Shown here in pieces: positions 1 to 47,813 of a stretch of DNA of 47,813 bases. Made by a program: the position numbers and the translations under genes. The notes beneath the pieces are model-generated. The model had not been told where the DNA came from and did no database searches. It saw only the letters and a list, made by a program, of their open reading frames with translations. The stretch covers positions 1-47,813 of the IMG/VR virus record IMGVR_UViG_3300044530_001678. One strand, written 5' to 3'. The stretch's first letter is position 1, and the number at the start of each line of letters is the position of its first letter. The stretch comes from a virus.

Positions 1-2024
1 TCTAACATTTTATCGATGTCATCTATAATATTATCTAATTCAGAATTTATTTTTAAATTCTTATCGTATATTTTAACTTTTTCAGATTTAACTTCGTTAT
101 CAGAATTAATACTTTCAACAAGAACATCTAAATGTCTGTTTTTATATTTTCTTTTACGGTTATCTAAAGTTTTTGATAAGGTAGTTTTTCTTTCTGTTAA
201 TAAATTATTCAACCTATTCAATGATTCAGTTATAGTTGGAGTTGGAGCTGGTTCCTCTGGAGCAGCACCCTCTTCTGCTGGTGCTTCACCTTCTGCTGGT
301 GCTTCACCTTCTGCTGGTGTTTCATCACCAAAATCTAAATCTTCACCACCAGTTGTTCCACCTCCGAAACCACCACCGAAGCTTCCGCCTCCGCCTCCGC
401 CTCCAGCAGCATCACCACCTTCTTCTGGTGCACCGCCACCGCCAGCTTTAGCAGCTTCAATGTCACCAAAAATATTATCAACTTCGTCAAACATTCTAGT
501 ATGTTTAATAACATTAGCAGTATTAGCCAATTCAGCAGCTGCTGCTTTCTCCATACGTTGTTCAAGTAAGTCTTGTTTGATTTCATCATCAGACCATCCT
601 AAAATTTCTCTATGAGCACGTGTCCATGACATAGCACCAAATCCGTTACCAATATCAGACACAGCATCTTTAAGAGCTGTAATTTTAAGTTGTAAATGTT
701 CAACGTTAAGCATCTCTGCTTGAGTTGATGGGTTATTAAGTGTTAATGAAAAATTATCCAATTCATCTTCAAAACCTAATATGTATAAGTGAATAATTGC
801 AATCTTATTTAATTCTTGAATCATTGATTGTTGAATGCGATTAATAGTTCTAGAGAAACGAATATCTTGTAAAGCTAAGTTCTTACCTTCACCAGATGTT
901 TCATCAAAACCTAAGAATGGTTTAGGTACACGTAATGCTGTAAATAAATTACCTCTTAAATATTCAATATCCGCAATTTGGTCCAAGTTAGATGCACCTG
1001 GCAACGTATCAATTGGGTTTGGTGCAGACTCATCCCTAACTGGAATAAAGAAATCTTGGTCATTAGATAACTGATTGTAACGTAAATCAATTTGACCAGT
1101 TTGTGGGTCAATGATTGGCATACGTTTAAACCTATCAGCAATTGCATTTACATATTGTTCAACATCAGCATCATCAATGTTACCAACATATATTTTGTAA
1201 ACACGTCTTTCTGGAGCTCTAGTCACACGATATACAAGCATTGAATCCTCAGATAACAATAACTGTTTCCATACACGTCTAGCCTTCTCTAATACAGATG
1301 TACCATAAGGTAAACGTCTATCATCACCTAGTAATCTAAAATGTGCCATTTGCCATGAATTAAATTCAACATCACGACCTCTCCAATAAAATTTAACTTT
1401 GTCTGAAGCTTCATCTTCTGGTTTATTTTTTTCTCTACCAGTGATTAGGTCAAACAAACTACCTTCACGTCTTTCCATTTCATAGTTAGGCATTTGTTTT
1501 GCAGCAATAATACCATCTCTATCATTTATATTTAAAAATACAAAGTTATCACCATACTTACATGTGTTTCTAGTCCACATAGGTAATGATGTATGTATGT
1601 CTAATCGATTATAAAATAAATCTTCTAATATACCTTTAATTCGTTTACTATCAGAATAAACATTCAACATTTTACCAACTCTGTTTACAGTAGTTGATTC
1701 TTCCATCATCACATCTAACGCTGCCGCAATAGCTGGATAAAACTCCATTGATTCAAAATCAGAGTACGAACCAATACGAGTTGTTTCATAGTTTATAGAT
1801 TGTTGAAACATTCCATTCTCAACTTTTTTCCAAACTTGTCCTAAATATTTATTTTGTTGAGCTTGTAATTTTGTTGTTTCAAATTCCTCACGACTAGTTG
1901 TTTTTAATAACTCACTAGAACCAATGTTATATCTTTTAGTTGAGTCTTTTGGTTGCAACTTTACACCATCTGGACTAATAACTTGGTTTAGTTTTTGAAA
2001 TATTGTTAAATTTTTATTTGCCAT
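1..2024 (-). CDS. T4 gp20-like portal protein (C-terminus beyond the left edge)
   Basis: The frame is open on the minus strand from an ATG at 2024 to base 1 (674 codons) with no stop, so the C-terminus lies outside the window. By family knowledge the portal forms the dodecameric ring at the head vertex through which DNA is packaged. The call rests on portal-like stretches (MEFYPAIAAALDVMMEES, YGDNFVFLN, PNPIDTLPGASNLDQIADIEYL, VPKPFLGF) and on the neighbouring large terminase. After about residue 500 the protein becomes Gly-rich, then runs through three Pro-Ala-Glu-Gly repeats into a basic, coiled-coil-like tail. T4 gp20 is about 520 residues, so this tail is an extension of at least 150 residues. 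The start is chosen because it follows a purine-rich AAGAAAAAGAAAAG. Confidence 0.85.
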   Translation of the reverse strand, partial: MANKNLTIFQKLNQVISPDGVKLQPKDSTKRYNIGSSELLKTTSREEFETTKLQAQQNKYLGQVWKKVENGMFQQSINYETTRIGSYSDFESMEFYPAIAAALDVMMEESTTVNRVGKMLNVYSDSKRIKGILEDLFYNRLDIHTSLPMWTRNTCKYGDNFVFLNINDRDGIIAAKQMPNYEMERREGSLFDLITGREKNKPEDEASDKVKFYWRGRDVEFNSWQMAHFRLLGDDRRLPYGTSVLEKARRVWKQLLLSEDSMLVYRVTRAPERRVYKIYVGNIDDADVEQYVNAIADRFKRMPIIDPQTGQIDLRYNQLSNDQDFFIPVRDESAPNPIDTLPGASNLDQIADIEYLRGNLFTALRVPKPFLGFDETSGEGKNLALQDIRFSRTINRIQQSMIQELNKIAIIHLYILGFEDELDNFSLTLNNPSTQAEMLNVEHLQLKITALKDAVSDIGNGFGAMSWTRAHREILGWSDDEIKQDLLEQRMEKAAAAELANTANVIKHTRMFDEVDNIFGDIEAAKAGGGGAPEEGGDAAGGGGGGGSFGGGFGGGTTGGEDLDFGDETPAEGEAPAEGEAPAEEGAAPEEPAPTPTITESLNRLNNLLTERKTTLSKTLDNRKRKYKNRHLDVLVESINSDNEVKSEKVKIYDKNLKINSELDNIIDDIDKML
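270..322. repeat. 18-bp tandem repeat inside the portal gene
   Basis: The unit ttctgctggtgcttcacc occurs about three times in a row. It encodes repeated Glu-Gly-Glu-Ala-Pro-Ala in the acidic linker of the portal tail. It is in frame and codes for low-complexity sequence, so it may vary in copy number between relatives. Confidence 0.8.
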
Positions 2025-2071
2025 CTTTTCTTTTTCTTTAAATATACTTAAATCTTTAATAAATTAAATAG

Positions 2072-2311
2072 TTATTCCACATAATCGCAAGCTACATAAG
2101 CTTCACGTTTTATTGTCGAACCAACATATACATCTAAATAAGCATAAGTTGTAATCCAATCTTCACCATTAGAAAAAGGGATTGCGGTACAATAATTTTT
2201 ATTTGCATTATCGTTATCTCGGTTATTTTTACCAGAACCAAAATCGTTAGGTAGTGGTGACCAACTGTAAATATAATTTGATAAATTCTTTCTAATAAAT
2301 CTTGCTGCCAT
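2072..2311 (-). CDS. Small hypothetical protein between terminase and portal
   Basis: This 79-residue protein starts MAARFIRKNLSNYIYSW and is rich in Asn, Tyr and aromatic residues, with no membrane segment or cysteine pair. It starts 11 bases after the terminase stop and is read toward the portal, so it belongs to the packaging operon. Its position suggests a minor virion component, but I recognise no family. Confidence 0.7.
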   Translation of the reverse strand: MAARFIRKNLSNYIYSWSPLPNDFGSGKNNRDNDNANKNYCTAIPFSNGEDWITTYAYLDVYVGSTIKREAYVACDYVE

Positions 2312-2322
2312 TGTTATAATTT

Positions 2323-4089
2323 TTATTTCATTTTACCGAATAACCATGCATATTCACCTTTAGGGTCTTGAACATTTTTATATGCTGCGTGATTAGGGTT
2401 TATTTTAGTTTCTGGTTTCTTTGTTTCTGGGTTTATTGTTGTTCTTGTTGGGGATGATTGAACATTACTAGAAGTTACCCAACTAGACAAAATTGCCTTT
2501 GTCTGTTTTTCTAATCTTTCTAAATTCTTAAATGAATGTTCCATAACCCACAAAGCCATTCCCAATGACATAAGTAAATCATCATGATAACCTTCCATGT
2601 GGTCTGGTCTACCATTTTTATAAATAAATGTTTTCATTTCAGAAATAATTCGACTAGAACGTATCTTAACAGCATTGGTTCTTATCTTATACTCTAAATT
2701 TGAAATCATTGGTAGACGCACGTTTGTTGCGTGGAAACCTGGTATTTTGTTTTGTTTGTTATATGATGTCAACTCTCTTTGTCTAGCAGATAATATTTTA
2801 CCACTAGAATCATCATAATGCAATCTTTTGTATTCAAATTCCAATAGTTTCAATACCGTAGAAACACCCATACCACCAGTAACATCGACAACTGTATATG
2901 CTTTGTATAATTCACCGTATTCTTCAACTATTTGAGCCAATAAATCTGGTTGTATTTTACCTTGATACTCCATTACTTGTTCCATAGTTGTAAAATCTAT
3001 GATAACAATAGTTGATGAATCCTCTCCATCACCCCTAGAAACGTCCACACCCATAATATATTGATGGTCTTCTTGAGGTTCTTCCCACACCCATATCTCT
3101 TGTTCTAAACCACTAGTGAATTTAGGTATCATAACATTGTGTTTCTCATGAAATTCAATATACTCTTCATTGATTACGTTACCCCCAGAACCGATAAATG
3201 ATACATCAAGCTCTTGTGCAATCATTTTAGCGTCATTATTCATACCCCTACACATTTCTTCATACCATGAAGATGTAGGTTTCCAACCTTCGGCTATACG
3301 AGCGTTATAAGATGCAAATGTAAATTCATATTCTATTTCAGTGTCATCCCCCTTATACCATCTTAAATCCTTATTGTAACGTAAATCTTCATACCATTTC
3401 ATTTCAATGATGTTGAAGTTGTTCTTTTTGTTTCTAGCTTGGTCGTATGTTTTGTAATACAACGCATCCATACCGTTAGGTGTGGAAATAAGCGTTGCTC
3501 TACCCCCAGTACCTAATGCTGTAAGTGCAGCACCAAATACTTCGGCACCATTATCAATATATGCAGCCTCGTCCATGATTAAGAATGTAGGTGTAAAACC
3601 CCTTAATGCATCCTTTGATGTTGCTACCGCTTTTACACGACTACCATTAGGTAATTTGATTTCTTTTTTAGAATCCGTAAGGAATATAGATTTACCTTCG
3701 TTTTTAGCATTACCGTAATATTCATTACCCCAAACCCATCTAGGTAATTGACCTAAAAAGTCTTTAATTTTAGCTAAGAACTCGAAAGCTAACTCTTGCT
3801 TATTGGCAATGATTAGAATCGCTTCTGGGTTATCTGCGTCAGCAAAACCAACTTTTATTGACATATAAGCAGCTGTTGTTGTTGATACACCAGCTTGCCT
3901 AGGTTTAGTTACGATGTTAAATCTATTCTTTTCGTATGCGGATATAATTTCTTTTTGTCTAGGAAATAATCTGAAAGGTACGAAACCTTCTTGCGTTTTA
4001 TCAAACGTCTCCAAATATGTTTCAATAGCATAAATTGGGTTAGTTAAACACCTAGCATATTCCTTAAATATTTCTTGTCTAGTTAACAT
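2323..4089 (-). CDS. Terminase large subunit (T4 gp17-like)
   Basis: The 588-residue packaging motor has an ATPase domain followed by an RNase H-fold nuclease. A Walker A-type loop is visible as KPRQAGVST near residue 62 and a Walker B as FLIMDEAAY near residue 170. The nuclease aspartates lie in IMGVDVSRGDGEDSS near residue 345, with a late acidic motif in GYHDDLLMSLGMAL near residue 500. Length and motif order match gp17-type terminases, which cut concatemers and pump DNA through the portal. It is the first gene of the portal-proximal packaging cluster. Confidence 0.95.
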   Translation of the reverse strand: MLTRQEIFKEYARCLTNPIYAIETYLETFDKTQEGFVPFRLFPRQKEIISAYEKNRFNIVTKPRQAGVSTTTAAYMSIKVGFADADNPEAILIIANKQELAFEFLAKIKDFLGQLPRWVWGNEYYGNAKNEGKSIFLTDSKKEIKLPNGSRVKAVATSKDALRGFTPTFLIMDEAAYIDNGAEVFGAALTALGTGGRATLISTPNGMDALYYKTYDQARNKKNNFNIIEMKWYEDLRYNKDLRWYKGDDTEIEYEFTFASYNARIAEGWKPTSSWYEEMCRGMNNDAKMIAQELDVSFIGSGGNVINEEYIEFHEKHNVMIPKFTSGLEQEIWVWEEPQEDHQYIMGVDVSRGDGEDSSTIVIIDFTTMEQVMEYQGKIQPDLLAQIVEEYGELYKAYTVVDVTGGMGVSTVLKLLEFEYKRLHYDDSSGKILSARQRELTSYNKQNKIPGFHATNVRLPMISNLEYKIRTNAVKIRSSRIISEMKTFIYKNGRPDHMEGYHDDLLMSLGMALWVMEHSFKNLERLEKQTKAILSSWVTSSNVQSSPTRTTINPETKKPETKINPNHAAYKNVQDPKGEYAWLFGKMK

Positions 4090-4153
4090 AAAATTAATTC
4101 AATTTATTAATAAATATGTTCAAACTAAACAAAATCGTTTATTATAAATAAAT

Positions 4154-4176
4154 AAGGGCCCTAACTAAGGGCCCTT
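4154..4176 (-). terminator. Stem-loop after the 434-residue gene
   Basis: AAGGGCCC and GGGCCCTT arms form an 8-bp stem with a 7-base loop in the gap between the 434-residue gene and the terminase gene. The following minus-strand sequence is T-rich but broken (TATTTATTTATAA), so it is a plausible but imperfect intrinsic terminator. Confidence 0.65.
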
Positions 4177-4200
4177 ACTATTATTTTATGTTAGTTTAAT

Positions 4201-5505
4201 TTAAAATAATTCACCAATATCAAACCCTTCATCAGTAAAACCATCACCATCGGAATCATCATTGTTAGTATCATTCATAAGGTCTTCAATATCAAACCCT
4301 TCATCATCGGAATAACCATCGGAATTTGCTTCGTTGTAACTATTAAGTTCGTTCATTGCCTCTTCTTCTTGTAAACCATGTTTAACTTCATTTACAATAT
4401 CAGTTATAATTTTTTTACCTTGTTTTGTATTAGCCATTACTTCTTTCATTTTCATGTTAAACTCATCTACTGGCAACGCTGATAATTCACTAAACACATG
4501 GTGTTTTAAAGAGAAATCGTCAGCTTCAAATAAATTTGTAAAACGAGACCAAAGTGCTGGACCTAAACGCATATCCCATGGTTCAGCTGCTAAGAAATCT
4601 GCTTTATCAACAACAAACTTACCAATTTTTTTATCTTTTGGTAAACCATGTGCTGAAAGTATTTCCATAACACCTTTAACTAATTCATGGATAAGCACTG
4701 GGAAAACCATAGCTTGTGCTGTTATAACACATTTAGGGTTTTCACTTGTAGGGAAATCAACTCTAACTACACCACCACTAACACCGTTTTCCATATTTGG
4801 TATTATGTAATACATGTAATCAGCGTTAGCCATTAGTTTTGAATATTTGTTAGGTAATTTAGGGTCCAAATCAGATAACTCATCATCAACCATGTGATAC
4901 ATGTGATTACATTTTTTAGCTGAACCTTGTATCATAGCGTTAAGAAATCTACGTTTATAAACTTCTTTGTTAGCATTAGTTAATTCATCATGATTCTCAA
5001 ACTCAACTTCGGAAATAATAGGTCTAGGGTTTTTCTTAGTCCCCTCAATATTGATTTCAGTTGTTAACTCAGCGTTTATTTCAACAATATCTTCTGACAT
5101 GTCAAATTCTTCTCTAATCATTTTAACTGCCAGTTCTTCTAACTTCTTTTTGTGTTTTTTCTCTAACTCAATAGTTTCTTTAACTAAAGGTAATGAATTT
5201 CTCATTACATCTGTTTCGTTAACATAGTCACACTCAAATACTCTTTTATATCTTTTAACTACTTCAGAAAATCTTTCACCCATTACTTTTTCTTCAAATG
5301 ATGAATCATCACCTTCTGGCAACGCAGCATTATTACCTAAAGAATGGTTTCTTTTGATTAAATCTTCTTCTAATTTAGAATTCATTCTTTCAGAAATATT
5401 TTCTGGATAAACAACAGATTCATTCAATCTTTTTTCACCTTTCAATTGCTTACCTAATAATGACTTTTTAAGTGCTTCTTCTGCTATTTTTTTATAATTA
5501 CTCAT
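4201..5505 (-). CDS. Conserved virion-type hypothetical protein, 434 aa
   Basis: This is an acidic protein with a long charged N-terminal half, a folded middle (VVRVDFPTSENPK, MVFPVLIHELVKGVMEIL) and a strongly acidic Asp/Asn-rich tail containing an internal repeat of GFDIEDL/GFDIGEL. The HELVKG stretch lacks the second histidine of a zincin, so I do not call it a protease. Its place in the head gene block suggests a structural or assembly role. No family is recognised with confidence. Confidence 0.8.
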   Translation of the reverse strand: MSNYKKIAEEALKKSLLGKQLKGEKRLNESVVYPENISERMNSKLEEDLIKRNHSLGNNAALPEGDDSSFEEKVMGERFSEVVKRYKRVFECDYVNETDVMRNSLPLVKETIELEKKHKKKLEELAVKMIREEFDMSEDIVEINAELTTEINIEGTKKNPRPIISEVEFENHDELTNANKEVYKRRFLNAMIQGSAKKCNHMYHMVDDELSDLDPKLPNKYSKLMANADYMYYIIPNMENGVSGGVVRVDFPTSENPKCVITAQAMVFPVLIHELVKGVMEILSAHGLPKDKKIGKFVVDKADFLAAEPWDMRLGPALWSRFTNLFEADDFSLKHHVFSELSALPVDEFNMKMKEVMANTKQGKKIITDIVNEVKHGLQEEEAMNELNSYNEANSDGYSDDEGFDIEDLMNDTNNDDSDGDGFTDEGFDIGELF

Positions 5506-5527
5506 TTACTTATTTATTATAACTTTA

Positions 5528-6175
5528 TTATTGTTCTGAACCTTCATCAGTTATTTGTTTTTTACCAAACACTTTACCTTCATAGAATTTTTTAAATTCT
5601 CTTAGATTCATATATTTTTCTTCTTCACTTAATCCGTTCTTAACTAATTCTTGGATTGTTTTGAATTTTTTAAAACTATTACTTTTTTCATTGACAACAT
5701 AGTGTTTATATTCAGATAAACCCATTTCTTTTATCTCATCAATATCATCTTTAGCAACATGTTGTGTGTTTTCTTTCTCTAACATTTCTTTCATTGGTAA
5801 TGCAACTTCTTTTTCAAAATGCTCAACTTCATAAATGTTTCTGTCCTCTAAACACATAACTGACAATACAACTTCTTTATTAGGTTTAACCCCTCTAACC
5901 ATTCTGTAATTTTTGTCACCAATAGCAAATGGTTGTGATATTTTACCAGTTTTGTCATCAACCACATTTGATAAATATTTTATTGTTGCTTGGTCTTGTG
6001 GTTCAATAACAGCATCAATATCTTCTTCTTCATTGAATAATGAGTCTGGTGTTACTTGGATATCTACTTTTTTACCTTTTAAAGCGTCAACAGTTGATGC
6101 TAATTCATTTTTCGGTGTAAAAACAGTAGTACCATCATCTCCTAAAGCTTCTTGTAGTTTATTTTTGTTTTTCAT
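5528..6175 (-). CDS. Hypothetical protein in head block, 215 aa
   Basis: This is a charged soluble protein with no cysteine-pair or membrane signature. Its middle (IGDKNYRMVRGVKPNKEVVLSVMC) looks like a small beta domain and its C-terminal third is helical and lysine-rich. It overlaps the upstream 137-residue gene by 17 bases and lies 22 bases before the 434-residue gene, so the three are probably translated together. The start MKNKNKLQEALG resembles the N-terminus of the 364-residue structural protein nearby (MKNKNLINPIG). Confidence 0.75.
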   Translation of the reverse strand: MKNKNKLQEALGDDGTTVFTPKNELASTVDALKGKKVDIQVTPDSLFNEEEDIDAVIEPQDQATIKYLSNVVDDKTGKISQPFAIGDKNYRMVRGVKPNKEVVLSVMCLEDRNIYEVEHFEKEVALPMKEMLEKENTQHVAKDDIDEIKEMGLSEYKHYVVNEKSNSFKKFKTIQELVKNGLSEEEKYMNLREFKKFYEGKVFGKKQITDEGSEQ

Positions 6176-6572
6176 GATTATTTTTATTATATTGTAATGT
6201 TAGGTCTTTTTCATAAAGTTTAGTTTCAACTACACTTATTGGTTCACCAAATTTAAAGCAAATTCGTTTTTCTGGGTAAGAATCATATGCGTTGATGTTT
6301 TCCCATGCTAATGCTATAACACCATCTATGGCATCCCAAACAGCAAAAGTATCGCTATCTTGTATTACATCAAATTTAATTTCAGACTCTAACCTACCAA
6401 CCTTTTTAATAAAATGGTCGTGTGGTGCTGATGGTCTTCCAGAGGCTGGAAAAGTATCCCAGTCATCTCCATCAATATCAACTATTGAGTCTGAAAATAT
6501 AAATTCGTATAGGTAGTTTTCTTTGTAGTCCTTACCTATTTTATTCATGTAAATTAAAAACAAATCTTTCAT
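6159..6572 (-). CDS. Hypothetical protein in head block, 137 aa
   Basis: The protein is acidic and aromatic-rich (FIFSDSIVDIDGDDWDTFPASG) with a core that looks like a compact alpha/beta fold. Its start codon overlaps the stop of the upstream gene by one base (TAATG), and its end overlaps the 215-residue gene. The tight coupling fits a shared role in virion assembly, but I recognise no family. Confidence 0.75.
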   Translation of the reverse strand: MKDLFLIYMNKIGKDYKENYLYEFIFSDSIVDIDGDDWDTFPASGRPSAPHDHFIKKVGRLESEIKFDVIQDSDTFAVWDAIDGVIALAWENINAYDSYPEKRICFKFGEPISVVETKLYEKDLTLQYNKNNHEKQK

Positions 6573-8233
6573 TATTTACTTGCTTTTGGGTCTGTTTTTG
6601 GCAACGTATTAGGTTCAATAGTATACGGTTTGTTTCTTCTGCTAGGTAAATCATTAGGTTTAACTTCACTTGGGTTAGGTTTAACTTGTGGTTTAACTTG
6701 TGGTTCAACCATTGGCTCTGCATGATTAAAAGTTTCTTGAATTTTCATAGTTAGATATTTTTTATCAAATATACTACTTTTTATCGATTCTTTCAAGTCT
6801 TCACCAACAATTTTTGAAACTGGAGTTGATGACCACATTTTACAAGACCAATATTTAGGTGTTGTTCTATCTTTAGCTTGTGAACATTTATGTCTAGCTC
6901 TAAATGATTTTTTGTTTTTTGGGTTATCTCTTTTGATTTCCATTTTAGGGTCACCAAAATTAACTTTAACAACATTACCTTTACTGTTTTTAACGTAAAC
7001 TTTGAATTTTTTAGAATCACCTTTGGTTGGTTTTCCTAATTTAACTTTTCTACCTTGATATTCGGCTTCATTCAAATTAATATTCTCAACTGAACCATAA
7101 TCATCTTCGTAACCACCTTCAGTAGAACCATCGTATTCCAATGCATCTTCATGGTCTTCCATATCAACAGATTTCCATGCATCACCACTTTTAGTCTCAT
7201 TCATTAAGAAATCAAACACTTGGTCCATGTTGTTTTTTGCTTCAGCAATATGGTCAGCAGCCCAATCATGACCACTATTTAATATTGCCTCAATTTTACC
7301 TTCATCTAAATCTAACATCAAACCAGCTTGTCTTCTCATTTGCTCTAAATTACTGAAAAACATATATCTAGTAGGTGATTCTTCACCTTCCATATTTTCA
7401 TGTGTTTCTGTTAATTCATCCCATGTTTTTTTGTCTGGATAACCTTTATCACCTGGTTTTGCTGGTGCTTCACCTCTATCATGTTTAGCGTGTATGTTAG
7501 CCCATAAACCTTCAGATTCTTCTAACTTTTTTAATCTACAAGAACCTTTTGCACCTTTTTTAGTTCCAGGTACTCTTTCAGCATTATGCCAACAACCACC
7601 ATCTTCAAACATGTAATCATTAGATTTTGGTTGAAACATTTCATTTCTTTTTGGTTCATCTAAGAATAAGTTTTCATAGATTGAAAGTTCTTGTAACCCT
7701 TCTTCATCATCAGCAGTATCATCTGGCATGCCACCACCAGTGTCATCACCGAAATCGCCAAAGTCGCCAGAATCATCGCTGGAATCATCTTGATTATCAG
7801 CATTAATATCTTCATTATCTTCACCATCATCACCAGATGTATTAATTTTTTTGATTATATCTTTTCTATCTTCTTCATCCATTTCAGCAGTGTTTGTTGC
7901 TGAAATAACTGAATTAATTGCAAACTTTTCTAACTCAAAATCTGGTTTACCTTGTTCTTTTGTATAACCTCTAAGTGCTTCACCTAATTTTCCAGAAAGT
8001 TGTTGAATGAATTTTTTTGGGTCGGTATCTTCGTCAGCTTCAACACCAGCGTCAAAAGGCTCATCATCAAATGGCTTATCGTCTTTTACTGGTTCTTCCT
8101 CACTACCAAAATCACCAAAACCAGCCTCATCAGCTGGTTCGGAAATAGGTTCAGCTGGAGCTGGTGCTGCTGGAGCATCAACTTTCAGCTTGTATTTTGT
8201 ATCTTCGTTTACTTTAGTGCTTTTTTTTTTAAT
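6572..8233 (-). CDS. Downstream part of a frameshifted structural protein
   Basis: The frame is open for about 554 codons, yet its first ATG is only at 7882. The 112 codons before it (including TDPKKFIQQLSGKL and FAINSVISATNTAEM) are clearly coding and run straight into the ATG region, so the domain does not start there. They begin at a run of ten A, where a -1 shift joins this frame to the 364-residue gene upstream. The protein has an Asp-rich linker (7700-7850), a lysine-rich C-terminal domain with CSQAKDRTTPKYWSC, and a Pro-Asn tail. The joined product would be about 910 residues. If no shift occurs, translation from 7882 would give 436 residues. Confidence 0.75.
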   Translation of the reverse strand: MKKKSTKVNEDTKYKLKVDAPAAPAPAEPISEPADEAGFGDFGSEEEPVKDDKPFDDEPFDAGVEADEDTDPKKFIQQLSGKLGEALRGYTKEQGKPDFELEKFAINSVISATNTAEMDEEDRKDIIKKINTSGDDGEDNEDINADNQDDSSDDSGDFGDFGDDTGGGMPDDTADDEEGLQELSIYENLFLDEPKRNEMFQPKSNDYMFEDGGCWHNAERVPGTKKGAKGSCRLKKLEESEGLWANIHAKHDRGEAPAKPGDKGYPDKKTWDELTETHENMEGEESPTRYMFFSNLEQMRRQAGLMLDLDEGKIEAILNSGHDWAADHIAEAKNNMDQVFDFLMNETKSGDAWKSVDMEDHEDALEYDGSTEGGYEDDYGSVENINLNEAEYQGRKVKLGKPTKGDSKKFKVYVKNSKGNVVKVNFGDPKMEIKRDNPKNKKSFRARHKCSQAKDRTTPKYWSCKMWSSTPVSKIVGEDLKESIKSSIFDKKYLTMKIQETFNHAEPMVEPQVKPQVKPNPSEVKPNDLPSRRNKPYTIEPNTLPKTDPKASK

Positions 8234-9303
8234 TCACCATCTAAAAGTGTATCTAATCTATTGATAGATTCTTCTAAACTATGACCATAAGGACCAACAT
8301 CTGTTTTAACTGAAGACGTAGTTGGTGTTTTTAAAACTCTTAACTTACCTTCTGTGTCATCCATTAAATTTTTAATGTTTTCATTACCGTTAGAATTACG
8401 GTATAAATCTCTATAATAATCTAATACTTTTTCTAATGCATTTACACTCATTGAGTCATGAACTTGACTTGAAGACACTGTAATTTCTTCCAACTCAACC
8501 CCACCTCTTAATTTAGCGAAATCTTCACCATCAATTTTTGTTGGGTCACCACCTAAAGCAGCTAAATCTTTTTGTTTATCAGAGTATTCTTTTTCTTCTT
8601 CTGCCATTCTATCTATTATTTCTTGAATAGCCATCTCTTCTTCAGTCATTTCCATGTCATCACCCATGTATGCTTTATTCCCATGTAAATTACCTTCACC
8701 AGTAAAGCCCATACCAAATGCTTCGCTAACGTTTACTTTTTCAAATTCATCAGCAGCATCTTTATCAGCAACATTGTCACCGAATTGACCTTCTTCTTTA
8801 CCTTCTTTAGCTTTGTTGGATAACGGAGTACCAGCTTTATCAACAATATATTCTGTATTGTCACCAACACCTTTAGTAGCACTTAATGAAGCGTTATCTT
8901 TCATACCAGTGTGGTGTTCTAATAAATTATCATCTTCAAATACGTTAATATCACCACCTCTGTTATAAGATTCAGATAATGATTTGAATTTTAAATTTAA
9001 TTGTTTGATTGCTTTAGCATATGAAGGATAAGCTTCAGATTTTTTGTTTTGTAGACCACCAATATATTTGAAATCTTCTAAAACTAAACCAGTTGTTTTG
9101 TCAGTTTTTTTGATGTAATATTCATGGTTTTCTCTAACGATAGCATAAGCATTACCATCTGGACCAACTTTAGTTAATTCAACAGCATGGTTAGATTTAT
9201 TTTCATTTTCATTCAAAGGTTTAATACCCATAAGTGCTAATTGACGCTCATGAATTTCGTTACCTTTAAGACCAATTGGATTGATTAAATTTTTATTTTT
9301 CAT
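8209..9303 (-). CDS. Structural protein, upstream part of an A10 frameshift pair, 364 aa
   Basis: This is an acidic, probably virion-associated protein with an N-terminal region that looks like a small beta fold (VGPDGNAYAIVRENHEYYIKK) and long helical, Glu-rich stretches. The zero frame ends soon after a run of ten A as LKKKALK and stop. A -1 slip on AAAAAA would continue into the 6572-8233 frame. No firm family call is possible. In T4-like phages, scaffold and internal head proteins occupy this position. Confidence 0.75.
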   Translation of the reverse strand: MKNKNLINPIGLKGNEIHERQLALMGIKPLNENENKSNHAVELTKVGPDGNAYAIVRENHEYYIKKTDKTTGLVLEDFKYIGGLQNKKSEAYPSYAKAIKQLNLKFKSLSESYNRGGDINVFEDDNLLEHHTGMKDNASLSATKGVGDNTEYIVDKAGTPLSNKAKEGKEEGQFGDNVADKDAADEFEKVNVSEAFGMGFTGEGNLHGNKAYMGDDMEMTEEEMAIQEIIDRMAEEEKEYSDKQKDLAALGGDPTKIDGEDFAKLRGGVELEEITVSSSQVHDSMSVNALEKVLDYYRDLYRNSNGNENIKNLMDDTEGKLRVLKTPTTSSVKTDVGPYGHSLEESINRLDTLLDGELKKKALK

Positions 9304-9319
9304 ATGTTTAATTTGTTTT

Positions 9320-9565
9320 TTATTTAAAAGATGTACTACCTAATATAACATCTTTATTAACACCTAGTAAGTAACATCCAGTACCGCCACTTACAGAATT
9401 TATGTTTATATAAATACTTGATGCACCACCCATATTCATAGTTAATCCATTCAAAACAATAGAACAACCAGAAGGGCCACCATACAATTCAGAATAAGTA
9501 TGTGCTGTTAAATTGGCAGCATTAGCTGGAACTATTACACTATGTACTTCATTTATTTTTGCCAT
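9320..9565 (-). CDS. Small virion-type hypothetical protein, 81 aa
   Basis: The protein is rich in small residues, beta-prone and nearly free of charge in its second half (GGPSGCSIVLNGL, SVSGGTGCYLLG). This is typical of small phage head or tail surface proteins. It is 16 bases upstream of the 364-residue structural gene and in the same direction. I infer a decoration or structural role only from composition and position. Confidence 0.65.
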   Translation of the reverse strand: MAKINEVHSVIVPANAANLTAHTYSELYGGPSGCSIVLNGLTMNMGGASSIYININSVSGGTGCYLLGVNKDVILGSTSFK

Positions 9566-9601
9566 TTTATTATATTTAATTATAAATATTGTAAAAAAAT
9601 A

Positions 9602-9627
9602 AAAAAAGCACCTTTTGGGTGCTTTTT
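9602..9627. terminator. Bidirectional intrinsic terminator
   Basis: GCACC and GGGTGC arms close on a TTTT loop, flanked by A-runs on one side and T-runs on the other. It overlaps the stop codon of the 66-residue gene and separates it from the structural operon. Confidence 0.85.
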
Positions 9628-9826
9628 ATTTGTCTTTCTTTATTGATATGTATATATCACCATACCAACCGAATACTTCATCGTCAAATTCAGTTGATGG
9701 TTTAAATTCACTAATATTAATTTCCATTTCTTCAAAATAAGATTCATTTGGAAATCTAACCTTAACTTTTGTTTTCCTTCTATGGTGAGGAATTAAGTCA
9801 CTATAATTGTCGCTTCTTTCTGGCAT
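9626..9826 (-). CDS. Hypothetical protein, 66 aa
   Basis: This short protein starts MPERSDNYSDLIPHHRRKTKVKVRF and has an acidic second half. It lies 13 bases after thymidylate synthase in the same direction and its stop codon is inside the following terminator, so it is the last gene of the thyA transcript. No family is recognised. Confidence 0.7.
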   Translation of the reverse strand: MPERSDNYSDLIPHHRRKTKVKVRFPNESYFEEMEINISEFKPSTEFDDEVFGWYGDIYISIKKDK

Positions 9827-9839
9827 ATATTTTTAATTT

Positions 9840-11117
9840 TTAATTTGATAATGGTGCTTTTATAGTTGGGTGGGCTTTATAACCTATTATTTCAAAATCA
9901 TCAATCAACCATTGTTCTGGAACAAATGATGGTTCATTATTAAAATGAAGTTTAATATTTAGTGTAGGTAATGGATATGGTTCTCTAGTTCTTTTGGGTA
10001 TTTCAAACTCATCACACACTTTTGTGAATTTTTCATCACTCATTCCTTCTTGTAATCTACTTAAATCCAATTTAGGATTCTCATAACACATACAAACTCT
10101 TTCATCAACTCTCAAGTATCTACCAATCTGTTCCATGGCTTGTTCAACATGATTTGAATACAAGTGAACATCACCCAAGTTCCCTATTAATTCATCTGGA
10201 ACCATATTAACTTCTTTTGCAATGATTTCCAATAACAATCCATAAGAAGCAATGTTGAATGGTAAACCTAAGAATGTATCCACTGAACGTTGATTCCACA
10301 TTAATGAAATTGCTCTGGTTGGGATATTTAATTTTTCACATTGTTCTATCCAACCTTCTTCACTTTGGTTTCCTAAAAATGTATTTAATATTGGTAATAC
10401 TTTTTTAGCAATAACTTTTCTTTCTTCCAAACTCAATTCTCTTGTATAAACTTGAAATCCATAATGACAAGGTGGAAGTACCATTGAATCTAATTCTCCA
10501 ACATTCCAAGCGTTTACCATCAAACGTCTTGAATCTGGATTGTTTTTAAGGTCATTGATTAGGTTTGCGATTTGGTCTATCTCATATTCTTTAAAAAATA
10601 AACCTCTACCACCTAATAATGGGTCTTCAATATTATCTGTATTTAAAAATGAGTCTGTATCTATACCACCCCAACTTCTCCATTGCTTACCATATACTGG
10701 ACCTAAATCACCCCACTTATTAGCAAACTTATCATCTGTTTTGATTTTGTTGATGAATTCTTCTTGTGTTAATGTTGGTAACTTAATTGATGTAGGCCCA
10801 AATCCATCATATTCTGAGGTTTCTATACTATTCCAATAGTTCTTATAAGCATCACCATTCCAAATATGACAATCATTATCCAAAAGGTATTTGATGTTGG
10901 TATCACCACGTAAGAACCATATAAGTTCAGTTATAATACCTTTCATATACATCTTCTTTGTTGTAAGAAGTGGAAAACCATCACTCATTTTGTGACGAAT
11001 TTGTCTCCCAAAGACAGAAATGGTACCCGTTCCAGTTCTATCACCTTTCTGAGTACCATTTTCTAAAATGTCTTTTAATAAATCTGTATAAGTTTTATCT
11101 AGATTATTCATGGACAA
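9840..11117 (-). CDS. thyA: Thymidylate synthase (ThyA type)
   Basis: The enzyme methylates dUMP to dTMP using methylenetetrahydrofolate and supplies thymine for phage DNA. Visible landmarks are the dUMP-phosphate loop (GDRTGTGT), RRLMVNAWN, the catalytic cysteine in LPPCHYGFQVY near residue 217, MWNQRSVDTFLGLPFNIASY, and the C-terminal dUMP contacts GDVHLYSNH. At 425 residues it is much longer than the usual 264-residue bacterial enzyme. The extra sequence lies in the middle (around residues 115-170), before the active-site region (ERKVIAKKVLPILNTFLGNQ), and near the end. The ATG overlaps the KTSC gene by 14 bases, which suggests translational coupling. Confidence 0.95.
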   Translation of the reverse strand: MSMNNLDKTYTDLLKDILENGTQKGDRTGTGTISVFGRQIRHKMSDGFPLLTTKKMYMKGIITELIWFLRGDTNIKYLLDNDCHIWNGDAYKNYWNSIETSEYDGFGPTSIKLPTLTQEEFINKIKTDDKFANKWGDLGPVYGKQWRSWGGIDTDSFLNTDNIEDPLLGGRGLFFKEYEIDQIANLINDLKNNPDSRRLMVNAWNVGELDSMVLPPCHYGFQVYTRELSLEERKVIAKKVLPILNTFLGNQSEEGWIEQCEKLNIPTRAISLMWNQRSVDTFLGLPFNIASYGLLLEIIAKEVNMVPDELIGNLGDVHLYSNHVEQAMEQIGRYLRVDERVCMCYENPKLDLSRLQEGMSDEKFTKVCDEFEIPKRTREPYPLPTLNIKLHFNNEPSFVPEQWLIDDFEIIGYKAHPTIKAPLSN

Positions 11118-11571
11118 TTTCTGGTTTTAAATTTTTAACTTTTTCAAAAGTTGAAATTTTATCTTTTAATCCAGTTAATGAAGCTGTTGTTACATTACCA
11201 TTTTTCAAATAGTTGCTGATAATATCACTCATGTTTTGTAACATTTCTTTTACAGCAGCATCTGGTGTAATCTGTGATACTTCTAAATCTTTAATTTGTT
11301 CTACTTCTTTTAATATTTCAGTTGTGTCAACATTATCCAATTTGCTGCTAGTGTATTTTTTGATGTTTGTGTTTAACACTGAACCTTGACTATCTGCTGT
11401 TTCAAAACGCATGTAATCAGTTGCTGCAACATCAACGTATTTGTATTGGCCTCCATTACTGAAAATAATTGTTAATTCATTTGTAACAGTGTTGTAAACC
11501 GATGCACAAATGTTTGATGACGAATAAATTGCTTTTACGATTCCGTCTTTTTCTTTTCTTTTTAAAATCAT
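11104..11571 (-). CDS. KTSC-domain protein
   Basis: Residues 15-75 (YSSSNICASVYNTVTNELTI, FSNGGQYKYVDV, LNTNIKKY) match the KTSC domain, a small beta domain common in phages and bacteria with no settled biochemical role. The remaining 80 residues are helical and charged. It sits between thymidylate synthase and an 80-residue gene in one transcript that starts at the promoter near 11850. Confidence 0.75.
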   Translation of the reverse strand: MILKRKEKDGIVKAIYSSSNICASVYNTVTNELTIIFSNGGQYKYVDVAATDYMRFETADSQGSVLNTNIKKYTSSKLDNVDTTEILKEVEQIKDLEVSQITPDAAVKEMLQNMSDIISNYLKNGNVTTASLTGLKDKISTFEKVKNLKPEIVHE

Positions 11572-11587
11572 ACTTTTTTATTTTTAT

Positions 11588-11830
11588 TTATTTTTTATTA
11601 TGTGTTCTATAAGAATTTATCTCATTTAAATGAAATATTTTTGATGTTTGGATAACTTCTTTAATCTCTTCATTATATTCTTTCGTGGTGATTACCACGT
11701 AGTTACCAGTTATGAACATTCCAGCATCTTCAAATTCAACCTTACTTAACGAAGGCATAACTACGTCATTTACAACTGTTTTGACTAACAATTCAACCTT
11801 TCTAAAGGTAGGTATAATATTTGAATTCAT
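11588..11830 (-). CDS. Hypothetical protein, 80 aa
   Basis: This is the first gene of the minus-strand transcript leading to the KTSC protein and thymidylate synthase. The sequence is a mixed alpha/beta pattern (MFITGNYVVITTKEYNEEIKE) without metal-binding or membrane motifs. A TATATTTG promoter box lies 15 bases before the ATG. Confidence 0.7.
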   Translation of the reverse strand: MNSNIIPTFRKVELLVKTVVNDVVMPSLSKVEFEDAGMFITGNYVVITTKEYNEEIKEVIQTSKIFHLNEINSYRTHNKK

Positions 11831-11844
11831 TATTTACTTTTTAT

Positions 11845-11876
11845 ACAAATATACTAATATTTATGTTAGAAGTCAA
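11845..11876 (-). promoter_or_regulatory. Bacteroidota-type promoter for the KTSC-thyA transcript
   Basis: Minus-strand TATATTTG (11845-11852) with TTG (11874-11876) gives a 21-base spacer, close to the spacing elsewhere. It is back to back with the clp promoter, and the two -33 boxes are the halves of the palindrome GTCAAGATTGAC. Confidence 0.75.
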
Positions 11877-11878
11877 GA

Positions 11879-11909
11879 TTGACTAATTAAAAAATTATAT
11901 GTATTTTTG
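11879..11909 (+). promoter_or_regulatory. Bacteroidota-type promoter for the Clp ATPase gene
   Basis: TTG at 11879-11881 and TATTTTTG at 11902-11909 are spaced by 20 bases. Transcription would start about 25 bases before the ATG at 11940. Confidence 0.8.
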
Positions 11910-11939
11910 CACATAATTAAACTAAATTAAATATAAATT

Positions 11940-14453
11940 ATGAATAGAGAAGTTTACCCAAAAGTAAAACAGATTATGAGCAAATCAGCTGGAGAAGCTA
12001 AAGCTTTTGAAGATGTTAAAGTAAGACCAGAACATATCCTTTTATCTATATTAGCAGACAATGATAACACGTGTACAAAAATGTTAAAAGACCATTTTAA
12101 ACTTGATGTTATAGATTTATATGATAAGTTTTCTGATTTTATTAGAAAAAATGATTTAACACCTAGAGGTTATACTAGCACTAGAAAAACGTTACCATTT
12201 TCAGATGAAACAAAAACGTTAATCAAAGAATTAGAAAAACAATGTGAAGAGTTAAATCATAACATGATTGACACGCAACATATACTATTAGTTATGTTGA
12301 ACAATAAAAATAATATTTCTGAATTTTTAAGCAAAATTGGGTTAAACTATTACGATTTTAGACGAATTGTTAAGTTAGATTCACCATCTGGTGATAAGTT
12401 TACTAACAGTTCAATTGATGATGATAATGACGAAACTGAAAGTTTTAGAAAGAAAAGTAAAATTGTTGAAAACAAAAGTAAAACTCCAGTGTTAGATAAT
12501 TTCTGTAGAGATGTATCTAAAGCTGTTGAAAAAGGTGAAATTGACCCAGTTGTTGGTCGTGAAAAAGAAATCAAAAGAGTATCTCAAATTTTATCTAGAA
12601 GAAAAAAGAATAATCCAGTTTTGATAGGTGAGCCTGGTGTTGGTAAAACATCTATTGTTGAAGGACTTGCTCAACTTATTAAAGACGGTAACGCACCTAG
12701 AACATTAATCAACAAGAAAATTTATAGTTTAGACTTAGCGTCAATTGTTGCTGGTACAAAATATCGTGGACAGTTTGAAGAAAGAATGAAAGCTGTTCTA
12801 GAAGAATGTAAAGCAAATCCAGATGTTGTCTTGTTTATAGATGAGTTACATACAATTGTAGGTGCTGGTAATGCTTCTGGTTCACTAGATGCTTCAAACA
12901 TCTTTAAACCAGCTTTAGCACGTGGTGAGCTGCAAGTAATTGGTGCAACAACATTAGATGAATACAGAGAAAACATTGAGAAAGATGGTGCGTTGACTAG
13001 ACGTTTCCAACAAGTACTTGTTGAAGAACCAACATTGGAAGAAACAAAAGTTATCTTAAACAATATCAAAGAAAAATATGAAAATCATCATAAAGTAAAA
13101 TACACTGACGAAGCAATTGAAGAATGTGTTAAATTATCTGCTAGATATATCATGGATAGGTCTATGCCAGATAAAGCTATTGATGTATTGGATGAAGCTG
13201 GTGCAACAACTAATGTTGGTGTTGAAAAACCAGAAAACATTAAAGAATTAGAATCAAAAATTAAAGAAATCAACGAAAAGAAAAAAGATGTTGTAAAAAA
13301 ACAAAAATATGAAGAAGCAGCTAAACTTCGTGATGATGAGAAAAAAATCACTGAAGAGTTAGAAAAAGTAATGGCTGAATGGCAATCAACTTTAGATAAA
13401 AAAGTTACTGAAGTTGGTGTTGAAATTATTTCTGAGGTGGTTTCAATGATGACTGGTATTCCGTTAACAAAAATATCTACACAAGAAAGTAAAAGATTAA
13501 TGAACTTAGATAAAGAGTTAATGGGTAAAGTTATTGGTCAAGATGAAGCAGTAACTAAAGTTATTAAAGCAATCAAAAGAAATAGAATTGGAATTAAAGA
13601 TAAAAACAAACCAGTTGGTTCATTTATCTTCTTAGGTCCTACTGGTGTCGGTAAAACGTTGTTAGCTAAATTTTTAGCAGAGCAAGTTTATGGTGACGCA
13701 GAATCTTTAATTAGAATTGACATGTCAGAATACATGGAGAAACATTCGGTATCTAGATTAGTAGGTCCACCTCCAGGTTACGTTGGTTATGACCAAGGTG
13801 GTCAGTTAACTGAAAAAGTTAGACGTAAACCACATTGTGTTATTTTATTTGACGAGATTGAAAAAGCACATGAAGATGTTTTCAATATTTTACTTCAATT
13901 ATTAGATGAAGGACATCTAACAGATGGTTTAGGTAGAAAAATTAACTTTAAAAACTCTCTTATTATTATGACATCAAACATTGGTGTTAAAGAAGTTGCA
14001 ACATTTGGTCAAACAATGGGGTTTGAAACAGCAGCATCAATTGTTGGTGAAGAAAATAGAGCTCGTTCAATTATTGAAAAAGCATTAAAGAAAAAATTCA
14101 AACCAGAGTTTTTAAATCGTATTGATGAAGCTATCGTATTCAAAAGTTTATCACAAGAAGATATCCATAAAATTATTTACTTGGAAATCAAAAAACTTGA
14201 AGAACGTGTAATCGAAATGGGTTATAAATTAAATGTGACCAAAGAAGCTATTGAATTCTTAGGAAGACAAGGTTATGACGAAGCATATGGTGCTAGACCA
14301 TTAGCTAGAGCAATCCAACATTATGTTGAGGACACAGTAGCCGATGAGATTCTAAATGAAAATTTCAAAGAGGGTGAAACCATAGAAGTTTCATTCGATG
14401 AGAAGAAAGAAGAATTGGTCATAAAGCAAGCAAAGACTAAAAAAACAAAATAA
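11940..14453 (+). CDS. ClpC/ClpB-like AAA+ unfoldase
   Basis: The 837-residue ATPase has an N-terminal Clp repeat domain (residues 1-150), AAA domain 1 (GEPGVGKTS near 230, VLFIDELHTIVGAG near 295), a short middle domain with a UVR-like motif (KYEEAAKLRDDEKK near 455), AAA domain 2 (GPTGVGKTL near 565, VILFDEIEKAH near 633) and a C-terminal small domain. The short middle domain and UVR motif favour ClpC over the disaggregase ClpB. A Met-Gly-Phe in the expected ClpP-docking loop (FGQTMGFETA) suggests it could pair with a host ClpP, which is an inference. It has its own promoter and terminator. A complete two-ring Clp ATPase is unusual in a phage. Confidence 0.93.
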   Translation: MNREVYPKVKQIMSKSAGEAKAFEDVKVRPEHILLSILADNDNTCTKMLKDHFKLDVIDLYDKFSDFIRKNDLTPRGYTSTRKTLPFSDETKTLIKELEKQCEELNHNMIDTQHILLVMLNNKNNISEFLSKIGLNYYDFRRIVKLDSPSGDKFTNSSIDDDNDETESFRKKSKIVENKSKTPVLDNFCRDVSKAVEKGEIDPVVGREKEIKRVSQILSRRKKNNPVLIGEPGVGKTSIVEGLAQLIKDGNAPRTLINKKIYSLDLASIVAGTKYRGQFEERMKAVLEECKANPDVVLFIDELHTIVGAGNASGSLDASNIFKPALARGELQVIGATTLDEYRENIEKDGALTRRFQQVLVEEPTLEETKVILNNIKEKYENHHKVKYTDEAIEECVKLSARYIMDRSMPDKAIDVLDEAGATTNVGVEKPENIKELESKIKEINEKKKDVVKKQKYEEAAKLRDDEKKITEELEKVMAEWQSTLDKKVTEVGVEIISEVVSMMTGIPLTKISTQESKRLMNLDKELMGKVIGQDEAVTKVIKAIKRNRIGIKDKNKPVGSFIFLGPTGVGKTLLAKFLAEQVYGDAESLIRIDMSEYMEKHSVSRLVGPPPGYVGYDQGGQLTEKVRRKPHCVILFDEIEKAHEDVFNILLQLLDEGHLTDGLGRKINFKNSLIIMTSNIGVKEVATFGQTMGFETAASIVGEENRARSIIEKALKKKFKPEFLNRIDEAIVFKSLSQEDIHKIIYLEIKKLEERVIEMGYKLNVTKEAIEFLGRQGYDEAYGARPLARAIQHYVEDTVADEILNENFKEGETIEVSFDEKKEELVIKQAKTKKTK

Positions 14454-14458
14454 TAATT

Positions 14459-14488
14459 AAAGGCTGAATTTTTTTCAGCCTTTTTTTA
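14459..14488 (+). terminator. Intrinsic terminator after the Clp ATPase gene
   Basis: AAAGGCTGAA and TTCAGCCTTT arms form a 10-bp stem around a short T loop, followed by a T-run. Confidence 0.9.
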
Positions 14489-14499
14489 TATTTATATGT

Positions 14500-14904
14500 A
14501 TGAAACCAACAATTAAACAATTATTAAGAGAAAGACTTTTAACAAAAGATGAAACTGATGTTAGAGACGTTGCTGATTTCGTAAATTTTGCAAAAGATTA
14601 TCTTAAAATAGAAGATGATGTTAAAGTTGAATTAGCGTTTAAAAAAACACCAGATTTAAGAACAACAGCTTACTACAATAATGGTGATAAAAGAGTTAAG
14701 ATTTATGTTAAAGATAGAGCAATTATCGATGTATGTAGGTCAATTGCTCATGAATTAGTTCATCATAAACAAAATATAAGTGGTGCTTTTGAAGATGCGG
14801 AAGACCCAGGTGCGGATGGTAGTGAATTTGAAAATGAAGCTAATGCAGTTGCTGGTGTGATAATAAGAAAATGGGGTAGAATACACCCAGAAATATACGA
14901 ATAA
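14500..14904 (+). CDS. Zincin-type metallopeptidase, 134 aa
   Basis: The zinc-binding helix is visible as AHELVHHKQN (HExxH near residue 84), followed by a downstream glutamate in FENEANAVAG that can act as the third ligand, as in gluzincins. The catalytic domain is minimal. The N-terminus MKPTIKQLLRERLL matches a motif found on several other proteins here and could be a removable head-targeting peptide. The next gene starts 5 bases after the stop, so both are one operon. Confidence 0.8.
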   Translation: MKPTIKQLLRERLLTKDETDVRDVADFVNFAKDYLKIEDDVKVELAFKKTPDLRTTAYYNNGDKRVKIYVKDRAIIDVCRSIAHELVHHKQNISGAFEDAEDPGADGSEFENEANAVAGVIIRKWGRIHPEIYE

Positions 14905-14908
14905 GATT

Positions 14909-16354
14909 ATGCCATATACACATAGAGAAGTTGGTGATAAAGATTGCGTTTATAAAAAAGGTAGCGAAAAAAAAGTTGGTTGTACTACTGGTGATGTTAA
15001 TGATTATTTAGGTGCTCTTCACGCTAATGTTAAAACAGAAGAATTAGAAGAACTAAATGAAAGTTTAATCGCTGTAGGTAGAGATAAAATGTATGCTGCG
15101 ATAGTTAACATTAAAGATTCAATCAAAGATAATGTAGTTAACACTTCAGATGCAGTAAAGACAATTGTTAAATCAATCAAAACTGGTCAAGAATTAACAA
15201 AAGAACAAAAAACAAAAATAGGTGATGACCTTAAAAAACTTTTAAAAAGTTTAGGGTATGGTGCTGTGTTTATGCTGCCTGGTGGTTCAGTGTTTATAAT
15301 CACCTTCAATTTAATAAAAAAAATTATGGATAAGAAAAAACTTAACGAATCAAACAAATTAAAAGGTGGTAAAGCTGATAAGCTAACACCAAAAGAAATT
15401 GCTGATAAATTTGATGTTACAACAAAAATGGTTAAAGACCAAATAAAAAAAGGAAAAAAGATTGAATCTGAGCACACTAGTGATGAAGAAAAACAAACTG
15501 AAATTGCTGAAGACCATGTATCTGAATTTCCAGATTATTATGATAGAATTGAAAAAATGGAAAAAGAAGCTAAAAAGTATTGGGGTAAAAAAACAAATGA
15601 AACAAAAAGTTTTATTAAAAAATTGCTTAGAGAAAATCTACAACCAAACGAACCAAAAAATTTAGATAATGAATTAATGAAAGCTGGTGTACCAGCAGAT
15701 ATGGTTGACGATGTACCAGTAAAATTAATATACCCTAATGGAGAAGAAAAATTATTAAACCCTAATTTAGAAGAAGGTGCTAGAGAATTTGTTTTTGCGT
15801 GTTTAATCGCTGCAAGTGGTTTAGTTCAATCATGTGCTAAAGAAGGTGATGTACATGGTTATAACACAAACGTACATGGTATTGAATATACTGTTGTAGA
15901 CGCTGCTGATGAAAACACTGTTTTAACTCCAGAAGAAGAACAACAAGGTATTAAATTAATAACAGTTACTGCAAATAATGGTCAAACTAAAACTGTTAAG
16001 GCTAAATTATTTAAAGACCAACAAGGTAATGCTAGTGGTGGTTGGGCGTTCAAGGAAAAACCATCTGAAATAGAATTAGCAATACATGGTTTTGGTCAAA
16101 CAAAAAAAGAAGAAATGAGAAGCAACGCTTCTTTTAATAAAGGTGATAAAATTGCTGATTATACAGTTGCTAAATCTAGTAAACAACCTTATGGTGTAAG
16201 TCCTTTAAAAACTATTAGAGATTCAGAGTATTTTAAAAATGCAATAAATTACATCAAACAAGGACCAATACAACAACAAGATTTCAATAAAGAAATGCAA
16301 GAAAAAGGAATAGGTATAACAGCTCAAGACGCAATAAAATATTATGGTAACTAA
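14909..16354 (+). CDS. Multidomain protein with DUF5661-like module, 481 aa
   Basis: Three parts can be seen. Residues 1-155 contain a hydrophobic Gly-rich segment (GYGAVFMLPGGSVFIITFNL). Residues 160-230 (PKEIADKFDV, EHTSDEEKQTEIAEDH, EFPDYYDRIEKME) match the DUF5661 pattern of phages. From residue 235 an internal SFIKKLLRENL repeats the head-targeting-like motif, followed by about 240 residues of unknown fold with a short hydrophobic stretch (FVFACLIAASGLVQSC). The internal motif suggests two formerly separate proteins joined end to end. Function is unknown, and injection with the DNA is one possibility. Confidence 0.75.
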   Translation: MPYTHREVGDKDCVYKKGSEKKVGCTTGDVNDYLGALHANVKTEELEELNESLIAVGRDKMYAAIVNIKDSIKDNVVNTSDAVKTIVKSIKTGQELTKEQKTKIGDDLKKLLKSLGYGAVFMLPGGSVFIITFNLIKKIMDKKKLNESNKLKGGKADKLTPKEIADKFDVTTKMVKDQIKKGKKIESEHTSDEEKQTEIAEDHVSEFPDYYDRIEKMEKEAKKYWGKKTNETKSFIKKLLRENLQPNEPKNLDNELMKAGVPADMVDDVPVKLIYPNGEEKLLNPNLEEGAREFVFACLIAASGLVQSCAKEGDVHGYNTNVHGIEYTVVDAADENTVLTPEEEQQGIKLITVTANNGQTKTVKAKLFKDQQGNASGGWAFKEKPSEIELAIHGFGQTKKEEMRSNASFNKGDKIADYTVAKSSKQPYGVSPLKTIRDSEYFKNAINYIKQGPIQQQDFNKEMQEKGIGITAQDAIKYYGN

Positions 16355-16359
16355 ATAAG

Positions 16360-16387
16360 AAAAGGAGGTTTTAAACCTCCTTTTTTA
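16360..16387. terminator. Bidirectional terminator between convergent genes
   Basis: AAAAGGAGGTTT and AAACCTCCTTTT arms form a near-perfect stem with T-runs on either side. The last codons of the GNAT frame (Lys-Lys-Glu-Val-stop) are inside the stem, so coding and termination share the same bases. Confidence 0.9.
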
Positions 16388-16799
16388 TTTCACCAATATA
16401 TTCAAAACTGCCACATATTCTTTTATTATCAACGTAATGATTGTTGAATAACTTATCATGCGTTACGTCAGTCCTTAATTTCTTATTCTTAGATGTTGGT
16501 TTCCATTTATTCGATTTAATCATATAATCATACATCTTAGGGTGTGAACTTCTAGAAAAAAATCTATGACTTTCATCTAAGTGTATTTGAGCGACTGCTT
16601 CAATAAATCTAACACCTATACCCATTCCTTGAAAATCTGGCAGCACAACGACTCTATGACCCCTCCATGCGTTTTTTAATGTACCACTAGGCATAGTTAT
16701 TGATGATAAAAAACCAATAACCGTATCTTCCCATACTGCAACATAACATCTAGACGCTTTATTTATACTTGAATCTAAATAGTGATGGTCTTTAAACAT
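16371..16799 (-). CDS. GNAT acetyltransferase domain, second half of a broken ABC-GNAT protein
   Basis: The acetyl-CoA loop is visible as VVLPDFQGMGIGVRFIEAVA. The ATG at 16799 is probably not the true beginning. The same frame continues upstream to about 16860 as FVRPEINVKVYRTTNDGWG before MFKDHHYLDSSINKASRCY. The W..F..HHYL pattern is what I recall at the start of the GNAT half of fused ABC-GNAT proteins. This frame joins the ABC gene by a -1 shift at nine T (minus strand). The acceptor substrate is unknown. Confidence 0.8.
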   Translation of the reverse strand: MFKDHHYLDSSINKASRCYVAVWEDTVIGFLSSITMPSGTLKNAWRGHRVVVLPDFQGMGIGVRFIEAVAQIHLDESHRFFSRSSHPKMYDYMIKSNKWKPTSKNKKLRTDVTHDKLFNNHYVDNKRICGSFEYIGEIKKEV

Positions 16800-17464
16800 T
16801 CCCCAACCATCATTTGTTGTGCGATATACTTTGACATTGATTTCTGGGCGGACAAAAAAAAACCGTCCATCAGTTCACCCGTGTCCGTATTAATAACCCA
16901 ATCTGGCTCCAGCCATTCGACCACATCCATATGACATGTGGATATTACAATATTTGTTACGTCATTATTTTTAACGTATCTAGATAAAGCCACAGAAGCC
17001 GCTCTAGCAACATTTCTATCAACTACCGAGGTGTATTCATCTATGACAGCATTTGATGTTATCTTACGAGCTAAATCAGCCCTAAATTTCTCTCCGTTGG
17101 ATAATACACTATATGGTTTATACCATGATGGTATAGAATTGAATCCAACTGAACTTAATCTATTGATTCCGTCCTCTGGATTTTCAAAATGTGATATGAT
17201 TGATTTATTGTCATCCCATGTTGGTTGTTCTTCCAAACCAAAATGTTTTAACAAAGTTGATTTACCAGAACCACTAGAACCTACAATAACACCTATCTTA
17301 AATTGTTTGGGTAGGGTAGAAGGTAATTTCCATGGGTAAAATGTTGAAGTTCCATCAAACAAACAATCAAATGCTGTTTCGCTTGCAACAATAAACTCAT
17401 CTTTTTCTACGACTGATGTTAATGGTTTTTCTTCTCTTTGTAACTTTTCAATAATTGAATTCAT
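16775..17464 (-). CDS. ABC-type ATPase domain, first half of a broken ABC-GNAT protein
   Basis: Motifs are Walker A VGSSGSGKST (residues 61-70), signature LSNGE (121-125), Walker B NAVIDEY (139-144) and switch histidine STCHMD (H178). There are no membrane segments, so this is a soluble ABC ATPase, not a transporter. After residue 203, at GGT followed by eight T and G, the frame ends in a short unrelated tail, while the -1 frame continues into a GNAT domain. The repaired protein would be about 360 residues. Either a lost T in the assembly or programmed slippage explains this. Confidence 0.85.
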   Translation of the reverse strand: MNSIIEKLQREEKPLTSVVEKDEFIVASETAFDCLFDGTSTFYPWKLPSTLPKQFKIGVIVGSSGSGKSTLLKHFGLEEQPTWDDNKSIISHFENPEDGINRLSSVGFNSIPSWYKPYSVLSNGEKFRADLARKITSNAVIDEYTSVVDRNVARAASVALSRYVKNNDVTNIVISTCHMDVVEWLEPDWVINTDTGELMDGFFLSAQKSMSKYIAQQMMVGECLKTITI

Positions 17465-17494
17465 AAAACTTTTAAAATAAATATGAACTCAAAA

Positions 17495-17525
17495 CAAAAA
17501 AAGGTTGAGAATTATTTCCCAACCT
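17495..17525 (-). terminator. Intrinsic terminator after the 68-residue gene
   Basis: On the minus strand AGGTTG and CAACCT arms with extra pairing inside are followed by eight T. It lies about 30 bases after the stop at 17556. Confidence 0.8.
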
Positions 17526-17555
17526 AATTTTAATTTCTTTACTAAACGATAGATA

Positions 17556-17762
17556 TTATTTTTTACTTTCAGTTAAAGCTTTGAATTTAGCTTCTAACTT
17601 AGCAATTTTACCTTCTAAGATAGCATTTTTATTCTCGTTAGCTTTAGCGTTTTCTTGAATCCATTCTTGTTTTTGGATAGCAACAGCTTCATTAACAATA
17701 TTATCTATCAAATCTATTAATTTAGATTCTTTAATAGCAACAACTTTTTTACCGTTTGACAT
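17556..17762 (-). CDS. Small coiled-coil protein, 68 aa
   Basis: The protein is mostly helical, with heptad-like spacing (ILEGKIAKLEAKFKALTE) and an acidic first half. A TATAAATA box, the form of T4-type late promoters, lies about 35 bases upstream (near 17795). No family is recognised. A structural or scaffold-like role is only a guess. Confidence 0.65.
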   Translation of the reverse strand: MSNGKKVVAIKESKLIDLIDNIVNEAVAIQKQEWIQENAKANENKNAILEGKIAKLEAKFKALTESKK

Positions 17763-17838
17763 TTTTCTAAGTTTTAATTAAATCTTATTTTTATTTATAA
17801 ATATGTGTTATTTTTTAAAAAACACAATTTATTAAAAA

Positions 17839-18003
17839 TTAATTTTCAATTTCAACCACATCAAATAAATGCAATAATGTGTTCCTATCAAATTTTTTTC
17901 TAAAACAAAAGAATTCTATAGCTTCTTCAAAATTATTAGCTGAAATTGTATTTATAACATCTCCAGATTTATTCGTTAACCCATATTTTTTCATAATAAC
18001 CAT
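17839..18003 (-). CDS. Small hypothetical protein, about 54 aa
   Basis: The sequence MVIMKKYGLTNKSGDVINTI with a conserved-looking EEAIEFFCFRKK resembles short phage proteins that begin with a modified-repeat-like strand. The start is uncertain: ATGs at 18033, 18003 and 17994 are in frame, and I prefer the middle one because the first lies in A/T repeats. Confidence 0.5.
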   Translation of the reverse strand: MVIMKKYGLTNKSGDVINTISANNFEEAIEFFCFRKKFDRNTLLHLFDVVEIEN

Positions 18004-18048
18004 TTTAGTATAAATATATAAATAATGTTTCAAAATATAAAGATTTAA

Positions 18049-18555
18049 TTAACATTTTTTATCGGCAGCAGAAGAAGCAGCCCATGCATCTGGTTTAACC
18101 TTGAACTCATAACCCATACCTAAAATATAACCAACAGCTTGTTGTAAAGCTTTGTTAGACTCATGTGTTGGGTCTGGATTAATGTCAGCGTGTATTTCTA
18201 ATGGAATATCATATAAATCTAACAACGGTGCTAATCCATAAGCGACTTCAACCGACTTACCAACTTCATATACCATTCTCTCATTAACCAACTCTTTATT
18301 AGTCTGTTTAAAGGCATGATAATATGTTGACGAAATGATTAAACCACCACGTCCAACAACAACACCACCTAAATCCTCACTTGTTTTAATAAGGATAACA
18401 GTAGCGAACTTATAAGTTCCTTTTTCAGCTTTTTGTGAGTCAGTACCAATTGATACTCTCATTGAATAACCTTTAGTTAATTCTTCTTCGATAACTTTTT
18501 CCAAATATTCAATTATTGGTTCATCGATTAATTTGTCGTTTCTTTTCCATTCCAT
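18049..18555 (-). CDS. YkuK/DUF458-like RNase H-fold protein
   Basis: The pattern IGTDSQ near residue 37, IHADINPDPTHESN near residue 121 and a final VKPDAWAASSAADK matches the DUF458 (YkuK) family, predicted RNase H-related nucleases of unknown substrate. Conserved acidic residues in the first two motifs fit a metal-dependent active site. It is preceded by a terminator, so it may rely on its own weak promoter. Confidence 0.8.
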   Translation of the reverse strand: MEWKRNDKLIDEPIIEYLEKVIEEELTKGYSMRVSIGTDSQKAEKGTYKFATVILIKTSEDLGGVVVGRGGLIISSTYYHAFKQTNKELVNERMVYEVGKSVEVAYGLAPLLDLYDIPLEIHADINPDPTHESNKALQQAVGYILGMGYEFKVKPDAWAASSAADKKC

Positions 18556-18573
18556 AACGTATTATATTAAAAT

Positions 18574-18599
18574 AAAAAAGGGGCCTATTAGGTCCCCTT
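18574..18599 (-). terminator. Intrinsic terminator after the LRR gene
   Basis: AAGGGG...CCCCTT arms with a single bulged base and a TAATA loop are followed by a minus-strand T-run. It lies just after the stop at 18604. Confidence 0.8.
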
Positions 18600-18603
18600 A
18601 TCT

Positions 18604-20022
18604 TTAAATTAAAGCTGTTGGTAACAACTCCTTTAATTTTTTAAAGTTTTCAGAACCTATGTCTTCTTCTTTTACACCTATTCTATATAAAGACCCACCG
18701 TTAGATTTGTCTAAATATTTTATTTCTTCTGGAATCTCCGTAATAGGATTCCCAATTATGTTTAAAAATTGTAACTTTTTCAAATTACCAATCTCTTTTG
18801 GTAATGACTTAATATTGTTTTCAGTCAATACAAGCATTTCTAACTTATCCAATTTACCAATAGATGGGTGCAGCTCAACCATTTTAGCATTGCAGATAAT
18901 TAATTGGTCTAAAATTTTAAACTTACTAATATCTGGCAACCTAGGTATTTCTCTTGTCATAAATCTTATTGTCGGTGTAGTGTCTTCAATCAATTCAAAA
19001 AGACTTTCTGCAAAACCAAACTTAATTAAATAATCTAAATAAACATTGTTTTCAATACCTTTTTTATGTGCCTTGGCCATCCCTATTAATTCTTCATAGA
19101 AAAAATTAGTAATACCTTCACTCTCCATTAATACTTTCTCAAAAATACTTACATTCTGACCATTATGTCTATCCTTTAACTGATTAGTTTCAAAGTGAAT
19201 CTGAAACACCTCACTAGTCTTACCTTCAAAGAATTCGTTTGGTACTATAATATAAATATTAGACTTATCACCGTTAGGTTTTTTATAATTCTCTGTATAA
19301 TTTTTAAACATACCATTACCTTTCCTAGCAGTACACCAGTTAGCAAAATTATCAAAAGCTACATTGGCTTCTGTTGATTTAGGTATAAAGAGAGTAAACT
19401 TTCTATCTCTAACTGGTATCTCCGCTTGACCTATCTCTACAAATTTTAAAAGTGTTCTTTCTAACGCACTTGGAGTCTTTTCAATAAATGGGTCAACAGC
19501 GTCAAACAATTGGGATAACGATTTATACTGATTAATGTCCGTTGGGTCTTTAACATCTTTTAAAATGTAACTACCGTTGCATAATTCTTTAAATTTTCGT
19601 TTCCTCTTATTGTCCTCAAAAATAGTTAAATACTTATTTGCTTGTGGTAAATCTTCCATAACCAATCTGACAGCAATATCAATAGAGTTTTTGTTGTCAT
19701 CCTTGATTAATCTAGTAAATAAATTTAACATCCATTGCAAATAAATTTTATTATCTGTTGGGTCGGCACCAATCATATCAGAAAATACTGAAGAACAAAC
19801 GCTAACTATTTTTAATTTACGTTCTTTTTCATTAATCTTTTCAGATAAAATACCTATCACTTCACCAAAACTTGATTTAATAAGTTGTGGTGTGTAACCT
19901 TGTCCAACCAATTGTTCTAATTTATTGGTTATATTTGTTTGATTATCTTTAGAGTCACATTCGAAAACATCAAACAATTCAGCTAAAAAAGTTAATCTAT
20001 CTTTAACGTTTATTTGTTCCAT
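18604..20022 (-). CDS. Leucine-rich repeat protein, 472 aa
   Basis: The C-terminal 120 residues carry 3-4 leucine-rich repeats (LDQLIICNAKMVEL, KLEMLVLTENNIKSLPKEIG, KLQFLNIIGNPITEIPEEI). The N-terminal 350 residues are helical, with a central ANWCTARKGNGMFKNYTE segment like that seen in other phage proteins of unknown role. LRRs usually bind proteins, so a host-interaction function is possible but unproven. It has its own promoter at 20039-20069. Confidence 0.85.
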   Translation of the reverse strand: MEQINVKDRLTFLAELFDVFECDSKDNQTNITNKLEQLVGQGYTPQLIKSSFGEVIGILSEKINEKERKLKIVSVCSSVFSDMIGADPTDNKIYLQWMLNLFTRLIKDDNKNSIDIAVRLVMEDLPQANKYLTIFEDNKRKRKFKELCNGSYILKDVKDPTDINQYKSLSQLFDAVDPFIEKTPSALERTLLKFVEIGQAEIPVRDRKFTLFIPKSTEANVAFDNFANWCTARKGNGMFKNYTENYKKPNGDKSNIYIIVPNEFFEGKTSEVFQIHFETNQLKDRHNGQNVSIFEKVLMESEGITNFFYEELIGMAKAHKKGIENNVYLDYLIKFGFAESLFELIEDTTPTIRFMTREIPRLPDISKFKILDQLIICNAKMVELHPSIGKLDKLEMLVLTENNIKSLPKEIGNLKKLQFLNIIGNPITEIPEEIKYLDKSNGGSLYRIGVKEEDIGSENFKKLKELLPTALI

Positions 20023-20038
20023 ATAAAATTATTTTATT

Positions 20039-20069
20039 CAAATATACTAAAATAAAATGATTTAATCAA
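20039..20069 (-). promoter_or_regulatory. Bacteroidota-type promoter for the LRR gene
   Basis: Minus-strand TTG (20067-20069) and TATATTTG (20039-20046) are separated by 20 bases, with a likely start about 10 bases before the ATG. Confidence 0.75.
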
Positions 20070-20071
20070 TC

Positions 20072-20416
20072 TTATTTTAAAAATTGATTAAAATAATCTT
20101 CATCGATAAATTCCTCAATTCTTTTCTTTAAAAACCAAACTAAATCGTTGACTATTTCGTTCTCCCTATCTATGATTTCTAATATAACTTTGTTATGGTC
20201 TTCACCATCACTAAAACGATATTTTACTTCTTTTATGTAATCTCTTTTTGTGTCTTTTTTAATCTCATCGATAATTAATTCATATATCTCCCATCTCCCA
20301 GCCTTCTCCTCATCAATTGTATCTAAAATGTTACTAATGTAAGTGTTATAAGCTTTATCTAAAAATGTACGATTGTTTTTATTTGACTGGTTTAATAGAC
20401 TTTTTTTTGTTGTCAT
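20072..20416 (-). CDS. Hypothetical protein, 114 aa, paralogue of the next gene
   Basis: The protein is helical and charged. Its segment IYELIIDEIKK...VKYRFSDGEDHNKVILEII aligns with the 104-residue protein upstream (QVILEIKNSLND...LQYKLTDNLDPNAACIEVIE), so the two appear to be diverged duplicates. No domain is recognised. Confidence 0.65.
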   Translation of the reverse strand: MTTKKSLLNQSNKNNRTFLDKAYNTYISNILDTIDEEKAGRWEIYELIIDEIKKDTKRDYIKEVKYRFSDGEDHNKVILEIIDRENEIVNDLVWFLKKRIEEFIDEDYFNQFLK

Positions 20417-20495
20417 CGTTAAATTTATTAATAAAAGTTATTTACTAATAAATATCAAAATCATTCGGATTAACCTTAAAATTTATATTATTAAA

Positions 20496-20810
20496 TTAAA
20501 AATTTTTAATTTTATAGTATAACCTTTCTAACTCTGGATTTAAGAAATTTAAAGACTCTATGACTTCAATACAAGCAGCGTTAGGGTCTAAATTATCAGT
20601 TAGTTTATATTGTAATTCTTTTACCTTAACCATATCATTTAATGAATTTTTAATCTCTAAAATAACTTGATTATAAGTCAACCATTCAATCTTTTTATTG
20701 TCATTGATTAGTTGTTCAGTCAACTTATATTCATACTCAGTTTCTAATCTAGTAATGAAATTACCATAGTTATCTCTAAGTATCTTTTTTATTTTAGATT
20801 TAAGTTTCAT
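20496..20810 (-). CDS. Hypothetical protein, 104 aa, with IKKILRD-type N-terminus
   Basis: It starts MKLKSKIKKILRDNYG, similar to the putative head-targeting motif on other proteins here. The body is paralogous to the 114-residue protein downstream. It starts 5 bases after the stop of the 112-residue gene, in one operon. Confidence 0.65.
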   Translation of the reverse strand: MKLKSKIKKILRDNYGNFITRLETEYEYKLTEQLINDNKKIEWLTYNQVILEIKNSLNDMVKVKELQYKLTDNLDPNAACIEVIESLNFLNPELERLYYKIKNF

Positions 20811-20814
20811 CTCA

Positions 20815-21153
20815 TTATAATGATACGTTTTTACTCAACTGATAATCATCATTAATTGTTCCAGAAACCCAGTCTCTAATAACTTGTTTTATAAATTCTT
20901 CATTAACATCAAATTTATAATTCATGTATTCATATAATGACTTTACTGACATTAACTCTTCATCAATCTTATTCTTTATTTTGATTTCATTAAAGTATTC
21001 TCCACCCTCTCTAACGTATGCATCAACTCGTTCATAATAATTGTCTAAAAACTCTTTTAACGTCTTAACCATGTTGCTATGAGCATTAGCTTCAAATAGA
21101 TTTTGTTTAAGAGTTTTTAATTGAGATTCTGTTATTATAATTTTCTTTTTCAT
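20815..21153 (-). CDS. Hypothetical protein, 112 aa, with ITESQLK motif
   Basis: The N-terminus MKKKIIITESQLKTLKQNLFEA is a pattern I recall at the start of many phage proteins of unknown role. The remainder is helical and acidic (NEIKIKNKIDEELMSVKSLYEYM). It lies after the thioredoxin terminator and begins a three-gene run toward 20072. Confidence 0.65.
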   Translation of the reverse strand: MKKKIIITESQLKTLKQNLFEANAHSNMVKTLKEFLDNYYERVDAYVREGGEYFNEIKIKNKIDEELMSVKSLYEYMNYKFDVNEEFIKQVIRDWVSGTINDDYQLSKNVSL

Positions 21154-21176
21154 ATCTATAAATATCTTAATTAAAA

Positions 21177-21206
21177 TAAAAAGGCCCCTTGTGGGGCCTT
21201 TTTTTT
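21177..21206. terminator. Intrinsic terminator after thioredoxin
   Basis: AAGGCCCC and GGGGCCTT arms around TTGT form an 8-bp GC-rich stem with A and T runs on the two sides. Confidence 0.9.
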
Positions 21207-21528
21207 AGTTTAATAATTGGTTGATAATTTCTTGAAAACTTTTTTCGTCTTTATACCCCACAACCCGATTTAGTTCCTCACCTTTGCTATCCATAAAGAT
21301 AACTGTTGGAACACCTCTAATTGAATATTTTTGTGCTATATCAATGTTCTCATCAACATTAACCTTACCGATAGTAACGCTATTGTCTTTGTTAGATTCA
21401 GATAATGAATCAATCACTGGAAGCAGCATTTTGCAAGGACCACACCATGGGGCCCAAAAGTCTAATACTGTGATGTTTTTTTCTTTTAAAACATCTTCAA
21501 AATTGTTTTTTGTAACGTCTATTGCCAT
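21205..21528 (-). CDS. Thioredoxin
   Basis: This 107-residue, full-length thioredoxin fold has the active site WCGPC (Cys29, Cys32) and the cis-proline loop GVPT. It reduces disulfides in the cytoplasm. In phages it can support ribonucleotide reduction or act as a polymerase clamp partner, but neither partner is in this window. A TATATTTA box lies upstream. Confidence 0.95.
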   Translation of the reverse strand: MAIDVTKNNFEDVLKEKNITVLDFWAPWCGPCKMLLPVIDSLSESNKDNSVTIGKVNVDENIDIAQKYSIRGVPTVIFMDSKGEELNRVVGYKDEKSFQEIINQLLN

Positions 21529-21588
21529 TTACTTAAATTTATATTTTTGTTATAGTTATAAATATACTAAATATAAATCAAAAAATCA

Positions 21589-21837
21589 ATGACTGATAAA
21601 ACAATTATATTAAGATTTTTAAATAAAGAGTTTCCAGATTCACATCCAGCAATTTATATTTATGTTTGCGGCCATAAAAGGTCAGAACAAACAGCAATAA
21701 ATAAACTAATGGATTTAACTAGATTAATATTTTGCCCTCCATTAAATACTGACTATGTATTATCAATCATCAAAGAATACCTACAAATCAAAAAAGTACA
21801 ATATAAAAATGGTTTAATCAAAATTAAACCATACTAA
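21589..21837 (+). CDS. Hypothetical protein, 82 aa
   Basis: The sequence has an N-terminal IILRFLNKEFPDSHP strand-helix and ends IIKEYLQIKKVQYKNG. It resembles the 80-residue protein at 22250 (both carry a Leu-Lys-rich helix, an IF/VFYC core and an IK.YL end), so they are likely paralogues. A TATAAATA box is about 25 bases upstream. No function is recognised. Confidence 0.65.
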   Translation: MTDKTIILRFLNKEFPDSHPAIYIYVCGHKRSEQTAINKLMDLTRLIFCPPLNTDYVLSIIKEYLQIKKVQYKNGLIKIKPY

Positions 21838-22142
21838 TCAAACAAATTACCACTAGCGTTTTTTTCAGCCTCCACACACTTCTGAAACTCAATTAAAGTG
21901 TCTAATTTTAAAAACTTTTTTAAATAATCTAAAGACTCAACATCTGAAAAACCATATATTTTATTCAGATAATTGAAAACCTTTATAATCTGTGCTGTTT
22001 CTTTATTATCGATAGAATTGGTTTCTATTGAAACCTTTAAGGTTTTACAATAATTAACATAAGTCATAAAATGAGATGACTTATATAATTTATAAGTTAT
22101 TTCACATATACTTAAATAAACATAATTATTAAATTTTTGCAT
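21834..22142 (-). CDS. Hypothetical protein, 102 aa
   Basis: This is a helical protein, convergent with the 82-residue gene and overlapping it by 4 bases at the 3' end. It ends in KKFLKLDTLIEFQKCVEAEKNASGNLFD. I see no known motif. Confidence 0.6.
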   Translation of the reverse strand: MQKFNNYVYLSICEITYKLYKSSHFMTYVNYCKTLKVSIETNSIDNKETAQIIKVFNYLNKIYGFSDVESLDYLKKFLKLDTLIEFQKCVEAEKNASGNLFD

Positions 22143-22174
22143 ATAGTTTTTAATTAAGCTGCATATTTATTTGT

Positions 22175-22249
22175 ATGGAAAATGAAGCATTAGAAATTGT
22201 TATTATTGATGAATGGGATAACCATATTGGTGACCATAATATTTTTTAA
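22175..22249 (+). CDS. Very short open frame, 24 aa
   Basis: The acidic peptide MENEALEIVIIDEWDNHIGD plus four residues ends in a TAA that directly abuts the ATG of the next gene. The abutting stop and start suggest a translated leader or small protein coupled to the 80-residue gene, but the length makes this uncertain. Confidence 0.4.
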   Translation: MENEALEIVIIDEWDNHIGDHNIF

Positions 22250-22492
22250 ATGGACGAAACCGAATATAAACTAATTATTAATTTTTTGAAACGAAATTAT
22301 CCTATCATGAGGATAAAAGATAAAACTCGTTTCAAAAGAGCAATTGTTTTAGATAACGGTGGTGTCTATTTTTTAAGCGATGAACAATCACATATTAAAT
22401 TAAGGGGTGACTTATTGTCAGTCCTTAAATTAGTATTTTATTGCCGTGAAGATATCGCTAAACTATCAATAAAACAATATCTAAACTTGTAG
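22250..22492 (+). CDS. Hypothetical protein, 80 aa
   Basis: The sequence LIINFLKRNYPIMRIKDKTRF followed by LDNGGVYFLSDEQSHI looks like a small alpha/beta protein. It is a probable paralogue of the 82-residue protein at 21589. Its stop codon abuts the stop of the convergent lipoprotein gene. Confidence 0.65.
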   Translation: MDETEYKLIINFLKRNYPIMRIKDKTRFKRAIVLDNGGVYFLSDEQSHIKLRGDLLSVLKLVFYCREDIAKLSIKQYLNL

Positions 22493-23077
22493 TTACCATT
22501 CTTCAATTTTTTGTAATCTTATTTCATTCCAAGTATTGCAATTATAACCATTAATACTACATTCTATTTGGTTAATTCTCATACCTAAAATCTTATTTTC
22601 ATAATCTATAACATACAAAGTAAAAGGTCTTGAACTACCACCCATCAATTGTTGCTGCATACCTTCTATTGGGTCTTCAATTATTGTTGTATTCATTCCA
22701 ATATAATTAACCATATAATGTTTTGTGGAATCATCATTAATAATTAAACGACCATTACCTGGGTAATTAAACGGTTTATAAAATGAATAAGTTGTCACAT
22801 CCTTTTCAATATTTTCAATATCAAAGTATGCCCCACCCCACCTTAGACTTGAAACAGTTTTTAAACTGTCAAAATGACTATACTTAACCATCTCACCAGT
22901 TTCATGATTATTAATAAACATCGTGCCACCAATAACTAAAAATTTTCCCCATCTAGAAATTTTTTTGGTGTCTTCTTTTGATGTAAAATTATAATTATAA
23001 GTATCACTTGCAAATTTACTTTCTTTCTCACAAGAAAATAAAAATAAAACTAAAAATAAATAAAATATTTTTTTCAT
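22493..23077 (-). CDS. Lipoprotein, 194 aa
   Basis: A type II signal peptide is clear: MKKIFYLFLVLFLFSC with Cys16 as the lipid-modified residue, followed by EKES. The mature part is beta-rich. Bacteroidota move many lipoproteins to the cell surface, and phage lipoproteins are known to block superinfection in other systems. Here that role is only an inference. It has a host-type promoter (23090-23120), so it could be expressed early. Confidence 0.8.
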   Translation of the reverse strand: MKKIFYLFLVLFLFSCEKESKFASDTYNYNFTSKEDTKKISRWGKFLVIGGTMFINNHETGEMVKYSHFDSLKTVSSLRWGGAYFDIENIEKDVTTYSFYKPFNYPGNGRLIINDDSTKHYMVNYIGMNTTIIEDPIEGMQQQLMGGSSRPFTLYVIDYENKILGMRINQIECSINGYNCNTWNEIRLQKIEEW

Positions 23078-23089
23078 AACTTTTTTTTA

Positions 23090-23120
23090 CAAATTTATAA
23101 ATATTTTTTAAATAAAACAA
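23090..23120 (-). promoter_or_regulatory. Bacteroidota-type promoter for the lipoprotein gene
   Basis: Minus-strand TTG (23118-23120), 20-base spacer, TAAATTTG (23090-23097), then the ATG about 12 bases after the -7 box. Confidence 0.7.
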
Positions 23121-23157
23121 ATTATTTACATTTTAATAAAAAATATTATTTTTTATC

Positions 23158-23787
23158 ATGGCAAAAACTAAAAAACAATTATTGGTAGAACTTATCCCAA
23201 CAACATGTCATTACTCAAATGTAAGAACAACTGTTAAAACAGAAGAATGGGATAAAATTAGAAAAATATCCTACACTGCCGCTGGTAACAAATGTGAAAT
23301 CTGTGGCGACACTGGTAAAAATCAAGGTAAAAGACATAACGTTGAATGTCACGAAATATGGGAATACGATGATGAAAACCATATTCAAAAACTAGTAGGT
23401 CTTATATCACTGTGTCCAAACTGCCATTTGACCAAACATATAGGTAGAGCTATGGCCATGGGGTCTGAAAAAGTATGCTATAGTCAATTAGCTAACGTAA
23501 ACAAATGGTCAATGGAACAAATACAGAAGCATATTTTAGAGTCATTTGAGACCCATAAAGAGCGTTCTAAACATGAATGGACATTAGATATCAGTCTGCT
23601 AGAAAGAGAACCTTACAACATAAAATTAAAACCATTCAAAGAACGTATATTTGAAGTTAAAAAATATAAAAAACGTCCTAAGAAAAAGAAATTACCAACA
23701 GATAAAAAGAAAATACACCCAAAAGCTAAAATCGCTGCGGCACTTAAACCAAAATCAAGTACCAGTAAAAGACCACCTAAAAGTTAA
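23158..23787 (+). CDS. HNH endonuclease, 209 aa
   Basis: Zinc cysteines Cys46/Cys49 (CEIC) and Cys86/Cys89 (CPNCH) frame the HNH core VECHEIWEYDD and LISLCPNCHLTKH. The last 50 residues are Lys/Pro-rich and basic, probably for DNA binding. Such enzymes are often free-standing homing nucleases in T4-like phages. No intron boundary is evident around it. Confidence 0.85.
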   Translation: MAKTKKQLLVELIPTTCHYSNVRTTVKTEEWDKIRKISYTAAGNKCEICGDTGKNQGKRHNVECHEIWEYDDENHIQKLVGLISLCPNCHLTKHIGRAMAMGSEKVCYSQLANVNKWSMEQIQKHILESFETHKERSKHEWTLDISLLEREPYNIKLKPFKERIFEVKKYKKRPKKKKLPTDKKKIHPKAKIAAALKPKSSTSKRPPKS

Positions 23788-24509
23788 TAATGAATTAGCG
23801 ACCAATTACCAGAATGGTCTTCAACCAACGCTGTATTAGATTCAACCCAATCACCAGAATTCATATATTCAATACCATCAATAACTCTGATTTCAGCTTT
23901 ATGTATGTGTCCACAAATAACACCATCAAAATTCAACGACTTTGAATGCGATACCATATGGTTTTCAAAATCACCAATGAAATTAGTTGCACTCTTTACA
24001 GAACTTTTTATTCTTTTTGACAATGAAAAATATTCCTTACCCCTAAATGCTCGGTATTTGTTATACCACTTGTTTAACCAAAGTGTTAAATCATAACCAA
24101 TAGAACCAATCTTGGCCAACCATTTCATTTCGTTAACAAAAACATCAAAGATATCACCATGCAGCACTAAATACTTCTTTCCATTCAAAGCATATAGTTC
24201 ATAATTCTCAATAATCTTTATATTACCTAAACTCATTGGTATAAAATCATGTAAAAAATCATCATGATTCCCTCTAATCCATAAAACTTTAGTCTTATAA
24301 GCCTTTTTCATTATCTTTCTAACACATCTCATGTGTTCTTGCGACCAAGAGTTACCTCTTTTTAAAGCCCATCCATCAATAATGTCACCATTCAATATCA
24401 ATGTCTCACATTTAATCTCCTCCAAAAATCTAGATATGTCCTCTGTCCTAGAATAAGTTGAACCTAAATGTAAATCCGAAATTATAACCGTTCTATAATT
24501 CATAACCAA
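23784..24509 (-). CDS. LpxH-like metallophosphoesterase
   Basis: All calcineurin-type metal motifs are present: SDLHLGS, NGDIIDGW, RGNHDDF, LHGDIFD and CGHIHKAE. The arrangement resembles UDP-2,3-diacylglucosamine hydrolase (LpxH), which makes the lipid A precursor lipid X. The substrate cannot be read from sequence alone. It overlaps the glycosyltransferase gene by 10 bases, which points to a joint role, possibly in surface glycolipid change. The start may be the second Met (24503). Confidence 0.8.
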   Translation of the reverse strand: MVMNYRTVIISDLHLGSTYSRTEDISRFLEEIKCETLILNGDIIDGWALKRGNSWSQEHMRCVRKIMKKAYKTKVLWIRGNHDDFLHDFIPMSLGNIKIIENYELYALNGKKYLVLHGDIFDVFVNEMKWLAKIGSIGYDLTLWLNKWYNKYRAFRGKEYFSLSKRIKSSVKSATNFIGDFENHMVSHSKSLNFDGVICGHIHKAEIRVIDGIEYMNSGDWVESNTALVEDHSGNWSLIHY

Positions 24510-25225
24510 TAACCAACGTCTTTTTTAAAATACTCTTTGTTATTCTTCTTTATTGTATTGTTTATGAAATATTTTATCATATTTATCACTCCCAATTTTT
24601 TAAAACGTCTATCATCAGTATATGTGTATTCATTTAAAATAACATATCTTTCTGGGTTTATTTCTTTGCTTAGAAAATAATCTTCACAATGCATAAGTGA
24701 TTCATCAAAACCACCAATCTTGAAAAACATATCTTTATTTATCATCATGTAAGACCCAACAACAAATGGTTTATCTAATTTTGATAAATAGAAAATTATA
24801 TTACAAAAACTATAAACAATCTTTATCTTTAAATTGTTTTCAATATTTAATAAACAACCCAATAAATCAGCTCTCTTTTTTTTGAAAACTTTTAAAGAAT
24901 CTAAAATTAATGTTGTGTTTTTAAAATAAGTGTCCGAATCTAAAAACAATAAAATTTCACCTTCAGCCTCTAAAGCACCAAGATTCCTTCCAACAGATGG
25001 CAAACCACCTTTTATTATTTTTAAATTGGGTAATAAATCAAAATAAGAATTTATAATTTTGATTGTATTGTCAGTCGATTCAGCGTCAGCTATGATTACC
25101 TCCACATTTTGTGGTAAATTCTGTTCAACTAAACAATCTAATAACTTACCTATGTATCTTTCTTCGTTTTTACAAGGTATAACAATTGATAACATTATTT
25201 CCATACCTATAAATAGATAATTCAT
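24500..25225 (-). CDS. Family 2 glycosyltransferase
   Basis: The GT-A core is seen in LSIVIPCKNEERYIGKLLD, DAESTDNT and the metal-binding DSD of LLFLDSDTYF near residue 97, with GGFDESLMHCEDYFL as the acceptor-side acid motif. A hydrophobic stretch (IVYSFCNIIFYLSKL) may touch the membrane. The true start is probably the Met at 25195 (MLSIVIP) or 25204. It is coupled to the LpxH-like gene. Confidence 0.88.
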   Translation of the reverse strand: MNYLFIGMEIMLSIVIPCKNEERYIGKLLDCLVEQNLPQNVEVIIADAESTDNTIKIINSYFDLLPNLKIIKGGLPSVGRNLGALEAEGEILLFLDSDTYFKNTTLILDSLKVFKKKRADLLGCLLNIENNLKIKIVYSFCNIIFYLSKLDKPFVVGSYMMINKDMFFKIGGFDESLMHCEDYFLSKEINPERYVILNEYTYTDDRRFKKLGVINMIKYFINNTIKKNNKEYFKKDVGYWL

Positions 25226-25266
25226 AGGTAATATGATGTTAACAAATTGTCAAATTTATTTAAAGA

Positions 25267-25653
25267 TTATTTATTTTTGTTCTTCTCCATAAGTTCGTTC
25301 AATAACTTTTTCATGGCTCCATGGTCATCCAATATAACCTTATACTTTTCAGTCCTAGACCCATCAATATCATCCCATGCAATATTGCAATTAGGACATT
25401 GATAATAACCGTTCTGTCCAGTAAAATCATAATCACCGTCTGATGGTTCAATATAAATTAAATGACTGAACCTTCTAGGGTTCTCTGGTGTCCAATTATA
25501 TAACCTTTTAGCTTGATTCAATAAATCCTCTTCATTTAACGTAGGGTAATTACTTTTTAATGCATCCATTGCATCACCTTTGTCCCATGAATGTCCACAC
25601 TCTGGACAATTACCACTTGCGTTTTCTTCTGTTATTTTATATTTTTCCACCAT
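25267..25653 (-). CDS. Double zinc-ribbon hypothetical protein, 128 aa
   Basis: Two cysteine pairs, CPECGHSW near residue 15 and CPNCNIAW near residue 87, can bind one zinc. Between them lies an aromatic region with YIEPSDGDYDF. It overlaps the upstream gene by 17 bases. No family is named. Confidence 0.7.
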   Translation of the reverse strand: MVEKYKITEENASGNCPECGHSWDKGDAMDALKSNYPTLNEEDLLNQAKRLYNWTPENPRRFSHLIYIEPSDGDYDFTGQNGYYQCPNCNIAWDDIDGSRTEKYKVILDDHGAMKKLLNELMEKNKNK

Positions 25654-26140
25654 TATCTATTATTTTATCTAAATTCTTTTTAACATATGTTTCACAAAAA
25701 TCTAACACTGCTTCATATATTGTTTCTTTTTTTGTCACCTCCCTCGCACCGCTGCCATACTCAGCAAACGTTGCACATTCATTGAACCACATTCTATGTG
25801 TGTTTACATCTTTGAACTTTTCAATAGTGCTGAAATAACCCATTCCCTCAATACATTCAACAGCATACATTAACAAATCCCAGTTATCTTTAAAATTTAT
25901 TTCTTTGTCATCGTAACGTTTACCGTTTATAAGATGCCATTTTTCGTGTTCATGCAAATAAAAAGCTTCATGAGTTTCTGGGTCACAAAATGCCAATATA
26001 AGAGTTTGCTTCATTTTAAACTCCATCTCAATTTTATAATCTTCCCATGTTTTAATCTTCAAATCAATCTTAAAATCAATAGGTTTTGTTTTTCGATTTC
26101 TATGATAAGCATCCCAATCATTAATACATTTTAAATCCAT
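25637..26140 (-). CDS. Conserved phage hypothetical protein, 167 aa
   Basis: The C-terminal half has the pattern NWDLLMYAVECIEGMGY...KKETIYEAVLDFCETY, which resembles a small phage domain (W..LM.vVekIE..GY...Av..av..Fi.wY) that I recall from many Bacteroidota phages. The N-terminal 90 residues are a separate segment with HEAFYLHEHEKWHLI. Its role is unknown. Confidence 0.7.
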   Translation of the reverse strand: MDLKCINDWDAYHRNRKTKPIDFKIDLKIKTWEDYKIEMEFKMKQTLILAFCDPETHEAFYLHEHEKWHLINGKRYDDKEINFKDNWDLLMYAVECIEGMGYFSTIEKFKDVNTHRMWFNECATFAEYGSGAREVTKKETIYEAVLDFCETYVKKNLDKIIDNGGKI

Positions 26141-26227
26141 ATACTTTATTTTTCCCTAATATACTCTATTATTTTAACAAAACAAACACTTATATTAATA
26201 TTTATATATTTATAAAATAAAAAACTT

Positions 26228-27349
26228 ATGGTTAATATTAAAAAACTAATAAAAGAATCACTTAGAAAAAACTTTAATATGTTAGAAGCCAAATCTGATT
26301 TTGACTCTAGTATGTCTGACGTTTTTAAAACAATGTTTAAGATTGCTAAAGCACAAGAAATGTATGGTCCTAACTCTGATGTAGATGATAATGTTAAACA
26401 ATATTTTGATAGTGAATATGAAGGTCAAGCAGTATTACCAATATTAATTTCACCACGTGGTGACGCAAGATTGGGAACTAATACTGTATCTGCTGCTAAT
26501 AATAAAAAAAATGATAAAATAGGTTTTATTAGAAAAAACGCTAGTTACATGTGGTTTAATATTATGGCTAATAGAGGTATCGAACACAGTCTTAACACTA
26601 ACGGACCACTTGGGTCAGCCAATGAACCTAGAGATAATTTTGCTATTACTAGAAAAGGTTTACAATCAGCTGACGATAATTCTGTTATTAAAACAAGTAG
26701 CGGTAGAAAATTTTCAAAAGAAACTGAATACCTACAAGATAACCAAAAATTAGTTAGTTTTATATATGGAATTAAAGATTCAAAATTAAAACAAAATATT
26801 ATTAATTTAATAAATGATAAAGGGTTAGATGGTGTTGTTGACGTAGATTATGATGTGCCTGGTTCTCCAGCTTCAGATGCAATAATAAAAGCTTATTTGA
26901 TTTATGGTGAAATGATATTGGATTACGTTATTATTAATACCCCTGGTTTTGATGCATATACATCATATGGTGATGCCAAAAATACTGATTCTTACCAACA
27001 AATGTCTGCTGACCCAGAAAGAAAAAAACAAAAATTAAGAATGGATTTCAGAACCGCATATAAACAAAAAGTAGGTAAAGAACCATCCGAAGAAGAAATA
27101 AAAACTTTCTTACAATCAGATTCAGAAAACGCAGAACAATATTTACAAAACAATGATATCAAAAAAGGTGAAAGAGATTTAATTAGTCTTAGAAATGAAC
27201 CAGATTTCGATATTAGCTCATTATCAGATAAAGATAAAAGAAGATATAGAACTTACCAAGACTTAGTTAGAAAACAAGAACGTGGTCAAGAACTAACAAA
27301 TGATGAAAAACGAGAGTTTAGAACTTTAAGTGCTAAATTTAAAAAATAA
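26228..27349 (+). CDS. Hypothetical protein with head-targeting-like N-terminus, 373 aa
   Basis: It starts MVNIKKLIKESLRKNFNMLEAK, the shared motif discussed below. The body has no recognised domain. The last 80 residues are highly charged and helical. A TATTTATATATTTATA tract lies directly upstream. An internal head protein delivered with DNA is an attractive but unproven reading. Confidence 0.7.
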   Translation: MVNIKKLIKESLRKNFNMLEAKSDFDSSMSDVFKTMFKIAKAQEMYGPNSDVDDNVKQYFDSEYEGQAVLPILISPRGDARLGTNTVSAANNKKNDKIGFIRKNASYMWFNIMANRGIEHSLNTNGPLGSANEPRDNFAITRKGLQSADDNSVIKTSSGRKFSKETEYLQDNQKLVSFIYGIKDSKLKQNIINLINDKGLDGVVDVDYDVPGSPASDAIIKAYLIYGEMILDYVIINTPGFDAYTSYGDAKNTDSYQQMSADPERKKQKLRMDFRTAYKQKVGKEPSEEEIKTFLQSDSENAEQYLQNNDIKKGERDLISLRNEPDFDISSLSDKDKRRYRTYQDLVRKQERGQELTNDEKREFRTLSAKFKK

Positions 27350-27376
27350 AAAAAGGGGTTGCAAAACCCCTTTTTT
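27349..27376. terminator. Bidirectional terminator between convergent genes
   Basis: AAAAGGGGTT and AAAACCCCTTTT arms form a stem, with T-runs on both strands. It serves the 373-residue gene (plus) and the PcfJ-like gene (minus). Confidence 0.9.
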
Positions 27377-27379
27377 ATT

Positions 27380-28603
27380 TTAAAACGGTAAATCATCTTC
27401 AATAAACTCACCCAATGGATTTGGTAAACTATCATGGAAAACATTCATACACTCTTTCTTAAAACCTTCTTCATACTTTTTAATATCTTTGTTAAACTCA
27501 TCTAAATATGCGTTAACCTCGTCATACAATTCTTTTGGTGCGTCACAGTTGCCATAACCTCTAAACTGATTTATAAATAATGTTTTTTCTGAATCCATCA
27601 TATTTAATTTAGGTCTATTCCATTGAATTCCATACCTTAAATCTAACGTGTACTGACCAATAGATAATATAGAACATGTACCATTGTTTACTTGTGGTCC
27701 ATATGTACCAACACAATGACTTTGTTTCTTACCCTCAGAAATTAAATCATGATTTGTTTTAAGAATCTGATAATTAGAAAAAGCAGCAAAATCTAAATAA
27801 ACCGTTTTGTTTGATAACATCGATAACGGTTCAAACTCTAATATCACATCAATGTGTTTTTTATACAACATGTCATGAAACTGTTTAATCCTTTTCGCTT
27901 TCCATGCACAATTTATTTTCTCACCAAAAGATTGAGCAAATCTACATGTGTCATAAATTAAATGGTTTTTAAAAAATTCTGGCGTTAGTTTATCTAAGTT
28001 TATAAACAAATGCTTATACTGCTTCCAAAGAAACTTTATATTATCATTTTCCTTAATAGCAATATCCAAAACTTTTGCAACATTATGGTTAACACCATAT
28101 ACATGCTTTATTAATTTTTCCTTGTTAAATAACTTCTTCTTGTTAATGGTTGTCAACGTTAATGAATAACAACTAGTAACATCTAAAGCATTTCGCAACC
28201 AACCAAATTTATTAATAAAATGTTCTCTAACTTTCCAATTGGTAAACGCATTAAAGTTTGCAACAGTCAACGGTTTCATAAGACCATTAAGTTTAAAGTA
28301 AAAAGATTTGGTCTCATGTTTATATATGAAGATATGGTTCGTCTTATTACGTCTATACATAATATTGTTTTTTGAAAAACTAATATTGTTGGTAAATGAA
28401 ACAATTCTAAAATCTTTGTTGGGATATTCAAACAACCAAATAGTATTCTCACTGTATCCGTCTCTATTAGCATTCTCAAATATGATTCTGGCTTTTTGTT
28501 TGTCTTGCTTGTAGATATCAACCAATCTATCCCTTTTTACATTATTAACATCTTTATGCAATAACGTACTAGTAAACTCACTTTGTTCTTTTTTGTTTTT
28601 CAT
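27380..28603 (-). CDS. PcfJ-like protein, 407 aa
   Basis: The C-terminal 130 residues contain the PcfJ signature: a Gly-Lys-x2-SHCVGTYG motif, then LSIGQYTLDLRYG and FINQFRGYGN. PcfJ-like proteins occur on conjugative plasmids and phages. Their biochemical role is not established. The N-terminal part is basic and helical. It has a host-type promoter (28624-28654). Confidence 0.75.
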   Translation of the reverse strand: MKNKKEQSEFTSTLLHKDVNNVKRDRLVDIYKQDKQKARIIFENANRDGYSENTIWLFEYPNKDFRIVSFTNNISFSKNNIMYRRNKTNHIFIYKHETKSFYFKLNGLMKPLTVANFNAFTNWKVREHFINKFGWLRNALDVTSCYSLTLTTINKKKLFNKEKLIKHVYGVNHNVAKVLDIAIKENDNIKFLWKQYKHLFINLDKLTPEFFKNHLIYDTCRFAQSFGEKINCAWKAKRIKQFHDMLYKKHIDVILEFEPLSMLSNKTVYLDFAAFSNYQILKTNHDLISEGKKQSHCVGTYGPQVNNGTCSILSIGQYTLDLRYGIQWNRPKLNMMDSEKTLFINQFRGYGNCDAPKELYDEVNAYLDEFNKDIKKYEEGFKKECMNVFHDSLPNPLGEFIEDDLPF

Positions 28604-28623
28604 GATAAATTTATTTTAAAACA

Positions 28624-28654
28624 CAAATGTAAAAAACTTTTTTCTAATAAACAA
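28624..28654 (-). promoter_or_regulatory. Bacteroidota-type promoter for the PcfJ-like gene
   Basis: Minus-strand TTG (28652-28654), 20 bases, TACATTTG (28624-28631). Confidence 0.7.
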
Positions 28655-29303
28655 ATACTGATGAAGATTTTTTTAATAATCCATACCCATCAATAATCGC
28701 TTTGTCTTCATGCAGCATAGGAACCAACCTTAATTCACCCCTACATTCTTCACCACCAACAACACATTCCTCATCAACCGCAATTGTAATCTTAAATCCA
28801 TCCTTAACACAGTTAATAAATAATCTATTGTGTATCTGCTCTAAGTATCTTGAATCAACCCAGTTATAATTATGGTCGTGTGGTGGCCCCTCATTATATA
28901 CCCAACCAATTTGGTCTGGCGTGGCAATTAATTTTAAAACTTCAGCTTCATAAAAAAGTCCACCGTTCTCATCAATAACTTTCCATCTCTCCTCTTCATC
29001 CATAAACAATCCGTTTACTTCATGTATAACACCGTTAACGTAAAATAAATCGCTTATGTTTAATAACTCATTTGAAACAATAACTGGCAGCAAAGGATAT
29101 AAACTACCACCATGATATTTTTCATCAATACCATATAAACCATACATAAATCCCAATGAATCATCAGAGATAGAATCAACCCAATAAAAATCTTCTTTTG
29201 TTGTAGGTGGGGTAGAGCTTAAAGAAACAATAGTGTCATGCTTTAAAACAATATTCTTATCAACGATAAATCTTAAATCATACTCTTTAATTTTGAACTC
29301 CAT
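28644..29303 (-). CDS. Hypothetical protein, 219 aa
   Basis: The start is set at 29303 (MEFKIKEYDLRF) because the upstream in-frame ATG at 29321 lies inside the promoter -7 box. The protein is acidic, with EECVVGGEECRGELRLV and PPHDHNYNWVDS; it looks soluble. I recognise no family. Its 3' end overlaps the -33 region of the PcfJ-like gene promoter. Confidence 0.7.
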   Translation of the reverse strand: MEFKIKEYDLRFIVDKNIVLKHDTIVSLSSTPPTTKEDFYWVDSISDDSLGFMYGLYGIDEKYHGGSLYPLLPVIVSNELLNISDLFYVNGVIHEVNGLFMDEEERWKVIDENGGLFYEAEVLKLIATPDQIGWVYNEGPPHDHNYNWVDSRYLEQIHNRLFINCVKDGFKITIAVDEECVVGGEECRGELRLVPMLHEDKAIIDGYGLLKKSSSVFVY

Positions 29304-29318
29304 AATAAATGTTTTTAT

Positions 29319-29349
29319 CAAAACTACACACTAATTTATTATATTACAA
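29319..29349 (-). promoter_or_regulatory. Bacteroidota-type promoter for the 219-residue gene
   Basis: Minus-strand TTG (29347-29349), 20 bases, TAGTTTTG (29319-29326). Confidence 0.7.
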
Positions 29350-29360
29350 GTTTTTTTAAA

Positions 29361-30179
29361 TTATTTTTGTAATCCCTTATAAATGTCGTTTTTTAATTTT
29401 TTATAACTTTTCTCATCAGCTGTTAAAGGTTTAAGAGAAAATAACTCAACAATAAAACTATATAAATCATTTTCACTCTTAAATAATTTAGCAGCTTTTA
29501 TATCTTCCATATGTTCTACAACACCAAAATACATAGCATCAGCTTTATTATATGCTGTTAAATTCTCAATAAACCACCACAACCATTTCTGCTTGTTCGC
29601 ATCTTTACCAAAAACTTTTCTAATAATCGTAATTAAAGTAGATATGTTTGCTGTATATTCATGCTGAGATTTTAAATACTTATCATAACTTTTATCATAC
29701 TCACTCTTAGGGTCTCCTTTACTTAACGCAAATTTACTACCACTAGGCTCAGCACCCTTCTTATCATAATACTTATTGAACACATGCTTATCCCTAACCA
29801 ATGGGTCCATAGCGTGAACCAACTCATGATTAAGCAAAGCTGAAAAAGTATTGGCATCATAATCAAAAAACGCCAAATTTAACAATACTGTATCTGTAAT
29901 TGTATCCATCCTACCAGCACCAACATCTTTACCATCATTATATAACCCAACATCAATATTTAACGGTTTACCAGCATTATCTTTTAATTTAAAATAATCT
30001 TTAAATGCTATCAAAGGATTATTATAAGACCTATTTAATGTCTTCTGCTTATAATCATCCAAATTAGTTTTTATTAAATCAAATAATACCCCAAATTTCT
30101 GAATCACATCGTTAGGTATCTCAATAGTACCTTCGTCCAATAAACTTTCCCTTAATAATGTCTTTATAATATTTTTCAT
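29361..30179 (-). CDS. Zincin-type metallopeptidase, 272 aa
   Basis: The zinc motif is LLNHELVHAMDP (HExxH), with a downstream EYTANIST that could supply the third ligand, as in gluzincins. The N-terminus MKNIIKTLLRESLLDE is the same motif as on the 134-residue peptidase, which suggests both are sorted to the same place. A TATAAATA box lies about 11 bases before the ATG, at 30190-30200, the form of T4-type late promoters. The substrate is unknown. Confidence 0.8.
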   Translation of the reverse strand: MKNIIKTLLRESLLDEGTIEIPNDVIQKFGVLFDLIKTNLDDYKQKTLNRSYNNPLIAFKDYFKLKDNAGKPLNIDVGLYNDGKDVGAGRMDTITDTVLLNLAFFDYDANTFSALLNHELVHAMDPLVRDKHVFNKYYDKKGAEPSGSKFALSKGDPKSEYDKSYDKYLKSQHEYTANISTLITIIRKVFGKDANKQKWLWWFIENLTAYNKADAMYFGVVEHMEDIKAAKLFKSENDLYSFIVELFSLKPLTADEKSYKKLKNDIYKGLQK

Positions 30180-30249
30180 TTAATTAATTTTATTTATAAA
30201 TATTGACTTATTTTAATACAGACCATAATATTAAATAAAACGTTTTATT

Positions 30250-30927
30250 ATGGAAATTTTATTCGATGGAAAAAATAATAGATTTATTAACGATAAACTT
30301 AAAAATGTTATCATAGATGAATATGTTAATACCGAAGCCCTTAAAAAAGACTTAACGGAAAAATATAATATAACATCATCCATCCTAAATAAAATATTAA
30401 AAAACTCAACAAAACTATATTGCAACTGCTTAATCTGTGGTCAAAATGATATTAATAAATTTAAAAAAGATAATAAGAAAAAATGCAAAGACTGCATCAA
30501 TAAAGACTCTTCTGTAAGATACCAAAAACTATCCGACATAGATAAAAAAAAATATCTTATAAGACAACATAAATGGGTTAAAAATAATATCATTAAATGT
30601 AGAATACTGTCAGCAAAACATAGAGCCAAAAAAAAAGACCTTAACTTCGATATAGATGAAGACTTTATAAACAACCTACTAATAGAACAAAATTATAAAT
30701 GCAAATATAGCGGCCAGATTCTTGACATATCATCCGTAGGTTCACAAGATACTAAAATGAATATATACGGACTCTCTATTGATAGAATAGATTCTAAAAA
30801 AGGATACACAAAAGATAACGTGGTCCTTGTTGCGTCAATTGTTAACACTATGAAAAATGAACTTACAGAAGCAGATTTCCTAGCGTTTATAAAAACCCTA
30901 TATGACTATAATTTTAAAAACGACTAA
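30250..30927 (+). CDS. HNH endonuclease with zinc finger, 225 aa
   Basis: The N-terminal half has CNCLICGQ and CKDC cysteine pairs near residues 58-82, typical of phage homing nucleases. The catalytic part runs YKCKYSGQIL then LSIDRIDSKKGYTKDNVVLVA (HNH with the first His replaced by Ser-Ile-Asp-Arg as in many phage relatives) and ends in a helical NTMKNELTEADFLAF. It lies directly before the odd repeat region at 30928. Confidence 0.8.
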   Translation: MEILFDGKNNRFINDKLKNVIIDEYVNTEALKKDLTEKYNITSSILNKILKNSTKLYCNCLICGQNDINKFKKDNKKKCKDCINKDSSVRYQKLSDIDKKKYLIRQHKWVKNNIIKCRILSAKHRAKKKDLNFDIDEDFINNLLIEQNYKCKYSGQILDISSVGSQDTKMNIYGLSIDRIDSKKGYTKDNVVLVASIVNTMKNELTEADFLAFIKTLYDYNFKND

Positions 30928-31034
30928 CTCCTTTTTTTTTGCTGCAACTTTTTCCGAAAAAAATTTTTTTAAAATAGGGGGTCTCCTTTTTTTGTTGCAA
31001 CTTTTTCCAGAAAAAAATTTTTTTAAATAAGGGG
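30928..31034. repeat. Two direct repeats with A/T-tracts
   Basis: Units at about 30928-30981 and 30983-31034 share CTCC, a T-run, G(C/T)TGCAACTTTTTCC, AAAAAAATTTTTTT, and end in a short G-run. A looser third A/T block follows to about 31075. Phased A-tracts of this type bend DNA. No gene is visible in the 393 bases from 30928 to 31320 on either strand. Confidence 0.8.
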
Positions 31035-31107
31035 TCCTAAAAATAAAGTCAAAAAATTTTCCCAAAAAAAATTTCGTGAACAGCATCAAGCCCCACATAC
31101 ACCCAAC

Positions 31108-31175
31108 ATACGGGAGGGCTAACGGAGGGGGGTTACAAGGAGGGGGTACATAGGGAGGACTGCCGTATAGGGGGT
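31108..31175 (+). repeat. G-rich block bounded by an ATACGG inverted repeat
   Basis: Plus-strand runs of 3 to 6 G (GGGAGGG, GGGGGG, GGGGG, GGGAGG, GGGGG) stand out in an AT-rich phage. ATACGG at the left and CCGTAT at the right can pair and would present the G-runs in a loop. A G-quadruplex, a protein-binding site or a replication or packaging signal are all possible. Confidence 0.6.
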
Positions 31176-31211
31176 AATTAGCCGTTTTAAGCAACTTTCT
31201 ATTAAAAGTAA

Positions 31212-31267
31212 TATCTTTGTATACCTAACAACAAAAACACGTCTTAAAACTAATTAAAACGTGTTTT
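31212..31267 (+). promoter_or_regulatory. TATCTTTG box followed at once by a strong hairpin
   Basis: TATCTTTG (31212-31219) is followed, 15 bases later, by AAAACACGT (31234-31242) pairing with ACGTGTTTT (31259-31267). No clear TTG lies at -33. A transcript would be only about 50 nt and would end against the convergent 194-residue gene. Confidence 0.45.
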
Positions 31268-31287
31268 GTAATTAAAAATGTATAGGC

Positions 31288-31315
31288 AAAAAAAAAAGTA
31301 CCTTTCGGTACTTTC
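31288..31315 (-). terminator. Intrinsic terminator of the 194-residue gene
   Basis: On the minus strand AAAGTACC and GGTACTTT arms close on GAAA and are followed by a run of T. Confidence 0.9.
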
Positions 31316-31320
31316 TTTTG

Positions 31321-31905
31321 TTATAGTGTCAATCCTTGCATTTTAAATTCGCCTTGCTGAAAGATGAAAGTTTTATATTTGCTTTGCTTAAAGTCGCAAA
31401 GTTTTTTGATTTTGTTTTGTACGATTGTCAATTCTTTGCTTTTCGTTTCTTTGTATTCGACTGCTTCCAAAACACGTTTTTTAACTACTAAACCAAACAC
31501 ATGAATTTCGTTTGTTTCGTTATGTACTTTAATACCTTTTGCAAGGTGCGTATAAGCCTCAATTTGGGCTTGTGAACGTACTATTGTACTATCTTTTTCA
31601 GCCAATAATTTTGCTTTCGTTTCTGGGTTAGATAATCTTTTTTCAAGGCTTGAAAAAAGGTTATTGTAAGCCAAAGTAATTAAGTCGATAGAATAAGTTT
31701 TTTCCAACTTTTCAAAGATAGTAGTTTGATTTGCTTGTAATGAATTAAAATCATTCATTAAACAATTTTCGTAACTAATACCACTAACGATAAGTTGTTT
31801 ACTTAATTCGCCTTGTGCGTTTCTATATGTAGTACCTACAAAGGTTGTACCTTTGATTGTTTTACCTACTGCTACTACGTTGTTGTTTTGTGTTTGCGTT
31901 TTCAT
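31321..31905 (-). CDS. Hypothetical protein, 194 aa, first gene of the early region
   Basis: This is a soluble, Gln/Asn/Lys-rich protein (MKTQTQNNNVVAVGKTIKGT) with a helical second half. Codon use has more G/C third bases than genes to the left (for example TTTGCTTTGCTT, TTCGCC). Its promoter overlaps a palindrome that belongs to a cluster of similar sites, so it may be autoregulated or controlled by the same factor as its divergent neighbours. No DNA-binding motif could be identified by eye. Confidence 0.65.
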   Translation of the reverse strand: MKTQTQNNNVVAVGKTIKGTTFVGTTYRNAQGELSKQLIVSGISYENCLMNDFNSLQANQTTIFEKLEKTYSIDLITLAYNNLFSSLEKRLSNPETKAKLLAEKDSTIVRSQAQIEAYTHLAKGIKVHNETNEIHVFGLVVKKRVLEAVEYKETKSKELTIVQNKIKKLCDFKQSKYKTFIFQQGEFKMQGLTL

Positions 31906-31928
31906 AATTTAAAAGTTTTAATGATTAA

Positions 31929-31967
31929 TAACTTTGACAAAGTTACACATTAAATTGACTATTGCAA
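31929..31967 (-). promoter_or_regulatory. Promoter overlapped by an operator-like palindrome
   Basis: Minus-strand TTG (31965-31967), 19 bases, TAACTTTG (31938-31945). The -7 box is one half of the perfect palindrome TAACTTTGACAAAGTTA (31929-31945). Confidence 0.7.
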
Positions 31968-31991
31968 CAAAAAATTAAAAATAATTCACTC

Positions 31992-32033
31992 AAAGTTATT
32001 AACAATAAAAAAAATTGAATTGTTAATAACTTT
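31992..32033. repeat. 15-bp inverted repeat upstream of RNA copy 1
   Basis: AAAGTTATTAACAAT (31992-32006) and its exact complement ATTGTTAATAACTTT (32019-32033) flank 12 bases. The right arm abuts the -33 TTG of the RNA promoter, which fits an operator or activator site. Confidence 0.8.
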
Positions 32034-32072
32034 TGCTTGCATATTAAATTTATCCTTCCTATATTTGTAGTG

Positions 32073-32130
32073 TACAATTAAGGTACGTGCCGTGGGAATG
32101 GAAGAGTAGACTCCAACCTGGGTTTTATTT
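32073..32130 (+). ncRNA. Structured RNA element, copy 1 (degenerate 3' half)
   Basis: The promoter is TTG (32037-32039) with TATATTTG (32060-32067). The core has ACGTG, P2 CCGT-GGGA-ATGG, and GAGTAGACTCC. The 3' strand of P1 is replaced by CCTGGG, so P1 cannot form. It lies between divergent genes and is followed by a T-rich tract. Confidence 0.65.
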
Positions 32131-32157
32131 TTTTAATATGCAAGTTTTTTTTTAAAA

Positions 32158-32189
32158 AAAGTTATTAACAATTTAGTGTTAATAACTTT
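32158..32189. repeat. 13-bp inverted repeat upstream of the 107-residue gene
   Basis: AAAGTTATTAACA (32158-32170) and TGTTAATAACTTT (32177-32189) flank ATTTAG. It is the same half-site as at 31992 and lies 24 bases before the next -33 box. Confidence 0.8.
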
Positions 32190-32212
32190 GAAAAAAAAAA
32201 GTGAAAAAAGTT

Positions 32213-32242
32213 TTGGTTATTTAAAATTTATCCCTATCTTTG
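32213..32242 (+). promoter_or_regulatory. Bacteroidota-type promoter for the 107-residue gene
   Basis: TTG (32213-32215), 19 bases, TATCTTTG (32235-32242). The surrounding TTGGTTATTTAAAA is almost identical in the promoter at 34027. Confidence 0.8.
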
Positions 32243-32322
32243 TATTGTTCAATTGAGGATATGATATGTACTTCGGTTGGGCGTTAGTTCTTTTTTTATT
32301 TATTTTTTAATACTTTTTTGTT

Positions 32323-32646
32323 ATGAAAACATTGGTAAACATTTACGCACAAGTTGAGGAAAACTATGCTGCTCACACGTGGGATGGTCAAGGGGAATGT
32401 CCACAACATTGGAAAAAGAAAGGTGGTAAAATCTTTCAAGTCAACCTTAATGTTGATTACCTTATGTATGACGAGGAACGCTCAATAAACGCTTTCAAAC
32501 GTCTGCTACAAGACGAGTCTAACGAGGGGTATCGGTATACGTATACCGAACACGAAATCGTGTGGCACGAACCTATCGTCTTGAATGACGACAAGTTCTT
32601 GGAATACGTGCACGCACAAGCACGTGACGTTGAAGTTGAGTACTAA
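32323..32646 (+). CDS. Hypothetical protein, 107 aa
   Basis: An early-type gene with a strong promoter and an 80-base leader. The sequence has an aromatic, His-rich N-terminus (HTWDGQGECPQHWKKKGG) and a C-terminal FLEYVHAQARDVEVEY. GC content is higher than in the left half of the window. It is the first plus-strand gene of a short run to 34374. No family is recognised. Confidence 0.7.
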   Translation: MKTLVNIYAQVEENYAAHTWDGQGECPQHWKKKGGKIFQVNLNVDYLMYDEERSINAFKRLLQDESNEGYRYTYTEHEIVWHEPIVLNDDKFLEYVHAQARDVEVEY

Positions 32647-32660
32647 ATGTACAGAAATCT

Positions 32661-32694
32661 GTCCATAGGGTTATACCTTATGGACTTTTTTCGT
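32661..32694 (+). terminator. Intrinsic terminator of the 107-residue gene
   Basis: GTCCATA and TATGGAC arms with extra inner pairing are followed by six T. It directly follows the palindrome GTACAGAAATCTGT (32649). Confidence 0.85.
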
Positions 32695-32722
32695 TTATAT
32701 TAATTTTTTTTTGGTTAGGGTA

Positions 32723-32752
32723 TTGTGGGAATCAAAATTAATGTTATCTTTG
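32723..32752 (+). promoter_or_regulatory. Bacteroidota-type promoter for the 72-residue gene
   Basis: TTG (32723-32725), 19 bases, TATCTTTG. The -33 region GTATTGTGGGAAT is repeated exactly at 33171. Confidence 0.8.
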
Positions 32753-32776
32753 TAGGGTAATTCAAAATCGTTCTTT

Positions 32777-32995
32777 ATGTTACGTGTAGTTGTAAGACAA
32801 GTTGGAAATTGTCTATTAGTTAGGGAAGGTGAAAAATTCTTTGCCGAACAAGTTGGAAATGACGTTAGGGCTGACATACCAAAAGTTAAGTATGAACGTC
32901 TAAAGATTGAATCTGACGACTTATTTGAGTATCTAATACCTATGCTTATTAGAAACGAAATTAGTCGTCCTATCTTTGAAAAATTGGGGGTTTAA
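32777..32995 (+). CDS. Hypothetical protein, 72 aa
   Basis: A small early-type protein (MLRVVVRQVGNCLLVREGEK) ending in a helix with EISRPIFEKLGV. The stop codon lies within the following terminator stem. No motif is recognised. Confidence 0.7.
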   Translation: MLRVVVRQVGNCLLVREGEKFFAEQVGNDVRADIPKVKYERLKIESDDLFEYLIPMLIRNEISRPIFEKLGV

Positions 32996-33011
32996 AAATC
33001 CCCTTTTTTAT
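32986..33011 (+). terminator. Intrinsic terminator of the 72-residue gene
   Basis: GGGG and CCCC arms around TTTAAAAAT, then six T. The stem includes the last codons of the gene. Confidence 0.75.
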
Positions 33012-33094
33012 TTAGTATAGTTCGTTCACGTATGGACGTGTCGGAGTCTACTCTCTCACTTTGCTTAGCGACTTGTCTCGACTATCAATCATTG
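33005..33094 (-). ncRNA. Structured RNA element, copy 2 (variant 5' half)
   Basis: The minus-strand promoter is TTG (33129-33131) with TATCTTTG (33101-33108). The 3' half is typical: AGAGTAGACTCC, GACACGTC, CATACGTGAAC. The 5' half differs from the main type (GATAGTCGAGACAAGTCGC instead of GACGTG and P2), is about 25 nt longer, and matches copy 3. CACGT-CCAT-ACGTG can form a 5-bp hairpin. The element converges on the 72-residue gene. Confidence 0.75.
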
Positions 33095-33173
33095 ACAAAA
33101 CAAAGATAGATAATAGAAATGATATATGCAAACAATTATTAAAAATAATTTTATTTTTTTTTTCGTTAAGGTA

Positions 33174-33203
33174 TTGTGGGAATGAAAAAAAGTATTATCT
33201 TTG
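33174..33203 (+). promoter_or_regulatory. Bacteroidota-type promoter for the DUF6011-like gene
   Basis: TTG (33174-33176), 19 bases, TATCTTTG (33196-33203). It is divergent from the promoter of RNA copy 2. Confidence 0.8.
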
Positions 33204-33233
33204 TAATAAGTTATTCATTTAAATTTTTTCCTT

Positions 33234-33653
33234 ATGTCACACATTATTTCATCTTCGGCTCTTTTTTCAGTTATCAAGGCTGAAAAAAACAATAGTGGTT
33301 CTGATTTCACTATTAAGTCTATTGCTACGGGCAAAGACTACACGTATGCTATCTCTCGTTCTAAATTTAAGGGCAATTGGTACACGCATATTAGCGTTGA
33401 ACAAGAGTACCAAAAATTCGTTCGTTTGGGGTCTTATTTCAAGGGTAAGATTTACCAAAAAGGGCAAGTGGTTAACTCGCCATCGGCAACAGCAATTTGT
33501 TGGGTGCTTGAAAGGGTTGAACAAAGCAAGTTCGACTTGTTGGATGAGAAGGTTCAAGTTATGCATACGGGCAATTGCATACGTTGTGGACGCACGTTAA
33601 CGGACGCACAATCCATCGAACGTGGGTTAGGTCCGACTTGTGCAAGTCTTTAA
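33234..33653 (+). CDS. DUF6011-like zinc-binding protein, 139 aa
   Basis: The C-terminal 25 residues CIRCGRTLTDAQSIERGLGP followed by TCASL match the short zinc-binding DUF6011 motif (CxxCGRxLxxxxSxxxGxGPxC) found at the ends of many phage and actinobacterial proteins. The N-terminal 110 residues are a beta-rich domain. The binding partner is unknown. Confidence 0.8.
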   Translation: MSHIISSSALFSVIKAEKNNSGSDFTIKSIATGKDYTYAISRSKFKGNWYTHISVEQEYQKFVRLGSYFKGKIYQKGQVVNSPSATAICWVLERVEQSKFDLLDEKVQVMHTGNCIRCGRTLTDAQSIERGLGPTCASL

Positions 33654-33658
33654 CCGAC

Positions 33659-33691
33659 TGAAAAGGGTTCATTAAATGAACTCTTTTTTTT
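33659..33691 (+). terminator. Intrinsic terminator after the DUF6011-like gene
   Basis: GGGTTCAT and ATGAACTC arms close on TAA, followed by a T-run. Confidence 0.9.
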
Positions 33692-33699
33692 ATTGGCAT

Positions 33700-33775
33700 A
33701 CGTTAAAAAAGTATAGACGTGTCGGAGTCTAGTCTTTTGCTTTGGTTAGCAACTTGTCTCGATTATCAATCATTG
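33700..33775 (-). ncRNA. Structured RNA element, copy 3 (variant 5' half)
   Basis: It reads on the minus strand from a GATATTTG box (33782-33789). It shares GTCAATGATTGATA, TCGAGACAAGT and CTAGACTCCGACACGTCTAT with copy 2. The downstream ACGTG is lost (TATACTTTTTTAACG). It points into the terminator of the DUF6011-like gene. The rest of the 460-base gap (33790-34026) is AT-rich and shows no gene or repeat. Confidence 0.7.
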
Positions 33776-34026
33776 ACAATACAAATATCGTAATTAGATT
33801 TTAGATATGCAAGAAAAAAGTGAATTATTTTTAAATTATTTTTTGCTCTTATTTTAATTCGTTTTAAGACGTTTTAAAGTTGTTTTGGTATTATGTATTG
33901 GTTTAGTATTTAAAGTTTATTACAAGCAACAATACAAGCAAAAAAAGAATAAGAATAGTATAAAGATTAATGTTATAAATAAGATTAGATAGGAATAAAA
34001 AAAAATAAAAAAAGATTAAAAAATGT

Positions 34027-34056
34027 TTGGTTATTTAAAAATTATGTTTATCTTTG
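34027..34056 (+). promoter_or_regulatory. Bacteroidota-type promoter for the 86-residue gene
   Basis: TTG (34027-34029), 19 bases, TATCTTTG (34049-34056). It is a near copy of the promoter at 32213. Confidence 0.8.
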
Positions 34057-34113
34057 TATCGTCCAAATGAGGGACAAAAGTTCTTTTTCTTACTTATTTT
34101 TTTTCTTTTTGTT

Positions 34114-34374
34114 ATGGAAGCAAATTGTTTTCACGGAACTGATACGTATGGACGTTCAGTTCAAGTTGGTATACGTCAAGATGGCGTTGCATTCTTCAGA
34201 ACATATCGTTATAACGGCTATGGTATGGGAATGACCAAATGGGAAATGTTGAACGATTACGTTCACCAACCATACAAAAGTTCGTCTGCCGTTTATGGCG
34301 AAAAGACTCACATCAAGTGGGGCTTTAACGAACTCACTGGGTATACCAACCCAAGAATGAGACTACCAAAGTAG
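34114..34374 (+). CDS. Hypothetical protein, 86 aa
   Basis: The start is placed at the ATG at 34114 (MEANCFHGTDTYG) because upstream in-frame codons lie inside the promoter and its T-rich leader. The sequence is Tyr/Gly-rich (FFRTYRYNGYGMGMTKWEML), a pattern I have seen in other small phage proteins without known function. Its end forms the following terminator. Confidence 0.7.
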   Translation: MEANCFHGTDTYGRSVQVGIRQDGVAFFRTYRYNGYGMGMTKWEMLNDYVHQPYKSSSAVYGEKTHIKWGFNELTGYTNPRMRLPK

Positions 34375-34390
34375 TCTCATTTTTTTTTGT
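34357..34390 (+). terminator. Intrinsic terminator of the 86-residue gene
   Basis: GAGACTAC and GTAGTCTC arms around CAAA, followed by eight or more T. The last codons are inside the stem. Confidence 0.9.
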
Positions 34391-34488
34391 CTTATAATTT
34401 ACTTATTGTAAGTATTATTATTCAAACATTATATTTTTTATTTGATAACAACTAATTGATTAAATTAGGGGGTGTGGTGGCAACCAAT

Positions 34489-34504
34489 GTACAGAAATAT
34501 GTAC
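34489..34504. repeat. GTACAGAAAT-type palindrome, copy 2 of 3
   Basis: GTACAGAAATATGTAC lies beyond the 3' end of the minus-strand 98-residue gene and is followed by ATAGG, as at 32649. A short TAGGT-ACCTA hairpin follows it. Confidence 0.5.
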
Positions 34505-34529
34505 ATAGGTCGCACCTACCATTTAGTTA

Positions 34530-34826
34530 TTAATTTACATCAATTAAATTTCCGTCCCATTCAACATCATTCAGAAACCATTTACCTTTGGTTTGATTTA
34601 TTTTTACGTTAGGTAAACCATTTAACCTTTCTTTTGTTGTTGCCGTTTCATACCCACAATTAGTAATTGATAAGGTTCTTTCGGGGTCGTTGTATTGATA
34701 AGCGATTGCGTTGCCAAATAGTTTTAGTATTGTTACGTTAGGCAAAACTTCTACACTTGTGTTACCATTTTTAAAAGTTTCAGCATTTAAAAACTTTTCG
34801 ATTGCTTTTTCAGTAATTGTTCTCAT
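34530..34826 (-). CDS. Conserved phage hypothetical protein, 98 aa
   Basis: The pattern TLSITNCGYETATTKERLNGL followed by PNVKINQTKGKWFLNDVEWDG is one I recall in many phages, always without assigned function. The N-terminal MRTITEKAIEKFLNAETFK is a helix. It has a terminator-promoter hairpin upstream (34851-34896). Confidence 0.75.
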   Translation of the reverse strand: MRTITEKAIEKFLNAETFKNGNTSVEVLPNVTILKLFGNAIAYQYNDPERTLSITNCGYETATTKERLNGLPNVKINQTKGKWFLNDVEWDGNLIDVN

Positions 34827-34850
34827 TGTGTTTATGTTTATTTGTTTATG

Positions 34851-34896
34851 TAAAGATAGTAAATATAAATGGTACTACCAAACGATAGTACCATTT
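34851..34896 (-). promoter_or_regulatory. Fused terminator-promoter hairpin before the 98-residue gene
   Basis: A perfect 11-bp stem AAATGGTACTA/TAGTACCATTT (34867-34896) follows the stop of the upstream gene. Its loop holds the -33 box TTTGG of the next promoter, which continues as TATCTTTA (34851-34858) after a 20-base spacer. Confidence 0.75.
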
Positions 34897-34909
34897 ATTT
34901 TAATTTATT

Positions 34910-35293
34910 TTATACGTGTAGTGAATATGCTATTATCATATAAACACTATCTTCGACTTCATCTAAATTTAGATTTTCACCTATATAATATTCTTTACCT
35001 TTCCATTTTATACATTTGTGGTCGTCCATCATTAGTTCAACATAGTGGTCTGATTCATTTTCATCAACTTCAATACCATAAGTTTCGATAAACGAATTAA
35101 CTTCACTATCTTTGACTAAATCATAGTCCAATGTATATTGATTGATATACTCAAAACAATCTTCAATAGTGTTGATTGGTGCGATTCTAAATTTATCGTC
35201 ATTAGCGATTAAATTAACTTTGTCAATCAATTCTTGTTTAGAATTTAATGTTGCAAGTTCTTTGTTTTTCTTTGTGTCGATTAAAGTATACAT
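34910..35293 (-). CDS. Hypothetical protein, 127 aa
   Basis: An acidic protein with MYTLIDTKKNKELATLNSKQ at the start (a strand-helix often seen in short phage proteins), then a Tyr/Asp-rich core (YINQYTLDYDLVKDSEVN). The promoter is TTG (35343-35345), 20 bases, TATCTTTA (35315-35322). No family is recognised. Confidence 0.7.
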   Translation of the reverse strand: MYTLIDTKKNKELATLNSKQELIDKVNLIANDDKFRIAPINTIEDCFEYINQYTLDYDLVKDSEVNSFIETYGIEVDENESDHYVELMMDDHKCIKWKGKEYYIGENLNLDEVEDSVYMIIAYSLHV

Positions 35294-35355
35294 AGTATTA
35301 ATTATTTGTTTCCGTAAAGATAGTGAATAGTTTTGACTTATGCAAGTTTATTTGT

Positions 35356-35709
35356 TTATATTTCGTTATCATTATCTACCAAACATTTGTCCATTAATTC
35401 AATTAAATTAATTCTATCCTCTATTGATAAATCCCACATTTTAATTGAATGTTTTGTAAATTTTCCGTCTGCCGTTACTACTTCAATATCGTAGTAATTA
35501 CCAACTTTAAGAACTTTTAGTGGGTGTACATCAAATACGTTGCCCGTTTCTTTATCTCTAATTTCTAGGTAATTATCGGGTGTGTCATTTTCTAAATCTT
35601 TTTCATCAAAGATAACAAATTCTTTTTGTTGATATAACATTTCCTCGAATGTCATTTGGATATGTGTTTTTAAAACATCTATATCTCTTTTTAAAGCACT
35701 TATTCTCAT
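35356..35709 (-). CDS. Hypothetical protein, 117 aa, duplicated with the next gene
   Basis: The central stretch DTPDNYLEIRDKETGNVFDV, HPLKVLKVGN, and the final DRINLIELMDKCL align closely with the adjacent upstream gene. This is a tandem duplication with divergence. The N-terminal helix differs (MRISALKRDIDVLKTHIQ). Each copy has its own hairpin-type promoter. Confidence 0.75.
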   Translation of the reverse strand: MRISALKRDIDVLKTHIQMTFEEMLYQQKEFVIFDEKDLENDTPDNYLEIRDKETGNVFDVHPLKVLKVGNYYDIEVVTADGKFTKHSIKMWDLSIEDRINLIELMDKCLVDNDNEI

Positions 35710-35740
35710 TTTAGTTTATTTTAATTGTTTATTTATACAA

Positions 35741-35771
35741 CAAAGATATGGATAAGTTTTCACTTATCCAA
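35741..35771 (-). promoter_or_regulatory. Promoter with spacer hairpin
   Basis: TTG (35769-35771) and TATCTTTG (35741-35748) are 20 bases apart. The spacer is an 8-bp hairpin, minus strand GGATAAGT-GAAA-ACTTATCC, 18 bases after the upstream stop. Confidence 0.8.
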
Positions 35772-35787
35772 ATCTTTTTATAGTTTT

Positions 35788-36111
35788 TTACAAACTATTT
35801 TCCATTAATTCTATTAGGGTAATTTTGTCTTGTGTGCTTGATAAATCTTGCAACTTAATCAAGTGTCTTACAAAACTTCCGTCTGCTTCAACTACAAGTA
35901 TTCCATTTTGGGTTACTTTTAGTGGGTGGACATCAAACACGTTTCCCGTAATATCATTACGCATTTCAAGGTAATCATCGGGTGTGTCGTGTTCTAAATC
36001 ACATTCATCAAAGATTACTATTTCTTCTTGTTTCTCCAACAACTCATTAAAGTAGTGGTAAACTTGTTTTTCTAATTGTTCTAAATCTTTGTTTAAGTTT
36101 TTGCTTGACAT
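35788..36111 (-). CDS. Hypothetical protein, 107 aa, duplicated with the previous gene
   Basis: The start is at 36111 (MSSKNLNKDLEQL) because the earlier in-frame ATG at 36141 lies in the promoter -7 box. The core DTPDDYLEMRNDITGNVFDV and HPLKVTQNG repeats the neighbour. No domain name is known to me. Confidence 0.75.
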   Translation of the reverse strand: MSSKNLNKDLEQLEKQVYHYFNELLEKQEEIVIFDECDLEHDTPDDYLEMRNDITGNVFDVHPLKVTQNGILVVEADGSFVRHLIKLQDLSSTQDKITLIELMENSL

Positions 36112-36138
36112 AATATAAGTTTTAAATTGTTTGTTTAA

Positions 36139-36169
36139 CAAAGATAAGCATAATGTTTTGATTATGCAA
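36139..36169 (-). promoter_or_regulatory. Promoter with spacer hairpin
   Basis: TATCTTTG (36139-36146) and TTG (36167-36169). The spacer holds GCATAAT-CAAAAC-ATTATGC on the minus strand, 4 bases after the stop of the zinc-ribbon gene. Confidence 0.8.
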
Positions 36170-36171
36170 AT

Positions 36172-36411
36172 TTATTTTGCACAATCTTTACATAAATCTA
36201 CATCATCACCAAATACCATTTCATCACGTGTAAACCCACCACCACAATTTTGACAACAAAATGTAGGTTCTTCATCCAACCATTCAACTACTCTTTTGAC
36301 TACATCAACTAAATCACTTTCATCGTCAAATTCTGCGTGTTCATTATTGTCTGCGTGTTGCTCAATAATGATTTTAAATACTCTCTCTAAATTTTCTAAT
36401 GTGCATTCCAT
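36172..36411 (-). CDS. Small zinc-ribbon protein, 79 aa
   Basis: The start is at 36411 (MECTLENLERVFK), because upstream ATGs lie in or before the promoter (TATATTTG 36437-36444, TTG 36465-36467). Two pairs, CCQNCGGGF and CKDCAK, form a zinc ribbon at the C-terminus behind an acidic helical N-terminus. Confidence 0.75.
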   Translation of the reverse strand: MECTLENLERVFKIIIEQHADNNEHAEFDDESDLVDVVKRVVEWLDEEPTFCCQNCGGGFTRDEMVFGDDVDLCKDCAK

Positions 36412-36436
36412 AATATATTGTTTTAAAGTTATACTA

Positions 36437-36467
36437 CAAATATAAGCATTGAATCTTGTTGCCACAA
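36437..36467 (-). promoter_or_regulatory. Simple early promoter for the zinc-ribbon gene
   Basis: TTG (36465-36467), 20 bases, TATATTTG. It is divergent from RNA copy 4 and has no spacer hairpin. Confidence 0.75.
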
Positions 36468-36551
36468 CATACTATAATTAGCATTTAATTTTTTTTAAAT
36501 TATTTTCATTTTTGTGTTGGATATATCAAAATTATTTCTATCTTTGTTATG

Positions 36552-36626
36552 TCAGTAAGACGTGCTACGAGAGTAGAAGAGTAGACTCCGTTGCGTGTAT
36601 ATGTTTCGTGTGTGCGTTACTGCATA
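36552..36626 (+). ncRNA. Structured RNA element, copy 4
   Basis: The promoter is TTG (36517-36519), 19 bases, TATCTTTG (36539-36546). P1 GACGTG can pair with TGCGT through GU pairs. P2 is CTAC-GAGA-GTAG, then GAGTAGACTCC. The 3' part differs (GTTGCGTGTATATG). It ends near the convergent terminator at 36624. Confidence 0.8.
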
Positions 36627-36657
36627 AAAAAAGTGGCAACCATTCGGCAACCACTTC
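36624..36657. terminator. Stem with inner GGCAACCA repeats
   Basis: AAGTGG and CCACTT arms enclose two partial GGCAACCA-type repeats. The minus strand ends in seven T, so it fits as a terminator for the minus-strand genes to the right. Confidence 0.7.
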
Positions 36658-36702
36658 CTCGTTATAATCAAAACACTAAACAAACACAATTTAGTTTTTT
36701 GC

Positions 36703-36736
36703 GTTGATTGAAACCCCATAATAGATTTCAATCAAC
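36703..36736. repeat. 11-bp inverted repeat after the 48-residue gene
   Basis: GTTGATTGAAA and TTTCAATCAAC flank a 12-base loop, just beyond the stop at 36749. It has no T-run on the minus strand, so it is a stem-loop rather than a standard terminator. Confidence 0.7.
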
Positions 36737-36748
36737 ATTATTTCTTTA

Positions 36749-36895
36749 TCATACATAATCCTCTTGCATTAACTTGTTAATATAATTCTTTTTATGTTTA
36801 TCTTTGCGTTGAAACGCTTTTTTAGACTTGTGAACACTACTCTTTAATGCTTGTTGCATTTCGTGCTGGGTTAAGGTTATTTCTTTAAATTTCAT
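36749..36895 (-). CDS. Small basic protein, 48 aa
   Basis: MKFKEITLTQHEMQQALKSS continues as a Lys/His-rich helix (KSKKAFQRKDKHKKNYINKL). The ATG overlaps the end of the 31-residue gene by 11 bases, and both follow one promoter at 37009. The strong positive charge could suit nucleic acid binding, which is an inference only. Confidence 0.65.
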   Translation of the reverse strand: MKFKEITLTQHEMQQALKSSVHKSKKAFQRKDKHKKNYINKLMQEDYV

Positions 36896-36980
36896 TTCTT
36901 TTATCTAAATAATTACACACTAATTTGATTACTGCTAATCCTCCTAATAAGATTCCTAAATAAACGATTTTGCCTAACAT
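36885..36980 (-). CDS. Short single-span membrane protein, 31 aa
   Basis: MLGKIVYLGILLGGLAVIKL followed by VCNYLDKRNEI is one hydrophobic helix with a basic tail. It starts 29 bases after the TATCTTTG box at 37009. Function is unknown. Confidence 0.6.
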   Translation of the reverse strand: MLGKIVYLGILLGGLAVIKLVCNYLDKRNEI

Positions 36981-37008
36981 AACTTTTTGTTTTAATTTGT
37001 TTGTGAAA

Positions 37009-37039
37009 CAAAGATAAGGATAATCTTTCGATTATCCAA
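37009..37039 (-). promoter_or_regulatory. Promoter with spacer hairpin
   Basis: TATCTTTG (37009-37016) and TTG (37037-37039). The spacer holds GGATAATC-GAAA-GATTATCC on the minus strand, about 20 bases beyond the stop of the 206-residue gene. Confidence 0.8.
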
Positions 37040-37057
37040 ATCTTTTTTTAAAATGTT

Positions 37058-37678
37058 TTAGTTATTTTCTAATAACTTTACAACCCCATTAGGTAATTCG
37101 TTATCAGTACCATCTAAAATCAACACTACATCAGTTCTCATAAAGTCTTTGATATAAACATAGTTGCCATTAACTCTGCCAAACTTTTGTGCGTTTTGTG
37201 GTGTACTTTCCCCATTGTCGCCATCTTGGTATTTCTCTCTGACAAATACTCTATTATCAACAACAACTATTTCACCAACATCACCAACTTCCTCACCACT
37301 ATATTCTACCACTCCATTAAGGACATAACCATTCGGTGCTAGAATTTTGTGAATAAGATAAACTAACCATTCAGTATAGTTATAAAACTTCTCACCACAA
37401 TCCCACTCAATACCCATTCGGTCATCGCTAGGTGTCCATTGATTCCAAAGACTTGGTTGAGTGCTTGGTGGCTCATTAAAATCTACTACATTGTCTTCGT
37501 GGTCTTGTCCAAAACTTCCACCACCAAATACGTAAAACTCACCTTGTACTCCAAACACTTCATCAGTGTTTCTTTCCATTCTGCGTGTTTCGTTGAACAA
37601 TTTTAAGTATTGTTCCATCTTTGGACTTAACTCCTTGTTAAGTTCAAATCTACCACTAAAATCAGTTGTGTAACCCAT
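37058..37678 (-). CDS. Conserved phage hypothetical protein, 206 aa
   Basis: The start MGYTTDFSGRFELNKELSPK, then YLKLFNETRRMERN, QPSLWNQWTPSDD and EWDCGEKFYNYTEWLVYLI, form a recognisable pattern of a protein I recall from many phages and bacteria without known role. It is one of the largest genes of the early field. The -7 box is TATCTTTG at 37708-37715 with no clear -33 TTG. Confidence 0.8.
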   Translation of the reverse strand: MGYTTDFSGRFELNKELSPKMEQYLKLFNETRRMERNTDEVFGVQGEFYVFGGGSFGQDHEDNVVDFNEPPSTQPSLWNQWTPSDDRMGIEWDCGEKFYNYTEWLVYLIHKILAPNGYVLNGVVEYSGEEVGDVGEIVVVDNRVFVREKYQDGDNGESTPQNAQKFGRVNGNYVYIKDFMRTDVVLILDGTDNELPNGVVKLLENN

Positions 37679-37817
37679 TGTAATTTGTTTTATTGATTAA
37701 TACCTTACAAAGATAAACATTCTTTTTTAATTTCCTACTATATTGTGAAAAATAAATAAATTATTTTTTTTTACTTTTTTTGTTGCACAAGTCAATATTA
37801 TTACTATCTTTGTTATG

Positions 37818-37880
37818 TACGATTAAGGTACGTGCTGCGAGAGTAGAAGAGTAGACTCCAACACGTCCATACGTGAACAA
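37818..37880 (+). ncRNA. Structured RNA element, copy 5
   Basis: The promoter is TTG (37783-37785), 19 bases, TATCTTTG (37805-37812). The RNA has ACGTG, P2 CTGC-GAGA-GTAG (one G-U pair), GAGTAGACTCC, CACGTCC and ATACGTGAAC. It is followed by a long non-coding stretch with further hairpins (see 37917-38110). Confidence 0.85.
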
Positions 37881-37916
37881 AATAAAAATGAAAAAACAAA
37901 GTTGTATAAATAGGAA

Positions 37917-38110
37917 TTGGGAATAGGTAAACCCTATTCCCAACAACACCTCTAACGAAACATTCCTCTAAGTCATTTACAATATGAAAGGTTTGTCAAA
38001 GCATAATTAGTGATAAACAATACGGAAAGGGGAACTAATTATGCAATGATGTATCGTTACCAAGTCTACGAGGTTCAGCAGAGTATTTTCCTCTCATATA
38101 AACCCTTTCC
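37917..38110 (+). other. Non-coding stretch with stem-loops and possible pseudoknot
   Basis: TTGGGAATAGG and CCTATTCCCAA form an 11-bp hairpin (37917-37943). GCATAATTAGT (38001-38011) pairs with ACTAATTATGC (38034-38044). GGAAAGGG in that loop (38024-38031) complements CCCTTTCC at 38103-38110. An 18- to 20-codon minus-strand frame (MRGKYSAEPRRLGND) also lies here, so decayed coding sequence is an alternative. Confidence 0.5.
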
Positions 38111-38119
38111 TACTATATT

Positions 38120-38347
38120 TTAATTTTCTTCTAATTCTTCTATATCTTTAAATTCTTCTTTCATCTTGTTTTCAGTTTGTTTCTTGTCTACAAACAACAC
38201 AACAGCCGATAAACACCCAAAGGTTAGAAAACTCCATAAGTTTATCATTAATGCGTCATTGGTTTCTGAATAGAAAAATATACCTACTAGTGAAACAATT
38301 TGACCTACTATACCTAATACTGCCAAAATAAATAATTCTTTTTTCAT
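38120..38347 (-). CDS. Two-span membrane protein, 75 aa
   Basis: MKKELFILAVLGIVGQIVSL and LWSFLTFGCLSAVVLFVDKK are two membrane helices, followed by an acidic cytoplasmic tail. It looks like the small inner-membrane proteins common in phage early regions. Function is unknown. Confidence 0.7.
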   Translation of the reverse strand: MKKELFILAVLGIVGQIVSLVGIFFYSETNDALMINLWSFLTFGCLSAVVLFVDKKQTENKMKEEFKDIEELEEN

Positions 38348-38377
38348 AATGTTTGTTTTTTAATTGATTTCTTTTAT

Positions 38378-38408
38378 CAAAGGTAAGGAATTGTTTTTAC
38401 AATTCCAA
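38378..38408 (-). promoter_or_regulatory. Promoter with spacer hairpin
   Basis: TACCTTTG (38378-38385) and TTG (38406-38408). The spacer holds GGAATTGT-AAAA-ACAATTCC on the minus strand. Confidence 0.8.
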
Positions 38409-38425
38409 ACCTTTTTTAACTTTTT

Positions 38426-38620
38426 TTAATTTTTTTCTTGTGTTGGTTTACACCCTACATATAAGCAAGGGATAAACGATACCATACCAACTATCATCAT
38501 AGTATTGGCAACCAACTCTTCGGTTTGTGTTCTGCCACCCATTCCTACCATTAATCCGATAAGGATAACTATCAAAGTGGAAACGAACCACCAACTCCAA
38601 TTGTACTGCGAAATTTTCAT
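38426..38620 (-). CDS. Two-span membrane protein, 64 aa
   Basis: WWFVSTLIVILIGLMVGMGG and VANTMMIVGMVSFIPCLYVG are two hydrophobic segments with a short polar end. It is transcribed with its own hairpin-type promoter upstream of another membrane protein. Function is unknown. Confidence 0.7.
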   Translation of the reverse strand: MKISQYNWSWWFVSTLIVILIGLMVGMGGRTQTEELVANTMMIVGMVSFIPCLYVGCKPTQEKN

Positions 38621-38647
38621 CTTGTGTATGTTTTAATGATTATGAAA

Positions 38648-38678
38648 CAAAGATAAGCATAATCTTTTGATTATGCAA
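38648..38678 (-). promoter_or_regulatory. Promoter with spacer hairpin
   Basis: TATCTTTG (38648-38655) and TTG (38676-38678). The spacer holds GCATAATC-AAAA-GATTATGC on the minus strand. Confidence 0.8.
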
Positions 38679-38695
38679 ACCTTTTTTAACTTTTT

Positions 38696-39040
38696 TTATT
38701 TTAATTTTAACCAATTATGATTCAATACTACTTTAACGATTTCTTCTTCTTCCGTTTCAGATAAAATAAAGGTATTACAAGTTTTTTGATTAAACCTTGT
38801 CATTTCTTTTACAAGTTTTTTAAACCCACTAAATGCTGTGTAACTTTCCCATACAACCCCACCTTCATTTTTGTTACGTTGTACTGGGCTAACTGAAAGT
38901 TTTATACCTCTACCCTCAACACTACCACTAAAATAGTTCATACCACCTAAATCATAGTATAATTCAACTTTTAAGTGTGTAATGTTTTTGTCGTTTGGTA
39001 ACACTTCTAAATACTTTTTGCTAATTGATGTCTTGCTCAT
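38696..39040 (-). CDS. Hypothetical protein, 114 aa
   Basis: A beta-rich core (YYDLGGMNYFSGSVEGRGIK, SVSPVQRN) is followed by a helix. The aromatic and glycine pattern recalls small phage proteins in which YDLGG.NYF recurs, but I know no function. The promoter is simple: TTG (39095-39097), 20 bases, TATATTTG (39067-39074), divergent from RNA copy 6. Confidence 0.7.
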   Translation of the reverse strand: MSKTSISKKYLEVLPNDKNITHLKVELYYDLGGMNYFSGSVEGRGIKLSVSPVQRNKNEGGVVWESYTAFSGFKKLVKEMTRFNQKTCNTFILSETEEEEIVKVVLNHNWLKLK

Positions 39041-39175
39041 AATGTTTTGTTTTAATGATTATAGTACAAATATAAACATTCTTTTTTAATTGTGCAACAT
39101 TTTATATAAAATAAAAATAAAATTATTTTTACTTTTTTCTTGCATAATTGATTTATAATTCCGATATTTGTTATG

Positions 39176-39282
39176 TCAATGATTCAGACGTGCTACGAGA
39201 GTAGAAGAGTAGACTCCAACACGTCCATACGTGAACAACGGCAACCAATAAAAAAAGGGTGTAATACCCTTTAATTTTTAAT
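39176..39282 (+). ncRNA. Structured RNA element, copy 6 (best-formed copy)
   Basis: The promoter is TTG (39140-39142), 20 bases, GATATTTG (39163-39170). P1 GACGTG (39187-39192) pairs with CACGTC; P2 is CTAC-GAGA-GTAG; P3 may be GAG-TAGA-CTC. The same CACGT can instead pair with ACGTG downstream. GGCAACCA follows and the RNA can end at GGGT-GTAAT-ACCC plus T-rich sequence. Confidence 0.85.
39252..39276. terminator. Bidirectional terminator between RNA copy 6 and the 42-residue gene
   Basis: AAAGGGT and ACCCTTT arms close on five bases, with seven T on the minus strand and a broken T-run on the plus strand. Confidence 0.8.
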
Positions 39283-39406
39283 AACCTCCCGTAAAAGTAA
39301 TTAATATACCTCCATTCTTTTCTTCTGACTCAAAGGTTACTCCCGATTTGATAAACCCATCTAACATATCAGTAAAAGTTTCAGTTGATACAAATAAAGT
39401 TCTCAT
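39278..39406 (-). CDS. Small hypothetical protein, 42 aa
   Basis: MRTLFVSTETFTDMLDGFIK continues SGVTFESEEKNGGILITFTG and ends GY. It follows the 71-residue gene by 30 bases and is closed by a terminator, so it is a genuine last gene of a two-gene operon. Function is unknown. Confidence 0.65.
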   Translation of the reverse strand: MRTLFVSTETFTDMLDGFIKSGVTFESEEKNGGILITFTGGY

Positions 39407-39436
39407 AATGTTTTGTTTTTAGGATATATTTTTAAA

Positions 39437-39652
39437 TTAATTTACATCGTGGTCTTCAACAATTTCTAATTGTTCATCAGTTAAAACATCATCAGCAACC
39501 ATTTCAACATAAAACTTTGTAAAAGGTATTTCATTTTCAAATTCCTCAACTTGTTCGTTAAAACTTTCTTTGTTATCAGCAACAATACTTCTACCAATGT
39601 TATCAGCACTATTCTTATCAAATGCTGTTATTTGTACATAAACTTTTACCAT
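39437..39652 (-). CDS. Hypothetical protein, 71 aa
   Basis: An acidic small protein with an N-terminal strand (MVKVYVQITAFDKNSADNIG) and a C-terminal acidic helix (DEQLEIVEDHDVN). It is expressed from the hairpin-type promoter at 39681. No family is recognised. Confidence 0.7.
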   Translation of the reverse strand: MVKVYVQITAFDKNSADNIGRSIVADNKESFNEQVEEFENEIPFTKFYVEMVADDVLTDEQLEIVEDHDVN

Positions 39653-39680
39653 ACTATTTTATTTTAATTGATTTATAAAA

Positions 39681-39711
39681 CAAAGATAAGCATAAGTTTT
39701 CACTTATGCAA
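39681..39711 (-). promoter_or_regulatory. Promoter hairpin overlapping the upstream stop codon
   Basis: TATCTTTG (39681-39688) and TTG (39709-39711). The spacer holds GCATAAGT-GAAA-ACTTATGC. The TGA of the upstream gene (39700-39702) is inside this hairpin and its codons Asp-Leu-His-Lys encode the -33 box, so gene end, stem-loop and promoter use the same bases. Confidence 0.8.
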
Positions 39712-39861
39712 ATCTTTTTCAAAGTTTTTTACAAAAAAATCAGTAATATTATTTAGTTTTATTCTAACTTCTTCTGCGTCTTGTCCATTGTCTTCTAATT
39801 GGTCTGCGATGTCATAAAGACTAATCAATTCTTCCCATACTTTTTTAATTTCCTTTTCCAT
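39700..39861 (-). CDS. Hypothetical helical protein, 53 aa
   Basis: The start is at 39861 (MEKEIKKVWEELISLYDIAD) because the earlier ATG at 39903 is upstream of the -7 box. The protein is an acidic helical hairpin (EDNGQDAEEVRIKLNN). Its stop lies in the next promoter hairpin. Confidence 0.65.
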   Translation of the reverse strand: MEKEIKKVWEELISLYDIADQLEDNGQDAEEVRIKLNNITDFFVKNFEKDLHK

Positions 39862-39885
39862 AGTTTCTAGTTGTTTAGTGTGAAA

Positions 39886-39914
39886 CAAAGATAAGGAATA
39901 CATTTCAATATTCC
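39886..39914 (-). promoter_or_regulatory. Promoter with spacer hairpin (no clear -33 TTG)
   Basis: TATCTTTG (39886-39893) with minus-strand stem GGAATA/TATTCC around TTGAAATG. The -33 position reads TTAGG instead of TTTGG. Confidence 0.6.
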
Positions 39915-39934
39915 TAATCTTTTAATGATTATTT

Positions 39935-40144
39935 TTAATTTATTTTTACTTCTTTTTTAACACCTTTAAACTTAACAATAAATTTTTGCATTTCATTCCA
40001 AGTATTACAATTAAATATGGTTTCATTATTCCCACCAAGTGTTACCAAGTGCCAATCTCCACCACCATTTCCCGTAAAGTTATCAGCAATAATACACTTT
40101 TCTTCGTGTCCATGATAATCTATTGTATAAACTTCTATTTTCAT
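39935..40144 (-). CDS. Hypothetical protein, 69 aa
   Basis: MKIEVYTIDYHGHEEKCIIA is a beta start, followed by a Gly-rich turn (NFTGNGGGDWHLVTLGG) and a helix (NTWNEMQKFIVKF). The compact alpha/beta pattern gives no known family. Confidence 0.7.
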   Translation of the reverse strand: MKIEVYTIDYHGHEEKCIIADNFTGNGGGDWHLVTLGGNNETIFNCNTWNEMQKFIVKFKGVKKEVKIN

Positions 40145-40172
40145 AACTTATATTGTTTTAATTAGTATATAA

Positions 40173-40203
40173 CAAAGATAAGGAATACTTTTCAATATTC
40201 CAA
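40173..40203 (-). promoter_or_regulatory. Promoter with spacer hairpin
   Basis: TATCTTTG (40173-40180) and TTG (40201-40203). The spacer holds GGAATA/TATTCC on the minus strand around TTGAAAAG. Confidence 0.7.
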
Positions 40204-40220
40204 ATCTTTTGTAATTATTT

Positions 40221-40880
40221 TTATTGTGCCAACTCAACAAGTTTTTGTTGTGTAGGTTTATGACTTTGTATCAATTCGTCCAATGTCATAAATGTTTTAC
40301 AATTTTCTTTATCTCTATGTAACCATTCGTTGGTATTATAAGTCAAACCAACAATTTTGTATGCTTGCACTACTTTACCACTTTCAAGTGTTACTTTAAC
40401 AATTTCACGTTTAAAATCAACATAGATTTTGTGGTATTGTTTGTTGTTAAAATAATCAAAGCGACTATCACCACTACTATATTTTTTTGTTTTGCTGACA
40501 AAAAATAATTGGGTTTCCCAACCTTTATGTTCACCCAATGGTTGTTCTTTTGTTCGTTCCAACATTTTATCCAACGTGTGTTGGTCTTGCTCACTATTAG
40601 GGTATCTATACCCCAACTCAACATTTACCACTTTACCAAATTCTTTTTCAAACTCTTTAATGTCACTCTTAAATTGCGTCACAAAAACTTTCATCATTGT
40701 AAGATTGTGTTTCGCAATAGTTTCTTTGAATCTGTCTTCTTCTTTTAGACACTCATTAATAGTATCAAAACTAAAACGTGATGTCCCATTAGTTGGTTTA
40801 GGGTTTATCCTTGTAAACTCACTAATTAAACTATTTACTAAACCTTGTTGTAAACTTGTTAATTGTTCAAACTTTTCCAT
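40221..40880 (-). CDS. Hypothetical protein, 219 aa
   Basis: This is a charged soluble protein with no recognised domain. The C-terminal half (KIYVDFKREIVKVTLESGKV) is beta-rich, and the N-terminal half is helical (FEQLTSLQQGLVNSLISEF). The promoter is simple: TTG (40938-40940), 19 bases, TATCTTTG (40911-40918), divergent from RNA copy 7. Confidence 0.75.
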   Translation of the reverse strand: MEKFEQLTSLQQGLVNSLISEFTRINPKPTNGTSRFSFDTINECLKEEDRFKETIAKHNLTMMKVFVTQFKSDIKEFEKEFGKVVNVELGYRYPNSEQDQHTLDKMLERTKEQPLGEHKGWETQLFFVSKTKKYSSGDSRFDYFNNKQYHKIYVDFKREIVKVTLESGKVVQAYKIVGLTYNTNEWLHRDKENCKTFMTLDELIQSHKPTQQKLVELAQ

Positions 40881-41020
40881 TGTGTTTTATTTTAATTGAT
40901 TAATACCCTACAAAGATAAACATTATTTTTAATTCTGCAACTATTTTGTAATAAAATAAAAATAAAATTATTTTCACTTTTTGCTTGCATATGTCAAATA
41001 TTATTGCAATCTTTGTATTG

Positions 41021-41100
41021 TACAATTAAGGTACGTGCTGCGAGAGTAGAAGAGTAGACTCCGACACGTCTATACGTGAACGGCAACCAACCATAAAAAA
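41021..41100 (+). ncRNA. Structured RNA element, copy 7
   Basis: The -7 box reads AATCTTTG (41008-41015) behind a TTG at 40985-40987. The RNA has GTACGTG, P2 CTGC-GAGA-GTAG, GAGTAGACTCC, GACACGTC, TATACGTGAAC and GGCAACCA. It runs into the convergent terminator of the 91-residue gene. Confidence 0.85.
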
Positions 41101-41123
41101 AAGGTGACACTACTGCCACCCTT
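41094..41123 (-). terminator. Intrinsic terminator of the 91-residue gene
   Basis: On the minus strand GGTGGC and GTCACC arms with one G-U pair close on AGTAGT and are followed by eight T. Confidence 0.85.
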
Positions 41124-41385
41124 GTTTAGTTATTTTAGGTTTACCATTAATTTTTTCCCACTTCTCAAACCATTCTCCCCATTCACCACGTCTGCTACGT
41201 GAAACAAAAACTGGGTCTTCACCAATATGATTATCCAAAATATAATCTTTTAATGCTTTCTTTAATTCAGTATAAGTATTGAATTTCTTTGTTGTGTATT
41301 CAGTTCTTACACCATATCTTTCTACTCTGTAATCGTGTAGACTTTCACTTGTCATATACGTTACTTGTGGTTTAAAATTTGCCAT
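41110..41385 (-). CDS. Hypothetical protein, 91 aa
   Basis: A small soluble protein with MANFKPQVTYMTSESLHDYR and a positively charged loop (SRSRRGEWGEWFEKWEK). The promoter is TTG (41438-41440), 20 bases, TATCTTTG (41410-41417), without spacer hairpin. No family is recognised. Confidence 0.7.
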   Translation of the reverse strand: MANFKPQVTYMTSESLHDYRVERYGVRTEYTTKKFNTYTELKKALKDYILDNHIGEDPVFVSRSRRGEWGEWFEKWEKINGKPKITKQGWQ

Positions 41386-41441
41386 TGTGTTTTATTTAAT
41401 TTGTTTTAACAAAGATAATACTTACATTTGACAATTCCAAA

Positions 41442-41909
41442 TTATAATGGAAATATTTTTGCACTTTTAAATTTATACAAAGGTGTGCCAATCGTTTCAA
41501 GTATGTCTATTTTATTTGTAAATCTTTCGTTCATACAATCGGCAACAATATAAATTCCGTCTTTATCACCACAACCAACCAATTTAACTTTTTGCTTATA
41601 GTCAAACTTACCACCCCAACGTTTTAATAAATCTCTGCTCATTGCTATAAACTTTTGTTCACTTGCTTTAAATGGATTAATTTTTAACATACTTGCTGTC
41701 GTGTATGGGTCACTATCACATTGTCCTTCAACTGCGTTATACATAGTTACCATTACTTTGGTATGTTTAACTTTTTTCTTTTTAGGTGCTTTTGGCTTGA
41801 TTGTAGCCACTTTCGTATAGTGTGTAGTAATAGTAGTTGTCTTCAATAAATAAACGCAACCAAAGACAATTAAACTTGATACTAATACTTCTTTGAATTT
41901 ATACTTCAT
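41442..41909 (-). CDS. Membrane-anchored 3D-domain protein, 155 aa
   Basis: A single N-terminal membrane segment (EVLVSSLIVFGCVYLLK) precedes a Lys/Pro linker and a domain matching the 3D (Asp-Asp-Asp) double-psi barrel: MVTMYNAVEGQCDSDPYTTA, VADCMNERFTNKIDI. Related domains occur in cell-wall hydrolases such as MltA. An envelope-acting lytic or modifying role is likely but unproven. A TATATTTG box lies at 41934-41941. Confidence 0.75.
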   Translation of the reverse strand: MKYKFKEVLVSSLIVFGCVYLLKTTTITTHYTKVATIKPKAPKKKKVKHTKVMVTMYNAVEGQCDSDPYTTASMLKINPFKASEQKFIAMSRDLLKRWGGKFDYKQKVKLVGCGDKDGIYIVADCMNERFTNKIDILETIGTPLYKFKSAKIFPL

Positions 41910-42011
41910 TGCTTGTTAATTTAGATTGTTTTGCAAATATAAGAAAAACTTTTTAAATAAAAAAATTTATTTTACTTGTTTTTTAAAAATATTATTACAA
42001 TCTTTGTATTG

Positions 42012-42075
42012 TCGGTGGACGTGCTACAAGAGTAGAAGAGTAGACTCCGTCACGCCCATATGCGAACGTTATGAA
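42012..42075 (+). ncRNA. Structured RNA element, copy 8
   Basis: The promoter is TTG (41976-41978), 20 bases, AATCTTTG (41999-42006). P1 GGACGTG pairs with CACGCCC apart from one A-C mismatch. P2 is CTAC-AAGA-GTAG. GAGTAGACTCC is intact. The downstream partner is changed to ATGCGAAC. Confidence 0.8.
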
Positions 42076-42540
42076 ATTATTTAGAATGAATATAAATAAC
42101 AAAATTATTTTGTTATGTGAAAAATAATGATTACTTTTGTCCCTTGAATAATTATGGGTGTGACTACTCATATGAATAGTCACGCCATAACTATAAACAA
42201 CAAACAAACAAGAGAGTGTTTAAGGTACAACACACAACCGATAATACTTTATAATATAGTGGTGCTATCCCACCCAAGATAGCACACTCGCATACTCATT
42301 GGCAACCAAGGTAATTACTCCCCAATCTGCGATAAGTTAATAGTTAGACTATTCACTATATATATGTTTTTTTGGTTATGCTCGGAAACTTAATCCACTA
42401 CACCATATACCTACCAAAAACTTTCTTTCTTATTACAAATGTATGAATTATTTTTTAAACTTCCAAATAATTCTTAAACTTTTTTTAAACTTTTTTTTCA
42501 TCACCCCAACACACACCACACACCCCCATACACCACACGA
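42076..42540 (+). other. Non-coding stretch with three strong hairpins
   Basis: No gene is supported in these 465 bases. The hairpins are ATAACAAAA/TTTTGTTAT (42096-42116), TTATGG with GTGACTA/TAGTCAC and CCATAA (42152-42190), and GTGCTATC/GATAGCAC (42262-42285). GGCAACCA recurs at 42301. A further imperfect stem TTTTTGGT/ACCAAAAA spans 42367-42421. Confidence 0.55.
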
Positions 42541-42556
42541 GTACAGATTTCTGTAC
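42541..42556. repeat. GTACAGAAAT-type palindrome, copy 3 of 3
   Basis: GTACAGATTTCTGTAC, the reverse complement of the 32649 copy plus a perfect match at its end, lies beyond the 3' end of the 92-residue minus-strand gene. Confidence 0.55.
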
Positions 42557-42562
42557 AAGGTA

Positions 42563-42841
42563 TTACTTGATAGGTGCTAACACATCTATTTGAGTGTCAT
42601 CAAACGTATCACTAGCATTTAATGATAGTTTATACACACCATTTGTTTTTGGGTGCAACCTATGTCTAACTTCGTGGATAATTTTATCCTTATGTTTATA
42701 ACTACCCATATATTGCCACTCTTCACCTCCATTCAATGCAACCATTGGTTCATCAATATTCTCATTGATTGGATGATTAGCAACAAAGTTCCATATGTAA
42801 TCCCATTCAGTTGAATTGTGTTTTATGTTTAAAAATTCCAT
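42563..42841 (-). CDS. Conserved phage hypothetical protein, 92 aa
   Basis: The segment GEEWQYMGSYKHKDKIIHEV followed by RHRLHPKTNGVYKL is a pattern I recall from other Bacteroidota phage proteins with no known role. The ATG is only a few bases after the -7 box TACATTTG (42846-42853), so the mRNA may be leaderless. Confidence 0.7.
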   Translation of the reverse strand: MEFLNIKHNSTEWDYIWNFVANHPINENIDEPMVALNGGEEWQYMGSYKHKDKIIHEVRHRLHPKTNGVYKLSLNASDTFDDTQIDVLAPIK

Positions 42842-42845
42842 ATAA

Positions 42846-42876
42846 CAAATGTATGCAATTAAAATGAGAAATGCAA
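42846..42876 (-). promoter_or_regulatory. Promoter abutting the start codon
   Basis: TTG (42874-42876), 20 bases, TACATTTG (42846-42853). The ATG at 42841 leaves room for at most a very short leader. Confidence 0.65.
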
Positions 42877-43197
42877 ATGTTTATTAATAAAACTTTCAAT
42901 ATTTTTTCCTTGTACTGCGTCCAAAAATTCATCATCACTAGTATCCAATGTCATAAGTATACCATCTGCTTGTTTTGGGTAACCACTATTAAATGGTTCA
43001 ATACCTTTGCTACTCACATCGTAATTAGATAAAATAGGAATTGAACTAAACCCCACATACCTTGTTTCAATTTCATCGGGCAAACATTTATATGCGTCTG
43101 CCAATAACCATTTAACTTCTTCAACTCTATCTAATTCCATATCTGCACTTTGTTGTGCTATAACATTATCGTTATAAATAAATTGTACTAATTTCAT
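42859..43197 (-). CDS. Hypothetical protein, 112 aa
   Basis: MKLVQFIYNDNVIAQQSADM begins a mixed alpha/beta protein with a helical, His/Phe-rich end (GKNIESFINKHLHFSF). Its start overlaps the stop of the 77-residue gene by 4 bases, so it is translationally coupled. No family is recognised. Confidence 0.7.
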   Translation of the reverse strand: MKLVQFIYNDNVIAQQSADMELDRVEEVKWLLADAYKCLPDEIETRYVGFSSIPILSNYDVSSKGIEPFNSGYPKQADGILMTLDTSDDEFLDAVQGKNIESFINKHLHFSF

Positions 43198-43427
43198 TCC
43201 CTTGCTAATTTAACATCAATTTCTAAATCAGTTCTGCCACTTCCATAACGTGGTTCAACTTTACCATTTCTTCTCCATACAACCACAATATAACCATTGT
43301 GTAAATTTGGTTTACCACAAATAGGGTCTTGTACCAATCCAACATATAGATTATCTCTTTCTTTGTACCTTAAATCTTTTATTGGATAACCACCCAACGT
43401 TTGTGTTATTTTATCTATATTTTTCAT
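43194..43427 (-). CDS. Hypothetical protein, 77 aa
   Basis: A small basic beta-rich protein (GGYPIKDLRYKERDNLYVGL, HNGYIVVVWRRNGKVEPRYG). It sits between two coupled genes in a three-gene operon (43671 to 42859). I know no function for it. Confidence 0.7.
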   Translation of the reverse strand: MKNIDKITQTLGGYPIKDLRYKERDNLYVGLVQDPICGKPNLHNGYIVVVWRRNGKVEPRYGSGRTDLEIDVKLARE

Positions 43428-43428
43428 A

Positions 43429-43671
43429 TTAATAAGTTGCTATAAATAAACAAATTTCTTTTACAAATATTAAATTACATTTTAATAAATCAAAGACAAT
43501 ACGTTCAGCGTTTATTGCATCTATCAAATCTTTTTTATTCATTGATAAATAAAAATAACTTGCTTCTGCTTCATCTATTTTATCAACACTTTCTGCAAAA
43601 GTATCAGTTGATAAAATATTGGTATCTAACATTCTGTTAAATTCTTCAAGTGTCCATTCTTTAAATTCCAT
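43429..43671 (-). CDS. Hypothetical protein, 80 aa
   Basis: MEFKEWTLEEFNRMLDTNIL is a helical start and the last 25 residues are hydrophobic (FDLLKCNLIFVKEICLFIATY), possibly membrane-associated. The promoter is TTG (43725-43727), 20 bases, TATCTTTG (43697-43704). Confidence 0.65.
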   Translation of the reverse strand: MEFKEWTLEEFNRMLDTNILSTDTFAESVDKIDEAEASYFYLSMNKKDLIDAINAERIVFDLLKCNLIFVKEICLFIATY

Positions 43672-43733
43672 AATTTCTAGTGTTTATTTGTTTCTTCAAA
43701 GATAAGTAATTTATTTCAATATTCCAAACAAAA

Positions 43734-43757
43734 AAGGGTAAAATTAATTTTACCCTT
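43734..43757 (-). terminator. Intrinsic terminator of the 220-residue gene
   Basis: AAGGGTAAAATT and AATTTTACCCTT form a perfect palindromic stem with a minus-strand T-run, just before the next -33 box. Confidence 0.85.
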
Positions 43758-43765
43758 ATTTTATT

Positions 43766-44428
43766 TTATCTTTCCATTAGGTCAAATACTAATTCAGTAA
43801 AGCCTTTTGGTATTTCTGCTTTTTTTGAAACAACACTTATTTTATCTCTCGCCCAAACTCCAATTAACTCAACGTTGCCTTGTTTCTTTTCGGTGCTAAC
43901 AAAAAAGTCACCACCACCTCTGCCGTTGCCCTCACAAGTCAATAATGGTAAAGGGTGTATTTTCCATCCGTCACTATCTTTTGGTGTTTTGGTTTTATTA
44001 ACAAATTCTTTTTTGTCGTGGTTCACCAAATACTTTGCCGTCAAAGGTGCAACCCCTTTGTAATCGTGTTCATATTTGCTTTTAACACTTTCAGTATGTG
44101 TAATTCTACCGATAGTATCAGATAAACTATATAAGTTCACACCTTTTTCTTTCAATACTTTGCTATTCCAATACTCACTTTCTTCGTCTGCTAATAATTT
44201 TATTTCAGCATTTGAAAGTGTTGTTGGGTCTTCCTCGTCTGCATAGTCGCCAGCCCAAACAAGTTTTTGTGGTGCAACCATAAGTTGTCGTTCAACAAAT
44301 CTTACCATTGGATTTTTCTCCCAAGAATGTTCCATTAATTTTGCACCACTTCCAAAGTCGTAAGATGATACACTTGCTATTGGTTTTTGGTTCTCTGCCA
44401 AAAATACTGCTTTGTAATACTGTCCCAT
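43766..44428 (-). CDS. Conserved phage hypothetical protein (MGQYYKAV family), 220 aa
   Basis: The signature is clear: MGQYYKAVFLAENQKP, then KLMEHSWEKNP, VWAGDYADEED, KYLVNHDKKEFV, HPLPLLTCEGNGRGGGDFF and IGVWARD. I recall this family from many phages and some bacteria, always without assigned function. The gene has its own hairpin-type promoter at 44454. Confidence 0.85.
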   Translation of the reverse strand: MGQYYKAVFLAENQKPIASVSSYDFGSGAKLMEHSWEKNPMVRFVERQLMVAPQKLVWAGDYADEEDPTTLSNAEIKLLADEESEYWNSKVLKEKGVNLYSLSDTIGRITHTESVKSKYEHDYKGVAPLTAKYLVNHDKKEFVNKTKTPKDSDGWKIHPLPLLTCEGNGRGGGDFFVSTEKKQGNVELIGVWARDKISVVSKKAEIPKGFTELVFDLMER

Positions 44429-44453
44429 AATATATTGTTTTTATTTGTTTATG

Positions 44454-44484
44454 TAAAGATAAGTAAATTATTTCAATCTACCAA
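44454..44484 (-). promoter_or_regulatory. Promoter with near-perfect spacer hairpin
   Basis: TATCTTTA (44454-44461) and TTG (44482-44484). GTAAATT and AATCTAC can pair at 6 of 7 positions in the spacer around ATTTC. Confidence 0.65.
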
Positions 44485-44491
44485 ATTTATT

Positions 44492-44719
44492 TTAATCTTT
44501 TTTCAAAATAATTTCGTGTAGATAAACTTGTGCCTCACTTCCAAAATCATTGTATTGAATTAGAATAGGATACATACTAAAATCGTCATTATCAAATTCT
44601 TCATCAATGTCTTCAATGAAATTGATTGTGTAATCGTTTCCTTTGATTGGGTCGGGGTCATTCCAAACCAATTGCTTATTCTCTGACAATGCTTGTTTTA
44701 AATCTGCTAAACTTCTCAT
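44492..44719 (-). CDS. Hypothetical protein, 75 aa
   Basis: MRSLADLKQALSENKQLVWN, followed by an acidic beta part (NFIEDIDEEFDNDDFSMYPI) and QVYLHEIILKKD. It looks like a compact acidic protein of the sort abundant in phage early regions. No family is recognised. Confidence 0.7.
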   Translation of the reverse strand: MRSLADLKQALSENKQLVWNDPDPIKGNDYTINFIEDIDEEFDNDDFSMYPILIQYNDFGSEAQVYLHEIILKKD

Positions 44720-44744
44720 AATATATTGTTTTTATTTGTTTATG

Positions 44745-44775
44745 TAAAGATAAGTAATTTATTTCAAACTACCAA
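44745..44775 (-). promoter_or_regulatory. Promoter with near-perfect spacer hairpin
   Basis: TATCTTTA (44745-44752) and TTG (44773-44775). GTAATTT and AAACTAC pair at 6 of 7 positions around ATTTC; relative to 44454 both arms have changed together. Confidence 0.65.
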
Positions 44776-44781
44776 ATTTAT

Positions 44782-45057
44782 TTACAACATTTTTCTAACT
44801 TTTTCAAAATGTTTTTCTATTTGATTAACAAACTTAATAGCACTTTGCTTTGTTTTAGCATAAGCGAAAAACTGACAAAACTCGCTATCAAATTCAATGC
44901 CTTTACAATTTATCTTTTCTTGTATAAACTCTTCAAAGTCATAAGCACTCTCAAACTCTTTTATAGTCATGCTTTTTTTAGGGTTGCCCGTAATGGTAAT
45001 GTCATCACCATTATCATAAACTTTCATTCCAATTGGGGATATATAAATTGCTTCCAT
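44782..45057 (-). CDS. Hypothetical protein, 91 aa
   Basis: MEAIYISPIGMKVYDNGDDI has a beta start; the end is a Lys-rich helix (KQSAIKFVNQIEKHFEKVRKM). It is expressed from a hairpin-type promoter at 45082. I recognise no family. Confidence 0.7.
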   Translation of the reverse strand: MEAIYISPIGMKVYDNGDDITITGNPKKSMTIKEFESAYDFEEFIQEKINCKGIEFDSEFCQFFAYAKTKQSAIKFVNQIEKHFEKVRKML

Positions 45058-45081
45058 TTGTTTTTGTTTTATTTGTTTCAG

Positions 45082-45112
45082 TAAAGATAAGGATAAGTTT
45101 TCACTTATCCAA
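45082..45112 (-). promoter_or_regulatory. Promoter with spacer hairpin
   Basis: TATCTTTA (45082-45089) and TTG (45110-45112). The spacer holds GGATAAGT-GAAA-ACTTATCC, identical to the one at 35741. Confidence 0.8.
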
Positions 45113-45128
45113 ATCTTTTTTAATTATT

Positions 45129-45428
45129 TTACCAAAATAATTGTTTATTCATATCACTTTTAGTTTCGCACCACTCCAGTATTTGCTCTGCATAATAGTG
45201 TGTAGTCAAGTCGCTTAAAAAGTTATACATATCTCTATAAGGATTGCTAAACTTTGTACTAAACTCTCTGCGTGTCCATTCTTTTGCGTTGGATTGGTCA
45301 CTACCTTTGTTGCTACCTTTTGAGTAGTCCCACTCTTTACCAATAATGGTAATTTTAGTTTTTGTTGCGTTCACGGTAATTATACCCCCTTTGCAATACT
45401 CTCCAATTTTAAATGTTCTTGTTGCCAT
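45129..45428 (-). CDS. Conserved phage hypothetical protein, 99 aa
   Basis: The pattern FKIGEYCKGGIITVNATK, IGKEWDYSKGSNKGSDQSNA and LTTHYYAEQILEWCE is one I recall from other phages, with unknown role. The GEY..GGII start and the WD.S.GS..GS motif are the recognisable parts. Confidence 0.75.
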   Translation of the reverse strand: MATRTFKIGEYCKGGIITVNATKTKITIIGKEWDYSKGSNKGSDQSNAKEWTRREFSTKFSNPYRDMYNFLSDLTTHYYAEQILEWCETKSDMNKQLFW

Positions 45429-45457
45429 TGTTTTGTTGTTTTATTGATTAATAATAG

Positions 45458-45505
45458 TAAAGATAATATAAAAGAATAACACTACCAAATTTTGATAGTG
45501 TTATT
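45458..45505 (-). promoter_or_regulatory. Fused terminator-promoter hairpin before the 99-residue gene
   Basis: AATAACACTA and TAGTGTTATT form a 10-bp stem (45475-45505) whose loop holds the -33 TTTGG; TATCTTTA follows at 45458-45465 after a 20-base spacer. Confidence 0.75.
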
Positions 45506-45516
45506 TTTAAATTATT

Positions 45517-45849
45517 TTATTTAAATAATTGTTCCAACATTTTTTGTCCTTCAAGTTTCTTTGTTATTTCACTTGCTGTCATCAAATGTGCATAAGGGAA
45601 TTCATATGCGTCATCTAATGGTATGTGGATAAGTTTCATTGGTCGCATACTTAATACCATATACTCTGCGTATCCGTCTGCTACTGCAAATCTAACGATT
45701 TCCCCAACGTTTTTACCTTTGTACCCCATATCTTTGATATGTTGTTTTAGGTCTGCAATGTATTGTTTGCTTTCCTCTGCATACTTCTGCATAGTACCAT
45801 TAATGTTAGGTACTTTAATTTCTTTCGGTGCTGAATAAATGTCTGCCAT
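45517..45849 (-). CDS. Conserved phage hypothetical protein, 110 aa
   Basis: The start is at 45849 (MADIYSAPKEIKVPNINGTM) because the earlier ATG at 45876 lies in the TATCTTTG box (45874-45881). The rest is helical (KQYIADLKQHIKDMGYKGKN). I recall ADIYSAP..I..P-type starts in Bacteroidota phage proteins without known function. The promoter is divergent from RNA copy 9. Confidence 0.7.
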   Translation of the reverse strand: MADIYSAPKEIKVPNINGTMQKYAEESKQYIADLKQHIKDMGYKGKNVGEIVRFAVADGYAEYMVLSMRPMKLIHIPLDDAYEFPYAHLMTASEITKKLEGQKMLEQLFK

Positions 45850-45951
45850 AACTTTTAATTTAATTTGTTTCAACAAAGATAATAAATCTTTTTTAAATAA
45901 AAAAACTTTTTTTGTTAGGATATTAATTTTTTTTATCTTACATTTGTAAGG

Positions 45952-46048
45952 TCAATCAGTTAGACGTGCCGTGGGAATGGAAGACTAGACTCCAACACGT
46001 CCATACATTGGCAACCATACCAAAAAAAATGAGTGGTATTGCTACCAC
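45952..46048 (+). ncRNA. Structured RNA element, copy 9
   Basis: The -7 box is TACATTTG (45939-45946), with no well-spaced TTG. P1 GACGTG/CACGTC is perfect. P2 is CCGT-GGGA-ATGG, as in copy 1 and fully compensated relative to the others. The core reads GACTAGACTCC. The downstream ACGTG is lost, GGCAACCA follows, and the RNA can end in the stem at 46029. Confidence 0.8.
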
Positions 46049-46050
46049 CC
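46021..46050 (-). terminator. Intrinsic terminator of the 68-residue gene
   Basis: On the minus strand GGGTGGTA and TACCACTC arms close on GCAA and are followed by eight T after one A. Confidence 0.85.
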
Positions 46051-46075
46051 ATTCTCCCATCAATCAAAACAAACA

Positions 46076-46282
46076 CTACTCGCAAATAGTTTCTTTATTA
46101 TTTTCGGGTGTTAACCCAACAAATAATGTAATGCTTTCTTCACCATCATCCCAAAGTTCCAAAAAGTTAAAATACATATCGGTGTCTTCGTCTTCGGGGT
46201 GTCCAATGTTGCCTAATAAATTTATTTCAGCGTCTTGGTTTTCAATTTTTTCTAATTGTTTAATTAAATCTTTTACTTTCAT
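46076..46282 (-). CDS. Conserved phage hypothetical protein, 68 aa
   Basis: MKVKDLIKQLEKIENQDAEI is a helix-strand start that I recall in many small phage proteins; the remainder is acidic and beta-rich. The promoter is TTG (46336-46338), 20 bases, TACATTTG (46308-46315). Confidence 0.7.
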   Translation of the reverse strand: MKVKDLIKQLEKIENQDAEINLLGNIGHPEDEDTDMYFNFLELWDDGEESITLFVGLTPENNKETICE

Positions 46283-46331
46283 AACTTGTATTGTTTAGTT
46301 GTTTCTACAAATGTACTATTCTTTTTTTAAT

Positions 46332-46535
46332 CTACCAAACGTTTTCGAAACTTTCTTTATAAATTTTTAATGCTCCACGATACTTTTCAAATAAGTCATC
46401 GTGCATACCCTCATTTGTTTTTTTAAGTTTTTCAAAGTATTGAGAAAGATTCAACTCACTTGGTTTTTTACTTTTGAATTTTAATGCTCTAATACCACTT
46501 TCTATTTTTCGTATACATAATTCTTCGATTCCCAT
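46332..46535 (-). CDS. Hypothetical helical protein, 67 aa
   Basis: The protein is helical and charged throughout (MGIEELCIRKIESGIRALKF, SQYFEKLKKTNEGMHDDLF). No promoter box was found in the 26 bases upstream, so it is probably read from the operon starting at 47148. Confidence 0.6.
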   Translation of the reverse strand: MGIEELCIRKIESGIRALKFKSKKPSELNLSQYFEKLKKTNEGMHDDLFEKYRGALKIYKESFENVW

Positions 46536-46561
46536 TTTGATTTAGTTTTATAGTTAATATT

Positions 46562-46849
46562 TTATTGTGCACACAAACCCCATGGTTCAATACTAGTCAT
46601 TGTTCGTCCGTTTACATTTAAACGCTTGCAAATGAATTCTGCTAACTTTTTATTCCCTATAGTCCCTTGGTCAATTTCACGTGTACCAATTTGCTCTATA
46701 ATATAACTTGGTTCCATTCCCAACACTCTATTACAAAACTTAACATCTTGTCCTAAATAAAAACTTTTAGTCTTTTTAGGTGTTGATACTTCTAGTGTCC
46801 AATTATGGTCAAACCCATAACTGCTGCTAATTTTGATTTCTGCTTTCAT
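46562..46849 (-). CDS. Hypothetical protein, 95 aa
   Basis: MKAEIKISSSYGFDHNWTLE starts a beta-rich domain, with a helical end (AEFICKRLNVNGRTMTSIEP). It starts 10 bases after the 87-residue gene, so the two form one operon. No family is recognised. Confidence 0.65.
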   Translation of the reverse strand: MKAEIKISSSYGFDHNWTLEVSTPKKTKSFYLGQDVKFCNRVLGMEPSYIIEQIGTREIDQGTIGNKKLAEFICKRLNVNGRTMTSIEPWGLCAQ

Positions 46850-46858
46850 AACGTTTGA

Positions 46859-47122
46859 TTAGATTAGTTCAACTTCATAGTCATCAAATACTTCACCAAT
46901 TTCCTCATCAGAATTTTCGTACCCTATAACAATACTCAAAGGTATAATATCTTGATTACACTCATCTAAAATTTCTTGTGGCATAATTGTTATACCTCCG
47001 TCTAATAATCCCTCAATGATTCTATAACCTAAGTTTAACGCCATATCCTCTTGGTCTTGGTCTGCACCACTATTATACATCCAATTGATAAAATCTGCCG
47101 TTTTAATTTTTAAAGTTTTCAT
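46859..47122 (-). CDS. Hypothetical protein, 87 aa
   Basis: The start is at 47122 (MKTLKIKTADFINWMYNSGA) because the earlier in-frame ATG at 47170 is upstream of the -7 box. The sequence is acidic (DADQ-like stretches, NSDEEIGEVFDDYEVELI). It looks like a small phage protein with a Trp-containing helix. No function is known to me. Confidence 0.7.
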   Translation of the reverse strand: MKTLKIKTADFINWMYNSGADQDQEDMALNLGYRIIEGLLDGGITIMPQEILDECNQDIIPLSIVIGYENSDEEIGEVFDDYEVELI

Positions 47123-47147
47123 AATGTTTGTTGTTTTATTTATAATA

Positions 47148-47192
47148 CAAAGATAAGAATAATATCCCATACTACCAAATAATATGGGATAT
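47148..47192 (-). promoter_or_regulatory. Fused terminator-promoter hairpin before the 87-residue gene
   Basis: ATATCCCATA (47162-47171) and TATGGGATAT (47183-47192) form a 10-bp stem whose loop holds the -33 TTTGG; TATCTTTG follows at 47148-47155 with a 20-base spacer. Confidence 0.8.
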
Positions 47193-47196
47193 ATTT

Positions 47197-47490
47197 TTAT
47201 TTCTTTTTTAATTGCTCTGCAATTTTTTTAAACTCTTCCAAATTTTCATCAACAAATTTTCGGTCTTCTTCATCGTCATTTACTTGTTTTAAATTTTCCA
47301 TTTCTCCAAATTCATCAATACTAAACCAAATCTGCTCCATTGTTGCTTCATTGGTCAAAGACTGCTCCAAAATGTATTGTGCTTCATCATCATCACAATT
47401 GAATTTAGACTTAACGTCTTCCACGTGCCAAAGGTTATCTACAAAGTAACCATTTGCTTTCAATACTGCTTTTGCTTCTTCTACGTTCAT
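47197..47490 (-). CDS. Conserved phage hypothetical protein, 97 aa
   Basis: MNVEEAKAVLKANGYFVDNL, then WHVEDVKSKFNCDDDEAQYI and an acidic helix at the end, form a pattern I recall in many phages (a helix, an aromatic turn and an LW..DV motif) without known role. The promoter is TTG (47547-47549), 20 bases, TATCTTTG (47519-47526). Confidence 0.75.
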   Translation of the reverse strand: MNVEEAKAVLKANGYFVDNLWHVEDVKSKFNCDDDEAQYILEQSLTNEATMEQIWFSIDEFGEMENLKQVNDDEEDRKFVDENLEEFKKIAEQLKKK

Positions 47491-47537
47491 AATATTTGTT
47501 TTAATTGATTTATAATATCAAAGATAATAATTAGAAA

Positions 47538-47813
47538 TTACAATTCCAAATTTTTATTGAAAATAATTTCCCCAACTTTCAATTCCCCTTTTACTCGGTC
47601 AATTAATCTTTCCAACGATTTTTGTCCCGTAATAGATTTTTTAATCTCTGCAAATTTAGGATTGCCCTTGAATGAAATTTGTTTATAACTATATCCGTTA
47701 GGTTTACCCCAAACAATATGGTTTTCACATAATTTATCAATCTTTTTTTGCTCTTTTTCTTTTTCTTTGGCAAATACTAAATCATCAATAACGCTTTCTA
47801 ATGTTTGGTCAAA
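47538..47813 (-). CDS. Hypothetical protein, 3' part only, at the right edge
   Basis: The frame is open from base 47813 to a TAA at 47538-47540 (91 codons) with no start codon, so its 5' end is beyond the window. The visible part is Lys/Glu-rich then FKGNPKFAEIKKSITGQKSL. Its last codons overlap the -33 box of the next promoter. No family is recognised. Confidence 0.65.
   Translation of the reverse strand, partial: FDQTLESVIDDLVFAKEKEKEQKKIDKLCENHIVWGKPNGYSYKQISFKGNPKFAEIKKSITGQKSLERLIDRVKGELKVGEIIFNKNLEL

Follow-up and report, generated by a model that had tools for sequence, protein, structure and literature searches.

A candidate family of small structured RNAs, dispersed behind host-type promoters in phages that appear to infect Bacteroidetes

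What is encoded by nine related elements that lie scattered through the intergenic gaps of a single phage genome? The window analysed here is a stretch of 47,813 nt (IMG/VR virus record IMGVR_UViG_3300044530_001678, positions 1 to 47,813), and an earlier note on it had proposed a repeated small structured RNA with a promoter of its own before each copy. The evidence presented below supports this proposal: the nine elements lie where the note had put them, with plus-strand starts within one base of the predicted +1. Their shared word, TAGACTCC, occurs in exact form nine times in the window, always inside the elements, compared to 0.42 expected occurrences (mean of 100 dinucleotide shuffles; largest count, 3). 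When one mismatch is allowed, 15 occurrences face 15.7 expected; at this chance level, the signal is carried by the exact word and its context. Covariance model R1, made from relatives, retrieved exactly the nine elements and nothing else in the window (E<=1, filters off), a recovery that is favourable by construction since eight of the nine copies were in its seed. The copies had been described as 60–75% alike; measured pairwise identity spans a wider range, 42–96%, with a mean of 68%.

Each copy can be laid out as a promoter box, a predicted +1, a 5′ hairpin (P0), a second hairpin (P2) and a core, with the stated end being that of the stretch studied, as 3′ ends are unmapped in all nine. On the plus strand, copy 1 (32060–32134) has its −7 box at 32060–32067, +1 at 32072, P0 at 32072–32086, GTG at 32087–32089, P2 at 32090–32101 and the core at 32103–32114. 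Copy 4 (36539–36613), whose 3′ part is unusual, has the box at 36539–36546, +1 at 36551, P0 at 36551–36561, P2 at 36565–36576 and the core at 36578–36589, while in copy 5 (37805–37879) these lie at 37805–37812, 37817, 37817–37831, 37835–37846 and 37848–37859. Copy 6 (39163–39237) follows a GATATTTG box (+1 39175; P0 39175–39189; P2 39193–39204; core 39206–39217), and AATCTTTG boxes precede copy 7 (41008–41082; +1 41020; P0 41020–41034; P2 41038–41049; core 41051–41062) and copy 8 (41999–42096; +1 42011; P0 42011–42020; P2 42024–42035; core 42037–42048), the latter also containing a palindrome, TTTAGAATGAATATAAA, at 42080–42096. Copy 9 (45939–46013) has its −7 box at 45939–45946, +1 at 45951, P0 at 45951–45965, P2 at 45969–45980 and an AGAC variant of the core at 45982–45993. 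On the minus strand, copy 2 (33019–33108) reads from a −7 box at 33108–33101 through +1 at 33096, P0 at 33096–33075, AAG and P2 at 33071–33056 to the core at 33054–33043, and copy 3 (33700–33789) from a GATATTTG box through +1 at 33777, P0 at 33777–33756, AAG and P2 at 33752–33737 to an AGAC-variant core at 33735–33724.

Are these elements transcribed by the host? The sigma-A box of Flavobacterium sits at −12 to −5 (PMC9723704, as outlined there), for which reason base 5 after TTTG was taken as +1; with TAnnTTTG in this register, the elements have the predicted layout of Bacteroidota sigma-A transcription units. The claim that a −7 box precedes every copy holds in its strict form, TAnnTTTG, for five of the nine, the other four having GATATTTG or AATCTTTG instead, and −7-like boxes also occur at many window sites that have no element. 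Across 120 elements of the family, the strict motif lies upstream in 84 (11 in mononucleotide shuffles), a relaxed form only in 26, and neither in 10. By eye, the core is preceded by more than one promoter style. As for genomic setting, the 34 window ORFs, picked by eye, leave 33 gaps: a single element sits in each of the nine gaps of at least 199 nt, whereas the other 24, all of up to 155 nt, have none, an association that is descriptive because gap length is partly the element's own length. The elements had been assigned one to each "early-operon boundary"; one per long gap is what we find, whereas "early" is a deduction from the host-type promoters.

Covarying base pairs, as expected of a structured non-coding RNA, are present in both P0 and P2, and these two hairpins may be regarded as supported. 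P0 starts at base 5 after TTTG. Over 90 leaders, 222 of 360 cells show pairing of bases 5–8 with the last four bases ahead of GGG, as compared to 179.4±6.6 upon permutation (maximum 201 in 500 permutations). Of 120 readable rows, 71 close P2 with C-G and the other 49 with U-A, without exception, and the mutual information is 0.96 bits; in the seed alignment, the counts are 47 and 39 of 86. This covariation set comprises 120 of 123 unique rows, those excluded having a first P2 base other than C or U, a missing core or a cut at a contig edge. After P2 follows the nearly invariant 12-nt strand AGAGUAGACUCC, the most conserved part of the element, located outside both hairpins, its invariance being partly imposed by the search patterns; AGA(G/C)TAGACTCC is missing in nine of the 123 unique rows of alignment A3. 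Further downstream, two main 3′ sequences prevail among the 120 elements, CACG in 37 and a CCTAC-like one in 59. Taken singly, the window copies have predicted folds no better than those of shuffled sequences (z between −1.6 and +0.3). The conserved fold of the earlier note thus stands for P0 and P2 but not for its GACGTG...CACGTC stem: rather than in most copies, both words occur in two of nine (the shorter ACGTG...CACGT in four of nine), and this P1 stem lacks family-wide support, as no pair between the part before P2 and the 3′ part is prominent in the covariation list. A candidate third hairpin, P3 (GUAG with CUAC), is compatible only with copies of the CCUACC type, with changes that by eye are one-sided, and is not claimed.

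Homologues do exist outside this genome. The family was matched in 46 of 47 records, nearly all of them picked for a pattern hit, at 1–13 copies each, and many records are single-copy (for example, G021 and G032). Records with the element reach 362 kb and include cultured phages, namely Tenacibaculum phage Larrie and Cellulophaga phages phiST, phi13:1 and phi19:2; the phages with this family appear to infect Bacteroidetes bacteria. A match in phi38:1 (E 0.011) falls inside annotated gene gp096 and was rejected. From one list of 32 pattern-hit stretches, six (L022, L023, L028, L031, L034, L037) were removed as false positives, their context by eye having no promoter, P0 or P2, and L095 was likewise dropped by eye; L015 was kept out of the alignments (contig edge) and L017 duplicates L009. 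Redundancy filtering reduced 149 sequences to 91, and alignment A2 holds the 86 left after removal of L095, L063, L087, L044 and L081. In bacterial genomes the element is rare: under stricter filters, R1 matched two of 395 genomes of one phylum, in neither case within an array and each time on a single contig; one of these genomes was already known as a carrier. The CCTACC-type pattern yielded two stretches in the genome contig collection, one on an R1-matched bacterial contig and the other without promoter or hairpins. On a 27.5 kb bacterial contig with the element, three of eight proteins match PHROGs; on a 6.7 kb MAG contig none of nine does, and its putative phage origin is suggested by gene layout only. 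In line with the note, which knew of no named RNA family with this core, the window gave nine matches to Rfam 15 up to E 5, all under their curated gathering scores, and the only one overlapping an element (MicX, 33.3 bits versus a cut-off of 75) lies on the opposite strand. No paper among the matches listed describes this RNA by title or abstract, subscription journals being thinly covered.

Do the elements belong to the genes behind them, or are they genes in their own right? For 100 elements, an ORF lies within 700 nt; the nearest downstream one is antisense in 61, and in 31 of the 39 sense cases another promoter-like motif intervenes (counted from a loose motif list, without a chance control). 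A same-strand gene free of such a motif thus follows in only eight, which speaks against a riboswitch or 5′ leader. In the window, gaps between same-strand genes have the element antiparallel to both neighbours in eight of eight cases. Judged by gene orientation, the elements look like small-RNA genes that stand alone rather than like leaders. The same counts weigh on a nascent RNA that alters its own RNA polymerase in cis, as HK022 putRNA does, which we consider quite improbable: there are two hairpins, the first from the predicted +1 and right behind the promoter, and putRNA itself is about 70 nt long with two stem-loops, putL being just downstream of an early promoter (as summarized in PMC9378689), but the antisense and promoter-interrupted genes do not fit, and a U run within 40 nt of 36 of the 120 elements (8.9 in shuffles) suggests that transcription may end nearby. 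A repeated DNA element, be it a regulatory site or a mobile repeat, that came to lie behind promoters by chance would suit the location of all window copies in the longest intergenic gaps and the insertions flanked by core repeats in some copies elsewhere; given the compensatory pairs of hairpins P0 and P2 and the constant spacing from the predicted +1, this seems very improbable indeed.

If the RNA acts in trans, what does it act on? Base-pairing with host or phage messages, with the core or the variable 3′ part as seed, is unlikely, if less so than action in cis. The core, conserved and located beside P2 outside both hairpins, would be a natural candidate and the two main 3′ sequences could represent two seeds, but phage gene starts show no excess of sequences complementary to the core (GGAGTCT, 0 seen versus 1.1 expected; the script masked GGAGTCTAC-like words, rendering longest-word counts uninformative) and the core hardly varies between phages. 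Nor was complementarity to rRNA significant in the few genomes used: for 16S, the best of three queries was equalled by 7 of 100 shuffles, its target still including DNA flanking the gene, and for 23S, a 10-base run was equalled by 15 of 60. Alternatively, the RNA could be a decoy against one specific host defence, mimicking a CRISPR repeat or an RNA antitoxin. Host-type promoters, restriction to phages and several copies are compatible with this, and Racr RNAs set a precedent (PMC10651486, as outlined there); yet a repeat mimic would be expected to look like the arrays of its hosts, whereas R1 matched only the two bacterial genomes above, outside any array, and the CCTACC-type pattern only two stretches, and the core is more uniform across phages than an arms-race mimic should be. 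We rate this decoy as low as the cis-acting RNA.

Our tentative preference, held at somewhat less than even chances, is that these are stand-alone phage RNA genes whose products serve in trans as a sponge or decoy, which would engage a conserved host factor. Host RNA polymerase would transcribe each copy from its own sigma-A type promoter into a short RNA of at least about 60–75 nt, beginning at the first base of P0 and proceeding through GGG (GUG or AAG in this phage), the variable P2 and AGAGUAGACUCC to a 3′ end of variable type, which may be CACGUC.., CCUACCUUAUA (frequently joined by a U run) or another sequence. Presumably made early and acting in trans, the RNA would offer its core to a protein or ribonucleoprotein conserved among Bacteroidota hosts, and many gene copies would supply enough of it to sequester or redirect that factor. 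The need to avoid recombination between identical repeats may explain why the core is kept while the paired parts of the copies differ. Not one protein family is represented in every one of the 14 phage sets (the widest is in 10; single-linkage clusters, several sets being fragments), and that the core is nonetheless the same points to a host-side factor; up to 13 copies and more than one promoter style likewise count for action in trans. The one protein cluster common to 10 sets would make a phage-encoded partner possible. Against the sponge or decoy, the antisense share is only moderately above half, single-copy records fit a dose-based sponge less well, and if the RNA were a decoy of a host RNA, the host should make one with a similar core, but none turned up in the bacterial samples searched. 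The more ambitious claim, that this is an unnamed phage RNA class through which very different Bacteroidota phages, with up to 13 copies, capture one ancient conserved host factor via a 12-nt strand, is possible but rather doubtful.

The occurrence of the element in cultured marine phages makes its expression and function directly testable, and the constancy of the core points to one target common to many Bacteroidota hosts, which might constitute a novel vulnerability in a major phylum of bacteria. Few structured RNAs are known that occur only in phages and persist across many of their lineages. Bacterial 6S RNA is also small and structured and sequesters a host machine, a role alike to that in the proposed model, but it is a host-encoded long imperfect hairpin, whereas in the window no Rfam family was matched at its cut-off. 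Phage PhiTE carries pseudo-ToxI, repeated RNA units whose number matters; ToxI repeats are tandem, while the copies here are dispersed and diverged. Racrs, too, are phage-encoded, solitary small non-coding RNA units, and they mimic host CRISPR repeats (PMC10651486); the present core, in contrast, is uniform across phages and had no host counterpart in the samples searched. In size, its two stem-loops and promoter-proximal position, the element resembles HK022 putRNA (putL and putR; PMC9378689), with P0 starting at the predicted +1 just as put lies near the transcript's 5′ end. However, the action of put is in cis, on the polymerase of the early genes behind it, which it antiterminates, whereas here most downstream genes are antisense or cut off by another promoter-like motif, and the element is present in up to 13 copies.

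What does the window reveal about the arrangement of this candidate small RNA? Across the 47,813 bases of this virus record, TAGACTCC occurs exactly nine times, always inside one of the nine elements (0.42 expected, largest count 3 in 100 shuffles); with one mismatch permitted, its frequency in the window was not above chance. The nine copies share 42–96% identity (mean 68%). Of the 33 gaps separating 34 ORFs picked by eye, each of the nine of at least 199 nt harbors one element, and the 24 shorter gaps are devoid of them. In all eight gaps flanked by same-strand genes, the element is antiparallel to these genes. ARAGORN detected no tRNA in the window, and no Rfam family reached its cut-off there.

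Single window copies did not fold better than shuffles, and the leaders alone showed modest folding (mean z −0.87); the case for a structured RNA depends on covariation. At the closing pair of hairpin P2, the 123 unique rows fitted to R1, the covariance model of the family, comprise 71 C-G and 49 U-A pairs, three gaps and no mismatch. Since these rows were fitted to the model, the counts from the 86-sequence seed alignment from which R1 was built (47 C-G, 39 U-A), trimmed with P2 in mind, are less biased. The P2 covariation score was 0.43 versus 0.21 in shuffles, none of 500 reaching it, and was at most 0.20 after sliding. The five inner pairs are looser, being non-standard in 22, 30, 43, 35 and 37 of the 123 rows. 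For the 5′ hairpin P0, we considered the 90 leaders having a −7-like box at suitable distance: of 360 cells, 222 show pairing between bases 5–8 after TTTG and the four bases that precede GGG, as compared to 179.4 ± 6.6 (maximum 201) in 500 permutations. Among other registers, only the equivalent one, with both sides shifted by one, was notable (200 vs 161). Trinucleotide pairs include GTA/TAC (20), GTC/GAC (15) and GTT/AAC (8). According to published Flavobacterium data (PMC9723704), TAnnTTTG is located at −12 to −5, which would make base 5 after TTTG the +1, and the predicted RNA would thus start with P0.

TAnnTTTG is found within 80 nt upstream of 84/120 elements (11 in mononucleotide shuffles) and a U run within 40 nt downstream of 36/120 (8.9 in shuffles). 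By eye, some phages have promoter-like alternatives upstream, resembling TGATAATATAT or CGTTATAC. With ORFs of at least 50 aa called mechanically, the next ORF was antisense for 61 and sense for 39 of the 123 unique elements, with none within 700 nt for 23; a further promoter-like motif separates element and ORF in 31 of the sense cases, a figure without chance control. The elements look like independent small-RNA genes, and we are highly confident that the RNA stands alone.

Pattern scans of viral contigs yielded 32, 60, 43 and 27 stretches in overlapping sets; six of the first 32 were discarded as false. R1 matches the window in nine places, exactly the elements, and, at E ≤ 0.01, 46 of the 47 records or genomes reached via loci (1–13 copies each), which is no independent rate because 45 had been selected by pattern match and two (Larrie, immuto) by BLAST match. 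The 46 include a number of phages closely related to that of the window, among them the records of 128, 206 and 69 kb, whose copies are identical over 60 nt. Larrie is matched at E 2e-10, phiST and phi13:1 at E 5e-5 (26.2 bits) and phi19:2 with an equal score (26.2 bits), the latter three being close relatives of one another; annotation is absent at the elements of all four phages. In phi14:2, phi46:3, phi39:1, phi10:1 and phi38:2, R1 finds nothing at E ≤ 1, and a phi38:1 match (E 0.011) was rejected as lying within an annotated gene. The sole miss of the 47, Flavobacterium phage immuto, contains a related stretch (L097:1480–1560) with AGAGTAGACGGG, a variant having AGAGTAGACGGGCC instead of AGAGTAGACTCC; this may be a diverged or decayed family member. 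A second subfamily, GGTTCG-hairpin-CGCAGAGGGTAGACTCC, occurs at L179, L181, L182 and L183 and includes the second copy in Tenacibaculum phage Larrie.

Is the RNA also encoded by bacteria? Using Infernal with stricter filters, R1 matched 2/395 genomes from the phylum to which G045 belongs. One of the two is G045 itself (a MAG with the title Bacteroidales), which had entered the set owing to its already known match, leaving 1/394 others. G045 carries three copies on a 6.7 kb contig, and none of nine proteins from this contig match PHROGs (phage protein families); the other genome carries three on a 27.5 kb contig, where 3/8 proteins match PHROGs, one of them to HNH endonuclease families. Both contigs are likely of phage origin. 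In genome_contigs (84,980 species genomes), the CCTACC-type pattern, which covers one of the two main 3′ sequence types, hit two stretches: the G045 contig and one rejected as having neither promoter nor hairpins. Together, this renders the RNA essentially phage-borne within the sets searched.

Several features accompany the elements. Of 145 elements, 21 (0.7 expected from background) are followed within 120 nt by a palindrome like TTTAGANTNANTCTAAA (≤2 mismatches), which lies 20–22 nt past the core in 16 of the 21, several of these in close relatives; examples are window positions 42080–42096 and loci L064, L093, L152, L162, L163, L166, L186 and L052. It is reminiscent of a Fur/PerR-type operator or, alternatively, of a 3′ hairpin. 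Some copies bear an insertion with the core ending directly repeated on either side, as TAGACTCC...TAGACTCC or GACTCC...GACTCC (L131:213–300, L016:274–350, L035:5400–5490, L135:226–300). By eye, the main element at two loci (L047:9500–9650, L010:8740–8900) seems to have a degenerate counterpart on the other strand, which faces it over a short spacer. Also by eye, a weak match, L185 (G454:21372–21410), displays the core AGTAGACTCCAACC as the loop of a hairpin with the stem GAAGCA/TGCTTC, and a U-rich stretch comes next. A DUF932 gene sits between two elements in L021 (11316–12200) and ~2.3 kb from the element in L047 (6373–7254); ORFs of similar length (287–311 aa) adjoin elements at several other loci.

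How might the RNA act? The near-invariant strand following P2, the lack of a protein family common to all 14 phage sets (best cluster 10/14) and the presence of multiple copies hint at a factor on the host side and at an effect of dose. A test of core complements at gene starts did not support pairing with phage messages, complementarity tests on 16S and 23S rRNA of a few genomes did not support pairing with rRNA, and gene orientation gives no support to action in cis. Consequently, a sponge or decoy is our best single guess, albeit a tentative one, to which we give somewhat less than an even chance.

Our literature search revealed no published description of this RNA family among the matches listed. 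Among known systems, putRNA of phage HK022 is nearest in anatomy, with the cis gene order of the elements setting them apart from HK022 put, and the Racr RNAs are nearest in spirit.
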